Shown here: positions 1 to 64,000 of the stretch, one piece after another
Numbering within the stretch: position 1 is the first letter of the stretch
How the letters are laid out: each line of letters begins with the position of its first letter
Source of the DNA: Hermatobates lingyangjiaoensis
Lineage: Eukaryota > Arthropoda > Insecta > Hemiptera > Hermatobatidae
Assembly (NCBI GenBank): GCA_026182355.1
Contig: JAPFBL010000034.1
Span: 1,806,501-1,870,500, forward strand
Length of the DNA: 64,000 nucleotides
Direction: 5' to 3'
Program-made: the position numbers and the translations under genes
Notes under the pieces: generated by a model
Databases searched by the model: none
Seen by the model: the letters and a program-made list of their open reading frames with translations, nothing else
What the model was told of the DNA's origin: nothing

Positions 1-950
1 GACAATACAAGTCATACTGTTGATGGAACAAATAAAATGATACCAAATAATAGAGCATTACGTGGAGGTTGAGTTGAAGTAATTTGCTTTAAAATTAGAA
101 TAATTACAAAGATGTTATAGTACATTTTCTGTTTTCAGAATTTTTTTTTTTTGCGCTGAACGGATTATTATGGAATATTTTGCCAAACATTGAAGACAAA
201 ATAGGTAATTTATGGAAAAAGGATCGTTAGATTTCAAAGACAGAAAAGAGTAATGAAGATATAAGAAGTGGATATTCATCATAGACTAATGATCTAAGAC
301 GAATATACTTGTCAAATTTGTTACATTTATTAAACAAAAAAAATTAAGTTATTCGACTGCAATTAACATGATGTTTAGGTTTAATGAAAAGATTTGAAGT
401 GATTTAGCACTTAACAAGAGATGAAAGAAGAATAACATTCCTGCATGTAAAAAATCAACGCCAATTCTGATGCTTGCCATGGAATGATGGGTTTGTCTCA
501 CAAAATGCTGTAATCAATCTGTACATTGCACCCTTGAACAAAATTTCAAAAGAGATGTAAATTTTCGTGTACTGTCATGATTCATATTAAATTTGGGTAA
601 TATTCAAGTAAAGGGAATGGGCTCATTCCTTCTATGTTACAAAATGTATACTAATTTTAAACTAAGACTTCAAGTTGTCATGATGTTTGATATTATGTTT
701 CCTTATAGTATATTAGGGTGTAGGCTAGTCCAAATTTTTAGTGGTACTGGTTTTTATTGAAGTTTATTGATTGTTTGAGTATTAATAAGTACGAATTTTG
801 TATTATTTTTGTATACTAACCATGAGTTTACAATTCCAGCCAGACTTTAAGATAAGTTAAATTTAATTAGAGCAAGGAATGTTCGGAATGTCTGACACAA
901 ACTGATAACCTCACGGCTTTAGGATTCAGGAGCATTTTTGGAGGAAACCT
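1..950. other. AT-rich stretch, nothing recognised
   Basis: No open frame of note, no repeat structure and no recognisable coding similarity on either strand. Confidence 0.6.
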
Positions 951-1490
951 TATTCCCTGACTTGCTGAGATTCTGATACGTTGTTCGTAATTCTGTAAGG
1001 CTAGCCTTACAGTTCGATTCCCTAACCTGCTGAGTTTGATAACCAAAGTTCGATTCCCTAACTTGCTGAGCTGCTGATACGTTGTTCGTAATTCTGTAAG
1101 GCTAGCCTGATATATTGATTCCCTGACTTGCTGAGATTCTGATACGTTGTTCGTAATTCTGTAAGGCTAGCGTGATATATTGATTCCCTGACTAGCTGAG
1201 ATTCTGATACGTTGTTCGTAATTCTGTAAGGCTAGCCTGATATATTGATTCCCTGACTTGCTGAGATTCTGATACGTTGTTCGTAATCCTGTAAGGCTAG
1301 CCTGATATATTGATTCCCTGACTAGCTGAGATTCTGATACGTTGTTCGTAATTCTGTAAGGCTAACCTGATATATTGATTCCCTGACTTGCTGAGATTCT
1401 GATACGTTGTTCGTAATTCTGTAAGGCTAGCCTGATATATTGATTCCCTGACTTGCAGGGATGCTGTTACGTTGTTTGTAATTCTGTTAC
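951..1490. repeat. 65-bp minisatellite, about 8 copies
   Basis: The landmark GTTGTTCGTAATTCTGTAAG recurs with a spacing of exactly 65 bases from 1081 to 1471 (1081, 1146, 1211, 1276, 1341, 1406, 1471). An earlier copy at 980 is separated from the next by 101 bases, that is one unit plus a 36-base partial duplication. Units read CCCTGACTTGCTGAG or CCCTGACTAGCTGAG, and the two forms alternate through the middle of the array, which suggests spread as a 130-bp dimer. The unit has no sustained reading frame. The last unit is diverged. Confidence 0.95.
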
Positions 1491-2323
1491 CGGTGTGATC
1501 ACAGTATTATATGGAAACAATCTGCGTAATTGTTAGATTAATAATGATTGTTTAAAATTGAAATCATTCTTAATAAAATTGGTACCACTCGTAGATTAAA
1601 CTACCAGGATTCAGTGAAATATTAATAATCATGCTAAATGTTTAAACAATACTGCGGTTTCTTGTTTTTGTTTTCTTTTTATTAAAGGTTCATTTAAGGG
1701 ACGTTTTCTTCGTTAGAGATAACAATGTTTTCGAAGTCTAGGTGTCGTTTCAAACGTACACTGACTTAGGAAATTAAAAAAGTTTGACAATCTTGAGTTG
1801 GGCAAATAAAATTGCAACTGGCTTGGCAAAGAAGTTAGGAAGAGTCAACACTGCTAACTGAATCAGTTTGAGTGGGTGACAGACATTGTGGAAACAGAAA
1901 TGAAAACTACATTCTGACTCAAGGAGCATGCGCTCCTGTAGCTTATAGCAGAAACACAATTTCATTTATGTAAAATGACAGAGTGCACAAAACCGTGATC
2001 TCTTAATTAGGGAAATATAGGGAGCCATACTCGTATATGCCGTCAAGTACCACAAAATATTTTAATTTTTGTTTCGTTAAATATAATTAGTTAATATAAA
2101 ATTATTTCATATAAACAGAATCTACTACAACCTGTTTCATTTATTAATTATATAATAAATATTGCTTTATTTGTTTACAATAAAATGGTGGCTATATAAT
2201 CAAACCTTTGGTGAGATTAATAACTAGATTAATAGAAAGCAATACTCAGAACATTTGAGTAAAGTAAATTTAAACAAATATCAAGAAATATTCAAGCAGT
2301 TATTGTGCAGTTTTTACTCAAGA
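1491..2323. other. AT-rich stretch, nothing recognised
   Basis: Only short chance frames, such as 1774-1965 on the minus strand, with no domain-like pattern. Confidence 0.55.
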
Positions 2324-2467
2324 TAGTGGAAAAAATATATTACGTCTTCTCACCGTAACAGTTAGTCCTGATCATCAGGCACATTGACTCATGATGAACA
2401 CTTAGTGTTCGACACGCGTAGTAAAATATATTCTTCGTGGTGAAGACGTAATATATTTTCCTCACTA
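2324..2467. repeat. Short inverted repeat carrying a hammerhead-like relic
   Basis: Arms 2324-2354 and 2439-2467 are reverse complements around AATATATTACGTCTTC, with a few mismatches. Between them, 2388-2420 on the plus strand reads like a degenerate copy of the motif found intact at 55266-55298: ATGATGAACAC, a short loop, GTGTTC, then GACACGCG in place of GAAACGCG. The left-hand partner is reduced to a CCTGATCATCAGG remnant. I read this as an old inverted pair of PLE terminal repeats. The repeat is clear; the PLE assignment is inference from better copies. Confidence 0.6.
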
Positions 2468-3003
2468 TTTAACAAATTACATATAGATTGTAATTTATGA
2501 ATACTTTATCAGTTTTTGATAAATAATTATTAAATTATTTACTAGTTTAAGAGTTTATCAGAAATAATTTCCTGAGAAAATTAGCAAAACAGACATGAAT
2601 AAGAAGAAATACAGAAGAATACATTTCGGTGATTATTTTTAATCATGCCTATATTAACAAACAATGAAAATAATAATATCACAGAATGTAAAAGAAGTTA
2701 GGCAAAGTGATTATTCTTTTATATATTGGCTAGAGTTAAAAACAGTGAGTAATGCGAAGATAGTGTCTAAAATCTTCTAAGACGATAGGAGAAGTGAGGG
2801 AGGAATATAATCCAGGTAAAAATATGTATAGAGCGCATTATGTAGACGTTAACAGGTTATTAGGCATCAAGTGTAATAATTATTTAAGAGTATTAAACGT
2901 AGCTAGTTATATAAGTAAGGATTGTCTGGGTATGTTAGGTTAAGAGTAACAAGGAAAGATATAGACAAACTGGCTGCCGTGCCAACCAGGGGATATAATA
3001 TTT
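2468..3003. other. AT-rich stretch, nothing recognised
   Basis: No repeat, RNA gene or coding pattern seen. Confidence 0.5.
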
Positions 3004-3468
3004 GTCTAAAGAAGTGCTTCCCAAACTTTTTCGAGCGACCGCCCCCTTGGGTCCGTAAACCTATACTCAACACTCCTCAATAATCAGAATCATAGACTAA
3101 ATAACGAAATGAGTAACATTTTAATAATGAAATTAATATAATGACTAATCGAATAATTATTTATAATCCAATATATGTATTGTTTCATAGCATACTTATG
3201 CAAAAGAATTAATACACAATAAAAGAAACTTAGATGAGAATATACTTTTAACATAAAAATAAATTATCAAAACAAATAATTTTAAGAAAACTTTTCCTAG
3301 AAGTTTACATGTGGTGTTTTCACTTAAATTTAGAAATTATATTGCATGGACATTTTCAATTTATGGAAATAGAATCCCCAACTCCTTTTTGCATTAGTGC
3401 CCCCCCGATATCAAAGCACCGCCCTCAGGGGGGCGGTACCGCCCTCTTTGGGAAACACTGGTCTAAAG
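3004..3468. mobile_element. hAT-type non-autonomous element (MITE) with 8-bp target duplication
   Basis: The 449-bp element (3012-3460) is flanked on both sides by the 8-bp direct repeat GTCTAAAG (3004-3011 and 3461-3468), the target-duplication length of hAT transposases. Its ends are imperfect terminal inverted repeats: left AAGTGCTTCCCAAAC, right (reverse complement) CAGTGTTTCCCAAAG. CAGTG-TTTCCCAAA is a typical hAT/Charlie-like terminus. Both ends continue into C-rich or G-rich subterminal stretches (CCGCCCCC at about 3050; runs of G at 3427-3434). The interior is AT-rich and encodes no transposase, so it would need an enzyme supplied from elsewhere. Confidence 0.85.
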
Positions 3469-3691
3469 CATATGCAAATCAATGGTATCCCATGAGAAGT
3501 GTTCATTGTAATAAAAGTATTTATAGGATATAATAGAAGGGAAGCGTGCGCTCGTAACCAAGAATAGTAACTTACCTGGAAGGGCAAAAGTAACGAGAAG
3601 AAAATGCCATTGTACATAAGTGTTTATTTAAGATAAAGGTAAATGCTAAGATAAGAGGATGGTTGATTCTATATGTCAGTAAGGTAGTTAT

Positions 3692-3930
3692 GGGGGCCAG
3701 GTTAGCTCAGTGGTTAATGTACTCGCCTCTGGACTGATAGTCCGGGGTTCAATCCCCACCTGGTCCTAGATTTATTCACGCGGTAAGTGAATAAATCTGA
3801 GAACGTCGTTCCTTGGAGAGGACGTTAAGCCCTCGGTCCTGAGCCTGTACAATGTCAGGTACTCTTTAAAGATCCCTATTCTAAATGCATTTGACTTAGG
3901 CAAAGTTTAGGAATCTCAATGTAGAATCTG
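3692..3930 (+). mobile_element. tRNA-derived SINE, copy 1
   Basis: The head (about 3695-3767) resembles a tRNA: an acceptor stem GGCCAGG pairing with CCTGGTC, an A box TTAGCTCAGTGGT and a B box GGGTTCAATCC, the internal RNA polymerase III promoter. It is followed by a tRNA-unrelated body that recurs in the minus-strand copies at 29979-30202 and 21695-21925 (ATTTATTCACGC, CGAGCCTGTAC or GAGCCTGTAC, AAAGATCCCTA, ending in GTAGAATC). The shared body and repeated occurrence mark it as a SINE and not a functional tRNA gene. The tail region is simple and has no long poly(A). Confidence 0.85.
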
Positions 3931-4836
3931 TAGAAATCACCGATCAAACAAAAAACCGGTAAACAGCTGACCTTATCACCCGATAAGGGGTCGGTTTAAA
4001 CAATATATAAAAAAAAAGTAGTTGTATCATGTGAATACTAATTGGTGAGTGAGTTAATGCAGAATGGCAGTCCACATTATTTTATTTTATTTTTAGTCCT
4101 TTATTTTATTGTTTTAAAAAGTTTGATTATTTCTTTATTTTCTCATTATATTAATTATAATATTATAATTTATATTAGAATAGGTAAAACCGTCATACCT
4201 ATTTCCAATATAAATAATACTAACTTCGATATTATTAAGAATATTATAAATAATTAAATATAAATTGTTTAAACCACGATATGTAATTTAAATGGTAAGT
4301 AACCTTGCTTATTGTTTCTCAGTCGTTTTCATGTGAAGTCTCACTGAAAGAAATCAAAATTTTCGGAGACTACTGATTTTGGAAAAGCTTATTTGTTTGT
4401 TTCAAATTCTCTTATTTCTAGACTTTATATTTCGAGTATTTTAGATGCGGGAAGTGTACCTTAGTTGCCATTTATTGCCCACTTAAGTTACACGTGACCG
4501 AACGATCAGGTTGATTATGCATCAGGATTCCTTAATTTTACCGCTCTCGTGTCAACTGGAGATGAAATAGGCTGATCTCGTACACAGAGGCGCTTAGCAG
4601 GCTAATAGTTACTTCAACGATATTTTCTATTTTTCATAACCAAGAATCTATCTCTAATTAGTGGGATAATTGGATAATAAGAAGCTTATGCTTATTAATA
4701 TTTGGTCCTCAGTAACGCTTTTCAAAGAGCTAAAACGCCCTAAATAAACTGAAATAGTACAAGGTATATAGTACCAAGTGGTATTCATCACATAGTCCTA
4801 TCTCTATCTTTCCTACCTATGAAGTTGTCGTTATTT
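3931..4836. other. AT-rich stretch with one small hairpin
   Basis: A hairpin at about 3968-3993 pairs CTTATC with GATAAG around ACCC. A 71-codon frame at 4042-4257 is made of Ile, Asn, Tyr and Phe codons from AT-rich sequence and is not credible as a gene. Confidence 0.5.
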
Positions 4837-6358
4837 CTCTATTTCAATGGTGGGTTCATTACGAAATGTACATTTATTTCTCTACATGTTTGCATATGTA
4901 AAAGAGATAGGTCATCAATAGACAGTCATATTTCAAACAATATATTTCTATATATCTGAACAGCTCCTACTTCATTGAGTCACCTGGAAAATATCACACA
5001 CCTTCTTTTTCCCCTATTATACTCATGACAATGAACAATTCCATGAAAAGGTAATGTAATGACAATATCACAAGATATTGTGATAGTGTCATCACTCAAA
5101 CCACTATGTTGAATTTACTCATTATTAGAGATACAATAGTAAATCTTCAAAAAAAGGATATTTCTGAATTCTGTCAAACTTGAGGTTTATCTGCTTTATT
5201 AACAATGAATAAAACTGAAATTACTCTGGATTTATTTACTAAAATCGGTCCAATGCAATTATTTATCAAACAGATTTCTAAACCTTTGCCAAATGTATAT
5301 TCATAAAGCGAAAGTTTACTTGCAAAGAAAATATTAAAATAAAGATAACATCTCATTAATAAAGACATTATTTAATCCTCATGTGACAGAGTTGGTATTG
5401 AGCTGTTCAAACATGAAGGAACAAATTTAATTAGAACCTATTGGAATTAATGATGTCCACATAAAGGAAGTGGAGAAAATTCAAGACCATTTGTACTAAG
5501 GAAGGGCGAGCTTAATAAAACCTCACTGCTCCAGATATTGTCGGTTTGGTAGAACAAAATTAGTTCTGAGTTTACAATATTACTTACAAGTTATTCAGCT
5601 TTAGGAATACCAAAAACAATTTATATTAATTAAATATCCAAACAATTTTTATAAAATGAGCTGTAATTAACAAAAGTATTTTTTTGAAATGAATTATTTA
5701 ATATTACTCGGAAATTAAACGCTGTTTAATTTATAGAAATAATCTTTAGAAAAGATCAATGTAAGCTGTAATTAAAAAACAAAATGCTTTTAGCTATTTA
5801 TTAGACTTTATTGGTTGAAATTAAAGTAGAGAATACATCAAAATCCTGTTGTTGGAAGTGATAGAACTAAATATGGCTACTCCATCATTATGCAACCATC
5901 TCCAGTTTCTCGTTCCCTTAATTAACAATTGATTACATTAATTGCTGCTTTACGACCAACACCAAAGCAAACCTCACTCAGTTGGCATTAATTAAGCAAG
6001 CACCAGGTGATAGCAATACAGAGCATCACGTTTAGGGGAGAACACATCTATAATCAAATATTCTTCCTGCTAGTTGATTCACTACTATATCCTCTTTGTG
6101 TGATAACACTATCAAGATATCTTGTGACATTGTCAGTACATTACTTTTTCATGGAATTGTTCATTGTCATGAGAATAATAGAGGAAAAACAGGAAATGCG
6201 ATATTTTCCAGGTGACTCAATGAAGTGGGAGCAGTTCAGATATATAGAAATATTTTATTTTAAATATAACTGTCTTTTGATGACATATATCTTTTATGTA
6301 TGCAAACATATAGACAAATAAATATATATTTCGTAAAATAAACCACCATCGAAATAGA
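4837..6358. mobile_element. Foldback (long terminal inverted repeat) element, about 1.5 kb
   Basis: Left arm 4837-5100 and right arm 6095-6358 are diverged reverse complements over about 260 bases. Shared blocks in the same order include CCACCATTGAAAT-like ends, TTTGCATATGTAAAAGA, TGAGTCACCTGG, CATGACAATGAACAATTCC and CACAAGATAT. The 1-kb centre is AT-rich with no transposase frame; the 104-codon frame at 6007-6321 merely runs through the right arm. No clear target duplication could be recognised. It could be a foldback or MITE-like DNA transposon or a duplicated inverted segment. Arm divergence suggests it is old. Confidence 0.65.
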
Positions 6359-8843
6359 CCAACAACGTAAACTTCAAAGTCAAAAACACAGACAGTCTAA
6401 CGTATAAATGTAAATGCATTAAAAGCGTGCAGAACCGGTTTTCTTAATAACAAAAAGATTATATTAAAGATTTATCTGTATCAATTTATTGATGTTTAAC
6501 ATCTGATGTAACAGTTAATATTTTTTTCAATTTCGAAACTTTGCAATTCCATCTATTAAAAAAGTAAGGACTACTAATCATATAACACAGTATGATATCA
6601 GCATATATGTTACATATATTATAAAATACATCAATTTTACTTATATGTATTAACATATATGGTATTAACATGTAACAGTTAAGCCTTCAAGATTGAGATG
6701 GAAGGATCCACAAAGTCATTTTTTTCCTAACATGCAAGCTGTTATTATATATTAGTTATGCTTGCTGAGATATAACTAAAGTCATATTCTAAATTAAACA
6801 GGTTTATTTTTTTTTTTATGAAACATCCTCAGAATTTGTGCATGTTGTGCTATCCAAAAAGCAAAGTTAACTCTAAATTAATTAATTAAATTGTTAATTA
6901 ATATTTCTAATATTGGATGCATGCAGTAAAGTTTAGAGTAGACCACTCTCAATAGTTTACTCGTACTTAGAGTTATGGGTAAGTGTTCAACTAGCAACAT
7001 GTAGAACGCTAGCTTAAATTTACTTAATGAAAGCAAGTTAATTAAATTAGAAGGCAAACCAAAGTCTGCAGGATATTATCTTTAACAAAAATATAATAAA
7101 GACAACTAGAACCTGCAAATAACGAAGCTTACTTTTTATAAATATTTTAAAATGCTAATTAAATATTTTGTATCGAGCAACTCTGTTCCTATATAAGATA
7201 CAGCTGTTACACCAACAAAGATCAAAAGGTAATTCAAATATATAAATAATTTTTTCCCATGGCAAAAGTGGTTTGAGTTACAATTGTTTTCTTTTCATCA
7301 TTATATCGTAAAAGATAACGTTTTTAGTGAAAACTTAAAAAAGAAAATGTGAAAGAGGACGAAAATAACCCAGTCACTAGCAGCACAAGCTTGATGATCC
7401 CAAGAACGGATACATAAATACTAGTGTCAATTATTTACATAACAATAAAACAACAATACACATCATGTTATTATATTTTCAATTTAGTTTTATCGATCAT
7501 TGATTTTTGGCTTGTGTATAGCACGTTGCTTATCTTCCTAATAAACTGGCACTCTTGAACCCACGTGATTTGATAATGATTCATCAAATTATTAACAATT
7601 CGGTACAACTAAAACCTTTTCTTTAATAATTTTATTCATGATCTAGTAAAACCTGCTACAAGCTTCGATTTTGGTTAATTGCCCAAGATATATATTAGCT
7701 TCTAAGCGAAGCTCGCAGTTTTAAGAGAATAATGTTTGCTGGCGAGATTATATTTACTAAGCTCCAAGGGACTGACAGAATGAACGCAATGGTTCCTATC
7801 TTTACTCTTAGTCCGGTTATCTAAATGCTAATTTGTCCACATCTAGTTTGCAAACGACGCTCATCAAAGCAGTGAAATCGGTGTCAAAGTCAGATTACAT
7901 CTCGTACCCTTCTTCTAGCTGACATTGAAATGCAAATAAAATGCAAATCATTGCTTTTTATTAGGAAAAAATCATAACAGAATTGCAAAAAGTTTATTTC
8001 ATATCAAAGGAAATTATTTATCAAAGCAGATAGTAAATATTTATTGGTAGTCAATCAAGTCGTACAGTGTTCCAGCCAACAGTTTTCAAGGCAATAAAAA
8101 TTTAGAGAAAATTCTTATTTCATTCTTCTAAATATTATGAGTTCTCCTCTTGGAAGCATGATCATATTAACTGATAGAGCTATAACTTAGGTAAACACTA
8201 TTTAATTTCGCAGATTATTAGAAAGACCTTTTACTCGTAATACACAGGAAAAGAAGAAGAATTGAGATGTCTATGCGTGTTTATTTAAATAAATAAGTGA
8301 AAGCATAGGTAAAAGATAAACAAAAGTTGCTATATTTACATATATACCGACAATTCTCGATTTACGTTCATTCGTTTTACTTTTTTTCCGATGTTACGTT
8401 CAAAATTTTAATACCAAAAAAAGTCAAAAAAATAAATTACAATTTCAAAAATATAATAGAAAATGTTGAACATGTGAATTTGAATTCGGTTGGAGTACCA
8501 TTTGAATAAAACTCACCTAATTGAAATTAAAAATACATTTCTTTCACTTGAATTTAATTTACGTGTTTGAAATTACATTCATGTTATTATTTATAATATA
8601 ATATTTAGGGGTGTTTAATAAGATACGGTATTTGAATTAATGGATGTATAGTACTTTATGAACGGAATCCATTACTAGAACGTACAGTACCAACTTACGT
8701 TCATTTTACGTACAGTACCAACACTGTACGTTTGACTCGTTGATGTGCTGGCTGATTCACCATTATGGGGATTTTTAATTATCGCGCATAGAAGTGAAAT
8801 CGAGACAAAATTAACCCACTGAAGGAAGTTAGACAAAAGAGTG

Positions 8844-8846
<3 letters not shown>
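6359..8846. other. AT-rich stretch, nothing recognised
   Basis: About 2.5 kb of AT-rich DNA with only chance frames (for example 6486-6671 minus and 8327-8509 plus) that show no domain pattern. Confidence 0.5.

Positions 8847-8892
<46 letters not shown>
8847..8892. repeat. (GA)n microsatellite
   Basis: About 23 uninterrupted GA units. The minus-strand serine/leucine frame that crosses it is a product of the repeat. Confidence 0.98.
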
Positions 8893-8895
<3 letters not shown>

Positions 8896-9399
8896 AGAGT
8901 GATTGTAAAAGCATAGATAGAGGGAGCAATCGGTGATAAGACGAGGAAAGGAACTTCGTCCATTCCTTTTCTACTCCCTTTTTTCCTCCTTTTACAATAA
9001 AACCCTATAGTGTTCTCTCACTCTCTTGCTCTCACTATAAACCCTCTATTTCGTTTATTATTATATCAAATATATGTTTGTAATTTTATTTGTAATGAAA
9101 CTTACACCTTCTTATTTGTGATTTTGTCTATTTTCTATAAGAATTGAGTTACTACAGAAGGTTGTAGCTGCATTTAATAGACTGAATTAACAACGAATAA
9201 AATACAGCTTATAAAAGAACAAAATTTATAAAAAATTAAATATTTCAGTATAATATTTATATTCCCGGAATTTCTTTAGTTTCAGTTATTTTCCTCTTAA
9301 TATACTTCAATATTATCATTTTTTTTAGTTTTTATTATTTATATTTAATCATTTTCTTCAGTTTCACTTATTATTTCACTTATTCCTAGTTTATTCTTC
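8893..9399. other. AT-rich stretch, nothing recognised
   Basis: Contains only pyrimidine-rich CTCTC tracts near 9015-9035 and AT-rich sequence. Confidence 0.5.
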
Positions 9400-9580
9400 T
9401 TACTTGACTTGAACCGGGCACGCTTGTGACAACACTGTTGGTCTCCAACCGTCGCTTCGCAAGTGCACTTGTGTCTCTATCTCAACTCTCCTGAAGACGT
9501 TCACAAAAAAATAGAAAGTAAGTGTGTTCGTATCTTTATTCTGTGTCAATAGTTTACTGTGAAACGTATACATATATATT
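9400..9580 (+). mobile_element. PLE-type terminal-repeat relic, hammerhead family 2
   Basis: Related in reverse orientation to 47683-47822: both share the block around TTGAACCGGGCA, a CTCTCCTG...GACG core and the end AAGTGTGTTCG. The core at 9485-9518 is CTCTC-CTGAAGA-CG-TTCAC followed by a run of A and TAGAAAG, so the GAA-AATT part has decayed. Assigned to the PLE group by likeness to better copies at 12455-12489, 25343-25368 and 47738-47775. Confidence 0.5.
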
Positions 9581-9598
9581 TCAAAGTAGAGGAAAAAC

Positions 9599-9765
9599 CA
9601 TAGAGAAATTAAAAGCACACACTTACACGGTGAGAAACTTACACGTTCTTACGGAGACCAACCGTATCTGAACCAATGAGCCTGATTTGTCTCTCTTATC
9701 TCCCCAAAAGACGGTTCAAACCAAAAATTAGAGACTGTAAGTGTGTGCTTTTAATTCTCTATGTT
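9599..9765. repeat. Inverted repeat, hammerhead family 2 relic
   Basis: Arms 9599-9628 and 9730-9763 are reverse complements (AGAGAATTAAAAGCACACAC against its complement). The right arm is preceded by a degenerate core at 9703-9738: CCCAAAAGA, a GGTT-CAA-ACC stem and AAAATTAGAGAC. The same unit end recurs at 12425-12460, 47440-47465 and 52408-52440, so this is a dispersed family. Confidence 0.6.
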
Positions 9766-9929
9766 CCTTTCTCTACATTCAACTATATTTGTCCGTTCCG
9801 GATCGTATTTCCAAGGAAAAACTATATATATGTCACATTAAATTTACGGCCTATTGTTTTTTTAATTAATTTTTTGGATAACTTTTACAAAGCCCTTAAG
9901 AGTCTTTTGAATTCACAATATATAATTAT

Positions 9930-10063
9930 ATATATATAAACTAAAATTTTCAAAAGAACATACAAAAAAGAAATCACTGAACTCAATACTATATTTTGAT
10001 GTCCTCGTCGTCAGGAATAGATGTCAATTGCTCCAAAGGCTGATAACGACATTATCAGTCACA
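9930..10063 (-). mobile_element. Dispersed repeat, hammerhead family 7, abutting (TA)n
   Basis: Matches 47503-47616 in reverse orientation over more than 100 bases (shared blocks GATGTCCTCGTCGT, AAATCACTGAACTC, GGCTGATAACGAC). The minus-strand core at 9989-10014 reads CTGACGA, C, GAGGACATC, AAA, ATAT, A: the hammerhead layout with G12 changed to A. It runs straight into (TA)n at 10063. Confidence 0.55.
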
Positions 10064-10190
10064 TATATATATATATATATATATATCACTTAATAAAACC
10101 AAACACAATCCAAACTGGACACAATACGAGTTCTAACATTCTATTCTAAAGAAATCATATATATATATATATATACATATATATATCTGA
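10063..10190. repeat. Two (TA)n tracts flanking a family 2 repeat end
   Basis: (TA)n at 10063-10086 and an interrupted (TA)n at 10158-10190 enclose a segment containing CCAAACTGGACACAATACGAG, which is also found beside the palindrome at 25140-25160. Confidence 0.85.
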
Positions 10191-12113
10191 AAAAACAACA
10201 CATAAAACTTCATGTGTAGTTTTTTTCAGTTCACTGTTCGGTTTGAACTGTTTAGTAATTTACAGATCAATTATGCCACCCAACTAAAAGTTGGGGAGAG
10301 AATCAAAACTGAAAATGAAGATTGAAAAGAGATATGAATTAATAGAGAAGTATTAAAAATAAAGATAAAGTAGAAGAACAAATAAAAGTAATTGATGATA
10401 AAAGAGAAGGAATGTGACGAAATTAGAAGGAAGAAATTCCATAATACAGCGGCAAGTCTATAGAAACCCGAGAAACAGTAATGAAGAGGATTGTTCTGAT
10501 GTCTCCTGAGTCTAGAATGATGAGCGATTATAGAAGTAGAACACTGCTTTCATAATTAGAACAATAATGGCAAAATTATTTTATACCACTCGCTAAATAC
10601 ATGAACATGAACAACGTACGAGTACAGCAACTAGTTCCATGGAAACACGGAGTCATGCACATGGAGCTATCAGTTAACTAATCATTGTAAAACCTAAAAT
10701 AATAGAATTCAATGATTTGTTAAAAAGATAAGGAGATATCACATGGGTAATAACTGAATTGTCATTAAGTTTTTGATGGAAGGAAAAACATTAGTAAAGA
10801 AACGAACATATCTGTTTTATGGATTAAAAATTTTTCATTGACCCCAAGTGCAATACTTTTTAGATCTACATTTATAAGGAAGAAGGTGTTATTTGTCATA
10901 TTGTTGATTACAGGCAGAGGGTGTAGGTTGAGGAATAGAGAAGGGGCAGCAAGTCACCAACACCATTGCGTGTCATTATATACAGAAAGATTGGCATCCA
11001 AACCAGGGTGTACTGCAATGTTCGCTCTTACCAGCAGACGAAGTCGAATAATGCTTAGCTCGGGGTAAATTTTTTGAATGCTCGGTCACACTGGAGGTGT
11101 TAGTCTCGTCATCTTCGTCTATACGCAAAAAAAAATAATTTGTAGAACAAAAAAAAAAGGTTAGTAAACAAATGAAAATAATAAAGAAACTACATAAAAA
11201 ACATAAAAGTAAAAACTGGATTAAAAGAAGAAAAAAAAACAAAATGTATACATATGTTACACAAAAATGATACTATAGAACATTTTCTGCGTTCAGATAC
11301 TACGATCACTATTAAACAAGTTTGAACAAAAAATTGTCATATAATCATCACACACACCACTTCTTCATTAGAAAAATAAAAAACAATTGAGGCAAAAAAT
11401 GTATAAGGAATGACAAAATATATTTATTCAGGTATATCATTTAACGGACAACTGTCCAGCTTAGACAATCAAAAATATTTTTATCTATACACTTCACATA
11501 AAAAACATTTATATCGTGTTTTTAATCCTTCATATCATTCTATAATTTTATATAGACATATATACAAATATACGAACGCTTGAAACAAAAATGAAATTAT
11601 TATTATAGCAAACACTTCTTCAATGAAAAAAAAAACCATTGGTTCTATGATTTCTTAAGGATTATTCGTGACCTACTTGTTTTGGCCAAAAGAGCATAGT
11701 AGAATTTCTTAATGTTCTATAGATGTTGATATACATCTAAATAAAAAGGACGCTTAAAAGAGATCAGAGAAACTCACTCATATTTCTACCTCGTCACTAT
11801 CGGGTAGGGAGATCAAGAACTGACTTGCTCTGAAGATAGGTGATAACTCTGGAAGTTATCTAATGTTCTTATTGTTGTATTAGAAAAACAAATTTATCAT
11901 TTACATTGAACTCTTCAATTAACTGATTAATTTTTATTTCAATGAGCATATCTGAAATTATTACTGTTGAACATGTAAAATAATACCACGTGATATTTAA
12001 TGTTCACCTAAAGTAGAACAGTCGTGACCTAACTTTGGATCAAAATGGTTTTATGTCCTTTTTGTGCAAGATCATGGGAAATGTTTTCTTAGTAAAACAA
12101 TTTTTACTGTTAC

Positions 12114-12116
<3 letters not shown>
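10191..12116. other. AT-rich stretch, nothing recognised
   Basis: Frames at 10838-11068 (plus) and 10976-11242 (minus) overlap each other and show no domain pattern. No RNA gene or structured repeat was seen. Confidence 0.5.

Positions 12117-12160
<44 letters not shown>
12117..12160. repeat. (TA)n microsatellite
   Basis: About 22 TA units, directly abutting the PLE fragment that follows. Confidence 0.98.
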
Positions 12161-12162
<2 letters not shown>

Positions 12163-12242
12163 CGTTAAAGCTGGGAGCAGTCCTTCTAGGATACATATAT
12201 TTAAAAAATGTGTTGGTGATACAAATCACCATCGTCAGGAAA
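12161..12242 (-). mobile_element. PLE terminal-repeat fragment: hammerhead-like core plus N-terminal ORF end
   Basis: On the minus strand, 12238 down to about 12205 reads CTGACGA, T, then a perfect 6-bp stem GGTGAT-TTGT-ATCACC, then AACACAT in place of GAA plus palindrome. Downstream the sequence encodes LEGLLPALTK before running into (TA)n as YIYIY. GLLPKYT next to (TA)n also occurs at 49440-49464, 49518-49545 and 32930-32957, where it belongs to PLE N-terminal coding sequence. The fragment is short and degenerate, so family membership rests on these two shared marks. Confidence 0.55.
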
Positions 12243-12379
12243 AAATGTTATTACCATAACTAACTATTACACATAAAATAAAATAAAACTATTACACTTG
12301 ATAAACTAAACATTACACTTGACAACAACAGATTGCAACGTCTGTTCCAAACCAGAACAGACGGTATATATATGTATGT

Positions 12380-12407
12380 TATATATATATATATATATAT
12401 ATATATA
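12380..12407. repeat. (TA)n microsatellite
   Basis: About 14 TA units immediately left of the palindromic unit at 12409-12626. Confidence 0.95.
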
Positions 12408-12408
12408 G

Positions 12409-12626
12409 CTCAATGTACATAAAGAAACAGAGAAATTAAAAACACAAACTTACAGTCTCTAATTTTCGGTTGAAGCGTCTTCAGGAGAGAAAAGTGAGGG
12501 AAACCAAGCGCACTGGTACAGAGACGGTTGGAGACCCAACCGTCTCTCCTGAAGACGATTCAACAAAAATTAGAGACTGTAAGTTTGTGTTTTTAATTTT
12601 TCTATGATTCTTTATGTACATTGAAC
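12409..12626. mobile_element. Palindromic PLE-type terminal-repeat pair, hammerhead family 2
   Basis: Arms 12409-12489 and 12544-12626 are near reverse complements beginning and ending in TCAATGTACATAAAG. A second nested palindrome lies at the centre: GAGACGGTTGG (12521-12531), AGAC, CCAACCGTCTC (12536-12546). Each arm holds a core. The minus-strand core at 12455-12489 has helix I CTCT paired with AGAG, CTGAAGA, C, a decayed stem, GAA, palindrome AATT and A. The plus-strand core at 12544-12577 is more decayed (GAA changed to AAA). Confidence 0.65.
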
Positions 12627-14569
12627 TCTATTTGTCCATTTCAGATCGCATTTTCATCAAAAAAGTGTATATATATAACACTGTTACAGTGACATATATT
12701 CTTTGTGTCACTGTTTATTTTAAGTGTCATCTGTCCTGCCGGACCGCTTTTCGTTTATCATGGTATATATATATATATATTATGCACGTTAGCATCCATT
12801 TAGACAATGGTAAAGTACGTTAATATACCATTAAACCGAAATAAACAGGTTAGACATTAAAATAATACCGAATCTTACAACAAATCTCATAGAGTTACAT
12901 TGTATATTATCATAATACATATCTTCCAGGAGTAGTTAGGTGTGGTAGAAAAAACCAACAGGTTTCGCAAATTAGTTTATATACATTTATTATTATTTGT
13001 TACTGTCCTACATATATCATACTTAGAGTGTATAAACGTCTTTGTCAATATAATATCTAAGTTCAGTTGTAATAATTGATCAATATAAATTGTGTGTTAA
13101 AATCAAAGCAGTTTCATTATAAAAATCAAGAACAGAAACCATTCATAAGGATAATATGCTATATGTTCATAACTCTAACCATTATATCAGTGTTTAAGAA
13201 ACATAAGTATTTACTACCCTTGAAGGACAGCAGAAAATTAATTGAATGAAATATTTATTAAGGGGGCATACATACATTTAGAGGATGATGCATTTAGATT
13301 CGGGTGGCGATGAGAGAATTGCCGGAGTGAAAGATGGAAATAGGCCGACCCACTCGTACAGACGGCCAAAGACCAGTTAAGAGGTGAAAAATAGCCCACC
13401 TTGCTGAAAACCCGACCATACCTGCTCTGGTCACTTCTCCAATAATACTCACCAAACGACAAAAAAAAAACTGCCCTCAATTTAAATTCTCTCACATTTT
13501 CTTTTGGATAGAAAAGCTTTGAAAAACTCTACTATTAAATATCTTTCTCTAATGGTTCTCAGAATAACCTGTTCAAATATTACCTTTGTAAAAGGTTTTC
13601 ATGAATAAAATCAACTCTAAAACAGACCATTATTTTCCATATTGATTAGCATGAAAATACTGGAAAGCATTCAGAAACTTTTGGGCCAATACATTTTGCC
13701 CCTTTCATTGAAGCTCTCCTGAATATTCAGTAAATTAAAAAAAAAACCTTGGCAAAGCGCTATCTTGACTAAATCATACGCTTAACTCAACACAGCCATC
13801 ACATCAGCGGTGTTTTAATAAGATAACACCTAGATTTTAATGAGAAACGAAATTGTTCTGTTTTGATAAAATATTGGTTGATTACTTCCGACATACGAGT
13901 AGGTAACATTGAGCCTGCCCAACAGAATAAAAAATTGAATTAGGTTTACCATCTTTATAACCACCTCTACTATTTTCTCTTAACTAGTTGTAGCAATATT
14001 CATTGGAAAATTGTTTAAACATAAAGGACAAGTAGTCATAGTTTGACATTTTAGTTATAAACTATTGGGTTTACCATTGCACGCTGCAATTAACTTGACG
14101 ATACAACTATAGCTAATTTACAAAACCATAACGTTAATCAAGATCAACTAATTCGAATCATATAAGATCATTATTTTACACTCAATTTATTTTGATTTAT
14201 TATTTTCTACTTTAGGAACTGATATTCTAATAGCTTAAGAGGAACTTAAATATTGACCCCTAAGTTCATCTCCTGTTTGTCCCTGTACCTCCTATTATCA
14301 CTTTCTCTCTCATCCAATCAAGATTTCAAATTATTAAGCACCGTTGTTCTCAGTATTTCACCTATAAAAACATTCACTATTAAATCCTACAAAAATGTAG
14401 AATCCCATTGATAGCAACCATATATTAATCATGGAAATTATTTGAGAATGAATTTATAAAAAAAAATAATAATTAATGTATATCCACATGAATATGTTTC
14501 GTAAAAATTGAAACAACAATATATATAATAAAAACATATGAAACAATATAAAGAAGACTATATATTCGG
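12627..14569. other. AT-rich stretch with a small GC-richer patch
   Basis: (TA)n at 12762-12782. The sequence at 12680-12730 resembles 59745-59790 in reverse (TTGTGTCACTGTTTATTTTAAG), so it is part of another dispersed repeat. The patch at 13290-13450 is less AT-rich and holds an 85-codon minus-strand frame (13238-13495) without any pattern I recognise. Confidence 0.45.
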
Positions 14570-14944
14570 TTTCAGTGTTGACGAACCATTTTAGGAACGT
14601 GTTCTTTTCTTCTCAACACTTTACGGTGTTGCAAAGGCAACTGAAAAAGTAATTCTCCCATATTAGGACAAACTTTTCAAGCAAAAGAACTTTACCTCAT
14701 TAATCGAGCTTTACACATCATTGGTCATCTTCAGGTTTAATAAAAATTAATATTATAATCGCCAATAATAAAAGAAATAAAGGAATAAAAAGAGTTTGAG
14801 TTTAGAAACAATGATAAAAATAGTTTAACGATAACAGTGATAATAGACAGCAACAGACACAATGCAAGCGCTCCAAACAAATAACATTAGTTTATTGAAT
14901 TTAAATATATAATGGGGATAATGAACATGTCATAAAATGAAACT
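14570..14944 (-). mobile_element. 3' flank of the decayed PLE (likely 3'UTR and terminal repeat)
   Basis: Lies directly downstream, on the minus strand, of the endonuclease pseudogene at 14945-15470. It contains CCTGAAGATGACC near 14740-14715, a possible hammerhead remnant, though the GAAAC half is not recognisable. Assigned from position. Confidence 0.35.
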
Positions 14945-15470
14945 ATTCAGGGAAGGGCATTTTTCTTTCATAATCAAAGCCTCCAAAATTTCCAACTGGT
15001 TGTTATTTATTCCAATAACTGTAGTACCTTTGACTAGCATTGTCTAGTCAGACGAATGCCATGTTTGTTTCCCATGTGTCTTAAGTGCTTTAGCTAATAG
15101 GTAAAGTGTAAGAAGCCTGGATAACTTCGTAGTAGTCATTCAAATATACCTTGAAGGATGGGGTTCACAGCCCTCTTGTGTACAAGAAGACTAGTATATC
15201 AGATGACTACGCTGATGCTCCGGCGTCTCACCTCTATTGCAGTTTCTAATAAGGAGGCTGCTAGTTTTCTTGTTCTTATAGATAATATGCAGCTGGATGG
15301 AGAGTATCTTCTTCTTTAACAGTGTTACATGTCCAATAACAATCTTCTTGGGAGCGTGTTCTTCTCTATACCGCGTGGACATGTACGATCTATAATATAA
15401 CGGTACATTCTCACCTGCCACAGGGTCACGCTGTTTTTGTCACACTGTTTTTGCATACTATTTGTCTAAT
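14945..15470 (-). pseudogene. Decayed Penelope-like GIY-YIG endonuclease region
   Basis: One minus-strand frame can be followed from about 15470 to 14945 with several in-frame stops. It contains, in order, YYRSYMSTRYREEHAPKK, the pre-endonuclease HLIY, then a Cys-x4-Cys pair (CTQEGC), YI-stop-MTTTKLSRLLT, an HGK segment, MLVKGTTVIG and ILEALIMKEKCPSLN. This order matches the C-terminal GIY-YIG nuclease of Penelope-like elements and parallels the frame at 50007-50687 (YIGSTTTTLSRRLT, IIESLCIKEKKPNLN). The YIG glycine codon has become TGA, and further TAG stops follow, so the gene is dead. The reverse transcriptase part is absent. Confidence 0.8.
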
Positions 15471-17634
15471 TGTTCGGATATTTCTTTATTTACCATCCTA
15501 GTAGGGTAGCCATTGTTGATTAACACTTGAAACTCTCAAGCTCTTTATGTACTCCAATCATTACAATGGTTCAAGGTATAACATACCAACAGTGACAAGC
15601 ACCAACAGTGACGCTTGTACCTTTCCGGACACTCACTTTGTCCATAGAGACAGTGGCCTATGTTAGTGGGCTCCCTTTAAACGGAACTACTAATTCCTTC
15701 AGTAGTGCTCTTAATGAGAACATCTGGAAAAGTTAGGTAATCATTACAACTGTTCTCAATTTACATTTACGCTAATATATAAATGTATATTTATCTATTT
15801 ACGTATATTTATATAAAAGCAGAACAAAGATAATTGTTATATACAATTAATTTTAGATATTAAGTCCAGGAATGAAGTAAGCTGTTTTCGACTATCACAT
15901 GTGTATACTGAATCAGTTAAATGCGACAATGACGTCAGGGTGTCATGTTTAGGGTGCCAACACATGACCAGAGCAATTAAAACTGAGACTGGGGGAATGC
16001 GCAAGGAATGTTGCTGTTTTGACCACAGGAAGCCCTGCGATTAGTCATTCGCAGATACAATACAACAAAAGCTAAATCAATCTGCGTTTGATATTTCAAG
16101 GAGAACTCCTAATCATGCACAGATGTTAGTCTTATTTCAAATTATTACACAACTAACATCTCAAACTTTTTTTAGAGTTACTAAGCTTAGACAACATGTC
16201 TATATTAATTTTCATTTTTTCGCTAAATGTTCTTTATAATTTTAATTATACTTTGCATAATAGTCTAATTAACTAATAAGAACAAATCTATAAATTTTCA
16301 AAAGGATAACCAACTATTATAACGTTTTTGATGTAATTTTTGTGTGATAATTTTGATTAAACTTTGAATTTCACTAGTTATTTATTCATATAGTGACTTT
16401 TATAAAAATCTCCTTTTAAAAAGATAGATAACTGCAAAAATAGTGTATAACTAGTATTTTATTCGATAGTAAATAAAAGTTGTGTTCTTTGAAAAAATAA
16501 ACGGTGAATTATTGGTTCAGGTAAATCATTTTGATGAACCGATAGTAAGAGGCTTTCTGGTAAAGAAAATGTTTTCATGAGCAGTAAGAGTAGCTCATAG
16601 ATCGTAGCGTGCTGTCTTCTAGTACGTCCGCCTTGAAGTTTCAATGTCTCCAGGTTGGTAGAAAAATGTGAGCACTGTTCACGCAATACCTTAGACAAGT
16701 CATAAAGCTGTGGTTCCCTAGTCAGCTCGAAGTTACGTTGTTGTTTAAATCACGACTCTATACAAACTTGAGTACTGTATTTTTAACACACCCGATATTA
16801 GGTTTATCTAAAGTAATAAATATATAAAATGTAGTTAGGTAGACATCCGCAGCTGAGTATGCTGTAACTATAATAGGATACAAAGTATATATAATTGTAT
16901 AATTTTGAAGCAGCACTTTGATAGATGAATTTATCATTTCAAAATATAAACGTACACATTTTTTCTTAAATAATTTAATATTGAATACGGACATCATGAA
17001 AAAAAAAATAAATCCCTGATTTACACGTTTTGATATCCTCAGAATTCATTTGTGATGACATCTACATTGTTGTGACTTGGTATCTTAAATGTTGAGAATC
17101 TTTAGGTCTTAGCATTTGATAAATCGTAATAATATGTGTCTGTTAATGGATTTTATGTTTTCTTGTAATACTAAAGTAAAGTCCTCTCCCTATTTCTTTA
17201 TTAAAATACTTCATTTTACATTATATCTAGGTTGATAATAAATATATCCGGATCTCTGGAGATTCTTGGAACTTCAAACTTCTCAACATCAATTGTCATG
17301 ATAAAAATTGCACAGTAAAACCCTCATGAATTTATAATATTTGATAAGAAAATACACCACTAAGTAGGAAAATTATTGTATTTTAGTTGCATCCACTTGC
17401 AGGACATAGCAATGTTTACAATTCGCTAAAACTGGACAAAATAACAAATAACAATTTGGTTTGCTTTGTAATAAAATTATAACTGATTAGCTATTTCATG
17501 ACCATGTGATCTATTATGTAAATTCATTTCATAATGACTTACGTCTGGGACCTCAACCACACGTATCATGTCCAGAGATATCAGAGTCAGATATCAAATC
17601 CAGAGCACATATGTACATTTATATATCATCATAA
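15471..17634. other. AT-rich stretch, nothing recognised
   Basis: Chance frames only (16459-16698 and 16758-16997 minus). No structured repeat seen. Confidence 0.45.
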
Positions 17635-17745
17635 AAAGATTTCACATAAACACGTGAAATAACAATGAATGATGAAACCACAATAAGAAATGGGAAAACA
17701 AGACTAAGATCTTTCAACCGTAACAAGCGATCTTCAGTCCAACCA
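17635..17745 (-). mobile_element. PLE-type repeat fragment, hammerhead family 3
   Basis: Shares long blocks with 31626-31775 and 39235-39365 (GATTTCACATAAACACGTG, AATGGGAAAACAAGACTAAG). The minus-strand core at 17701-17740 reads CTGAAGA, a shortened stem, CGGTT, GAA, palindrome AGATCT, T, then AGTC. Helix I and the 5' half of helix II are damaged compared with 31697-31739. The 85-codon frame at 17665-17922 is read through this repeat and is not a gene. Confidence 0.7.
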
Positions 17746-17974
17746 ACGACCAACGATTCTTTCCGCGCACTGCAGTGCGCGTTGTTATTAGCAGTTCCAG
17801 GTCACGGACCTACTACTGCTGAATTTTTGTGCTGCTGTGTTTATGGAGTCAGTAAGTCATTGTCTGTAGTCTTTTGTTTGGTATTCATTATACATTATTT
17901 TGTCGTCGTCTGGTCTTCTTAAGACGTGAAATGTAGTCAGTCTAGCGTTTGGCTTTCTATTTCAACAACAGCGT

Positions 17975-18195
17975 CTATGATGGATATGGTTGGGGAGTTC
18001 TTAAGGATAGGCTCTGAACAAGGGGGTTTGGATGGGGTGGGATTTCCATGTCCTCATTGGCCACCAGTCTATTTGTGAATTCGTCAATTGATTCTAACCT
18101 GAGGTCTCTTTGATTATCCACATTTCTGGCATACCAAGGTGCCCCAGCCATAAGGCGTGCACATTTATTTTGAACTACTTATATCAAGGTTTTAT
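17975..18195 (-). pseudogene. C-terminal tail of a Jockey/I-type LINE ORF2
   Basis: The minus strand encodes about 66 codons containing VVQNKCARLMAGAPWYARN and RDLRLESIDEF and ending in a TAG stop at 17977-17975. The pattern QNKxxRxxxGAPWYxRN followed by RDL and a downstream helix is the conserved region after the reverse transcriptase domain in Jockey/I-clade LINEs. A stop just upstream (LI-stop-VVQ) and the absence of the reverse transcriptase itself show that this is a truncated, inactive 3' end. It lies between two pieces of the family 3 repeat (17635-17745 and 18209-18275), so it may have inserted into it. Confidence 0.75.
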
Positions 18196-18208
18196 TTGTT
18201 CTTGCGAA

Positions 18209-18275
18209 GTCAAGAGTGAAAAACCCAACTGAAACACTAGATGCAGAAAACATCTGGTGAGAAGAGTGGGAGGGG
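18209..18275. mobile_element. Second piece of family 3 repeat
   Basis: Contains ACTGAAACACTAGATGCAG and CATCTGGTGAGAAG, matching the continuation of the family 3 repeat at 39320-39375. Confidence 0.65.
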
Positions 18276-20744
18276 GATCATTATGTAGTCAAAATTTTCA
18301 GAGTAAATCATAAGCCACCTTTTTTTCATTTGTGTGCAGACTGACCTTTCTTTTTACCTGATTGTTTTTTTTTTGTAATACACCATTTACTAATTTGTAT
18401 TTGAAGATTATTACAGTAGATTTGAAGATTATTAGAAAAATTATTAATAACCAAGAAAATTAGATTTAGAGGAATTAATGCAGCATGAGCAGTGTAATAG
18501 ATTTTCCAGGAAAAATTTTACTCAGAAGGTTTTGGAATAATCTACACTATAAAGACAATTTTGAGAAAACATAAATGGATTTAAAGAATACTATCCCACC
18601 AAATGTCACAAATGCCATTCATAAAACTTTGGAAATATACTCTTGGGATCTTATAACTTCTAAATCTTTCAGAATGACAAAATAAATTATTTTTATGATT
18701 GCCGCAATATACTTATTGTTTAGTAACCATATGCAATAACCAGAATGACCTCCAAGTGATGAAGTCTTAATAGTTATTGTAGTTCCATTAATGAGGTATC
18801 AAGATACTTCAGATCCTTTGAACGATAATGTCTCATGAACAATCATTTGTACCCCTTCGATAATAAATTTTATTAGTTATTTCATGTTTTGTAACTTTTT
18901 ATATTTTTTTCATTATATGTTCTCAAGCTTTAGTAGAAAAATTGCGTTAAATAACTTTATCTTATATTCATGATTATAAATTGAATTAAATTATATATAT
19001 ACATTCAAAATATTTTAAATATTTTTGCTCGAATACTTTTTTGTGTAAAATAATTTAAGTTTAGAAATTTTTCTGATATTGGCTCAAGGTTAATTTAATG
19101 TATATAAACAATATTATGTTAATTAATTAACATTAATAATGTATTGATTAAAATTATTAATAATTAATAAATATTATTAACTATTTAAGGTTATTTATGT
19201 TCACATACACTATTAATCAATAATTGAAAGATGTTAATATAAATCATCTGAATTATGGCTCAAAATTAGTATCCGATTTGTGATAAAGAACAAAAAAGTA
19301 CCCTTCCCATGATTCCATTATTACCCAAAAACAACATGGTTCGTAAACACACAAGAAATGAATACTAACTAAACAATAATAAGGGGTGTTAAAACAATCA
19401 ATATGTAGATTGGTTGTCTATTTCACTCTAGAGAAATGTATGGTGTAATATTATATCGTTTGGTTATTGTGTCATATAGTTACTAGAAAGCAGAAATGGG
19501 TTAAAAGTTTGTTAAAATTAATTGACGGTTTACTTATGGTCAAGATTAGTGAAGTAACTCCAGAGCAGTTTTATTAATATTAATAAATCAAAGTTTTTGC
19601 ATTGTCTACAATTTTTATTTTATGAACAAGGTGAAATTACATTGTAGTTAGTCGAAGTAGTTTAGGAGAAATACTAAAACTATAAAGATATGGTTGAGTT
19701 AATGGGAGTATGGGTGGGTGGGTGACTAGTGTGTTGGGAACACAGGTGGTTAGTTGTTAGGCTAGAACAGATGAACCAATCTCCATAATGGATAGCAATA
19801 AAAGAGGCTGACTTGCTTCATCACTTACATGTTTAGCAATGAGCCTTCTCTGAAGGAGTTTAAAACCTATATAAAACAACAAGCCTGCAGAGAGTCTACC
19901 GGCCACCACTATCTTTATTAAGCCCTCCATCGACTTGAGCCTCTACATAAACACCATCAGACCTCTCTTGAATCACTCACTTTACACCCTTTTTATACCT
20001 GATTTTTTATCATCCCTATTGAGCGCTAGCTTTAAGGATTATTACACTCATCTGATAACTGTCATCATAAAAATACTACAATTCGAAGCGATCATATTTT
20101 TTTTATATTTCTTGGCATTTAACTGTGATTTTAACGTTGTATAAAGTCATATATAAGAAAAAAAATACAAAACTAAATATTGTGAGATTTCAAAGGACAT
20201 CTGTTATTCTAAAACTACACAGAGATTATTTCATCTAGGCTAACAAAGCCACGATTAGTAAAACTGCCTTAAACCTTTCAGAGGGATGATTGAGTTTTTA
20301 CTAATCCAGACATGTTTAGTACAAGATTTGATAATGTAAAAATCTTTGAAGAATGGACATTATTTTTCTTATTTCCAATATAAACTCTCAGGTAATTAAG
20401 ATACACCATTTTCAACAGACACATTTACACAATTGTATCTTTGGTGTTATTTTAGTGCTAGCAAATTTCATTGCACCCATATCAGATATGGGAGAGTCAA
20501 AACCTTATAAATAGTAGTAGTTGAAAAGCATTCCCTACGAAAAAAATATCCAGACCACCTATGTATTCACAGATATAAATTTTATCGATTTACATGAATT
20601 ATTTTTTATTTTTTTTACATTTTGATTTTAACATTTATGTTTTTTTGTTTTCCAACGCCCATGCTTATAATATATTCACCTTTTAGAGCTGTTTTAGGGA
20701 CAGAAATTGTACTTCATTTATTATTAGAGCACCGTTTTTAGTAA
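18276..20744. other. AT-rich stretch, nothing recognised
   Basis: A short GGGTGGGTGGGTG tract lies near 19711-19724. Otherwise only AT-rich sequence and chance frames are present. Confidence 0.45.
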
Positions 20745-20746
20745 TA

Positions 20747-21672
20747 CGAGGTGTGTAAATAAAGTAGTGAGACTGAATTTTTTTAAATTTTCTATTCAAA
20801 TATAATTACAATGTGATATTGTCACCTTCAAAATAGTTCCCTTCGGAAGCCACACAGCACTGGAGACGGTCCTTCCAATCATTGTAGCATTGCTGGAACT
20901 CGGATTCTGGAATGGCCTTCAGCTGGTCGGTTACAGCAGTTTGTATGTTTTGTAGTGTCCCGAAATGAGTTCCCTTGAGGTGATTTTTCAATCTCGGGAA
21001 GAGGAAAAAGTCACAAGGACTCAAGTCTGGTGAATAAGGAGGCTGAGGAGCAACAGGAATGTTTTTACTGGCCAAAAACCAAAAACTTTCTGAGATCCTT
21101 TTGGTCTTGGGAAAGGTTTTTCGGAACCATTTTCGCACAAATTTTTCTCATCTCCAATTCATTGGTCAAAATGTGATGAACGGAGGTGTGATTCAAATTC
21201 AACTGTTCCCCGATCATTCTGACTGTCAAGCGTCGATCTGAACGCACAAGGTTCCGTACTCTGTTGACATTTTCATCGGTGTTTGCACTTGAAGGCCTTC
21301 CGCTTCGTGATTCATCTTCAATCGACTCTCTTCCTTCTGAAAATTCCTTAAACCACCGAAAAACCTGTGCCCTTGATAAAACACGTTCTCCATAGGCCTC
21401 CTGAAGTTTTTCAAAAGTTTCGGTTGCATTATCTGAAGCAAAATTTGATTGCACACCGCTGCTCAACTTTGAGGTCACTCATTTTTAAAACGCTCAAGAA
21501 AAAACCATTTCACGAAAACCAACGCTACGGACAAACAAATGACTGTGGCGAGTTCAGATTCATACTGGAGGCGCATCACACGTGCACCTGACGCTACTCA
21601 AGGCCACGCGTCTCCAGCGTTGCCAGATCGAAAGCGACGTTGCCAGTCTCACTACTTTATTTACACACCTCG
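20747..21672 (-). mobile_element. mariner-family transposon, internally deleted, copy 1
   Basis: The 926-bp element has perfect 29-bp terminal inverted repeats (20747-20775 and 21644-21672, starting CGAGGTGTGTAAATAAAG) and is flanked by the TA dinucleotide duplication typical of Tc1/mariner insertion. It carries both ends of one transposase gene on the minus strand and lacks the middle. It lies in opposite orientation to copy 2 at 33962-34856 and shares its 5' untranslated region. It cannot make active enzyme but keeps both ends, so it could be moved by an intact relative. Confidence 0.97.
20806..21478 (-). pseudogene. mariner transposase, catalytic core deleted
   Basis: The start ATG at 21478 opens a frame with the DNA-binding half: a first helix-turn-helix around AYGERVLSRAQVFRWFKEF, the GRPSSA linker motif, a second helix-turn-helix (LNLNHTSVHHIL) and the start of the MVPKNLSQDQK motif. 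After RK the frame shifts and jumps to SKNIPVAPQPPYSPDLSP and CDFFLF, which keep the third catalytic Asp, and it ends at 20806. The first two Asp residues of the DD34D triad are lost with the deleted middle. The joint near 21080 shows a doubled TTTTTGG, pointing to microhomology. Confidence 0.93.
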
Positions 21673-21694
21673 TAGATGAGCCAGATAACCTGCT

Positions 21695-21925
21695 GATTCT
21701 ACATCGGGAGTCCTAAATTTTGCTTAACTCAAGTTTATTTTAAAGTAGGTATCTTTAACGAGTACGTGATATCGGAACCGACAGCTTAATAGTCCTCTCC
21801 GAGGGACGATATGCTCAGATTTTTTCACATATCACGTCAATAAAACAAAGTTCAGGTGGGTTTCGTAATCCAGACTTATCAGACCAAATTCGTGTATGCT
21901 AACTACTGAGCTACCCTGACTCTCC
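21695..21925 (-). mobile_element. tRNA-derived SINE, copy 3 (degraded)
   Basis: Minus-strand relative of the SINEs at 3692-3930 and 29979-30202. The body keeps GGAGTCCTAAATTTTGC and a degenerate tRNA head ends near 21925 (complement of CTACTGAGCTACCC). The boxes are damaged, so it is the oldest of the three. Confidence 0.75.
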
Positions 21926-23635
21926 ATTACAACATATTCTGATGCTTAGAAACTCTTGAATATGGAAATAATCGGACGCATGTATCACTGTTTTAATAAC
22001 AAGAAACGAGTAACTTAATTAGAATTATTATCGTATTTAAAACTCAAGAAACCAAAATCAGTGAAACCAGAAACAAAATATATCACAATACATAATAAGT
22101 GATAAAGACAAATATAATCCATTTGAACATAAAGGAAATAAATGAAGTAAAGTAAAATGAATGCTTATAGTCAAATCTAATAATGTGATACTTTATTGAA
22201 TGTATATAATGTTTGAATAGAGCTAAAAAATTATATGTATTAGGAATATAATAAATTTGATTTGGAGGTTCCTTAAATTGAACATAAATTTTATAATTGA
22301 ACTATTTAAAATACAACACTATGTTGTACAAAAGTATGCATTGAAAAAACAACTGATTTAAAATTTAAAATAGGAGAAGTGAAAATATTTTAAGTTTGTA
22401 ACAAACGTATATTAGTCAATAGTTAATAATAGTCAACAAAAGGGTTGATTTCTTTTTTTAAATTGATAAATCTAATGTTTTTAAACATTAGAAAATTTAG
22501 CAAACTCTGGTTCAACTATGAAATATTATAACTGTACCAAAGACAACTAATTAACTTTCAGTTATTTTTTTTTTAAATTTCTAGTTAAAATGCAGGAGTT
22601 ATATTTTTATCATGGACTTGTATCATACTTGTGGTATGAGTGAACAAATAATTCAAGTAAATTGTGTTATGGAAATAATGTAGGAAAAAAACATCATTAA
22701 TTATTTTAGGGTCCCATAGGATTAGAAATCCTTTTTAATTGAATTATTATAACTAAGTGATGCGAATAGTAATTCTCAGGGAGAGTTTTGAGAACAAAAT
22801 TAACGCATACTTTACTGATATAAATATTAATAATTGTTACTATTTAACTAAACTTTAACAATATAGTAAGAAAGTTTAAAATAGTACTTTCTTGACACCT
22901 AAATACGTGTTTTTTTTTAAAAAACTTTAATAAAATATCCGAAAGAGAAAACAAAATCGTTATTCTATATAAAAATATATTACTCTCATAACCTTTCTCA
23001 CTTATGTGGAAATACATGAAAGACTCTCTACCTGATTATTTCAGTAACCAATTGTCATCTAAAAAAGAATATTGTAAAACTACTGTAGAAAAGAAACCTT
23101 CTCCAAAAAATTTCCTACATAAATGTTAATGATTTGACAATAAGATAAATAACATTTCATCTTTATTGCAAAGAAACGTAAACAGTTCTTAAATCAACAA
23201 AGTATTTTGAAAACAAGAAAAAAAAACTTTAAAAAAGAAATTTTAAATGAAAAGATTGACAGAGAAAATACTAGAACAATATTGAGGAATGCTCTTTATA
23301 ACCTAATTTGCATGAAGAAAAACAAAGGTCTTCCTCCATGTAGAGTTCTTATTATGTGTTTGTAGAGAGAAGTAGAAGTGGAAATCAGTAATTCAATCCA
23401 GTTTTTTTGCTTGGCTTACAAAAAACACTACATGTTTGGTAGCGTTGTTTTAAAATAAAGTTTTGAAAATGGAGATATACTGAAGTTTGCAAACAAGAGT
23501 AAATTCAGTATAATATTTGGCGATATAGCCTAAGTGTACATTAATGTTATATAACAAAGGCATATAAACAACGTACTGATATTTACATATAATAATTTCA
23601 CTTCTATCACCAGAGAATAGGTTTAAAAATTAGGA
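21926..23635. other. AT-rich stretch, nothing recognised
   Basis: No structured repeat or plausible coding segment seen. Confidence 0.5.
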
Positions 23636-23765
23636 AAGTAAATCAAGTTATATAGTTATATATACTATATAATATGTACTATACTATATAACTATAACTA
23701 TAAATATAACTATATATACTATATATAACTATATACTATGTTAGACTATAGTAAAAAGTATATAA
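23636..23765. repeat. Cruciform-prone TATA/ACTA tract
   Basis: A roughly 110-base tract of irregular ATATAGTTATATATACTATA-type sequence rich in overlapping self-complementary blocks. Confidence 0.8.
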
Positions 23766-24139
23766 TACAATTTACAAAATTATATTATTATCATATTACA
23801 CCAGCATAACACTTTAAATTTGTAATACTCTTATTAAACGGGAATAAAAAGCACATAATTTGCCAACCCTTATAAAACATGGAAAAACTGGGTCTTCAAA
23901 ACGCACAATAGGAAACATAACAAAAATGCAACCTCCATGACAATGTGGAGCCCAAGCAATGTTCTCTTAGTTATTTAAAATATAGAATAGATTATAGAGA
24001 TGAAGAAAAACACAAAACAAGGATAAACAACAGATTTTATAGGCAAGTAAATTTTGATCTCTGGAGTTTCTTATCAATGTAATACATAGCCATACTGAAA
24101 TACGTAAATTACAGTTTATAATTTTTTGTACATATGAGC

Positions 24140-24440
24140 AAATAATGGAACTAATATAATTGTAATAATTGTGCTGCATGTATCGATGTTTTAGCCCTGA
24201 GGAGAACATAAACATATGTCGAAACGTTGGCAAAGAAGTATTTTTTATAATTTGTAGACAAAAAAATCCTCAACAATCTCAAAAACTTTGAATATAGAGT
24301 GTCAAGAAAGGAATAGCAAACTATATATATATATACCCAATTAAATGAAACGATTTCACGAATTAACATAAAAAACACACAGAATGATGATGGCGAGGCC
24401 ATCGAAATATAGAAGTGAGTTTCTGTTTCGTTTCTTTATG

Positions 24441-24445
<5 letters not shown>
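24140..24445 (+). mobile_element. PLE-type repeats with hammerhead-like cores (families 9 and 7)
   Basis: The plus-strand core at 24197-24228 has CTGAGGA, then GA-ACAT, a loop, ATGT-C, then GAA, palindrome ACGT, T and GG. A second repeat at 24335-24445 belongs to family 7. It holds a perfect 6-bp hairpin GATGGC-GAG-GCCATC (24387-24401) followed by GAA, ATAT, A and GAAGTGAG; its CTGANGA box has mutated to AATGATGA. The segment ends in (TA)n at 24445. Confidence 0.6.

Positions 24446-24471
<26 letters not shown>
24445..24471. repeat. (TA)n microsatellite
   Basis: About 13 TA units directly left of the inverted-repeat-bounded endonuclease fragment. Confidence 0.95.
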
Positions 24472-24472
<1 letters not shown>

Positions 24473-24474
<2 letters not shown>

Positions 24475-25030
24475 GGTAACTCACTACAAATGAATGACGA
24501 TAGTCGCTCAGAGGCCTTTCGTTTTCACGTCATCAGAGAGCAAGTGAATACAAGTTGTAGGCAGGTTATGCATTTTGATTTAAAGTTGGATTAAGATTGG
24601 CATCATTATTAATGCCAGTTAATTTTTCCCTATATAGGGAAAATAGTATTTTTCCCTATTACAGTCGAAATAGTCTTCATTTGTTTAGCGATTCCTTCAA
24701 TCAGAAATTCATCTAATTTAAAAAGGCCTGGACTAGTGTTGACTAAACTTTTAGAAAAGCCTTTTATGAGGGCGCTTTCAACAATGTTTCTTCTTCTTTC
24801 ACATGACATAAATAACAACTCCTTTGCTTCTTCCCAATTAATTAAGTGATTTTTGCCTCTAATATGTAGGAACAAGGCACTTTTATCGTCTTGTTTTCTA
24901 TCAGAATACTGATGTTGCTTAATCCTTGTGTCATTTCCTTTTTCTGTCTGTCCAATGTAAGCTAACTCGCAATCATTGCAATGAATTCTGTATACACAAC
25001 AATCTTCATTCATTTGTGGTGAGTTACCTG
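24473..25030 (-). mobile_element. Truncated PLE fragment bounded by 23-bp inverted repeats
   Basis: Left end AAGGTAACTCACTACAAATG (24473-24495) is the reverse complement, with one mismatch, of 25008-25029. Identity continues weakly past the arm into GAATGA-GAT, so the left end looks like an inverted scrap of the region where the endonuclease frame begins. (TA)n tracts lie on the left (24445-24471) and, about 40 bases away, on the right (25069-25116). Confidence 0.7.
24630..25013 (-). pseudogene. Penelope-like GIY-YIG endonuclease, 5'-truncated
   Basis: A 127-codon frame carries the GIY-YIG nuclease fold. VYRIHC (GIY position, with a Cys-x2-Cys pair in HCNDC) is followed by YIGQTEKG, then RIKQHQ with the motif arginine, HIRGKNHLINWEEAKEL (His and Trp block) and a downstream acidic residue in IVESALIK. 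This fits the endonuclease that ends Penelope-like reverse transcriptases, which nick target DNA for target-primed reverse transcription. The family's full protein also has a reverse transcriptase, absent here. The apparent ATG is internal, and upstream sequence diverges within 20 bases of it. The frame is open, so truncation is recent or the frame survives by chance. It differs clearly from the endonucleases at 14945 and 50007, hence a separate PLE clade. Confidence 0.85.
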
Positions 25031-25064
25031 AATAATTATATCACGTGTTATTGTGACAACTTTG

Positions 25065-25068
<4 letters not shown>

Positions 25069-25116
<48 letters not shown>
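25069..25116. repeat. (TA)n microsatellite
   Basis: About 24 TA units between the endonuclease fragment and the long palindrome. The Tyr-Ile frames crossing it on both strands are not genes. Confidence 0.98.
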
Positions 25117-25119
<3 letters not shown>

Positions 25120-25154
25120 CTGATAAAACGAAATACGATCCAAACTGGACACAA

Positions 25155-25426
25155 TACGAGTTCGAGATTAACAAAGAGCAACACACAAAGTGGGGAAACA
25201 CACTTACAGACTCAAATTTTCGGGTAATCCGTCTTCAGGAGAAAAGAGAATGGGAGACCAAGCACGTTGTAGGCGCAACGGCAAGTAACGGGTTACTTGC
25301 CGTTGCGCCTACAACGTGCTTGGTCTCCCATTCTCTTTTCTCCTGAAGACGGATTACCCGAAAATTTGAGTCTGTAAGTGTGTTTCCCTACTTTGTGTGT
25401 TGCTCTTTGTTAATCTCGAACTCGTA
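25155..25426. mobile_element. Long near-perfect palindrome of hammerhead family 2 repeats
   Basis: Two 135-base arms (25155-25289 and 25292-25426) separated by only GG are reverse complements with one mismatch. (TA)n lies on both sides, 25069-25116 and 25425-25455. The plus-strand core at 25343-25367 reads CTGAAGA, C, GG-ATTA-CC, GAA, palindrome AATT, T, then GAG, which pairs with the CTC just before CTGAAGA (helix I). The mirror core occupies 25214-25238 on the minus strand. An RNA of either strand would fold into one long hairpin. Confidence 0.85.
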
Positions 25427-26254
25427 TATATATATATAATATATATATATATAGTGATTATAGCTCTTTTTGATTTTGAGATATCTTACTGAAACACACA
25501 CAGACACACACAAATAAATTAGCAAAACTTAATTCATTAGACTGAAGAGTATTTTAATCTTGTATTTTGCTAAGAAACTGGATTTCAAAATTTTTTCTAA
25601 ATACAGTACAATTCATTTATCTAAATTTGACATAGAAAGGAAATAACTACGTCCTACATATTGCAGTACTGTAGGTATAATAATACACTATGAAGGTACA
25701 ATATACTATTATACATATTAGGCAAGAATCAAATTTGAATTAATTGCACTTAACATCATTTATTAAACACAAAATAAGAATCATGTGAACATTATATAAT
25801 GCAATGAATGGTTGTAATTATTATTATTAATGCTATAAAGGATATGTAACATTCTTACTTCCAAACATAACAACACCGTTCATTTTAAGTGCAGATGCAA
25901 GCCTAGAGCTGGTTATTTCTTATAGAAGCTATTTTTCTTAATTTATTTTGAATGAAATGAAAAAATATTGAAATCTATCTCATATATAATTTATTTATCA
26001 AATTAAATAAAACTAAGAAATTCTTAAATACCCACTAACATAAGTAATTTAAATCATTTTAATACCTTGATCCTATTAAATATGATTTGAAAGCTTCCAA
26101 CACTTACATCACGCCTAATAAAGATTATAAGAATTTGGAACATTTTAACATGGATTCTTTAATGCAACTTTGGTTTACTGTGTGGTAAAATTAATCTAAA
26201 ACTTTTCCTGCAGTCTAAAATATCTCCTCATACTTTTTCAATTTTAGTTTCAAC
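25427..26254. other. (TA)n tail then AT-rich stretch
   Basis: (TA)n continues to about 25455, followed by AT-rich sequence with nothing recognised. Confidence 0.5.
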
Positions 26255-26420
26255 GTAGGATAATCAAAATTAACGGGAAAAAAAGCTTTAATGTAAGCTT
26301 CGGTTTACGCAATGGCTGCCCCCACCTCATCACGGTATTTTTAAACAATAACAATGCAACAGACGCAAGTGTTGAACACTATCTTGGGCTACTTCTTGAC
26401 AGTCATTTGGCTTCGAGTTC
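26255..26420 (+). pseudogene. Possible LINE reverse transcriptase relic (weak)
   Basis: A plus-strand frame reads KINGKKSFNVSFGLRNGCP and, after a gap, HYLGLLLDSHLASSSQ. These recall non-LTR reverse transcriptase blocks (a GCP-type motif and the YLGxxLDxxL region). The catalytic YxDD region between them is missing, and the match is by eye only. It could be chance. Confidence 0.3.
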
Positions 26421-26813
26421 TCAGGCAATAATGAAATGAATATAGCTAAAAGCAATGTAAACTTTAGATAACACCTTTACACTGAGTCTCATCCTCCTAG
26501 TAACATCTTTGAGACACCAAACACAATCAAAAGCCTTCATGATGCAACAAAATTGCCTCCAAGAGCTCTAAAAAACTATCAAATGAATTTAAATTGAAAC
26601 TACTGCATGTTCAAAACTAGTGGCTTTACAATAAATCTTTGGGTTATTTGCAATCATCAACAGTAACAGATACTAAACGGTCTCTCTAATTGAAAAGTTT
26701 TGCGAAACATTCTTACTTCTATTTATGCTCATGGCAATTAAATATTACATATATAAAAACTGCATACATTCGTAAATCATTAGTTGTGCAATTCATAATT
26801 GTGTGGTATTTAC

Positions 26814-27057
26814 TCATTCTGAGGTAAAATGGATATACAAACAAAAGTCTCCACACAAACGAAGTTTTATTCAAAAACAACAACGTGTTTCGAACACTTT
26901 GTGTTCATCATAAGGAAGACACCAAGGATGTGGAGATGAAGGGTTGGTGTCTTCCTGATAATGAACACAAAGTGTTCGAAACGCGTTGTTGTTGAATAAA
27001 ACTTCATTTGTGTGGAGACTTTTGTTTGTTTATCCATTTTACCTCAGAATGCGTATT
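26814..27057. mobile_element. Inverted pair of PLE-type repeats, hammerhead family 1
   Basis: Arms 26814-26925 and 26945-27057 are near reverse complements (ends TACTCATTCTGAGG-like, then GGTAAAATGGATA, then GTCTCCACACAAA). The plus-strand core at 26955-26987 is CTGATAATGAACAC-AAA-GTGTTC, GAA, palindrome ACGCGT, T. The minus-strand core within 26881-26915 retains ATGATGAACAC-AAA-GTGTTC-GAAACACGT. Comparing the two copies gives a parental CTGATGA-T-GAACAC stem. The same family recurs at 55122-55368, 38198-38231, 59384-59425 and 62147-62312. Confidence 0.75.
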
Positions 27058-27629
27058 CTCTCTCGGTCGCTTAGCCAGTAATACCGACTACGTTAATAAT
27101 AGAAAAGTGTACCTGTTCATTTCTGACATTGTATGGAAAATAAGTACAGTTTTTCGTTTCTTTTAAAGATAAAAGAATAGAATTTGTGCTTCTAATTAAA
27201 TTAATTGAGAGAACTGTTTGGTTGTGATGTGAAAATATTAAAAATGTACAAACTTGAAAAGTACAGTGATAATTGAAACAATGAATATATTATATAACGT
27301 AATTATTCTATTTGTCTTTGAACTAAATGATATTAGAATGGAGAAGCAGTCTGCCTTTGCGAATCTATCACAGTATGCATGTGATGCAGGGTCATGTGTT
27401 AAGCAATGACTTGAATAGTGAGCAGTACGCTGTGCCTACACTGCTCAGAGAAGTACCGTGACTGAACTGTCGCACCAAACTGCTGCTCACTTACCAAAAT
27501 AATATTGCTAATTGGTAACTTTGTTATAGAGTTACGATTAGTATAAATATGAACGACTGTGTACTTCATTGTATGGCACAATGCCCGAAGCCACAAACAA
27601 CCAGTAGTTAAGGTAAAGGGCCAATCTTT
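27058..27629. other. AT-rich stretch, nothing recognised
   Basis: A minus-strand frame at 27399-27737 owes its C-terminal Phe/Gly/Pro run to the neighbouring C/A-rich repeat and is not credible. Confidence 0.5.
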
Positions 27630-27637
27630 TCTGCGTC

Positions 27638-28088
27638 TAGGAAGAAATCCCCCGGAGGAAAAAAACCCCTGGGGAAAAAATCCCCATGGAAAAATACCCC
27701 CGGAGGAAAAAACACCCCGAGAAAATTTCCCCCGCAAAAAACGCTTCCCAACTAAAAGAAAATGAATTTTTTTTGACTAGAAGTAATATAAGAAGTAAAA
27801 AAAATATAAAAACATCTGGAAAATCAAAATAATTTTTACATATCATTATGTTTATTTAAACAAAGACTGGAAAATAGCACAATATAAAAATGCTGAAGTA
27901 AATCAAATTTATCACTCGAATAAAATAAATAAAAACAATAACCAAAATATTTTTTGATATAGGAATGACAAAATCTTTTCAGAAAAATAAAATACATCCA
28001 AATAAAAACAATGCTAACAATAGTGTCAACGTATAATGTACTCAAGAGTAACTGAAGAATAATTTTTTTCCTCGGGGGATTTTTTCCT
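27638..28088. mobile_element. Foldback element with C-run/A-run subterminal repeats
   Basis: Left end GGAAGAAATCCCCCGGAGG (27640-27658) is matched in reverse at 28064-28086 (CCTCGGGGGATTTTTTCC). Inside the left end, 27650-27740 is a chain of about five 16-18 base units alternating CCCC or GGGG with runs of A, including the palindrome CCCCTGGGG. The interior is AT-rich with no transposase. It may be a small MITE or foldback. No target duplication was recognised. Confidence 0.5.
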
Positions 28089-29978
28089 GCACCGATCTTT
28101 TCTATGTTTTAAGACTAAACACTGTAAACTATTCTGTGACAATCTCAAATATGCATAAATCATTATATATACTCCCTGTAATATCTTTACTTCAAGATTT
28201 CAAGGCTTTATTTGATTGTTAATGTTTAGTCAAATGTTACAAACATTAAAAACAAACTCTCAACCAATAGAAACTAACTTTCCGAACATTTCACCTTTAG
28301 TTAGAGATTGACGAAGAAACCATCTGTCTAAGAAAATAGAACAAAAATTAATATACACCATGATATGGAGTACCATTAATGCATAATTACATGGATAAAT
28401 AAACTTTTATACAATAAAAATAAATACATTGTTGTAAATAAAAAATAATACAATTATTTTAGATAAAAATACAATAAATTTGTCAAAGTAAAAAAAAAAT
28501 TTACACTGAGAGGTAAATAGAGAAATGTAAACTAATTTCAAGTTGTCTTAAATCTTGAAAATTGAAAATTAAAGAGGAAAATATTTCCAACAATAATACA
28601 TTTTTCTTTTTAAACTCGATGGAAAGCAATTAAACAATTAACTGATGTGTGCTTAGTCCTCACTTTTTCTATAAATGTTATATGCATAAAGTTGTGTTTT
28701 TTTTAGCATGGTTACCAGCGTAATAGTTATGACTGTTTTTTGAGCAGTAATGCGAGTGGTCGTTACTGTGGCAATGTTTCGGCATTATGTTTCGGCTAAT
28801 TGGTCAGCTGGAATGTAACTTTTTCAAATTGCTCTTCTGAGTAATGAAGCTCATTGCTTCTTTCACTTCAACCATTGACGGCAAAAAAGCTTTTTCTCTT
28901 CGGCTTCCAATCGACTAGGTCAACTGGTTAGAAAATGTTCGCACCAATATTTACTTTTACTCAAAATTTATTTATGCTGCAAAAATTTAACAGATGTTTT
29001 AGTAATTTCTAATTATTATTTCCAATTATAAACACTTAGATCGAGAAAGCATTGCTTGTAATAAACATTACTTTACAATACTTCTGAAAATATATAAATG
29101 CATTATTCATTATACGACATGGGACGTATCAATAGCCGTGTTATTTCACTGATTTATTTATTCAGACAAGAAATCCATCACCTGTTCAAATATAATTCTA
29201 CACAGTGAAAGATATAATATTTTATGTATTAATATACATTTATATATAATATAGATAAATTTTTAAGAGACAGAAAATATTAAGTGCAAACTGAATTATT
29301 TTTTGGGGACATTAATCTCATTAGAAACAAAAAATCACAATCACATTAAAGAAAAGGATTTCTAAAGTCCAATATTAAAACAGTATAAACAACTGAATTA
29401 TGATATAGCCAAAAAAAAATATTTTTTATCCGAATTGAAACCAAATATTTATAATGGTTCATTTTCAATCCCTCTCCTTTATTTAAGTCAATGACTTTAC
29501 CTTATTTTTTTTCTTTTTTAGAATACATATTTAGAACTGATTTAACTAATTGCATTTATTCTAAAAGAAGTATAAATTTTTTATGCTATTTGACTTCTCT
29601 TTCTCAACTGAATGTTGGCTACAACTCGTTTGCTTATCGTACCTGTCCCATGGATAACTCTTCAGATAGCAGCCACAGCGAAGGTTAAAAATTAAAAAAA
29701 CTGTGTTTTAATGCAAAATACACCACTGAAAGCAAAAATTGAGGATATTTTGTTTTACAAGTCTAATGTATAAAGTAATCAGAGCTTAGTGTGTGTAAAA
29801 ATCAAATGAAATTATCCAGAAAACTTAGATAGAAATATAACAAAAACAACACAAAAATAAACACAATTTAACTCACTTTTTCTTTTGTCGAGCTACCATT
29901 ATAGGTTGCAGTGGCAGTCTCACAAGGGAACACACGTAAGCCAAGCATTGGCCCTTTGTGATACCGCACAATGAAGAT
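28089..29978. other. AT-rich stretch, nothing recognised
   Basis: Chance frames only, for example 29491-29688. Confidence 0.5.
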
Positions 29979-30202
29979 TGATTCTACAGTGGGAGTCCTA
30001 AATTTTGCCTAACTCAAATGTATTTAGAGTAGGGATCTTTTACGAGTACCTGGCATCGTACAGGCTCGGGACCGACGGTTTAACGTGACGTGCTCAGAAT
30101 TATTCACCTCCCGCGTGAATAAATCGAGGGTCAGATGAGGATTGAACCCCGGTCCTATCAGTTGAGAGGTGAGCACGTAACCACTGAGCTAGCGTGCCCC
30201 CC
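29979..30202 (-). mobile_element. tRNA-derived SINE, copy 2
   Basis: On the minus strand the head starts GGGGGCACGCTAGCTCAGTG (A box) and contains GGGTTCAATCC (B box), followed by the same body as at 3692-3930: ATTTATTCACGCGGG, a CGGTCCCGAGCCTGTACG block, AAAAGATCCCTACT and CTGTAGAATC. It is the best preserved body of the three copies. The bare tRNA-like head plus shared body argues against a true tRNA gene. Confidence 0.85.
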
Positions 30203-31586
30203 TACCATTATAGTTGTAACATAGGTGTATTCTGACGTACATTTTTGTACACTTTCAAAGACTTGAACAAGCACGAAGATAAATTTTGTTTAGTGCGTGG
30301 ACAAGCCTGGAGCATTTAGTGTTTTAAAGCCCTCTGACTAAATTGGAGAGCCTAAAATTTGGCACACAGTTAAAAATTGTTTTAAAGTTAAAATTTATAA
30401 AAATATTTATCAATGGTTTTAAAAGTGAATCATTACAATAAAACTTTAAATTTTGAACTTTAAAAAGTAATTAAGACATTGTTTTTATTCGCATAGATAA
30501 TAACCTTGAAGGTTTTTGATGTCTGATTTCATTACATAAAACCATTTATGTAATAATAATTTTTTTTTTATTTTACTAGTCCTTTCACGTAAGCCTACAG
30601 TTAATTATTTAAAGGCAATAAGTAAATTTGAATATGAAATCCTTGTTGTCTGATCATAGTTATTAACAAAATTAATTTTATTTAAAAATATTACTTCCTA
30701 CTTAATTATTTAATTACGGTTTTAGTATACTGGAGTATCATTTGCAATAGTTATCTCGATTTCCATGGGGTTAATTTAAATCTGGTGATTATTATTGCTA
30801 GGTCATTGATATAAATAGGAAATAATGTAGTTTATTATGCTGTATGATGAGATTTCCTTCAGAGAAAACATTCATAACTGTATGAAAGATTCTGTATTCA
30901 TATCTCATTCAGTGAATTCAATAAATGAAAGGAAGTACGTGTGTGTGTGCAGAATTGAAGTACGAGATGAAGAGAGAGAGAGAGAGAGATGTCCGGGTCG
31001 AAAATGCGTTTTAGGTAGGATTATTTTATCAGGTAAAGATGTAGATGCTCTACGTAATATATCTGTGACAGCAGGCGATTTATAATAACGCGATCTAAAG
31101 ACTACATTCCTGCAGCACGGTATTCTATTGAAGGAGATGTCCCCCCTGACAGCGAATATAAAACCTTGACATGTTCCATCCTATTTATTCCGTTCCTATT
31201 GTTCAGGAAAAATGTCCTTTTCTCCCACTTGTCTGGGATTTAGAAAAAAAAAGTCTCTCTAGAATATCTTAATTTGTTTATAATAACAACTGATGGAATT
31301 CTTCAAAACGACCGCGAACTATGGATGCTAGAAACAAAGATATATATACTGACACACTCGACATTATGACACTTATTTTCAAATAGTCGATATTTCTGTA
31401 CATACATTATTGGTTGATGAACTTCATATATATTAAATGTTGGGGAACTAAATCAATTGCAAAGAGTCTGTCATTACTCTATCCACTGAAAATGGTGTAT
31501 CATATATATTTTCTTCCACTGTTAGTTATACACCTATCATGCAGTGTGTGTAATTTTCTAAAACTGATTACACTTTGATTTGGAGT

Positions 31587-31589
<3 letters not shown>
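30203..31589. other. AT-rich stretch with short microsatellites
   Basis: (GT)n near 30940-30950 and (GA)n near 30970-30989. The 82-codon frame at 30837-31085 crosses both and has no domain pattern. Confidence 0.5.

Positions 31590-31625
<36 letters not shown>
31590..31625. repeat. (TA)n microsatellite
   Basis: About 17 TA units immediately left of the family 3 repeat. Confidence 0.95.
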
Positions 31626-31628
<3 letters not shown>

Positions 31629-31775
31629 ATTTCACATAAACACGTGAAATAACAATCAATGATCAAACCACAATAACATCAAAACGTTAGGTTTTTGACT
31701 CTGACGAAGACCGGTTGTTACGGTTGAAAGATCTTAGTCTTGTTTTCCCATTTCTTATTGTGGTTTGATCATTGA
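31626..31775 (+). mobile_element. PLE-type repeat pair, hammerhead family 3, between (TA)n tracts
   Basis: CAATGATCAAACCACAATAA (31655-31674) recurs as its reverse complement at 31756-31775, and (TA)n lies on both outer sides. The right half carries the best preserved hammerhead-like core in the window. The left half is a shortened inverted scrap ending in ATCAAAACGTTAGG. Confidence 0.75.
31697..31739 (+). ncRNA. Candidate hammerhead ribozyme, family 3 (best copy)
   Basis: Read 5' to 3': helix I strand GACT (31697-31700), CTGACGA (31701-31707), one extra A, helix II GACCG (31709-31713), loop GTTGTTA, CGGTT (31721-31725), GAA (31726-31728), palindrome AGATCT (31729-31734), T as the cleavage-site base H17 (31735), and AGTC (31736-31739), which pairs with GACT. 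All invariant core bases of a hammerhead (CUGA-N-GA, GAA, non-G at 17) are present. Helix III could form only between two molecules because AGATCT is self-complementary. The extra A before helix II is unusual for the class. No activity can be claimed from sequence alone. Confidence 0.6.
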
Positions 31776-31793
31776 TATATATATATATATATA
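31774..31793. repeat. (TA)n microsatellite
   Basis: About 10 TA units between the family 3 repeat and the large palindrome. Confidence 0.9.
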
Positions 31794-32607
31794 ACAGATT
31801 CAATAATATATCGACCGTTTGATAGAATAGGTGTGTTCTCTAATCGGGGTTCGGTCAATTTTCCAGGATAAAAAATCAAACTCTCGTTGCCAACGTTTCG
31901 GTTTTATTTAAAACCTTTTTCATAGGCATCTTCTCCATATACTCTTCTTATATCCTCATAAAAACCCATATTTCTTCTTATATAAACCCAAATGTATATA
32001 TAACAGATTCAATAATATATCGACCGTTTGATAGAATAGGTGTGTTCTCTAATCGGGGTTCGGTCAATTTTCCAGGATAAAAAATCAAACTCTCGTTGCC
32101 AACGTTTCGGTTTTATTTAAAACCTTTTTCATAGGCATCTTCTCCATATACTCTTCTTATATCCTCATAAAAACCCATATTTCTTCTTATATAAACCCAA
32201 ATGTATATATAACAGATATATATCTGTTATATATACATTTGGGTTTATATAAGAAGAAATATGGGTTTTTATGAGGATATAAGAAGAGTATATGGAGAAG
32301 ATGCCTATGAAAAAGGTTTTAAATAAAACCGAAACGTTGGCAACGAGAGTTTGATTTTTTATCCTGGAAAATTGACCGAACCCCGATTAGAGAACACACC
32401 TATTCTATCAAACGGTCGATATATTATTGAATCTGTTATATATACATTTGGGTTTATATAAGAAGAAATATGGGTTTTTATGAGGATATAAGAAGAGTAT
32501 ATGGAGAAGATGCCTATGAAAAAGGTTTTAAATAAAACCGAAACGTTGGCAACGAGAGTTTGATTTTTTATCCTGGAAAATTGAGCGAACCCCGATTAGA
32601 GAACACA

Positions 32608-32612
<5 letters not shown>
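31793..32612. mobile_element. Large palindrome of 209-bp PLE terminal-repeat dimers, hammerhead family 4
   Basis: Four copies of one 209-bp unit: two head-to-tail on the minus strand (starts at 31793 and 32002), then two on the plus strand, with the mirror axis between 32220 and 32221 and no spacer. The perfect part spans about 31829-32612 (392-base arms), with a C/G difference near 32585. The core in each unit is CCTATGA, a run of A, GGTTTT-AAAT-AAAACC, GAA, palindrome ACGT, T: minus strand 31891-31926 and 32100-32135, plus strand 32304-32338 and 32513-32548. The right end is cut at ACACACCTAT and runs into (TA)n. A diverged single copy lies at 59540-59720. Confidence 0.85.
32261..32326 (+). 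other. 21-codon frame overlapping the hammerhead core
   Basis: ATG at 32261 opens MGFYEDIRRVYGEDAYEK and ends at TAA 32324-32326, inside the helix II loop. An identical frame occurs at 32470-32535. The composition looks protein-like, but it may only be the remnant of a PLE leader or N-terminal sequence. No function is claimed. Confidence 0.3.

Positions 32613-32638
<26 letters not shown>
32611..32638. repeat. (TA)n microsatellite
   Basis: About 14 TA units joining the palindrome to the next PLE fragment. Confidence 0.95.
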
Positions 32639-32642
<4 letters not shown>

Positions 32643-32960
32643 AAAGAGTATGCCGAACTTCATTTTTGTTCGTTTTTTATTTAATTTCTCAAGTTTTCTA
32701 AGCTTGGTTTTTAACTCTTCAGGTAAATTAAACACAAACTCTCCGAATGATTTATTCTTGAGCTCCATAGTAGTAATCCAATAATACACTCTAAACCTAA
32801 CTACAAAAAAAAAACTATACATTAAAATATTCCAACGTTTCAATCACTTTTCCATCTTCAGGGATTTACAATATCATCTTCAAGGATTCATAAAGAGTAT
32901 GAAGATCGGCATACTCTTTAATAAAACATGTCTAAATAAAGGTCTGATCCCAAAGTATAC
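32639..32960. mobile_element. Inverted PLE terminal-repeat pair with N-terminal coding sequence
   Basis: Minus strand: a core at 32832-32862 (CTGAAGA, T, a weak stem, GAA, palindrome ACGT, T) is followed downstream by a frame reading KSFGEFVFNLPEEL, LRKLEKLNKKRTKMKFG and ILFNN, then (TA)n. Plus strand: from about 32895 an inverted copy reads HTLFNKTCLNKGLIPKYT and runs into TTATATATAT at 32958. The common order (basic helix, LFN, TC-LN-GL-PKYT) is also seen at 49222-49462 and 49540-49690 and fits the N-terminal part of a PLE protein lying inside its terminal repeat. Confidence 0.7.
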
Positions 32961-33959
32961 TTATATATATATATAAAGCAAAAAGCCAGTGTACCATTGT
33001 AATTTTCAAACAGTTTGTTGGTAAAATAATTTATGTTAGATTGATTCAATTACAGTTTAAATTATGTACCCCTAGAATCTTCTGAAACTTCCAAACTATT
33101 CCAGAGAGCAGTGACAACTCATCTCAAGATTGAAAGAAAGTTAAAGAGATATCGACTTAGACAATTTCATGATATGTCAGATGTATGAAATATGACGAAC
33201 TATATTTAATAAAATATTTAAATAATTATCAAAAGAACTACTTTAAAGACAAATAATAAGTAATGACTAAGTTGAAGAAATGCGTTGTGTTTGCACAGAA
33301 TTTTAGCAAACATTTTACGAGGATTATCGCAGATGAAAATAAAATGGCGTTATGTCTTATTAAAATTGAAACTTTCCTCATTTCCTTCAAAGTACACCTT
33401 TACTTTCTCGCATAATAAACTCTCAAGTAGTTGGTAATTTGTTGAATGTGGACGTCTTTCTCCTACCCGATGTCTACAATTATCAATATCAGCATTTAAT
33501 TTAATACGATGTTTAAGCGTGGAGTTATTTAATTTTTTGTGTCATAATAATTACATTTTATATTATATACTATAAGTTTATTATTTTTTAATATTATAAT
33601 TTGCACGTTTTCAATAAATTTCATTGTTTTTGAAATGTACTAACATAATACCCAGATTTTTCCAGAAACATTTTTACAAAACACTATTCTTCTCTTTCAT
33701 TGTATCTCTTTTCTTCTTTGTTTTTTTTTTATTTGGTTTCAATTTCGAATTATTTCTTTAAAAAAAAAATGAATATTTTAAAGGTTATGTAAAATAGTTT
33801 ACACTTCATCAAATCATTGATGCCAGATATCATTTATAACACATAGAAATTAACATTAGATGAGGTCCTTAAAAAAGGAAAACTAAAACTCAATCATGTA
33901 AATTCACTAAACGTGTATAATAACGTACTTTATTGTTAAATTTTACTATTTAGTTAAAA
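32961..33959. other. AT-rich stretch, nothing recognised
   Basis: A short (TA)n tail at 32958-32976, then no repeat or coding signal. Confidence 0.5.
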
Positions 33960-33961
33960 TA

Positions 33962-34856
33962 CGAGGTGTATAAATAAAGTAGTGAGACTGGCAACGTCGC
34001 GTTCGATCTGGCAACGCTGGAGACGCGTGGCCTTGAGTAGCGTCAGATGCACGTGTGATGCGCCGCCAGTATGAATCTGAACTCGCCACAGTCATTTGTT
34101 TGTCCGTAGCGTTGGTTTTCGTGAAATGGTTTTTTCTTGAGCGTTTTAAAAATGAGTGACCTCAAAGTTGAGCAGCGGTGTGCAATCAAATTTTGCTTCA
34201 GACTTGGACATAATGCAACCGAAACCGGCCTATGGAGAACGTGTTTTATCAAGGGCACAGGTTTTTCGGTGGTTTAAGGAATTTTCAGAAGGAAGAGAGT
34301 CGATTGAAGATGAACCACGAAGCGGAAGGCCTTCAAGTGCAAACACCGATGAAAATGTCAACAGAGTACGGAACCTTGTGCGTTCAGATCGACGCTTGAC
34401 AGTCAGAATGATCGGAGAACAGTTGAATTTGAATCACACCTCCGTTCATCACATTTTGACCAATGAATTGTAGATGAGAAAAATTTGTGCGAAAATGGTT
34501 CCGAAAATTCCGAAAAGAAAACGAGTTTTTGGCCAGTAAAAACATTCCTGTTGCTCCTCAGCCTCCTTATTCACCAGACTTGAGTCTTTATCACTTTTTC
34601 CTCTTCCCGAGATTGAAAAATCACCTCAAGGGAACTCATTTCGGGACACTACAAAACATACAAACTGCTGTAACCGACCAGCTGAAGGCCATTCCAGAAT
34701 CCGAGTTCCAGCAATGCTACAATGATTGGAAGGACCGTCTCCAGCGCTGTGTGGCTTCCGAAGGGAACTATTTTGAAGGTGACAATATCACATTGTAATT
34801 ATATTTGAATAGAAAATTTAAAAAAATCAGTCTCACTACTTTATTTACACACCTCG
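33962..34856 (+). mobile_element. mariner-family transposon, internally deleted, copy 2
   Basis: The 895-bp element has 29-bp terminal inverted repeats (33962-33990 and 34828-34856, one mismatch) flanked by TA. It is the same family as 20747-21672 in opposite orientation, with nearly identical untranslated regions. The gene has a deleted core, a deletion near the N-terminus, a nonsense codon and loss of a catalytic residue, so it is the more degraded copy. Confidence 0.97.
34156..34798 (+). pseudogene. mariner transposase, catalytic core deleted (copy 2)
   Basis: The start at 34156 gives the same N-terminus as copy 1, but the segment after FASD is shortened and altered. The helix-turn-helix and GRPSSA parts are intact up to HHILTNEL, where GAG has become TAG (34471-34473). 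After MVPKI a filler that repeats TTCCGAAAA replaces the deleted core and rejoins at FLASKNIPVAPQPPYSPDLS. The third catalytic Asp of DD34D, in CDFFLF of copy 1, is His here (YHFFLF). Ends at TAA 34796-34798. Confidence 0.93.
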
Positions 34857-37800
34857 TATATAAAATCGGAAAGAAGAGAAAGATAATCATATGAAAGAAA
34901 GAATTTTATTAACTTCTCACGATTGCCATATTGTTACAAAATAGTGTAAAATAAATATTAGATATATTAGAATAATATTAATCTTTAATTATTATTATTA
35001 TTGTTAATTATTATAATTGTTTTTAATTATTAGTATTAGAATATTATAACTAATTATCAACAAATCAAATCTTATAGAACAAAAGCAAATTACCAGAAAT
35101 TACCAGCTATAAATAAACCATTCTGTAGCATTATCTTCAACCTTCTGAAACTTTGTGTACTACAATCTTAAAAATTACACTACTGTATTTAAAATCTAAA
35201 CAGGAGGCATGTAAAGGTAGGGCAAGCAATATTAGTTTTCTTCTGATTATTAATGGTCACTGAGGTTATTCTATTTATGATTTAATCATTTAAGAAATTA
35301 GAGTTTCATTATTTTTTTTCCTAAAATAAATATATTGCTTTACTTTTACTTTCTCAATACATAAAATAAAGTCAAGCGAGACTATATTCCAGCCATTATC
35401 TTGCGGATAGCGATAATTCAATAGAATTACTTGTTTTTATATCCTTTGGGTCTAATAAAATAGGTTTCCTAAAATGTTTTTTCAGTTCGTCTATACGAAT
35501 GTGTATGTATCAGAAAAATAACTTGAAAACAACAAGTCAAACGAACCAAATTTTATAGTTAAGCTTTGTAAGACTTTAGATGAATTAAGGATTTAATTTT
35601 TTTTTAAGGAGTACTTATATACATAATTTTTTTTTTAGAATTATCAAAAAAACTGCCTACACACGATTTTTCAAAAATTAGTATGGTTTTGCCTTTTAGT
35701 TGAAGTTCAATAACCCTATTTAACTTTAGCAGGTGAATTTAATCTTTCAATAGAGTTAAAATTGTCTCTTAGGATCAAAAATAAAAAAAAAATGTTTTGG
35801 AATAGTAATAAATAAACTTTCAAAAGAATCTGATTTAAAGATAAATATGCTACTCAACAGGCTGTAAAATAAAAATTAAAATCATTAAAACCAATCGTAA
35901 TTGATTAAGTTGATTTAGAAACAATGAAGTGTGCTTGTTTTTCATTTAAATATTAACAGAGTAAAGGCAGAGTGACTCATTTTCTTACCAATGATTGACG
36001 TGGCATTAAAAATCATCTAAACAACTTTTCTCGGAAATCATATATCTAAACAACCAATTAATTCTTACAACTGTTTGTACGATAAAAGCCATTCAAAATA
36101 GTATTTTTAATTACTCCTTCAACATAAATGGTTTTTTTAGATCCTGTCAAAGTAAAAATATATAGTAATTATATGCAATAAAAAAAAAGTAAAAAATCCT
36201 TATCAGCTTAAAATACTATAACGGTGTAAATTATGTTATGCTAGTTATTTCCTTTTTGTTGATTACACGTTAATCATGCAAATATTCATATTCAGCAAGA
36301 ATTTCTTTTGCTTTAATGTCAGTTAATATGCTATTTGTGTTGAATTCTTTACTTTGATGAAATTAAAAACTATAGAACAATAAATTCATTCTAATTGTTC
36401 AATCAATTTATTTATTTTTTTGGTTAAGTTCATACTAAGGCCATTAATTCATAGGTGACTTTTCATATATTAGTATAAATTAAATTTGTTTACATGTAGG
36501 CTAATTTAAAAGAATTTTAATTCACTTAACATTTAGCGCAGACATTCTGAAATACAGAAATGCTCTACAAAATTAATGATTATTGCTGTTTTATTCCCTC
36601 TTGGGGAGATTTGATTTACATTTTTTTTTTCAAGAAGATCTTGAATGTACAAAGTATAATAATCATCAAATAGTGATTTTAAATTTATCAAATTTATGTT
36701 TAATGATATCTGTAAATAAATTTCCTACAAGTTACTTAGCCTATAACTCTATCCCTTACAAAAAAACCTACTTATCTAGTATGCATTATCATTTTAAGCT
36801 TATATTAATTTCCATAAAGCATGAATAACCAGCTCATTCTAAAATCAGATTTTTTTTTAATATATTTTCATTTGTTACTAATTTTTTTTAATCCTATTCT
36901 TTTCGACATACATCTATTCCAAATAAATCTAATTTATCTTTTCTCATACAATTGGAAAGTTCTCATAAAATCCCCTTCTCTAGCTCATGGAACAGAGAAA
37001 TATGTTATTTAAATTGTTCACTTTAGTGACTTATAAATTAATCTAAGTTTTATAACTTATTTTTCACGCCAGGAAGTATAATTGCTGGATTATTTCTTCC
37101 CTCCTGCCTCCATGTGTAAATGTATATAATTCTTTCATCATTGTCACTGGTAATGTTACATTTACGTTGTTGTAACTATGTAAAAAAAAAATTGTTCACA
37201 GAAAAATACGAAATATGTTAGGTACATTGTTTACCAAAAGAAATTAAATCAGAGTATTATAAATTATGGGAGTTTAATATTGTGAACAGTATGGACTTGA
37301 ATCCTCATATAAAGTTGATACCTTAAATAAACAATAACATTACTTATCATAATTAAGCAATTACATTACCTTATATTCACACAAACTTGTTTTAATAACT
37401 AATGGGACACATAATAAAAAAACATTTTAATTGTGTTGTAGATCTAAGGTTGCCTGATCGTTGTAGTATAAATATTGAATTGAAAAAGTAAATGAGTATG
37501 CACTTTGTTTTCTTAACAACAAAATGAAACTCACTGACCACAATGACTCAATTTGAATGGGAATTATATATACTTAGGCTAAAAACACGTTTGTCGAGAA
37601 TCCATTAAATGTGTTTACCTATTAGAAACACCGTTAACTGTTGAAAGGAATGTTTTAATAATAAATCAGAGACTAAACTGAGCATGTTGAATTTATTTTT
37701 CAACCTAATATTAAAATGCAATTTTGTTTATCCTATCGTAGTAGAAAAGGAAGGAATGTGATACCATCTGGACATGCAAAGCGTCCCGTGACTCTGCACA

Positions 37801-38197
37801 ACCTGACTCAATAATGAAAAAAAAAATCCCGCTTGCAAATCGATTACTCTGGAAAAAAAACCAACGCATGATTTTTAGATTAAGTTGACATGAAGTAAAA
37901 ATGATTGAAATCAAGGAGAAGTTTTAGCATGTTTTAAAAGCAAAATATCAATTTGCGGTGGTTATTGGGACCCCGACTATCTAAATTGTAGAGGTAATTT
38001 TAGCAATGCAATGGGAAAAGTTGCCATAAAATCTTCTTTAAACCATGAAACAGAGAAATATGTTATGTACATTATGCTATGTACGCCATGTACAACACCA
38101 CATCCTTTGGGTATGTGATTAATTCTCTCTTAATTGAATTTTATTATTTCACTCTAATTTTGTAACTGATTAGATATAATTTGTATTGTAGCGTCTT
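34857..38197. other. AT-rich stretch, nothing recognised
   Basis: About 3.3 kb without structured repeats. Frames at 36583-36828, 36821-37012 and 37711-37914 (minus) are short and lack domain patterns. Confidence 0.45.
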
Positions 38198-38231
38198 CTT
38201 GATCATGAACACAAAGTGTTCAAAACGCGTT
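38198..38231 (+). repeat. Solo hammerhead family 1 relic
   Basis: CTTGATCATGAACAC-AAA-GTGTTC, then AAAACGCGTT: the helix II stem is intact but G12 is changed to A and CTGATGA is damaged. No inverted partner is nearby. Confidence 0.55.
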
Positions 38232-38863
38232 GTTGTTGAAGATATATTGAAGAGTATGACTTCAATTCTAATTTAATAGTTCATTCCTTTTATGGTAAGG
38301 AGATTTATTTTTTTGTTACTATTCCTGTGGGATTCGAAAGCTGGCAATAAATCAAATTTGAAACTAGTTTTCAAATTTTCAGATTTCCTAAATTTAGTGC
38401 ATTCGTTTTTCTAATATCATGGCAAAAAATAATAGCTTCAAAAAACAGTTAGGTATTTTCATGAAAGCTTTTTGCAAATGGCTGAATTAATTTTTATTCA
38501 TTGAGTAGGCAAACTTACACGGCCTTGTGTAGAAAGTACAGAGATCAAAGGAAAGGGCACAAAATCTTAGAAAAAGAACAGTCCACCTGAAGCAGGAGGT
38601 GACAGGCTGACAACGCACTGCCCCTTGAATGTATTGATAAAGGATAAAATAAATGGAACAAAATAAAATATGCAAAAGACTGCTGTATGAATCCATCCTT
38701 CACAAAGACATTTTCAAGTCAGGAATACTTTTGTAGGAATCATATTCAGCTGGTAATATTTTGTTGCATCCTAAGATCATCCAACAAAAATAACAACAAT
38801 TACAAAGAAAATACAAGTACGCATTACGTCTCAATGTGATAAACACATTTAGAATAATCGTAA

Positions 38864-39115
38864 ATTAGTATTTTCTGAATTACAGTAAATCCATAAAATT
38901 AGTATTTTCTGAATTACAGTAAATCCATAAAATTAGTATTTACTGATTTACGGTAAATCCATAAAATTAGTCTTTACTGATTTACGGTAAATCCATAAAA
39001 TTAGTATCTACTGATTAAGAGTAAATCGATAAAATTAGTATCTACTGATTAAGAGTAAATCCATAAAATTAGTATCTACTGATTTAGAGTAAATCCATAA
39101 AACTAAGATTTACTG
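38864..39115. repeat. 34-bp minisatellite, 7 copies
   Basis: The unit ATTAGTATTTACTGATTTAC plus GGTAAATCCATAAA repeats every 34 bases. Early copies read TTTTCTGAATTACAG and later ones TATCTACTGATTAAGAG or TTTAGAG, a left-to-right gradient of variants. Confidence 0.95.
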
Positions 39116-39234
39116 CCGACGACGCAATTATTTACCAATAACCTGTCGAGTTAGTTTTTTGATTTAGAACTTACAAACATTAGGTGGTAAAAAGTAAAAG
39201 TAATTTTATATAAAATTATATATTTATTAAACAT

Positions 39235-39365
39235 TATCAATGATCAAACCACAATATGAAATGGGAAAACAAGACTAAGATCTTTCAATTGCAACAAGCG
39301 GCCTTCGTCAGTGTCAAAAACAATTGAAACACTAGATTCAAAAAACATCTGGTGAGGGGTTGAGA
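39235..39365 (-). mobile_element. PLE-type repeat, hammerhead family 3
   Basis: The minus-strand core at 39272-39315 reads GACA, CTGACGA, A, GGCCG, loop, CAATT, GAA, palindrome AGATCT, T, AGTC. Helix II has lost pairing compared with 31709-31725, while the GAA and palindrome are kept. The downstream part CTAGATTCAAAAAACATCTGG is shared with 18230-18260. Confidence 0.65.
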
Positions 39366-40167
39366 AGAGTGGTACAGAGGGTATAGAGTGGTAAAATATT
39401 TTTTTATGTACTACAGAATTTTTATGTAAATCTTATTAATAAAATCTTTTTATTAAACATTGTATATATTTTTAAACAGAAAAGTGGAAAAGGTAGTGAT
39501 AGAAGAGAGGTTAGTCTGACCTCCAGCAAGGAAAATATTACTGGACCATTATACAAGAGAAAATATTAAAAAATAATATAACAGAGCTTTTATTACAGGA
39601 CAACAAGACTTATATTAATAAAATAATCAATATTTCACTTAATTAATGCAGACTCAATAATGCTACGTTTATTAATTTTCTTTAGAACCTACTTCATTGA
39701 CTTGTTCTCAAACATAATGCAAGTCTATATCAGCACAATATTCTTCTCAAGCAACTGAATACCACTTTAACTATAAAATCATGTTTAAATGGTATATTCA
39801 ATCCTGAGGTAGGCTATCTTTTATATCGTATCTGTCTATATATGCTATCTGTAGCTATATTTTACAAACACAGAGAATAAGCATTCTATTCAAGGGACTT
39901 TTATGCTATTTGCAATGGTAACATTAAGTGCTAGAAAATGTACATACATAAAAAATGAGTCTACGATAATTTCCATGTATATCACAAAGATGGGTGGGTA
40001 CTGCGTTGACTGACTGAGGTCGAATAACAATTCTTACGCAGATTCAACTTAGCTGAAGCTAAAACAATACCATGAGCTTCATACTGAATGCAGTCCAGTT
40101 ATAGAATTAATTGCGAGAAGTATAACAGGTATTATTATGGATTGAACAAGTTTACGTTAGAGAAAAA

Positions 40168-41524
40168 TCTATATAAATAAAATAATGATTTTGTCTGTAC
40201 ATTGCTTAGAACTGACTTCAATTCAAGTTTTCTTTACGTTTCATACATTGGAGAAACCGAATCCACCCTTAGAAAAATTTCTGTTGGTTTGTCGGTTTGT
40301 CTGTTTGTCCGCAAAACTTTGTCACAAGTAAACTCAGCTATCAAAAGACATATAAAGCTGAAACTTTTACAGTAGATTTGGGTAGGTCTAACTTAAAATA
40401 TAGGCTCTGAATTATTTGGAAATTCAACGTAGAAGTGAAGTTATGGACGTTTAAAGCAAAAACGTTTGTTACAAGTAAACTCAGCCACCATAAGACATGG
40501 CGAGCTGAAACTTTGACACAGGATTTGTGTATGCCTAACTTAAAATATGGGCTCTAAATAGATTCATAATTAAGTACAGAAACGAAGTTATAGGGCTTTA
40601 AGCGTATTTTCCTAACTTCACAGACAAGTTTGTTTTGAAAATACACAGGTGAAGCAAGTAGGTATTGTTAGTTGATTTTAATTTCATTGGAGCATATGAA
40701 TATATTGCGTATTTGACATCTTTGAAAAAGTGTTTCCCAGAGTTGAGGATGTACTATCTATTACGAATAAATAGTTTTGTAAACGAGCAATTCTCAACTC
40801 TTAATACGAACAGGCAGGAAAAATCAACAAACAAGTTCTTACGCTACCGAGGAAAGAACTTACAAGTCAGTAAAGAGATTGGATTAGTGAAGAAGAAGCA
40901 GTTCATTATCTAATTGAATTTCTTGACTCTGAATTTATTTCTCCTGGACTGCCTGCTCATGAGTAAAAACTTAAAGTGGGAGAACCAATCATGCTGCAAT
41001 TTAGTAGCAGTAACAAATTTCATGTTACGAAACATGAGTGCACCAAAACTGTGCAACGGGACACGACTCTGAGTTCGTGCTCTACACAGATAAATATGCC
41101 ATAGAGGCGGACATAATGACTGGATGTGGTATTGGTGAGTCTGTGTGTATACCACACATACCATTGATTCCGAGCCACTGTCTGTTTACGTTGAAATGAT
41201 TGCAAAGTCCGGTCAGAGTCTATTTCGCAATGACGTTAACCAAGTCGCAAAGGGAGACTTCGTCTAACGCAGGAATACAAGGTAGCGAAACCAAGTTTTT
41301 CTCACATGGTCAAATGTAGTTTACTTGCTCAAGCGTCAGAGGTTTCAACTCTTTCTTCTACCATGAACCTGAAGGACAGACAGCTAATGTAGTGTATTTA
41401 GAGGCATTTGTTTAACACTGTAGTAATAATGGTATTTTCTACTGTTCTATAATTTCTAATGACATTTTGGAATACCAAAAATGACGGAACTTCTGATTCC
41501 GTCAAAGACGAGTACGTTTGCTAT
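40168..41524 (+). mobile_element. Helitron, decayed, internally deleted
   Basis: The 5' end TCTATATAAATAAAATAATG follows an A (40167), as expected for a Helitron inserted between A and T. The 3' end has the hallmark hairpin CCGTC-AAA-GACGA (41499-41511) followed by GTACGTTTG and CTAT, a mutated CTAG. A better 3' end of the same family is at 42226-42251. The 5' region holds two tandem copies of a roughly 145-bp block (about 40318-40450 and 40470-40610, each with AAGTAAACTCAGC). The 3' half encodes the remains of the helicase C-terminus. The Rep nuclease and most of the helicase are missing. Confidence 0.85.
40902..41415 (+). pseudogene. Helitron helicase C-terminus, decayed
   Basis: In order, with frame changes and stops: VHYLIEFLDS, SPGLPAHE-stop-KLKVGEPIML, then LRNMSAPKLCNGTRL, IEADIMTGCGIGESV, IPHIPLIPS, LQSPVRVYFAMTLTKSQRET, FFSHGQM and EGQTANVVYLEAFV ending at TAA 41413-41415. 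This is the order of the Pif1-like helicase end of Helitron RepHel proteins (the LNG or CNGTRL block, PxIPLIPS, FPVRLAFAMTINKSQGQT, and a C-terminal NVVY). In-frame stops and a roughly 25-base insertion before LRNM show that it is dead. An 82-codon frame just upstream (40665-40913) may be the preceding helicase segment but was not recognised. Confidence 0.85.
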
Positions 41525-41529
41525 GTATT

Positions 41530-41920
41530 ATATATAACTATAAACTATTTTTTAATTTAATATTTGCTTAATAAATACACTGGTAATAATGTAAGGTATG
41601 GGACCAGAGTAGCCCAGTGGCTTGCGTGATCGCCGATGACAGTAGTGCAAATGTATTATAAATAAATGTAACAAACAAATATTTTTTTGAATTTAAAATG
41701 TGGATAATATAAAAAATGGTAATAAAGTAAAGGGATCTAGCCAAGGTAGCCAGTAGCTTGCTTGCTCGCCGAAGATAGTAGTGCAAATGTATTATAAATA
41801 AATACAACAAAATTTTTTTTAATTTAATATTTGCGTAATATAAACACTGGTAATAAAGTAAGGTATGGAACCAGAGTAGCCCAGTGGCTTGCGTGCTAGC
41901 TTTTGACTGGGAGCACGTTA
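41530..41920. repeat. Three tandem units of about 130-136 bp with a pol III A-box-like block
   Basis: Each unit carries CCAGAGTAGCCCAGTGGCTT (a degenerate form in unit 2) and GTAGTGCAAATGTATTATAA. TAGCCCAGTGG fits the A box of a tRNA promoter, but no B box follows, so this may be a degenerate SINE head amplified with its flank. The array lies exactly between the two Helitron pieces. Confidence 0.7.
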
Positions 41921-42251
41921 ATTAGAACTAACTCATTTCAAGTTTTCTTTACGTTTCATACTTCAGAGTAGCCACATGAACCCTTAGAATAATTTCTGTC
42001 TATCGGTTTGTCGACAAAATATTGCTACCATAAGACATATAAAGCTGAAACATTGATTGTAGATTTGTGTATGTCTAACTTAAAATCTAATGTTTGTATA
42101 CAGAGGCATTTGTTTAGCACTGTACTAATAATGGTATTCTCTACTATTCTATAATTTCTAATCGTAGTATTAGTATAATACTATAATTGATATTTTGGAA
42201 TACCAAGTATAATAGAATTTTTGATCCGTCAAAGACGGGTACGTTTGCTAG
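41921..42251 (+). mobile_element. Internally deleted Helitron derivative
   Basis: Starts inside the 5' region (ACTCATTTCAAGTTTTC, matching 40213 onward), keeps one copy of the CTGAAAC block, then jumps to GAGGCATTTGTTTAGCACTG, the sequence just after the helicase stop in the longer copy. Ends with the perfect hairpin CCGTC-AAA-GACGG (42226-42238), GTACGTTTG and CTAG (42248-42251), followed by T. The extreme 5' end is missing. Confidence 0.85.
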
Positions 42252-45200
42252 TGTAAAATATAATTCAAAAGGCAAAAAAAAAATTGAAAAATAGTAAATG
42301 AAGTTATGCTATATGGTATGTTAAATTAAAACTATCTTAAACTGACATTTTTCTTACATGTCTTTGACATTTCTCAGAGAGAATTGAAATATTTTCGAAC
42401 TTTTAATGGTAAACTTTGTCTTAAATCTTCAAACCATGTAAGAGGTGCATTTGGCTGTTGGAACAAAAACCATGTTCTTCTGTAAGAGACCATTTCGTAA
42501 CACGAAATCTACACTTTCACTTTTCAAAAATTGTATTACTGCTAAAGTTATACTAATCACTATGTATGCATCAGTGGAGTGATGTACAAAAATAATCATA
42601 TATCTTGATCATGGATCAACCACTATGAGTAATACATACAGGAATGAATTACTAATAAACATCTTCAATTTGGACATTTATATTATGTCTGAATGGGACA
42701 TTATACATTATATAACCAACATTTATGACATTCGGTTACTTATAGTAAAATTGAGTGTAGGCCACTCCAAATATTTGAAAGTTGTTTAGGGCGAAAGTAT
42801 TGTTTTTTAGATCATTAGAAATTTAAAGAATGGAGTTAGATGAGAATCTTGCTGCATCTTAATATGAGCAAGAAGACAGTATCGTAGAGTAAGGCATTAC
42901 AAAAATCAATGTAGTGTATATGTTGCAGACCATTGGTTGTTTTTAATGAACAGGTGTCGAAAACTAGCAACTGAACAAGATAATAACATGTTAACGAAGA
43001 GGAATATCTCTGTTTGAAGAGTTGTGGCTGAAAGTGATGATGAAGCAGCAATAATGAAGAACTTTAAAAAGTTACTCAAATTTCGATTACTGTGGGTACA
43101 AATGAAGAAGATGTTACCAATGTAGAGATTGTATAAGGTGAGAAGAAATCGACCACTGGAAAGGAAAACTCTTCTCTAACTTTATATAACTATGATATAC
43201 ATACATTTAAGCATTAAAAATGACCCAATATTGGACCCAGTAGGGTCAATGGTACATCACTTCGAAACCAGCCCTCTATTGGACCAAATTTCTATTGAAG
43301 TAGACTCTATCCTTAGGCTAAGTATATTTGTGTTAGATTGTTCTTAATCCTATTGTTAATCCATCCTATTGTTCTTAACGTTCGTTTATTATTGCCGGTT
43401 TAACAGTTAAAAACAGCTTCTTCTATATCCAGGAAACAGACCAAATCAATTCTAAATTCGCAAAAACTTAAGCATCTTTTTATTTTCTTAAGACAAAAGT
43501 TTGTATACAATCCATAAATCTATAATGTTTTCCCTGCTTTGGTTACCCCCATCTATGTAGTTTACTATCAAGAAGTGCGTTCTAATTTTTTTTGCATCAT
43601 AGAGTGGAATTTTTACATACGTTTACAATTATGTTTTATATTTATTTAAAATTTATTATACCTATTAAAGTCAATTTTACAGCCCGGTATTTTTGTATTT
43701 TCTTTACCTCTCTTTTTTTTTCCTTTTTATAAAAACAACAAATATTGTACCACATTTACAAATATAACTTTGCCATATATGCTATATAAAACAATGTTTT
43801 TTTATGAATAATATTTCCCTTCATTTAACATTTCAGTATTAACTTCCCTCTCACTCGAGCTTTTTTCCTTTTTAAAGCCACAGATTCCCATCTGTGGCAT
43901 CCACTTTTCGTTGTAGAAATTACGGTACCGCTGATCATTTTTATTTGTAAATCTAGACAAATTCTTTGTATTTCAGGAAAGTTACTGCATTTTTGCATAC
44001 AATAGTGTTATTTCATTAATTATCTTATCTCTTATGATTATATTTTCCTTAATTTCATTAAATTATAGGATCCAATGCCTTCAAAATCATGCCTTCACAG
44101 GACAACTTCTGTCGCTGTATTCTTTACGTCGGTAGGTTGACTATTTAAAGGCATACACAGAGCAATGCACTCTGACTAGAAAAAAAAGAAAACCCAGAAA
44201 TTGTTTGATATTCTAAGTTCTTAACTTATCTAGAAAGTTAACAAAAAATTATTAAATAAAATATAAAATTACTAATTTTTGGTTTGAAAAAATTTTTTTT
44301 CGTAACTTTATTATTCTTATATTACTGTGAAAACCTTTTTTTATGAACATGAAAGTTAACTAACCTCGTAACCTTTTTTTAATTTGCAAGCAAGCCATAT
44401 GAAATTATATTTGTCTGGAAAGAGTTTTGTAATAAGAATGATTTATGAGAAGGATAAACGAGAAGGATAACTTCTTGTATAAAGAAACGGCCAATGAGTT
44501 ATCAGCCATCTTAGGGTTCTCTCTCTTATTACTGTTTACAGCAATCTACCGAACTTGTGAAGTATATAGTAAAATATAAATGATTAAAAGATAGAGTGCA
44601 TTGTTTTAACACAGTTAGAAGTAACTATCGTAAAAATGTTTCCATAATTTTTTCTTTTCTTTTTTTTTTCACAGAATCACAGAACGATACATTAAACCAT
44701 ATTATTTTTGATATCAAATTTGTATTTAACTTAAGATTCTAAAATAAAGGCCTAACTTATCCTTTTTTAAGAGGCGTCCATAGTTCAGAAAAACATTCAT
44801 AGCTAAATTAACAAATGAAAATTTCAATGGTAGCTTAAACCTAAGTACAAAATTTAGGAAAAGTTTCAATATAATTCAGTTTATAGCATGCCCAACAAAC
44901 GGCCATGAACTTATCGGAACCTCCGATTTCTTCACTTCTCTTTCATCTCCAAGTCTTGTGGTGAATGCTGTTTTGGTGTGTCAACTTTCGTTGCCAATGA
45001 CACTATGTCTAAAAAGTCACCAAGAACAGTTTTTTTTTTGAAAAGTACCATCAAAGCCATCAACTAATACAATTTTACTCAATTTGAAAAAGAGCTTGCA
45101 AAATTCGACTATGTCCTGGAAAAACTGTAATTTTTGAACATCAAACAACAACAAAGCGGAAACAGCACTAAATAAAGAACCATCCATGGAACATATAAGA

Positions 45201-45994
45201 ACGATAGAAGAATACCTATTGTCCTTAAATCGCAGTAACTGTACCATGAATATTGGAATTCAAATATAAACAATAACAACATCCATCTATGAATAATGTA
45301 AAACAGTATGTACTAAATAATCATAGTTTAATCTTATAGTATTAGAGATTAAATTTATACTTCTAGTTGTAACTTTCTAATTTTTTTTCCATTGCTATCT
45401 GAGCGTGAGAAATTCGACCTTAAATGTCGGGGGTTAAACCACAGAAGCGTAGTCACTTTGTCCGTGTCACTGCTTCAACTAATGAGCGGAAACTGTCATC
45501 AATTCGGCGGAGCATTCAAAACTTTTAACAGAGCACAGAATTCCTGATAATGCAAGTGTCGACATCATTACACCTGTTTTTACTCAAAAACCACAAAACA
45601 ATTTTTAATAAGTTTCAAAAACCTTTTTTTGAGTCTTTTAAAAATTAAAAAAAAAATATCCGACCTTGAAATTTTTATATTGTCAATAAAACTATATTTT
45701 TTAACTTTTGTGCTTTTATTAATTCATTCAAAGAGAGTAAAGTGAGTATCTATGAATTATAACATGTATCTATTTTCTAGGAAATGCTTACATTGGCTAA
45801 CCACAAAATTTGGAGGAATACCGTTCATGGTAAAATCAATTTAAATAACATTTTAACTGAATGTTTTTGCTAGTTAGCAATATCAATTAGTATTATGATT
45901 TTCTGGTGTAGTTGAAAGCTGTAGTCATTGATAGTCCATTCCTAGCTTACTGAATGTTTATAAGCATTCAACGTATTTGCCTACATTAGTTTGT
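42252..45994. other. AT-rich stretch, nothing recognised
   Basis: Frames at 42836-43051 and 45017-45247 (both minus) have no domain pattern. A slightly GC-richer patch at 45405-45530 contains GTCGGGGGTTAAACC but no recognisable element. Confidence 0.45.
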
Positions 45995-46205
45995 ATGAGA
46001 ATATTTAAGAATGAACACAGTTGTTGAGAATATTTAAGAATCAACACAGTTGTTGAGAATATTTAATAATTAACACAGTTGTTGAGAATATTTAAGAATC
46101 AACACAGTTGTTGAGAATATTTAAGAATCAATACAGTTGTTGAGAATATTTAAGAATCAACACAGTTGTTGAGAATATTTAAGAATCAACACAGTTGTTG
46201 AGAAT
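45995..46205. repeat. 29-bp minisatellite, 7 copies
   Basis: GAGAATATTTAAGAATCAAC plus ACAGTTGTT repeats every 29 bases with only single-base differences. There are no unique spacers, so it is not a CRISPR-like array. Confidence 0.95.
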
Positions 46206-47319
46206 GCTTTCCACATTAAATTTCTTTACCGTACGAAGGATGTTTAACCAATATTTTTAAGAATAAAACAAACACTGAGCTTTTTCCGGAATACTTATGG
46301 ATTCAGAAAAAGGTAGAAATGTGTATATGTATTAACAAAAGAACAACAGTACACAAAAACTCATGAAGTAACGCAGAAAAAAAAAACACTTTGAAAAAAC
46401 TCACTTCGACATCCCATCAAATCTTCATCATCTGGAGAGGTAATGGAGTCCACCTGAGGTCCTAACAACACTAAACAATTTTTTTCACTTTGATAGAAGT
46501 ATGAAAAACCATGTTCTAACTATAAAAATACCACAAAAAAATTTACCGATGAAATATTGAAATGTTTTTTCATAACTAACTATTTCCACCATTTTCAAGA
46601 AATAAGGAGTTCGTTTTATTTCCTCTTTTTCGTCCTGTACTTCCTCTATCTTTAACTATCTCTTCCTCCATTTTTACCGAAATTATTGCAACCTGAAGAA
46701 TATTATTTCAATATCTCTCTGAAGTTCTTCAATTCTACTTGGAATGGAATGATGTATACGAAGCAATCGGGAACTTGCCTAACATAATCCTCAGTTCCTT
46801 TACTTCCTTTCTCAACCACATTTCTAAAGCAACCATAATAATATCTATAGAACATACCTTTAATGCCTAAACTTCACAGACTGAGGTAATTTTTACGTAG
46901 GATTGAATCGAAAAAACGACCTTACATATACTCGTAGGTTTCATGGGCCATCCGTCAGCAACGCTGCACTTTTCATATTGATATTATATATATATATAAT
47001 CTTATTTTTAATGACTACTGCCCTGTCAAAATCATCAATTATATCCCCAACTGTAACCCTCATTCTACGCTAGGAATTAAACAGGAGGCACATTGTTGGA
47101 AAGATAGTTTCCCGCACCCAAACATTATCAATAATTTTTTTAAAGTTTACACAAAAATTTGATTTATTCAATCATTTTGTATTTTTAAGTTACTTAAATT
47201 CTTATTCTATTCACCTTGGTAGGTATATTAGAAGGTGTGTTTCTGGTCCTAGAACGGATTACTTCTCTTTTGATAATTTACCAAAGTATCGAAGTAAATT
47301 GCGTCAGTTCTTTTTATGT
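46206..47319. other. AT-rich stretch, nothing firm
   Basis: A very weak hammerhead-like relic may lie at 46401-46440 on the minus strand (ATGATGA ... TGTCGAAGTG). Confidence 0.4.
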
Positions 47320-47322
47320 TTC

Positions 47323-47354
<32 letters not shown>

Positions 47355-47480
47355 CTTTAAAGAGTCTCCAAACGTCTCTGAACCAGTGCGCTTTATTTCT
47401 CTCTCTTACATTTACTGAAGACGGTTCAAACCGAAAATTAGAGAGTATAAGTGTGTGCTTTTAATCCTCAATGTTTCGTT
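47320..47480 (+). mobile_element. PLE-type repeat, hammerhead family 2, right of (TA)n
   Basis: (TA)n at about 47325-47353. The core at 47415-47440 reads CTGAAGA, C, GGT-TCAA-ACC, GAA, palindrome AATT, A, then GAGAG. A CTCTC that could form helix I lies at 47401-47405 but is displaced by nine inserted bases. The repeat ends in GTGTGCTTTTAAT, as elsewhere in the family. Confidence 0.65.
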
Positions 47481-47502
47481 TTCTACATTGAACTCTATAT
47501 AT

Positions 47503-47645
47503 ATACCAGTCGTTATCAGCCTTTGGAGCGATTCACATCTATTCCTTACGACGAGGACATCGAAATATAGTAGTGAGTTCAGTGATTTTTTTCTGTGTGT
47601 TCTTTTAAAATTCTAGTATATATATATATATATAGATATATATTA
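47503..47645 (+). mobile_element. Dispersed repeat, hammerhead family 7, left of (TA)n
   Basis: Plus-strand counterpart of 9930-10063. The core at 47544-47571 reads CTTACGA, C, GAGGACATC, GAA, ATAT, A, GTAGTGAG, so GAA is intact here while CTGACGA has become CTTACGA. The two copies together give a complete consensus core. Ends in (TA)n at 47618-47645. Confidence 0.6.
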
Positions 47646-47682
47646 TATCAAGAGTTATTGTTGATTATTAATTTATATATAT

Positions 47683-47822
47683 GTTGACGTTTCACAATAA
47701 ACCACAGTCACAGAACAAAGAAACGAACACACTTACTGTCTCTAATTTTTGGTTGAACCGTCATCAGGAGAGTTGAGATAGGTATACCAAGCGCACTTGC
47801 CCGGTTCATGTCAAGTATGAAA
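47683..47822 (-). mobile_element. PLE-type repeat, hammerhead family 2
   Basis: The minus-strand core at 47738-47775 has helix I CTCT/AGAG, the canonical CTGATGA, C, GGTT-C-AACC, then AAA in place of GAA, palindrome AATT, A and GAGAC. Everything but G12 is intact. The flank (GAACCGGGCAAG complement) matches 9405-9430. Confidence 0.65.
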
Positions 47823-47852
47823 AATTAACTAGAAATAAGCGAAGAGCTATGA

Positions 47853-47885
<33 letters not shown>

Positions 47886-47901
47886 TATATATATATATAT
47901 A
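47853..47901. repeat. (TA)n microsatellite, interrupted
   Basis: Two TA runs (47853-47878 and 47881-47901) split by a TAATATTA interruption. Confidence 0.95.
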
Positions 47902-47903
47902 GT

Positions 47904-49008
47904 TGTCATATATATAAGTAACAATGAATCATCAGCAAAAGTGTACTAATGCTAGATGTTTTGAACAATTTTTAGCTGATTGATGTAATGTAATTCGCAT
48001 AGTAAACATCACTAGAAAGTAGTAAATTAAATAAAAAGAACTTATTAAAGAGATACAATGTTCTAAATATGTTACAATTGGTATAACACTCGTAATATGT
48101 ATTACAATTTATTTAAAGCAGCTTAGAGTTATTATACAGATAAATGAAAAAAAAAAATAGAGGAATATATTATTAAACGAGTAGTTGTTGAAGTTTAGAC
48201 ATTACTTCATAGTGAAATATACGAAAAAAAAATTATTCCGTAGGCTCATGTAGACAGAAATCAATGTTATAAGGGAGCTTGATCCCTGGATTAACATATA
48301 TTGTGCTTCCAGTTTCTCAGAAATGTTATGGTTGGCTAATCACAAAATCAAATTTGTGAGAGAATCATTGCCTTCTAAGGCAATATAACATGCAACCAGA
48401 CACCACTTTGATTTTGATTTATAACTTACTAGGGTTGCAATAAAATATGCGCATTGTAAGTTGAATCCTAACATATTTTATGTATTTCCGTATCCAGAGT
48501 ATTTGTCTGCATTAGATCATTCTAATATTTCCACATGAATAAAAATAATGTACATGTTCTATGTTAATTTTGTTTATTTCACAAAGCGTGCATAATCAGT
48601 GTTGTTCAATTAATGAAGACTACATTGAGTTATTAAGACAATAGTTATAATCAGCAAATGCAGCAGTAATTACAATCAAAATAAGACAATTATTTTATGT
48701 ATATATATAAAATAATACATAAAATACATGTGAGGTATACAGCTCTGAGTATCACCTCTTTCTACATGAAGAAATCAAAAGTTATTAACAGTGTATTATG
48801 CCTATGAATATATGGGTCTTCACTTGTTTGCGGAACGACTCACATCTATATTCCTGATGTTGAAATATAGTCCCGATTTCTATTAAGTGTGCTATTCCTA
48901 TATTATATTGTGTGTGTTAATATATATTATGATATATAATTTTTATCTACGTCTATTTGCTCATACATATATATTGAAACGGACTTTTTGATATGTTTAT
49001 ATATATCT
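47904..49008. other. AT-rich stretch with a possible family 7 relic
   Basis: 48835-48875 (TTCCTGATGTTGAAATATAG) resembles family 7 with the helix II region deleted. Otherwise nothing is recognised. Confidence 0.45.
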
Positions 49009-49012
49009 ATAT

Positions 49013-49459
49013 ACAGGATTTATTAAATAATACGCCATATTTACGGTTGACCAGTTTCCTTGTGTATTTCTCAAGGGATCTGAATAATCTTCTTGCACAA
49101 ACATTTAATTGTATAGAACATTTCCAATTGTTCCATTGTCTTTAAATCTTGCATTTCCACTAATTTCACCATTGTCACAACAGTCACAACTAGTACTATT
49201 ACTATTACTACTACTACTACTATCGTCGAAAGTGATAGTAGTAGTAGTAATAGTAATAGTACTAGTTATGACAATAGTGAAATTAGTGGAAATGGAAGAT
49301 TTGAAAACAATGGAACCATTGGAAATGTTCTATACAATTTAGATGTTTGTGCAAGAAGAATATTCAGATCCCTTGAGAAATACACAAGGAAACTAGTCAA
49401 CCGTAAATATGGCGTATTATTTAATCAAACCTGTATAAATGAAGGACTGCTTCCTAAAT

Positions 49460-49462
<3 letters not shown>
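49013..49462. mobile_element. Palindromic PLE N-terminal fragment
   Basis: Arms of about 200 bases (49013-49213 and 49234-49441) mirror each other around GTCGAAAGT. The right arm encodes a Ser/Asn-rich leader, then GTIGNVLYNLDVCARRIFRS, LEKYTRKLVNRKYGVLFN and QTCINEGLLPKYT, and runs directly into (TA)n at 49464. The left arm encodes the same protein on the minus strand and stops at FNKSCI, also at TA-rich sequence. No hammerhead core is included. The layout matches the N-terminal PLE fragments at 32639-32960 and 49540-49690. Confidence 0.75.
49222..49462 (+). pseudogene. PLE N-terminal ORF fragment
   Basis: An open frame of about 80 codons with no start codon of its own in the arm. The N-terminal third is low-complexity Ser/Asn from AGT-type repeats; the rest has a basic, helical look (RRIFRSLEKYTRKLVNRK) and ends GVLFNQTCINEGLLPKYT before the microsatellite. 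I infer that it is the start of a PLE protein because a relative at 50932-51070 follows a PLE endonuclease and terminal repeat. Role unknown. Confidence 0.6.

Positions 49463-49463
<1 letters not shown>

Positions 49464-49517
<54 letters not shown>
49464..49517. repeat. (TA)n microsatellite between two converging PLE fragments
   Basis: About 27 TA units. Coding sequence for GLLPKYT abuts it from both sides in opposite orientation (49440-49463 plus, 49518-49545 minus). Confidence 0.98.
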
Positions 49518-49520
<3 letters not shown>

Positions 49521-49701
49521 TATACTTTGGGAGCAGACCTTCTTTTAAACATACCTCATTAAAGATCTTGCCAACATTAAGTTTAGTATGTTTCCTACAT
49601 ACCTTTTCAAGGTTTCGAATGCTTCTTTTCCATCTTTGTGGTATCATATAAATTAACTCACCGATTTTTTTATCTTTAAATATATTTTTCATTTTACATG
49701 T

Positions 49702-49735
49702 CCGACGTTTCAGTCTACGTTGACCATTCTCAAGG
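49702..49735 (-). ncRNA. Candidate hammerhead core, family 5 (left arm)
   Basis: Mirror copy of the core at 50889-50922: TTGAGAA, T, GGTC, loop AACGTA, GACT, GAA, palindrome ACGT, C. G8 has changed to A and C3 to T, so it is probably inactive. Confidence 0.45.
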
Positions 49736-50006
49736 ATTCTATATACAAGGTTTTTTTAACAATTCTAATAAATACTTATTTACAATAACAATTACATCAC
49801 TTCTATCAAACATAACTAATAATACAATATTCTTTTAAAAAAACACTACCTTAATAAAATTGAGTAACAGGTTTGCTACAAAATTCCCTACATGAACTTT
49901 TTCACAACATTATTTAAATCACTAAATAGTTATTTTTTACGAATGTAACTTTAAAATTCTGGAAAAACAACAGGACTGATCATTAAGGTTCGGCTTCTTT
50001 TCCTTT

Positions 50007-50687
50007 ATGCATAATGACTGGCCTCTATTCGACCAAGCAGTAGAAAGGATTAAACAAGTATTGGTCAACAATGGTTATAGTAACCAACACTTCGACAATA
50101 TTTTAAGGAAATATATGAAGAATCTAAATTCAAACAATAATCAAGAGCATCAGCTGGGTGAAGAAGGAAGAATACAAACGGTGTATTATAAGAATCAATT
50201 CTCTAATGAATATAAAAAGGATGAAAGAATTTTGAAGGCTATAATTAAAAGAAATACAACATGTGTTAACTCGGCAGACAAGCTAAATATTAGTATTTAC
50301 TACAACAGTTCCTGCACAGCAAATATGATAATTAGGAACAACCTAGAACAAAAAACACAACTACAAAAAACCAATGTAGTGTACAGATATAATTGCACTA
50401 TAGGAGACTGTGAGCTCCTAAAATCGAGCTATATTGGTTCTACGACGACAACACTTTCACGCAGACTTACGATGCATCTCGCAGCCGGAGGACCGAAAGA
50501 ACACACAATGAACATACATAAAAGCAGGCTAAGTAGAAAAATGCTGGAAGACAACATTGAAGTATTATATGCAGACAATAATCACACGAGGCTGCATATA
50601 ATTGAATCATTATGCATAAAGGAAAAGAAGCCGAACCTTAATGATCAGTCCTGTTGTTTTTCCAGAATTTTAAAGTTACATTCGTAA
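50007..50687 (+). pseudogene. Penelope-like C-terminal region: linker plus GIY-YIG endonuclease (open, 226 codons)
   Basis: Residues 10-30 (QAVERIKQVLVNNGYSNQHF) look like the segment following the reverse transcriptase thumb. Residues 60-90 hold YYKNQFSNEYKKDERILK. The nuclease occupies about 125-215: VVYRYNC (GIY position), a Cys pair (C at TIGDC), SSYIGSTTTTLSRRLT with the YIG motif and the following Arg, MHLAAGGPKEH, HKSRLSRKML and IIESLCIKEKKPNLN with the metal-binding Glu. This is the nuclease that nicks target DNA for PLE integration. The reverse transcriptase is missing. The first residues (MHND) come from the inverted-arm junction at 50017, so the ATG is not the native start. The frame has no stop or frameshift, unlike 14945-15470. 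Confidence 0.88.
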
Positions 50688-50888
50688 AAAATAACTATTT
50701 AGTGATTTAAATAATGTTGTGAAAAAGTTCATGTAGGGAATTTTGTAGCAAACCTGTTACTCAATTTTATTAAGGTAGTGTTTTTTTAAAAGAATATTGT
50801 ATTATTAGTTATGTTTGATAGAAGTGATGTAATTGTTATTGTAAATAAGTATTTATTAGAATTGTTAAAAAAACCTTGTATATAGAAT

Positions 50889-50922
50889 CCTTGAGAATGG
50901 TCAACGTAGACTGAAACGTCGG
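50889..50922 (+). ncRNA. Candidate hammerhead core, family 5 (right arm)
   Basis: CC, TTGAGAA, T, helix II GGTC-AACGTA-GACT, GAA, palindrome ACGT, C, GGA. TCC before the core pairs with GGA after it (helix I). G8 is A and C3 is T relative to the hammerhead consensus. It is placed between the endonuclease 3' region and the next N-terminal frame, exactly where PLE hammerheads occur. Confidence 0.5.
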
Positions 50923-50931
50923 ACATGTAAA

Positions 50932-51070
50932 ATGAAAAATATATTTAAAGATAAAAAAAGCGGAGAGTTAATTTATATGATACCACAAAGATGGAAAAGA
51001 AGCATTCGAAACCTTGAAAAGGTATGTAGGAAACATACTAAACTTAATGTTGGCAAGATCTTTAATGAGG
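50932..51070 (+). pseudogene. PLE N-terminal ORF fragment
   Basis: ATG at 50932 opens MKNIFKDKKSGELIYMIPQR, then WKRSIRNLEKVCRKHTKLNV and GKIFNE, and enters (TA)n. A second copy on the minus strand (49540-49692) continues to VCLKEGLLPKYTN before its (TA)n. The two copies therefore break at different points in the same frame. Confidence 0.65.
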
Positions 51071-51092
51071 TATATATATATATATATATATA
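51071..51092. repeat. (TA)n microsatellite
   Basis: About 11 TA units closing the right arm of the PLE copy. Confidence 0.95.
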
Positions 51093-54000
51093 ACCTATAT
51101 ACATCACGATGAATACTGGAAAAGTAAATAGTTTCAATGATTTTTGATTGGCTAGGAGGGTTCGAAAGCCATTAAAATTTTCAAGTGTTTCTATTTTAAT
51201 TTCTGTTATTACACATGCTCTAATATCTAATACCGTTATTACAGATGATCAAAATACTAAATTATTAAAAAAGATATATACAAATGTGAAGTTTACATAG
51301 AAATGAGTAATGATTTTCAGAATGCTTTAGATTTTTAGAAATGCATAAGAAGCACGGCTGGGTTGAGAGAGCTCTCTGCATGCTGGATACAAAACGGTTT
51401 TCGACTCTGAAAACGCCTCACAAAGCAGCTTCAAACTCTGAAGAACACGCGACCTCGGTCAAACAAATTGCTTCTCCTTTCATGTTGTTGAGAAAAGAAA
51501 GCTTTTCTCTTGCCAGTAGAGAAACACACTCAAATGGATTTGCAATAAAATGATATATTGATACAAGCCTGGGATAATATTTATTTAAACATAATATTGG
51601 TAGTGTAATGCACCACTAAATCTGAAGTAATGCAAACATATATGTAAAGGCTATTCAAATACTCATCGAAATTGATATGAAGTAATAACCAATACTCTTT
51701 CAACTCTTAATAAAACTGACTTTCAACATTATCACACTCTGTAAAATACATAATTATTTTATGTGAAAACGCTGTATTAATTTGCTTAAAAAAAGGTACG
51801 CTGCACAAATTAGTAGTAATTAAAACATTGCAACTTGTACTATTTCATTTGTTAATGATAAATTAAGAAACTAATGACTGAGTATTTAGAGATATCTCAA
51901 TTATATTTAAATGTTTCCTACTTTTAGAAATAAACGATTGTACAAATTATTTATTTTTGTGTACGCAGTATTAATTATGCAAACATTTAAATTTAGACAT
52001 TAATTAGATATTCAATATGCGCACTAAATGTAACCAAAACTAAATATCAATGTTTGATAAAAGTAAATTGTTAGGTGGCATAAACATAACATTTTGATAA
52101 GATTAAATCTGAATAACAAGTTAAAAACTTTCAAACTGTACTATAGAAAATATAAACACTATATGAGCAAGCCTTTTGTAGAAGGTAGATTTTTTTGCTA
52201 TAATTATACTAATATTATTATATATTATATTATATATTATTATTATATATATTATTTATTATTATATATATTATATACTATATCAATAATTATATATATA
52301 TTTTTTTTTTCAATAATTATGTTATGAGAAAAAGGTAAACTTCGTAAATTTTTATTACAAATACCCGTATTTACAAGTACATATAAGTATTAAAGTTCAA
52401 TGTGTATAGCGGAATTAAAAACGCACCCTTACAGTCCCTATTTTTACATATTATTTCTTTTTCATGATTATTTCGTTGAACATTTTATTTGAACATTATA
52501 TTTGTGTTATTATTGTTTTTAAAAATTTATTACGTTAAGGAATATTTTAACTGTAAATAAACTGAATCAATTACTCGATTATTTGTTTTTATCATTCCAG
52601 TGCTATTATTTTGTTCCAATTTTCCTATGGTGAATGATATCAGTCTAGAAAATGTGTAGATAGGTTTAATGCAATACACGCACGTCTGTTTTTGTATTTT
52701 TATTTGAGGGAAAAATATTGCAGCTCCGGTATATTGATAATAATGAATACATTACTTGTGGTGCAACTAAAGTGTTAATAGCGTTACACGGTTTGTGAAA
52801 ACATCCCGTCAAATTACTGAAAAAATATTAGGAATCTTACATAACTAACTATTATATTCAGTACCGGTCATCACAAGGTCAAGAAGTAGTCCCCTAGGGT
52901 ATTCATTATATGTATGCAATAAATAGTCTAATATATATTAGTATATAAGTATATAAAACAAACTGGTATGTACAAATATAAATATAACTGTATATTTCAC
53001 AACCGTTATCATAATGAGTTTATTCAAAAATAAAATAGATAATTTTATCGTTCATAAAATTTATGATCACTTTGAGATATAATTTCATAGAATCATGAAA
53101 ATGAACATATATATCTTTATAAAAAGATGAGGGGTTGAGAAGAGTGGTATTTTAAAAGGGTCAAAGTACAGGAAAGGACAAATCTCCAGAAAGAGATGTT
53201 TGGGAAAACAAAGGAGTTCAGTAAGAAAGAGTAAAAAACTATCTGCTAGCTGTCAACCCTCTTAGAAGAGGCTATTGCCCTAGTAACGAAAGTATCAAGT
53301 TTGAAGAGACCGTTACTAATGTTTATAATCTGTATATCTGTGTAAAAGTTTAAAATAATGAACAACTTCAAAAATCCAAATTCAAAATTCTATTATGCAG
53401 ATCCAGTTTAACGTTATCATATCTAAATTAAATAAGGTTGTATTTATGTAATTTTGAATGGAATTCTTATAAGTTATTCTGGCCATTTATTATAATTGAA
53501 TTAGTTTGTCTGTATTTTGAATATTTTTCACGGCAAAAGCATTCTAAAAATCTTTGTAAAATAATAGATATTTATATGACAGATTGTCCAATATTAATGA
53601 ATATTGAAAATAGCTTAATGAAATTAATTGAAATAGATTAATGAAAATAGCCATATTTACAATAAAGGTCCTCTCTATGCAATCCAACATAGCCTTTAAA
53701 GGCACCTAGCCTTTAAATTGCATACTCGTATCTTAGAAATTACCTAGATTTCTTACATAAAAGACGAAAATTCAAGTACATGGTATCTCTAGAAATGAAC
53801 GTCAAGCTGTTGGTCCCCAGGCTGTGAGATATCAGCGACTCCTGCATGTTCAAATGTTTTACAGTAATAACCAGAAAATGAAGGAATTTAGGACATTTGA
53901 TGTAAAAATATGCTGGTAATGTGGCTTTCTTTTTAATAAATTGGTGCTAAATAATAATGTGATCACACTTTCTGGAGCAGGAACAACAAAAAAGAACAAA

Positions 54001-55121
54001 TCCTATAACCATGTAGTTTGGAAACAACAACAATGCAACTATTCACTAATTATAATTAAAAACTTTTAACTGGGCTTGTTATGTCTACATCAGATCAGAT
54101 GCCATTAATTTATTCCCGCCATCTTGTTTGTATCACGAAATAACAAAGTGCAACACTTTTAATTGAAATTATTAAAAGTTACTCTATCAGTAGTATATAT
54201 ATTACCAATAATTCGATGGTTAACAAAGATTTCCTCTACATTGTCTATATTTAATAAGTTTAATAGTTAATGAAGCAAACAATTATAACAAATATGGCAA
54301 CACTGATTACAATACTATGTTTGGCATTAATCAATGTCTTTCTAACAATCTCAACTTACGAGTATATTAAATAAGTGGAGATCGTTTTGTGAGATATATT
54401 ACAAATCAAAATTGAGAATATTTAAGTAATAGAGAGGAATAAATAATATTTGCGAATTGTGTTAAAAAAGATTAATTATGAGAGCATGTTTATACAAATC
54501 AATTCAGGTTAGCTAATAATGGATTTTAGTTTGCTAATAATGGATAGTTTGCTAGAAATATTTACTCGATGATAACGCATATATCGCATATCAAATTTTA
54601 TATATAAAACTAAATAAGTTACAAGAGAAAATATCGCTGACGAAAAATTCTGGATGATGTATCACAGAATGTTTTGATTTCCGCACAAAATATTAGAATT
54701 TTTAATACAATTGACAGATTTGAGAATGAGTAAAAAAAAGTTACAAATTCAAAAAAGTAACCAATATATTACCAATTTATGTCCATAAAATAAAATGTTG
54801 ATAACACCAAGACTTAATCGTTTGAATGACGTAGATTATAAAGTAAAATAATTATTTTATTTATTGACTGGAATATTTTTTTATTGTTTGACTAACTCTA
54901 TATACTCTAGATTTGTTTTCCAATATTAAGAAAGGTAAGAAATGGAAAAGATTTAGTAGTATTTCAGTACTTAGAGTGCAAACTAAGGACTTGATGATGT
55001 TTATTACATATATTCAATAAAAGTCAGTCAATAATACGTTATACAAAATAGTATCACAGTATATAAAGCAAATAATGCAAATAAAATAATTCGAACGTAG
55101 TGCAATCACTTATTATGTGGT
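51093..55121. other. AT-rich stretch with small repeat scraps
   Basis: 52195-52312 is an irregular ATT/TATA tract. 52408-52440 matches the end of family 2 repeats (GGAATTAAAAACGCACCC, ACAGTCCCTA). 53126-53160 matches the family 3 tail (GAGGGGTTGAGAAGAGTGG). The 70-codon frame at 51341-51553 has no recognisable domain. Confidence 0.45.
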
Positions 55122-55188
55122 ATTTGCTCATTGTAGGGTAAAAAGCTAATGAAATGGTATGCACATATAAAAATTTAATGATATAAAC

Positions 55189-55221
55189 AACGCGTTTCGA
55201 ACACGTAGTGTTCTTCCTCAG
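55189..55221 (-). ncRNA. Candidate hammerhead ribozyme, family 1 (left arm)
   Basis: Identical core to 55266-55298 in reverse orientation: CTGAGGA, A, GAACAC-TAC-GTGTTC, GAA, palindrome ACGCGT, T. Flanking AC and GT can form a 2-bp helix I, weaker than in family 3. Confidence 0.55.
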
Positions 55222-55265
55222 GTATTAACTACAGACATTAACAGACACTCACTCTTAGTTAATGA

Positions 55266-55298
55266 CTGAGGAAGAACACTACGTGTTCGAAACGCGTT
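55266..55298 (+). ncRNA. Candidate hammerhead ribozyme, family 1 (right arm)
   Basis: CTGAGGA (55266-55272), extra A, helix II GAACAC (55274-55279), loop TAC, GTGTTC (55283-55288), GAA (55289-55291), palindrome ACGCGT (55292-55297), T (55298). Helix II is a perfect 6-bp stem. Helix I is not preserved on this side. Helix III would have to form between two RNAs. Confidence 0.55.
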
Positions 55299-55405
55299 GT
55301 TTATACCATTAAATTTTTATATGTGGAGACCATTTCATTAGCTTTTTACCCTACAATGAGTAAATAAAATATTTTATTAATGTGTCAGCAGTAAGGGTGT
55401 ATTAC

Positions 55406-55597
55406 CTGGATAGAAAATGGTACTTTTGGTGACAGTGTAGTTGGCCTCCGGTATTCTCAGGATGCAGTCAAAAGTGGTAGGGGTCTCGAGCTCCTTTATG
55501 GGGTATGTTACTGTAGCGATCATGTCATAAACGTCTTGTCTAGCCACCGTCTCCATCTCTGCACTTCCAATGCCTTCTCTGAAATCAGAGGCTATCA
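55406..55597 (-). CDS. Internal exon encoding the C-terminal half of an Ig-like domain
   Basis: The minus strand has an acceptor (ATAATGTTTCAG, AG at 55599-55598) and a donor (CCAG then GTAATA, GT at 55405-55404) enclosing 192 bases, 64 codons, open in the frame whose introns both fall in phase 1, the usual phase for Ig-domain exons. The peptide reads VIASDFREGIGSAEMETVAR, then QDVYDMIATVTYPIKELETP, then TTFDCILRIPEANYTVTKST and IFYPG. TTFDCILRIP fits the F strand with the second disulfide Cys, and ANYTVTKST fits the G strand with a possible N-glycosylation site (NYT). The partner Cys would be in the preceding exon, to the right on this map, which I could not find. It is likely part of an extracellular or membrane immunoglobulin-superfamily protein; subfamily unknown. 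Confidence 0.6.
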
Positions 55598-56085
55598 CTG
55601 AAACATTATATAATAAATGCATGCATATTGTTATCATTATTGGCACAATTGAGTTAAAATAGGTATTTATATCCGTGATTTTGGAAGTTAATGTTAGTCC
55701 CATTCATGATGCAGCCATTGCGAAAACGGTCGGGTGACTTCACCAGCGATAGACGAGGAATGGCGGTTGATAATGATAAATTATTATATAATAACTTCAT
55801 GGTTCTTACATGATGATCAGTTTACATGTAAGCTGTTCATGTTGATGTCACTAAAACAAGGGAACTCACTCAAACAAAGCAAGACTGTAAAGGCGCTTGG
55901 TTATAATTCAGAAATGAGTTATTTCATTTAATAATACAACAAGGGAAATGAATATACTCATATTTAAAGTGAGTCGGATATTTGTACCTCGCAAACCTCA
56001 TTGCTGTATTGACATGAAATCAATGGCAGTACCTTCCTTAAGTTATGGCGTACAACATTTCACCACTTTTGAGGTGGTGATGGTG
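55598..56085. other. Probable intron or flank right of the Ig exon
   Basis: Short frames only (55734-55931 and 55948-56142). No second Ig exon recognised. Confidence 0.45.
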
Positions 56086-57880
56086 GGAGGGGTGCGGGGT
56101 GGGGTTAGTCGACGACCGCCTGCCTGTGTGGTACAACAATAATTGACATAAAGGCTCACCATACCACGCCCTGATCGACAATCAGGAGAGGGGGGGGGGG
56201 TCTCGACGACCGCCTGCCTGTGTGGTACCACAACAATTGACATAAGGGCTCACCATACTACGCCATGACTAACAATCAGGAGAGGGACGGGGGTTAGTCG
56301 ACGACCGCCTGCCTGTGTGGTACCACAACAATTGACATAAAGGCTCACCATACTACGCCATGACCAACAATTAGGAGAGGGAGGGGGGTTAGTCGACGAC
56401 CGCCTGCCTGTGTGGTACCACAACAATTGACATTAAGGCTCACCGTACTACGCCATGACCAACAATTAGGAGAGGGAGGGGGGTTAGTCGACGACCGCCT
56501 GCCTGTGTGGTACAACAACAATTGACATAAAGGCTCACCATACTACGCCATGACCAACAATAGGAGAGGGAGGGGGTTAGTCGACGACCGCCTGCCTGTG
56601 TGGTACCACAACAATTGACATAAAGGCTCACCATACTACGCCATGACCAACAATCAGGAGAGGGAGGGGGGTTAGTCGACGACCGCCTGCCTGTGTGGTA
56701 CCACAACAATTGACATTAAGGCTCACCATACTACGCCATGACCAACAATCAGGAGAGGGAGGGGGGTTAGTCGACGACCGCCTGCCTGTGTGGTACCACA
56801 ACAATTGACATAAAGGCTCACCATACTACGCCATGACCAACAATCAGGAGAGGGAGGGGGGTTAGTCGACGACCGCCTGCTTGTGTGGTACCACAACAAT
56901 TGACATTAAGGCTCACCATACTACGCCATGACCAACAATTAGGAGAGGGAGGGGGGTTAGTCGACGACCGCCTGCCTGTGTGGTACAACAACAATTGACA
57001 TAAAGGCTCACCATACTACGCCATGACCAACAATCAGGAGAGGGAGGGGGGTTAGTCGACGACCGCCTGCCTTGTGTGGTACCACAACAATTGACATTAA
57101 AGGCTCACCATACTACGCCATGACCAACAATTAGGAGAGGGAGGGGGGTTAGTCGACGACCGCCTGCCTGTGTGGTACAACAACAATTGACATAAAGGCT
57201 CACCATACTACGCCATGACCAACAATCAGGAGAGGGAGGGGGGTTAGTCGACGACCGCCTGCCTGTGTGGTACCACAACAATTGACATAAAGGCTCACCA
57301 TACTACGCCATGACCAACAATTAGGAGAGGGAGGGGGGTTAGTCGACGACCGCCTGCCTGTGTGGTACCACAACAATTGACATAAAGGCTCACCATACTA
57401 CGCCATGACCAACAATTAGGAGAGGGAGGGGGGTTAGTCGACGACCGCCTGCCTGTGTGGTACCACAACAATTGACATTAAGGCTCACCGTACTACGCCA
57501 TAACCAACAATTAGGAGAGGGAGGGGGGTTAATCGACGACCGCCTGCCTGTGTGGTACCACAACAATTGACATTAAGGCTCTCCGTACTACACCATGACC
57601 AACAATCAGGAGAGGGACGGGGTTAGTCGACGACCGCCTGCCTGTGTGGTACCACAACAATTGACATTAAGGCTCACCGTACTACGCCATGACCAACAAT
57701 TATGAGAGGGAGGGGGGTTAGTCGACGACCGCCTGCCTGTGTGGTACCACAACAATTGACATAAAGGCACACCATACTACGCCATGACTAACAATCAGGA
57801 GAGGACGGGGGTTAGTCGACGACCGCCTGCCTGTGTGGTACCACAACAATTGACATAAAGGCACACCATACTACGACCTG
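56086..57880. repeat. GC-rich minisatellite, about 95 bp x 19 copies
   Basis: CGACGACCGCCTGCCTGTGT recurs 19 times with spacings of 93-96 bases (first at about 56109, last near 57817). Each unit also holds GGTACCACAACAATTGACAT, AGGCTCACCATACTACGCC and a G-rich box (GGAGAGGGAGGGGGG). ACATAAAGG and ACATTAAGG variants alternate irregularly. Unit length is not a constant multiple of three, so the minus-strand Pro/Arg frames (such as 56440-56709) are not coding. GC content is far above the surrounding DNA. It lies in the probable upstream intron or 5' flank of the Ig exon. Confidence 0.97.
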
Positions 57881-59339
57881 AACAGCAATGGTCTACCTAG
57901 CTTCTAACTACTCCCAGGTCAACTATAAAGAACTCTTGACAGAATTGCACCTCTACAAGTCAGCATGTCTCAAAAACAGTGGGAACATCCCGCTATCAAA
58001 GGTGGGAGTTATCTAGAAGAAGAAAACATTTTACCACCTTCAAGATGACCATTGTTAGAATGAGACTTTAATTCTAATATGTATTTGTTATTTTGATATC
58101 CCATTCAATTATTCGTTGGATTTCATAAAACCATTTTTAAAGAAATGAAATCACACATTGAACATAAACATTCATTCTAAAAGAGCAATATCCAACTGAA
58201 ATGACTTTTTTCCTTGTGTTTTATATGAGGCCACAAATTATTAAATTTGATATTAAATATAAATTAAATATATAAACATTGAAAAATGTAATATGTTTTA
58301 TTATTCATGTCTTAGTCCATTCTGTTGTATTCTTGATTATGGTTTATACGTGCAATTACACTTCATGTATGTATTGCATTTTTTGTTATTCAGTTATTTT
58401 ATGATATGGTTGACTAGTTAATAACAAAAACTGAACACTTCATTACATTATTAATGATTATGGTTATTATAATGATTATATATACGTCCTTATAATTAGT
58501 ATAAAATAAATTTAAGAACTTGTTTGGAAAATCGCTAACAGAATTATATATATCTTTATAAAAATAAAAGCAAAATTTAATAGAATTTTGGTGGATTTCT
58601 TTGATTACAAGGGTGTCAGAGGGCAATGAAAATTGAATTAAAAATATTTGTATTCATGAAAATAATAATCTAATTATTTAAAACTAAATTGTGTTCGTTA
58701 GAAATTGTTTGAAGTGAAAATAAAGCGTTGTTTAACAATAAAGCAGTTTGATCGTGTGCCTTTCTCTAGTGCAAGGGTTGGCGAGGGTAAGCTAATTATT
58801 GAATCGTTTATGTTAGTACCAGTGTAGGATACCTGAATCGAGTTAATCCAAATGACGTCAGATCCCTTCATCAGAGGGATTCAATGCACGAACTGCCATC
58901 CTAACTCAATTTGATATTTTGCAAAATCACCCCATAAGAGGCGGTGGTGTAAGTCTGTATTACTATGCGCCCAATGTCCCCCTCTCAGCCCTAAGCCTGG
59001 AAAATGCATGGATTACTCCTTACAGAGACCCACTCAAACTGGGTGTTAAGAAGCAAAAAAATACCACCAACACTATATGTTTACATTAATAATAATATTA
59101 AAACTATATTCAAGGCTAATAACTTAAATAATTATTCTAATAAACTGATCTAAAGTTTAGAGTAATTATCTATATATAAATTAATATTTTATGCGAATAT
59201 GTACCTGAACATTTTTTATAAACGAAAGTCAATGAAAAAGTATATTAAATGTATAATAGAGTAACATTTTCTGAAAAAAATCTGGAGTGTCCATCTTCTA
59301 ATTTACTATCACTAAACGTATTATCAGACTATCGTACGG
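57881..59339. other. Mostly AT-rich; unidentified GC-richer patch
   Basis: 58760-59045 is less AT-rich (TAAGAGGCGGTGGTG, CCCTCTCAGCCCTAAGCCTGG) and may be an old repeat, but no tRNA boxes or frame were recognised. 58414-58626 (minus) is a chance frame. Confidence 0.4.
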
Positions 59340-59450
59340 TAAACAGCTAATAACATGGTCTCCACATATACATAATAGTCTAAACAACGTCTTTCAACAC
59401 GTTGTGATTTTGTTCAAGAACAAAACCATGCTTCAATATCTGCGGCACAA
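59340..59450 (-). repeat. Hammerhead family 1 relic
   Basis: GGTCTCCACATATA and AACAACGTCTTTCAACACG match the arm of 55122-55368. The minus-strand core (59384-59425) keeps AACGTGTTGAAAGACGTT but is degenerate. Confidence 0.5.
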
Positions 59451-59539
59451 TTGAAGCATAAAACCAAGCACTAACGCTTTAGACAGTTGAATCATTCTTA
59501 ATAAATTATTGTATTATTGTATTGTTAATAAACATATAT

Positions 59540-59720
59540 TTAGTTTTATATAAGAAGAAATATGGGTTTTATGAGGATATAAGAGGATTGTTTTGGAGAT
59601 GATGCCTATGAAAAAGATTTTAAATATTATTGATATGTCGGTAATGAATGTTTGATTTTTAAATCTAGAAAGTTGACCGAGTCCAGATTAAACAATAATC
59701 CTTTTCTATCAAACAGTTAA
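59540..59720 (+). repeat. Hammerhead family 4 relic (single 209-bp unit)
   Basis: Diverged copy of the unit at 32221-32440: TATAAGAAGAAATATGGGTT, GATGCCTATGAAAAAG, AAAGTTGACCGAG and TCTATCAAAC in the same order. The GAAACGTTGG end has decayed to GATATGTCGG. Confidence 0.65.
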
Positions 59721-59800
59721 TATATTATTGTATTTGCTATATATGTCATACTTAAAATAAACTGTGACACATAGACAGAAACATAACAAAGACTCACTTT

Positions 59801-59835
59801 TCAATATTTCGACCGTAATGGCGGTCGTCCTCAAG
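59801..59835 (-). ncRNA. Candidate hammerhead core, family 6
   Basis: Minus strand: CTTCTC before the core pairs with GAAAAG after it (5 of 6 pairs), TTGAGGA (C3 to T), extra C, helix II GACCG-CCATTA-CGGTC (perfect 5-bp stem), GAA, palindrome ATAT, T. Downstream (to about 59745) the sequence resembles 12680-12730. Confidence 0.5.
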
Positions 59836-59867
59836 AGAAGAAGTGAATTGACGGAGGGACGACAGTC

Positions 59868-59942
<75 letters not shown>
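59868..59942. repeat. (CA)n(GA)n compound microsatellite
   Basis: About 15 CA units followed by about 21 GA units. The Thr-His and Arg-Glu frame through it is not a gene. Confidence 0.98.
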
Positions 59943-59947
<5 letters not shown>

Positions 59948-62146
59948 CTCACACACGCACACACACATATATATATAACAGTGACATTGAATTAGATATT
60001 TTCTACAGATGGCTTCATTAATGCTATATATACTTTACGTAACTAAAAAATAATGACATTGATTTGGTGATAAGGAGTATTGGATGACTGCTTGAGAAAA
60101 GGTTATTCGCCTAATAACAGTCAAAGAGAAAGGTTAAAAATTAATGGAATTAATTTTTTAAAAATTTTAAAAATTAATGTTATGAACTTAAGCCTAACAA
60201 AATCGAAGAAGAGAGTCGATGAGCTTTCAATGTCCTCATCGTTATTATGAATTTAGTAAACTTAGTAAACATTTCCTTACAGATGGTGTGAAAATAATAC
60301 TTACACATTTTGTAGTTAAATTTAGAGTAAATATCTTTTATGTATAAATTATTTGTAAGACATTTTTCTTTTTTTTTGATGAAACTCAGCTTTATTGAAA
60401 GTGGAAGAAAGGATGCTTTGAACGAAATAGCTGAATCTCTGTGAATAACGTCTCCAATGTAATTTTGAGTAGGCTGCCTTGAATGCGGCAAATGTAGAGT
60501 AATAAAGAAGGAAGGGAAGGATAGTTGAAGTGGAATGATTTTGTCAGAGGATATTACGCCAAGCCATAGAGAGATCAGAAACACACATGCTTTTACTCCA
60601 ACCTGCTTAGGACAGGTGGAAAACAGTTTATCACTTTTTTTTTCAAAACTTTTTTCTCATCCACAACTATAATCTATATATATGTTGCGTCTATAATCTA
60701 GACAATGATTTTATCACTCCTAAATTATAATTGTGTGACTTCAAAAAAATTAACATGACATTGTACTCGTACAATCTGTTGTTTTACTGTTCTCTCTAAA
60801 CTTGCTATTCTTTGTGCTTTGTATTCTAAACGACAAATAGTAACTGTAAAGTTATAAAATAATTGCTTAGCTTATTCTTACATATTCAAGATTATAGACA
60901 AAACGGTTTTGATATACAAACCTGAAAAACATTGTGCTGCAAAAATGTTGAACTTAGGGAAAATTAAAGAACAAATCTCTATAATACAGCATGTTTCTAA
61001 AGGGTAATCTTGAGGTTTCATTTATTTTTTTAAAGATAGCAGCCTGAAAGAATAATATCGGGTTGGGATTGCTTGTTAAATTTTGCATCGATGTTGGAGA
61101 TAGCCAGATACAATATAACATTGAAAAGGGTTTGAATGTACTGTTTTTCATTAAACATTTTGGAGCTGTTTTTTTCCATATGGATAAATTAGAAGTATAA
61201 GTTCATTAATTTTACTAAATATTAAGGTTGTAATCGTTTATGAAGTGAACTATAAACTACGATATACATTGGTTTTTAGAGATCCATAATACTTAATAAA
61301 CCTTAAGTACTTGCACCTGTGCAACAATGATGTTTGCACATCTGGAAGTATAGGAAATATAAAATAAAACGATGAAAAACAAAACAAAAATTAAGAGTGC
61401 ACAAGATATGCAGTAAAACTACAGATTTGAGAAAGTGATGAAATTAAAAAAAAAATAAAAGTAAATAAAGGAACTACAGTAAATAGAAAACTAAAGAATA
61501 AAACATATGCTCAGTACTCTGGCTCATAGGTACATTCATATACTGTAACTCCAAGTTTCATTATAAACAAACATTTTGACGGATTTCTGTGTTGCCGAAT
61601 TAAAGAATACCGAATAAAGGTGGTTTAACCTGCAGTGTTCATTCCTACTAGGACAGGGAAGTGACCAAACTCAACCTTCCTGGGTCAGTGCTGCACTACA
61701 AGACGAAGAGGCTTCCGGCTACTTACATTATCTATTATTCCGAGGCAGTTCATTTACAACTCCACCAGTTCTAGCACACTGAAAATGAATTTCTTTGAAA
61801 ACTAACTTATTATCAGTAAGTTGTATTAAAGAAATTAACTTTTTTGAAATTATTACTTTCCAGGATGTGCCTGTTCGATACGATATATTAGAAAGTAGAA
61901 AATAAAGAGTTCTTGTACTACTAATAGATTTTATTTTTATTTAATACGCACTTTGAAATTAAAATATATTCAAATAAACAGAGTAATGAATAAATTATTG
62001 GATTTCTAACACTTGTTACTTACACGTTTATAAACCTAAATAACTCGTCTTATGTGCTATTTTGATTTACCACTTCTCTCAACATGTTTAAAAAAATGGG
62101 GAATTTCAAAAGATTACGTATCCATACAAAAGAGCTTTATGATAAA
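59943..62146. other. AT-rich stretch, nothing recognised
   Basis: The 134-codon minus frame at 60180-60584 has no domain pattern and no splice context that I trust. 61575-61740 is less AT-rich but unidentified. Confidence 0.45.
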
Positions 62147-62312
62147 ATTAACAACGCATTTCAAGCACTTAGTGTTCTTCTTCAGGTTTGCATCTAAAAA
62201 ACAAACTTTTTTTTACCATTTCTATGTACGTTTACGTTTATATATTTCATATATGTTTTTTAGATGTAAACCTGAAGAACACTAAGTGCTTGAAAAGCGT
62301 TGTTAGTTTTAA
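62147..62312. mobile_element. Inverted pair of PLE-type repeats, hammerhead family 1 (diverged)
   Basis: Arms 62147-62205 and 62260-62312 mirror each other (TTAACAACGC, GCACTTAGTG, CTTCAGGTTT). The plus-strand core at 62272-62301 reads CTGAAGA, ACAC-TAA-GTGC, TT, GAA, AAGCGT, T; the palindrome is broken (expected ACGCGT). The minus-strand core at 62153-62185 is similar. Confidence 0.65.
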
Positions 62313-64000
62313 CATATAGCATAATTTACGTTTTATATTTACGTTTTATTTAATTTACGTTTATGTGCTCTTTGATGAGATTTTTGACACGAGATTTGTG
62401 CACTGATGAATGAGAATAAATATCAGACTTATAATAAAGATTTTTAGCCTTGTTTTGACAATAAGGGTGTGACACTATTTATTTAGACATTCTGAAGTGT
62501 AATTTACGGTTCAGGTTATATCATTCTTGTGCGGAAACGTCATATTTTGTTTGGAAACGTCATATTTTTTTAAATTCCCCATCATGAGTAAATACTTCAC
62601 TATAACAGATTGAACAAGTGATGAAGTTTAAAAAATATGACATGAACAAAACGCGCAGTTTTCTAAAAAAAAAAGGGCACAGTGCGCGCGGCGCTGGCCA
62701 GCTGCTGTAACTCACCTTCTACTCCTGACTGTTTTCAAACTAACTTTTAGACTCTTGTTATTAGTTAATAATAGAGTTTTATATTCTCATTCTGTTTTAA
62801 GCACTTGGTATGTTTACATTTAAATACATTCGTTATTCATATACAATTGGATAAAAGTTTAAATTATAACCTGGTATATTCGTGTTTTTATAATTTTGAG
62901 ATGTCCATACAAAACTAACTCTTGCTAAAGGAATTACATATGACAATCTGTATATGCAATGATGGGAGCGATGTGAGAACTGCAGTCCATTTATACTGAA
63001 ATTCCAAGTCATGTGATATATCTCGTCAACGTCAATTTGAATAATGTATCTGAGCTTAAATTATTACTGAATACTAGATAAAATACCAGAACTCAAGTAT
63101 TTGAATATACTATTTTAGTGGCATACTTCTCCAATTTCATAGTGAGGAAGATTGAATATTGTTTTTAACGTTCATCTTTCACTCTCTATCTCATTCTTAT
63201 GGATCACTCTTCACATTTTATACCAATCCTCGCACTTAATTATCTCCAGTTATATCTCACCATACGAAATTAATTCGCTCCAAAAGCGGTTTCGTAATGT
63301 GAATTTTTCGTAAAATGAACCGCTAATTACATGTAAATAGCCTAATGTGCTCCAAGCCCCCAATAACACTTGATAAATTAAAATAACCAATATTTGTAAT
63401 ATCCAATATAATAATATTTATATTTTTAATAAAATATAAACATTGATAAAATAAAAACAGATAACTGAATTAATCGCTATCTGTGCTACCTCAAGAAATG
63501 AGCGACTAATAAACATCTTTCATTTAGCCTTTTATTTTATGTTTAAATGGTATATTATATGTTCTATATCAAATAAAATTGATATGTTTACTAAAAGTCT
63601 AGGTTACTTCATATTTTTTATACTAATAATTATATTTTGAGTTATAATAGCAAACTGGTACAATACAATAGTTATTTTTAATTATCAAATATGGAGCCAA
63701 TGAAGTTATCAGTGTGGGTCAAGGGTTGGAATCTTAGTCCAATGGACAGGCATAAAGCAATAGAGTTGAGTCAGCTGAGAGGGGCTCGTGATAAGTTAGG
63801 GTGAGTTAATAGGGGTGTTTAGTAAGAATTACTCCGGGATACTATTCAGATAAATAAGCCGGCGTCCGGCCTGGCCGATTGATGGCTGGGCGTGTCACTC
63901 ATCCATCCAATACACTGGGCTCGACTTAACCCATTTAACGAACACTTAATCTTTTTCTCACTCCCAAAAGGTTGCTACTTGCAAAACTAATTCCTTTTCC
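62313..64000. other. AT-rich stretch, nothing firm
   Basis: A short GC-rich run at 62675-62702 (GTGCGCGCGGCGCTGGCC) lies beside a good-looking minus-strand splice donor (AGAAG then GTGAG at 62716), but no reading frame supports an exon. 63840-63920 is less AT-rich and unidentified. Confidence 0.4.

Follow-up and report, generated by a model that had tools for sequence, protein, structure and literature searches.

The question raised by this locus is whether a short motif that recurs in otherwise unrelated repeats is a self-cleaving hammerhead ribozyme and, if so, which elements carry it. We listed 33 hammerhead-like sites in the window, i.e., the whole 64-kb stretch of DNA analysed (Table 1), with several decayed sites placed by family resemblance. 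Masked BLAST sorted the sites into eight clusters (E ≤ 0.01) or nine (E ≤ 0.001), and there was no mutual match between the lettered groups A to F; an earlier note on this DNA, which counted more than 20 copies in at least nine families, was about right. A first, unmasked clustering was rejected and redone because (TA)n runs joined groups B, C, E, F, and part of D. Twelve of the 33 sites are intact, as judged by the core, GAA, self-complementary tract, and non-G cleavage base, with helices not counted; the remaining 21 are damaged. Very probably, these sites are minimal type I hammerheads, predicted from sequence to be catalytic, in the terminal repeats (pLTRs) of several Penelope-like element (PLE) lineages that now persist as short inverted head-to-head pairs and fragments.

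Table 1. Positions of the hammerhead-like sites and associated PLE features in the window; sites are cited in the text by start and strand.
Feature	Position	Strand	Remarks
Group A hammerhead	55187-55223	-	Tract ACGCGT; intact; left arm of palindrome 55121-55366
Group A hammerhead	55266-55298	+	Intact; right arm of palindrome 55121-55366
Inverted pair	55121-55366		Head-to-head, read as PLE ends; arms 95% complementary
Group A hammerhead	26882-26914	-	Altered core and palindrome; left arm of palindrome 26811-27055
Group A hammerhead	26955-26987	+	Single core change; ATG overlaps A9, extra base, and first helix II base
Group A hammerhead	62153-62185	-	Palindrome altered at one base; left arm of palindrome 62134-62320
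Group A hammerhead	62272-62301	+	Partner arm 3 nt longer
Group A hammerhead	2388-2420	+	Decayed; GAC in place of GAA
Group A hammerhead	38199-38231	+	Decayed
Group B hammerhead	25214-25238	-	Tract AATT; intact by criteria; then GTAAGT; left arm of palindrome 25154-25427
Group B hammerhead	25343-25367	+	Intact by criteria; then GTAAGT; right arm of palindrome 25154-25427
Group B hammerhead	12460-12484	-	Weak helix II; then GTAAGT; left arm of palindrome 12403-12631
Group B hammerhead	12549-12572	+	Decayed; then GTAAGT; right arm of palindrome 12403-12631
Group B hammerhead	47415-47440	+	Intact core; without GTRAGT
Group B hammerhead	47743-47767	-	AAA in place of GAA; then GTAAGT
Group B hammerhead	9491-9514	+	Decayed; then GTAAGT
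Group B relative	9705-9730	+	Without core; then GTAAGT
Group C hammerhead	31697-31739	+	Tract AGATCT; intact; 4-bp helix I
Group C hammerhead	39277-39311	-	Core and tract intact; mismatched helix II
Group C hammerhead	17706-17737	-	Core and tract intact; without helix I; helix II register ambiguous
Group D hammerhead	24197-24228	+	Tract ACGT; intact by criteria; helix I 3 bp; helix II first pair A-C
Group D hammerhead	32834-32861	-	Core and tract intact; weak helix II; 3-bp helix I
Inverted repeat	31783-32612		About two 209-bp tandem units per arm
Group D motif	31892-31923, 32101-32132, 32307-32338, 32516-32547	-, -, +, +	One in each 209-bp unit; two core changes
Group D hammerhead	49704-49733	-	C3U with G8A; 50891-50920 is its inverted copy
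Group D hammerhead	50891-50920	+	C3U with G8A; PLE frame 49980-50687 about 200 nt to its 5' side
Group E hammerhead	59803-59834	-	Tract ATAT; C3 = U (U.G); then GTGAGT
Group E hammerhead	24384-24411	+	Altered C3; then GTGAGT
Group E hammerhead	9990-10014	-	AAA in place of GAA
Group E hammerhead	47545-47569	+	Single core change; then GTGAGT
Group F hammerhead	24511-24536	-	Tract AGGCCT; intact; 2-bp helix II; C as cleavage base; GIY-YIG fragment about 95 nt to its 5' side
GIY-YIG fragment	24630-25040	-	GIY-YIG endonuclease domain (Pfam); read as PLE
PLE C-terminal fragment	49980-50687	+	Own Pfam matches none above cut-off
Inverted PLE pieces	49546-51078		Head-to-head; arms 49546-50017 and 50607-51078, 99% complementary

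The motif runs from the core CUGANGA through an extra base, helix II, GAA, and a self-complementary tract of 4-6 nt (A first, U last) to a non-G base followed by the second helix I strand. The A15.1-U16.1 pair and non-G cleavage base expected of a type I hammerhead accompany the core and GAA at the 12 intact sites, and a self-complementary tract stands where an intramolecular helix III is absent, as in minimal dimeric PLE hammerheads. The core, hairpin, GAA, and tracts described in the earlier note were all seen, though it left the extra base unmentioned and missed the tract AGGCCT of group F (24511-24536, minus). Normally A9 is followed directly by the first pair of helix II; in all 11 top matches the extra base lies between the two. 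This base is C in groups B and F and in two of the three representatives of E, and in the F and E1 folds it pairs with the essential G12. Known alignments include one- or two-base insertions between CUGAnGA and the stems, according to the accessible part of one source (PMC10085705); the extra base therefore lowers the fit to type I without excluding membership. Neither this base nor a GTRAGT near the predicted cut was found in the accessible literature on the class. As a separate observation, an ATG overlaps the core at some group A sites (2388+, 26914-, 26955+, 38199+).

CTGANGA by itself gave 39 matches against 19.9 expected, an approximately twofold enrichment, and many of the 39 are therefore chance. 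A log-odds descriptor scoring the core, hairpin, GAA, palindrome, and helix I, with a null of 10 Markov-2 windows, gave 18 matches at a score of at least 27 (0.4 per null window) and 29 at a score of at least 23 (2.7 per null window), the helices and palindrome being part of both scores. Rfam reported no hammerhead up to E = 10, either in the whole window or, with laxer filters, in 31680-31770 and 55150-55340. Rfam microRNA precursor matches at the palindromic loci all fell under the curated cut-offs and were taken as hairpin artefacts. Since Rfam does not report these motifs, annotation of animal genomes may be overlooking ribozymes of this kind.

We then relied on features left out of the selection. 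Choosing sites by core, hairpin, and GAA only, with the palindrome and helix I omitted, yielded 11 matches at a score of at least 22, compared to 0.47 per window in 15 Markov windows. The A...T palindrome was present in nine of these 11, against 3-14% in the null depending on threshold; the two exceptions (26914- and 62185-) each lack it by one base, and the tract is not always palindromic, contrary to the earlier note. Helix I, likewise unused in choosing and open-ended as in the type I form, was paired at 34 of 48 positions in the predicted register and at 15-22 of 48 in six slid registers. Because the palindrome and the helix I register both hold up independently of selection, the type I hammerhead layout is real. 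Together with the PLE context described below, these two tests bear out the earlier proposal of minimal type I hammerheads from several PLE lineages whose helix III would form between two RNAs.

Further comparisons point in the same direction. Across 12 subfamily representatives, the second helix III pair takes five pair types and pairs in all 12 (shuffle mean 6.1), though the representatives were chosen partly by palindrome and the unbiased selection (nine of 11 palindromic) is the real test. The C3-G8 core pair is replaced by U3-A8 in 49733- and 50891+, both positions having changed together in what counts as one event; this covariation occurs in natural hammerheads and is active in vitro, as far as the accessible part of PMC3088659 goes. 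When the core letters were rearranged (180 arrangements including the true one), the true core gave five matches against a mean of 0.31. One other arrangement, TGAGNAC, also gave five, all of which are listed sites with the frame shifted by one base.

The surroundings of the sites are those of PLEs. The frame at 49980-50687 has 128 relatives at E ≤ 0.001; among the 120 matches listed, two name an organism, both crustacean, and some carry RT (PF00078), PF26215, or GIY-YIG (PF01541) domains. A PDB sequence search with this frame returned nothing relevant. A protein search with 24630-25040 gave four candidates, none at E ≤ 0.001, and its assignment therefore rests on the GIY-YIG Pfam match. No full RT frame was found among the six open frames of at least 120 aa in the window. 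Sixteen of the 33 sites lie within head-to-head inverted pairs or arms, a feature absent from the earlier note, and tails were read by eye on one arm in groups A and B; these arms and tails agree with the inverted head-to-head terminal repeats, with an optional tail of 30-40 nt, that characterise PLEs. A (TA)n run lies within 300 nt of 13 of 23 loci, against 3.0 expected (circular-shift P = 0.009). In the accessible parts of published descriptions, PLEs have pLTRs inverted head-to-head, a 31-bp tail, and junction palindromes (PMC3846280), as well as an AT-rich target and an ORF starting at stem II (PMC11167929). Exact group A patterns were not found in viral and prokaryotic collections, a PLE protein profile gave seven pattern matches in viral contigs, none confirmed, and one blastn search of a plasmid collection found nothing; with viral, prokaryotic, and plasmid DNA as their content, all of these collections were a long shot.

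The tract is too short for an intramolecular helix III; pairing through it would therefore join a pair of PLE transcripts or a pair of tandem units within one transcript. The paired tracts would build two hammerhead cores back to back, each cutting after its non-G base, and cleavage close to where the reading frame begins would separate tandem PLE transcripts into their units. This is consistent with a review whose accessible part raises the possibility of dimeric self-cleavage by minimal type I hammerheads of PLE pLTRs (PMC7761336). Free dimer folding produced the expected double hammerhead in one of six RNAs, i.e., F, with AGGCCU tracts paired between RNAs (6/6 bases) and helix I formed in trans (3/4 pairs); tract-to-tract pairing was absent from the free dimer folds of A1, B1, C1, D1, and E1 (0 bases each). 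For a lizard PLE, the accessible text reports that cleavage depended on the element's own protein (PMC11167929).

The earlier note had taken the palindromic tract as the strongest sign of selection on structure. Between copies, however, ribozymes and flanks diverge alike (16/205 versus 48/540 differences; P = 0.77), and no excess ribozyme conservation was found in the seven copy pairs compared. The palindrome is therefore not supported as a sign of selection on these copies; any selection would have acted on source elements, where the structure was kept.

The conserved hairpin and palindrome could instead be what the PLE protein recognises, for binding to RNA or DNA or for priming, or could help to start translation, with catalysis incidental or lost. 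In the accessible account of the lizard PLE, the protein-binding part lies in the first 172 nt of an ORF that starts at stem II, and cleavage was not required for insertion in vitro, which catalytic mutants left unaffected (PMC11167929); the ATG overlap at four of nine group A sites and the location of 13 of 23 loci near (TA)n would also suit such a role. We nevertheless consider it unlikely, since it fails to predict the combination of CTGANGA with GAA, the A...T palindrome, a helix I at one register, or the paired C3U/G8A change.

Some sites might alternatively belong to non-autonomous retrozymes, i.e., small circular RNAs with type I hammerheads that are moved by PLE enzymes, rather than to PLE ends. 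Metazoan retrozymes are described, in the accessible parts of two papers, as short tandem repeats with type I hammerheads for which PLEs/Terminons are proposed helpers (PMC7229834, PMC7761336), and the 209-bp unit at 31783-32612 is tandem with the motif in every copy. Yet this array is the only head-to-tail arrangement, its unit has two core changes in four of four copies, and inverted pairs or arms hold 16 of the 33 sites. Invertebrate retrozyme hammerheads, moreover, are mostly able to form a stable helix III according to the accessible text (PMC7761336), and the window sites have none, all of which makes a retrozyme origin very unlikely. Chance occurrence in AT-rich DNA full of repeats, with numbers swollen as a few elements were copied, is scarcely credible: CTGANGA is only twofold enriched alone, copies inflate the counts, and weak matches such as 29665- and 11830+ score at a level that the null also reaches, but in their best copies groups A to F, which have no BLAST match to one another, all possess the core, the extra base, the hairpin, GAA, the palindrome, and helix I, and the Markov and letter-arrangement controls fall short of the counts.

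Minimal PLE hammerheads thus remain our preferred reading. The class of minimal type I hammerhead variants in PLEs was reportedly published by Cervera and de la Pena in 2014 and by Lunse, Weinberg and Breaker in 2017. The motifs match this already published class and nothing shows them to differ from it.

Comparison with known systems, as far as the accessible parts of the sources extend, agrees with this placement. Minimal PLE hammerheads share the type I layout, the lack of intramolecular helix III, the expected action as dimers, and the location in PLE terminal repeats (PMC7761336). The double hammerheads of newt, axolotl, and avocado sunblotch have the same weak helix III and are more active as dimers, and the palindromic tetraloop of the axolotl hammerhead resembles the tract seen here (PMC7229834, PMC6155905); those sites lie in satellite-like repeats or a viroid, whereas the window sites lie at PLE ends. 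The Penelope pLTRs of Adineta vaga have the same head-to-head arms, junction palindromes, and tail on one pLTR (PMC3846280); the word hammerhead has no occurrence in the text of that paper, while each arm in the window carries one. Metazoan non-LTR retrozymes share the low GC, type I hammerhead, and small repeat units (PMC7229834), and differ from the window, where half of the sites lie in inverted arms, helix III is lacking, and the tails are PLE-type. For hammerheads in PLEs, both activity and role are described as a mystery in the accessible part of a 2020 review (PMC7761336). The six dimerisation tracts in eight to nine clusters within 64 kb form a natural set to test lineage-specific pairing.

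Groups B and E carry an additional feature. A splice-donor-like GTRAGT lies near the predicted cut at 10 of their 12 sites and, where the cut can be placed, starts 3-6 nt past it, abutting or overlapping the second helix I strand. By eye, a 3' splice site after GTRAGT was visible in one B copy and less convincing in E, and none was visible in the other tailed B copies; we therefore claim no intron. An improbable further reading is a ribozyme joined to a 5' splice site, with tracts as addresses and the extra base as an off-switch. A transcript could then either be spliced, through U1 binding, or cleave itself, but not both: unpaired, spliced transcripts would become mRNA, and those that pair and stay unspliced would be cut to serve as element RNA. 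Helix III palindromes, which differ in six groups, would restrict pairing and cutting to RNAs of like lineage; the off-switch would be the extra base, which pairs with G12 in the F and E1 folds. Groups B and E would in this case be two groups where cleavage and splicing compete on paper.

The window holds 33 hammerhead-like sites, which sort by the self-complementary tract after GAA, the predicted helix III, into groups A (ACGCGT, 9 sites), B (AATT, 8), C (AGATCT, 3), D (ACGT, 8), E (ATAT, 4) and F (AGGCCT, 1); several are decayed and were placed by family resemblance. Read 5' to 3', the motif comprises a helix I strand, CTGANGA, one extra base, the helix II hairpin, GAA, the tract (4-6 bases, A first and T last), a non-G base and the second helix I strand. 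By the state of core, GAA, tract and non-G base, 21 of the 33 are damaged. By masked BLAST the sites form 8 clusters when E ≤ 0.01 is allowed and 9 when the limit is E ≤ 0.001, and lettered groups never match one another. The D sites make up three of these clusters, and a single E site splits off at the stricter threshold. This bears out the earlier note's description of a many-copy motif in unlike families. The chief interest of the set is the variety of dimerisation tracts within one place.

Taken on its own, CTGANGA is a weak signal (39 matches against 19.9 expected). An unbiased selection used only core, hairpin and GAA, with 0-3 bases permitted ahead of the hairpin and both palindrome and helix I unused; at scores of at least 22 it returned 11 matches, compared with 0.47 per window across 15 Markov-2 windows. 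Exactly one extra base precedes helix II in all 11, whereas null matches have anything from 0 to 3. Nine of the 11 have an A...T palindrome after GAA, against a null fraction of 0.03-0.14 depending on threshold. The tract had been called always palindromic, which is so for these nine, the remaining two being group A arms with one base altered in each. Helix I pairing was scored in 12 sites, namely these 11 and 24536- (sites are named by core start and strand; score 21.4); 11830+, which has the same printed score and lacks both the extra base and the palindrome, was excluded. Pairing was found at 34/48 positions in the predicted register versus 15-22/48 when slid by 1-3, a count in which sites are partly non-independent, both arms of one palindrome being included; for the first-listed copy per group it was 18/24 (binomial P 0.0004). 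In every one of the six groups, the palindrome is present in one or more of the 12 matches. When the core letters were arranged in 180 ways, the top count, 5, was shared by the true core and one other order, and all five matches of the latter are listed sites read with a shift of one base. Enrichment, palindrome and helix I register argue for a type I hammerhead and, to the extent that sequence can decide, the earlier reading as minimal hammerheads of Penelope-like elements (PLEs) is correct. This class was reportedly described already by Cervera and de la Pena in 2014 and Lunse et al. in 2017, and the sites are further members of it.

All 12 subfamily representatives keep the second base pair of helix III (five pair types; shuffle mean 6.1), and all keep that of helix II (shuffle mean 8.7). 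Because these rows were picked partly by pairing, the claim to the motif rests on the unbiased enrichment and helix I register. The C3-G8 base pair of the hammerhead is replaced by C3U plus G8A in one family, at 49733- and 50891+, which count as one event since the two sites sit on opposite arms of a single inverted repeat. Some natural hammerheads have U3-A8, and hammerheads with this pair are active in vitro (PMC3088659).

The fragments with GIY-YIG or related domains are probably of PLE origin, and the host is probably arthropod-like. Pfam identified a GIY-YIG domain fragment, and an open frame at 49980-50687 has 128 relatives at E ≤ 0.001; RT (PF00078), PF26215 or GIY-YIG (PF01541) occurs in some of the 120 relatives listed, and two of these name an organism, the barnacle Amphibalanus amphitrite and the amphipod Trinorchestia longiramus. 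Sites 24536- and 50891+ lie 3' of the GIY-YIG fragment and the frame, respectively, each in the same orientation. Inverted repeats with outward-facing motifs together hold 16 of the 33 sites, and in five simple pairs the core starts stand head to head, 41-105 bases apart. In A and B, one arm outruns its partner by roughly 25-40 bases by eye, an overhang resembling the PLE tail (PMC3846280, PMC11167929). Of 23 motif loci, 13 have a (TA)n run of at least 12 bases within 300 bases, where the random mean is 3.0 (P 0.009 by circular shift). Four of the nine sites in group A (2388+, 26914-, 26955+ and 38199+) have an ATG starting at A9, comparable to the lizard PLE, in which the ORF starts at stem II and the cut lies 26 bp further on (PMC11167929).

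Features of the window and their coordinates
Feature	Position	Details
Inverted repeats, outward-facing motifs	12403-12631; 25154-25427; 26811-27055; 55121-55366; 62134-62320
Inverted repeat, outward-facing motifs	49546-50017/50607-51078 (arms)
Inverted repeat, outward-facing motifs	31783-32612	about two 209-bp tandem units per arm; nearly perfect, 99.7% over 31827-32612
Relative of 31783-32612 palindrome	59512-59744	79%; adjoins group E motif
Group B and E motifs face to face across (TA)n	9459-10050; 47509-47800
Sites facing one another likewise	24384+; 24536-
Palindrome	49010-49437	centre in TAC/TAG simple repeat; no listed hammerhead site inside; spans start of a frame resembling PLE N-terminal part by eye (no Pfam match); consistent with hairpin self-priming
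GIY-YIG fragment	24630-25040-	Pfam
Probable PLE frame	49980-50687+	no own Pfam match above cut-off
Mariner-like element, two copies	20732-21674; 33960-34869	93% identity, opposite orientation, 12 kb apart
Mariner-like fragment	21065-21478	HTH_48 of Mos1 transposase (Pfam)
Satellite	56101-57889	about 19 copies of 95-bp unit, 95% matches
Tandem array	1052-1487	65-bp unit, 6.7 copies, 95% matches
Dispersed repeat pair	3692-3928; 29980-30202	80%
Sub-threshold tRNA match	3696-3765	26.3 bits, cut-off 29; overlapped by dispersed repeat pair

There is no intramolecular helix III, so two units would have to pair through the palindromic tract, forming two hammerhead cores. Newt and viroid hammerheads are documented examples of such pairing (PMC6155905), and dimer action has been proposed for those of PLEs (PMC7761336); two units would be at hand because PLE genomic copies and transcripts may be tandem, and cleavage in the lizard PLE required the PLE protein (PMC11167929). 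Thermodynamic folding of two free copies each of six representative RNAs (55-65 nt) lends weak support, since only F gave the expected topology of tract-to-tract pairing with helix I in trans; no tract-to-tract pairing was predicted for the A, B, C, D or E representatives (A1 to E1).

Representatives of B and F, along with two of the three from E, have C as the extra base. The predicted structures of F and E1 pair this base with G12. GTRAGT lies 20-70 nt past the core start in 7/8 B sites, 3/4 E sites and F (at +52), and in 0/8 A, 0/3 C and 0/8 D sites (32 sites counted, leaving out the decayed 59406-; the background is 59 occurrences per 128,000 positions). As common ancestry of B and E is possible, these amount to one to four independent cases. 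Among the titles and abstract openings listed, none described GTRAGT beside a PLE hammerhead; the extra base and GTRAGT near the predicted cut may each be a new detail.

The earlier note took the palindromic tract as a sign of selection, which is not supported for the copies in place: across seven copy pairs, ribozyme and flank diverge alike (16/205 versus 48/540; Fisher P 0.77), so selection on them at their present positions is not apparent. The structure common to the families must accordingly stem from the source elements. Rfam gave no hammerhead match in the window, and no relatives beyond it were found in viral, prokaryotic and plasmid collections.

The window is AT-rich (28-41% GC per 4 kb); the satellite lies in its most GC-rich 4 kb and contains no listed hammerhead site. 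One mariner-like copy carries an open transposase fragment, and the dispersed repeat is perhaps a tRNA-derived SINE.
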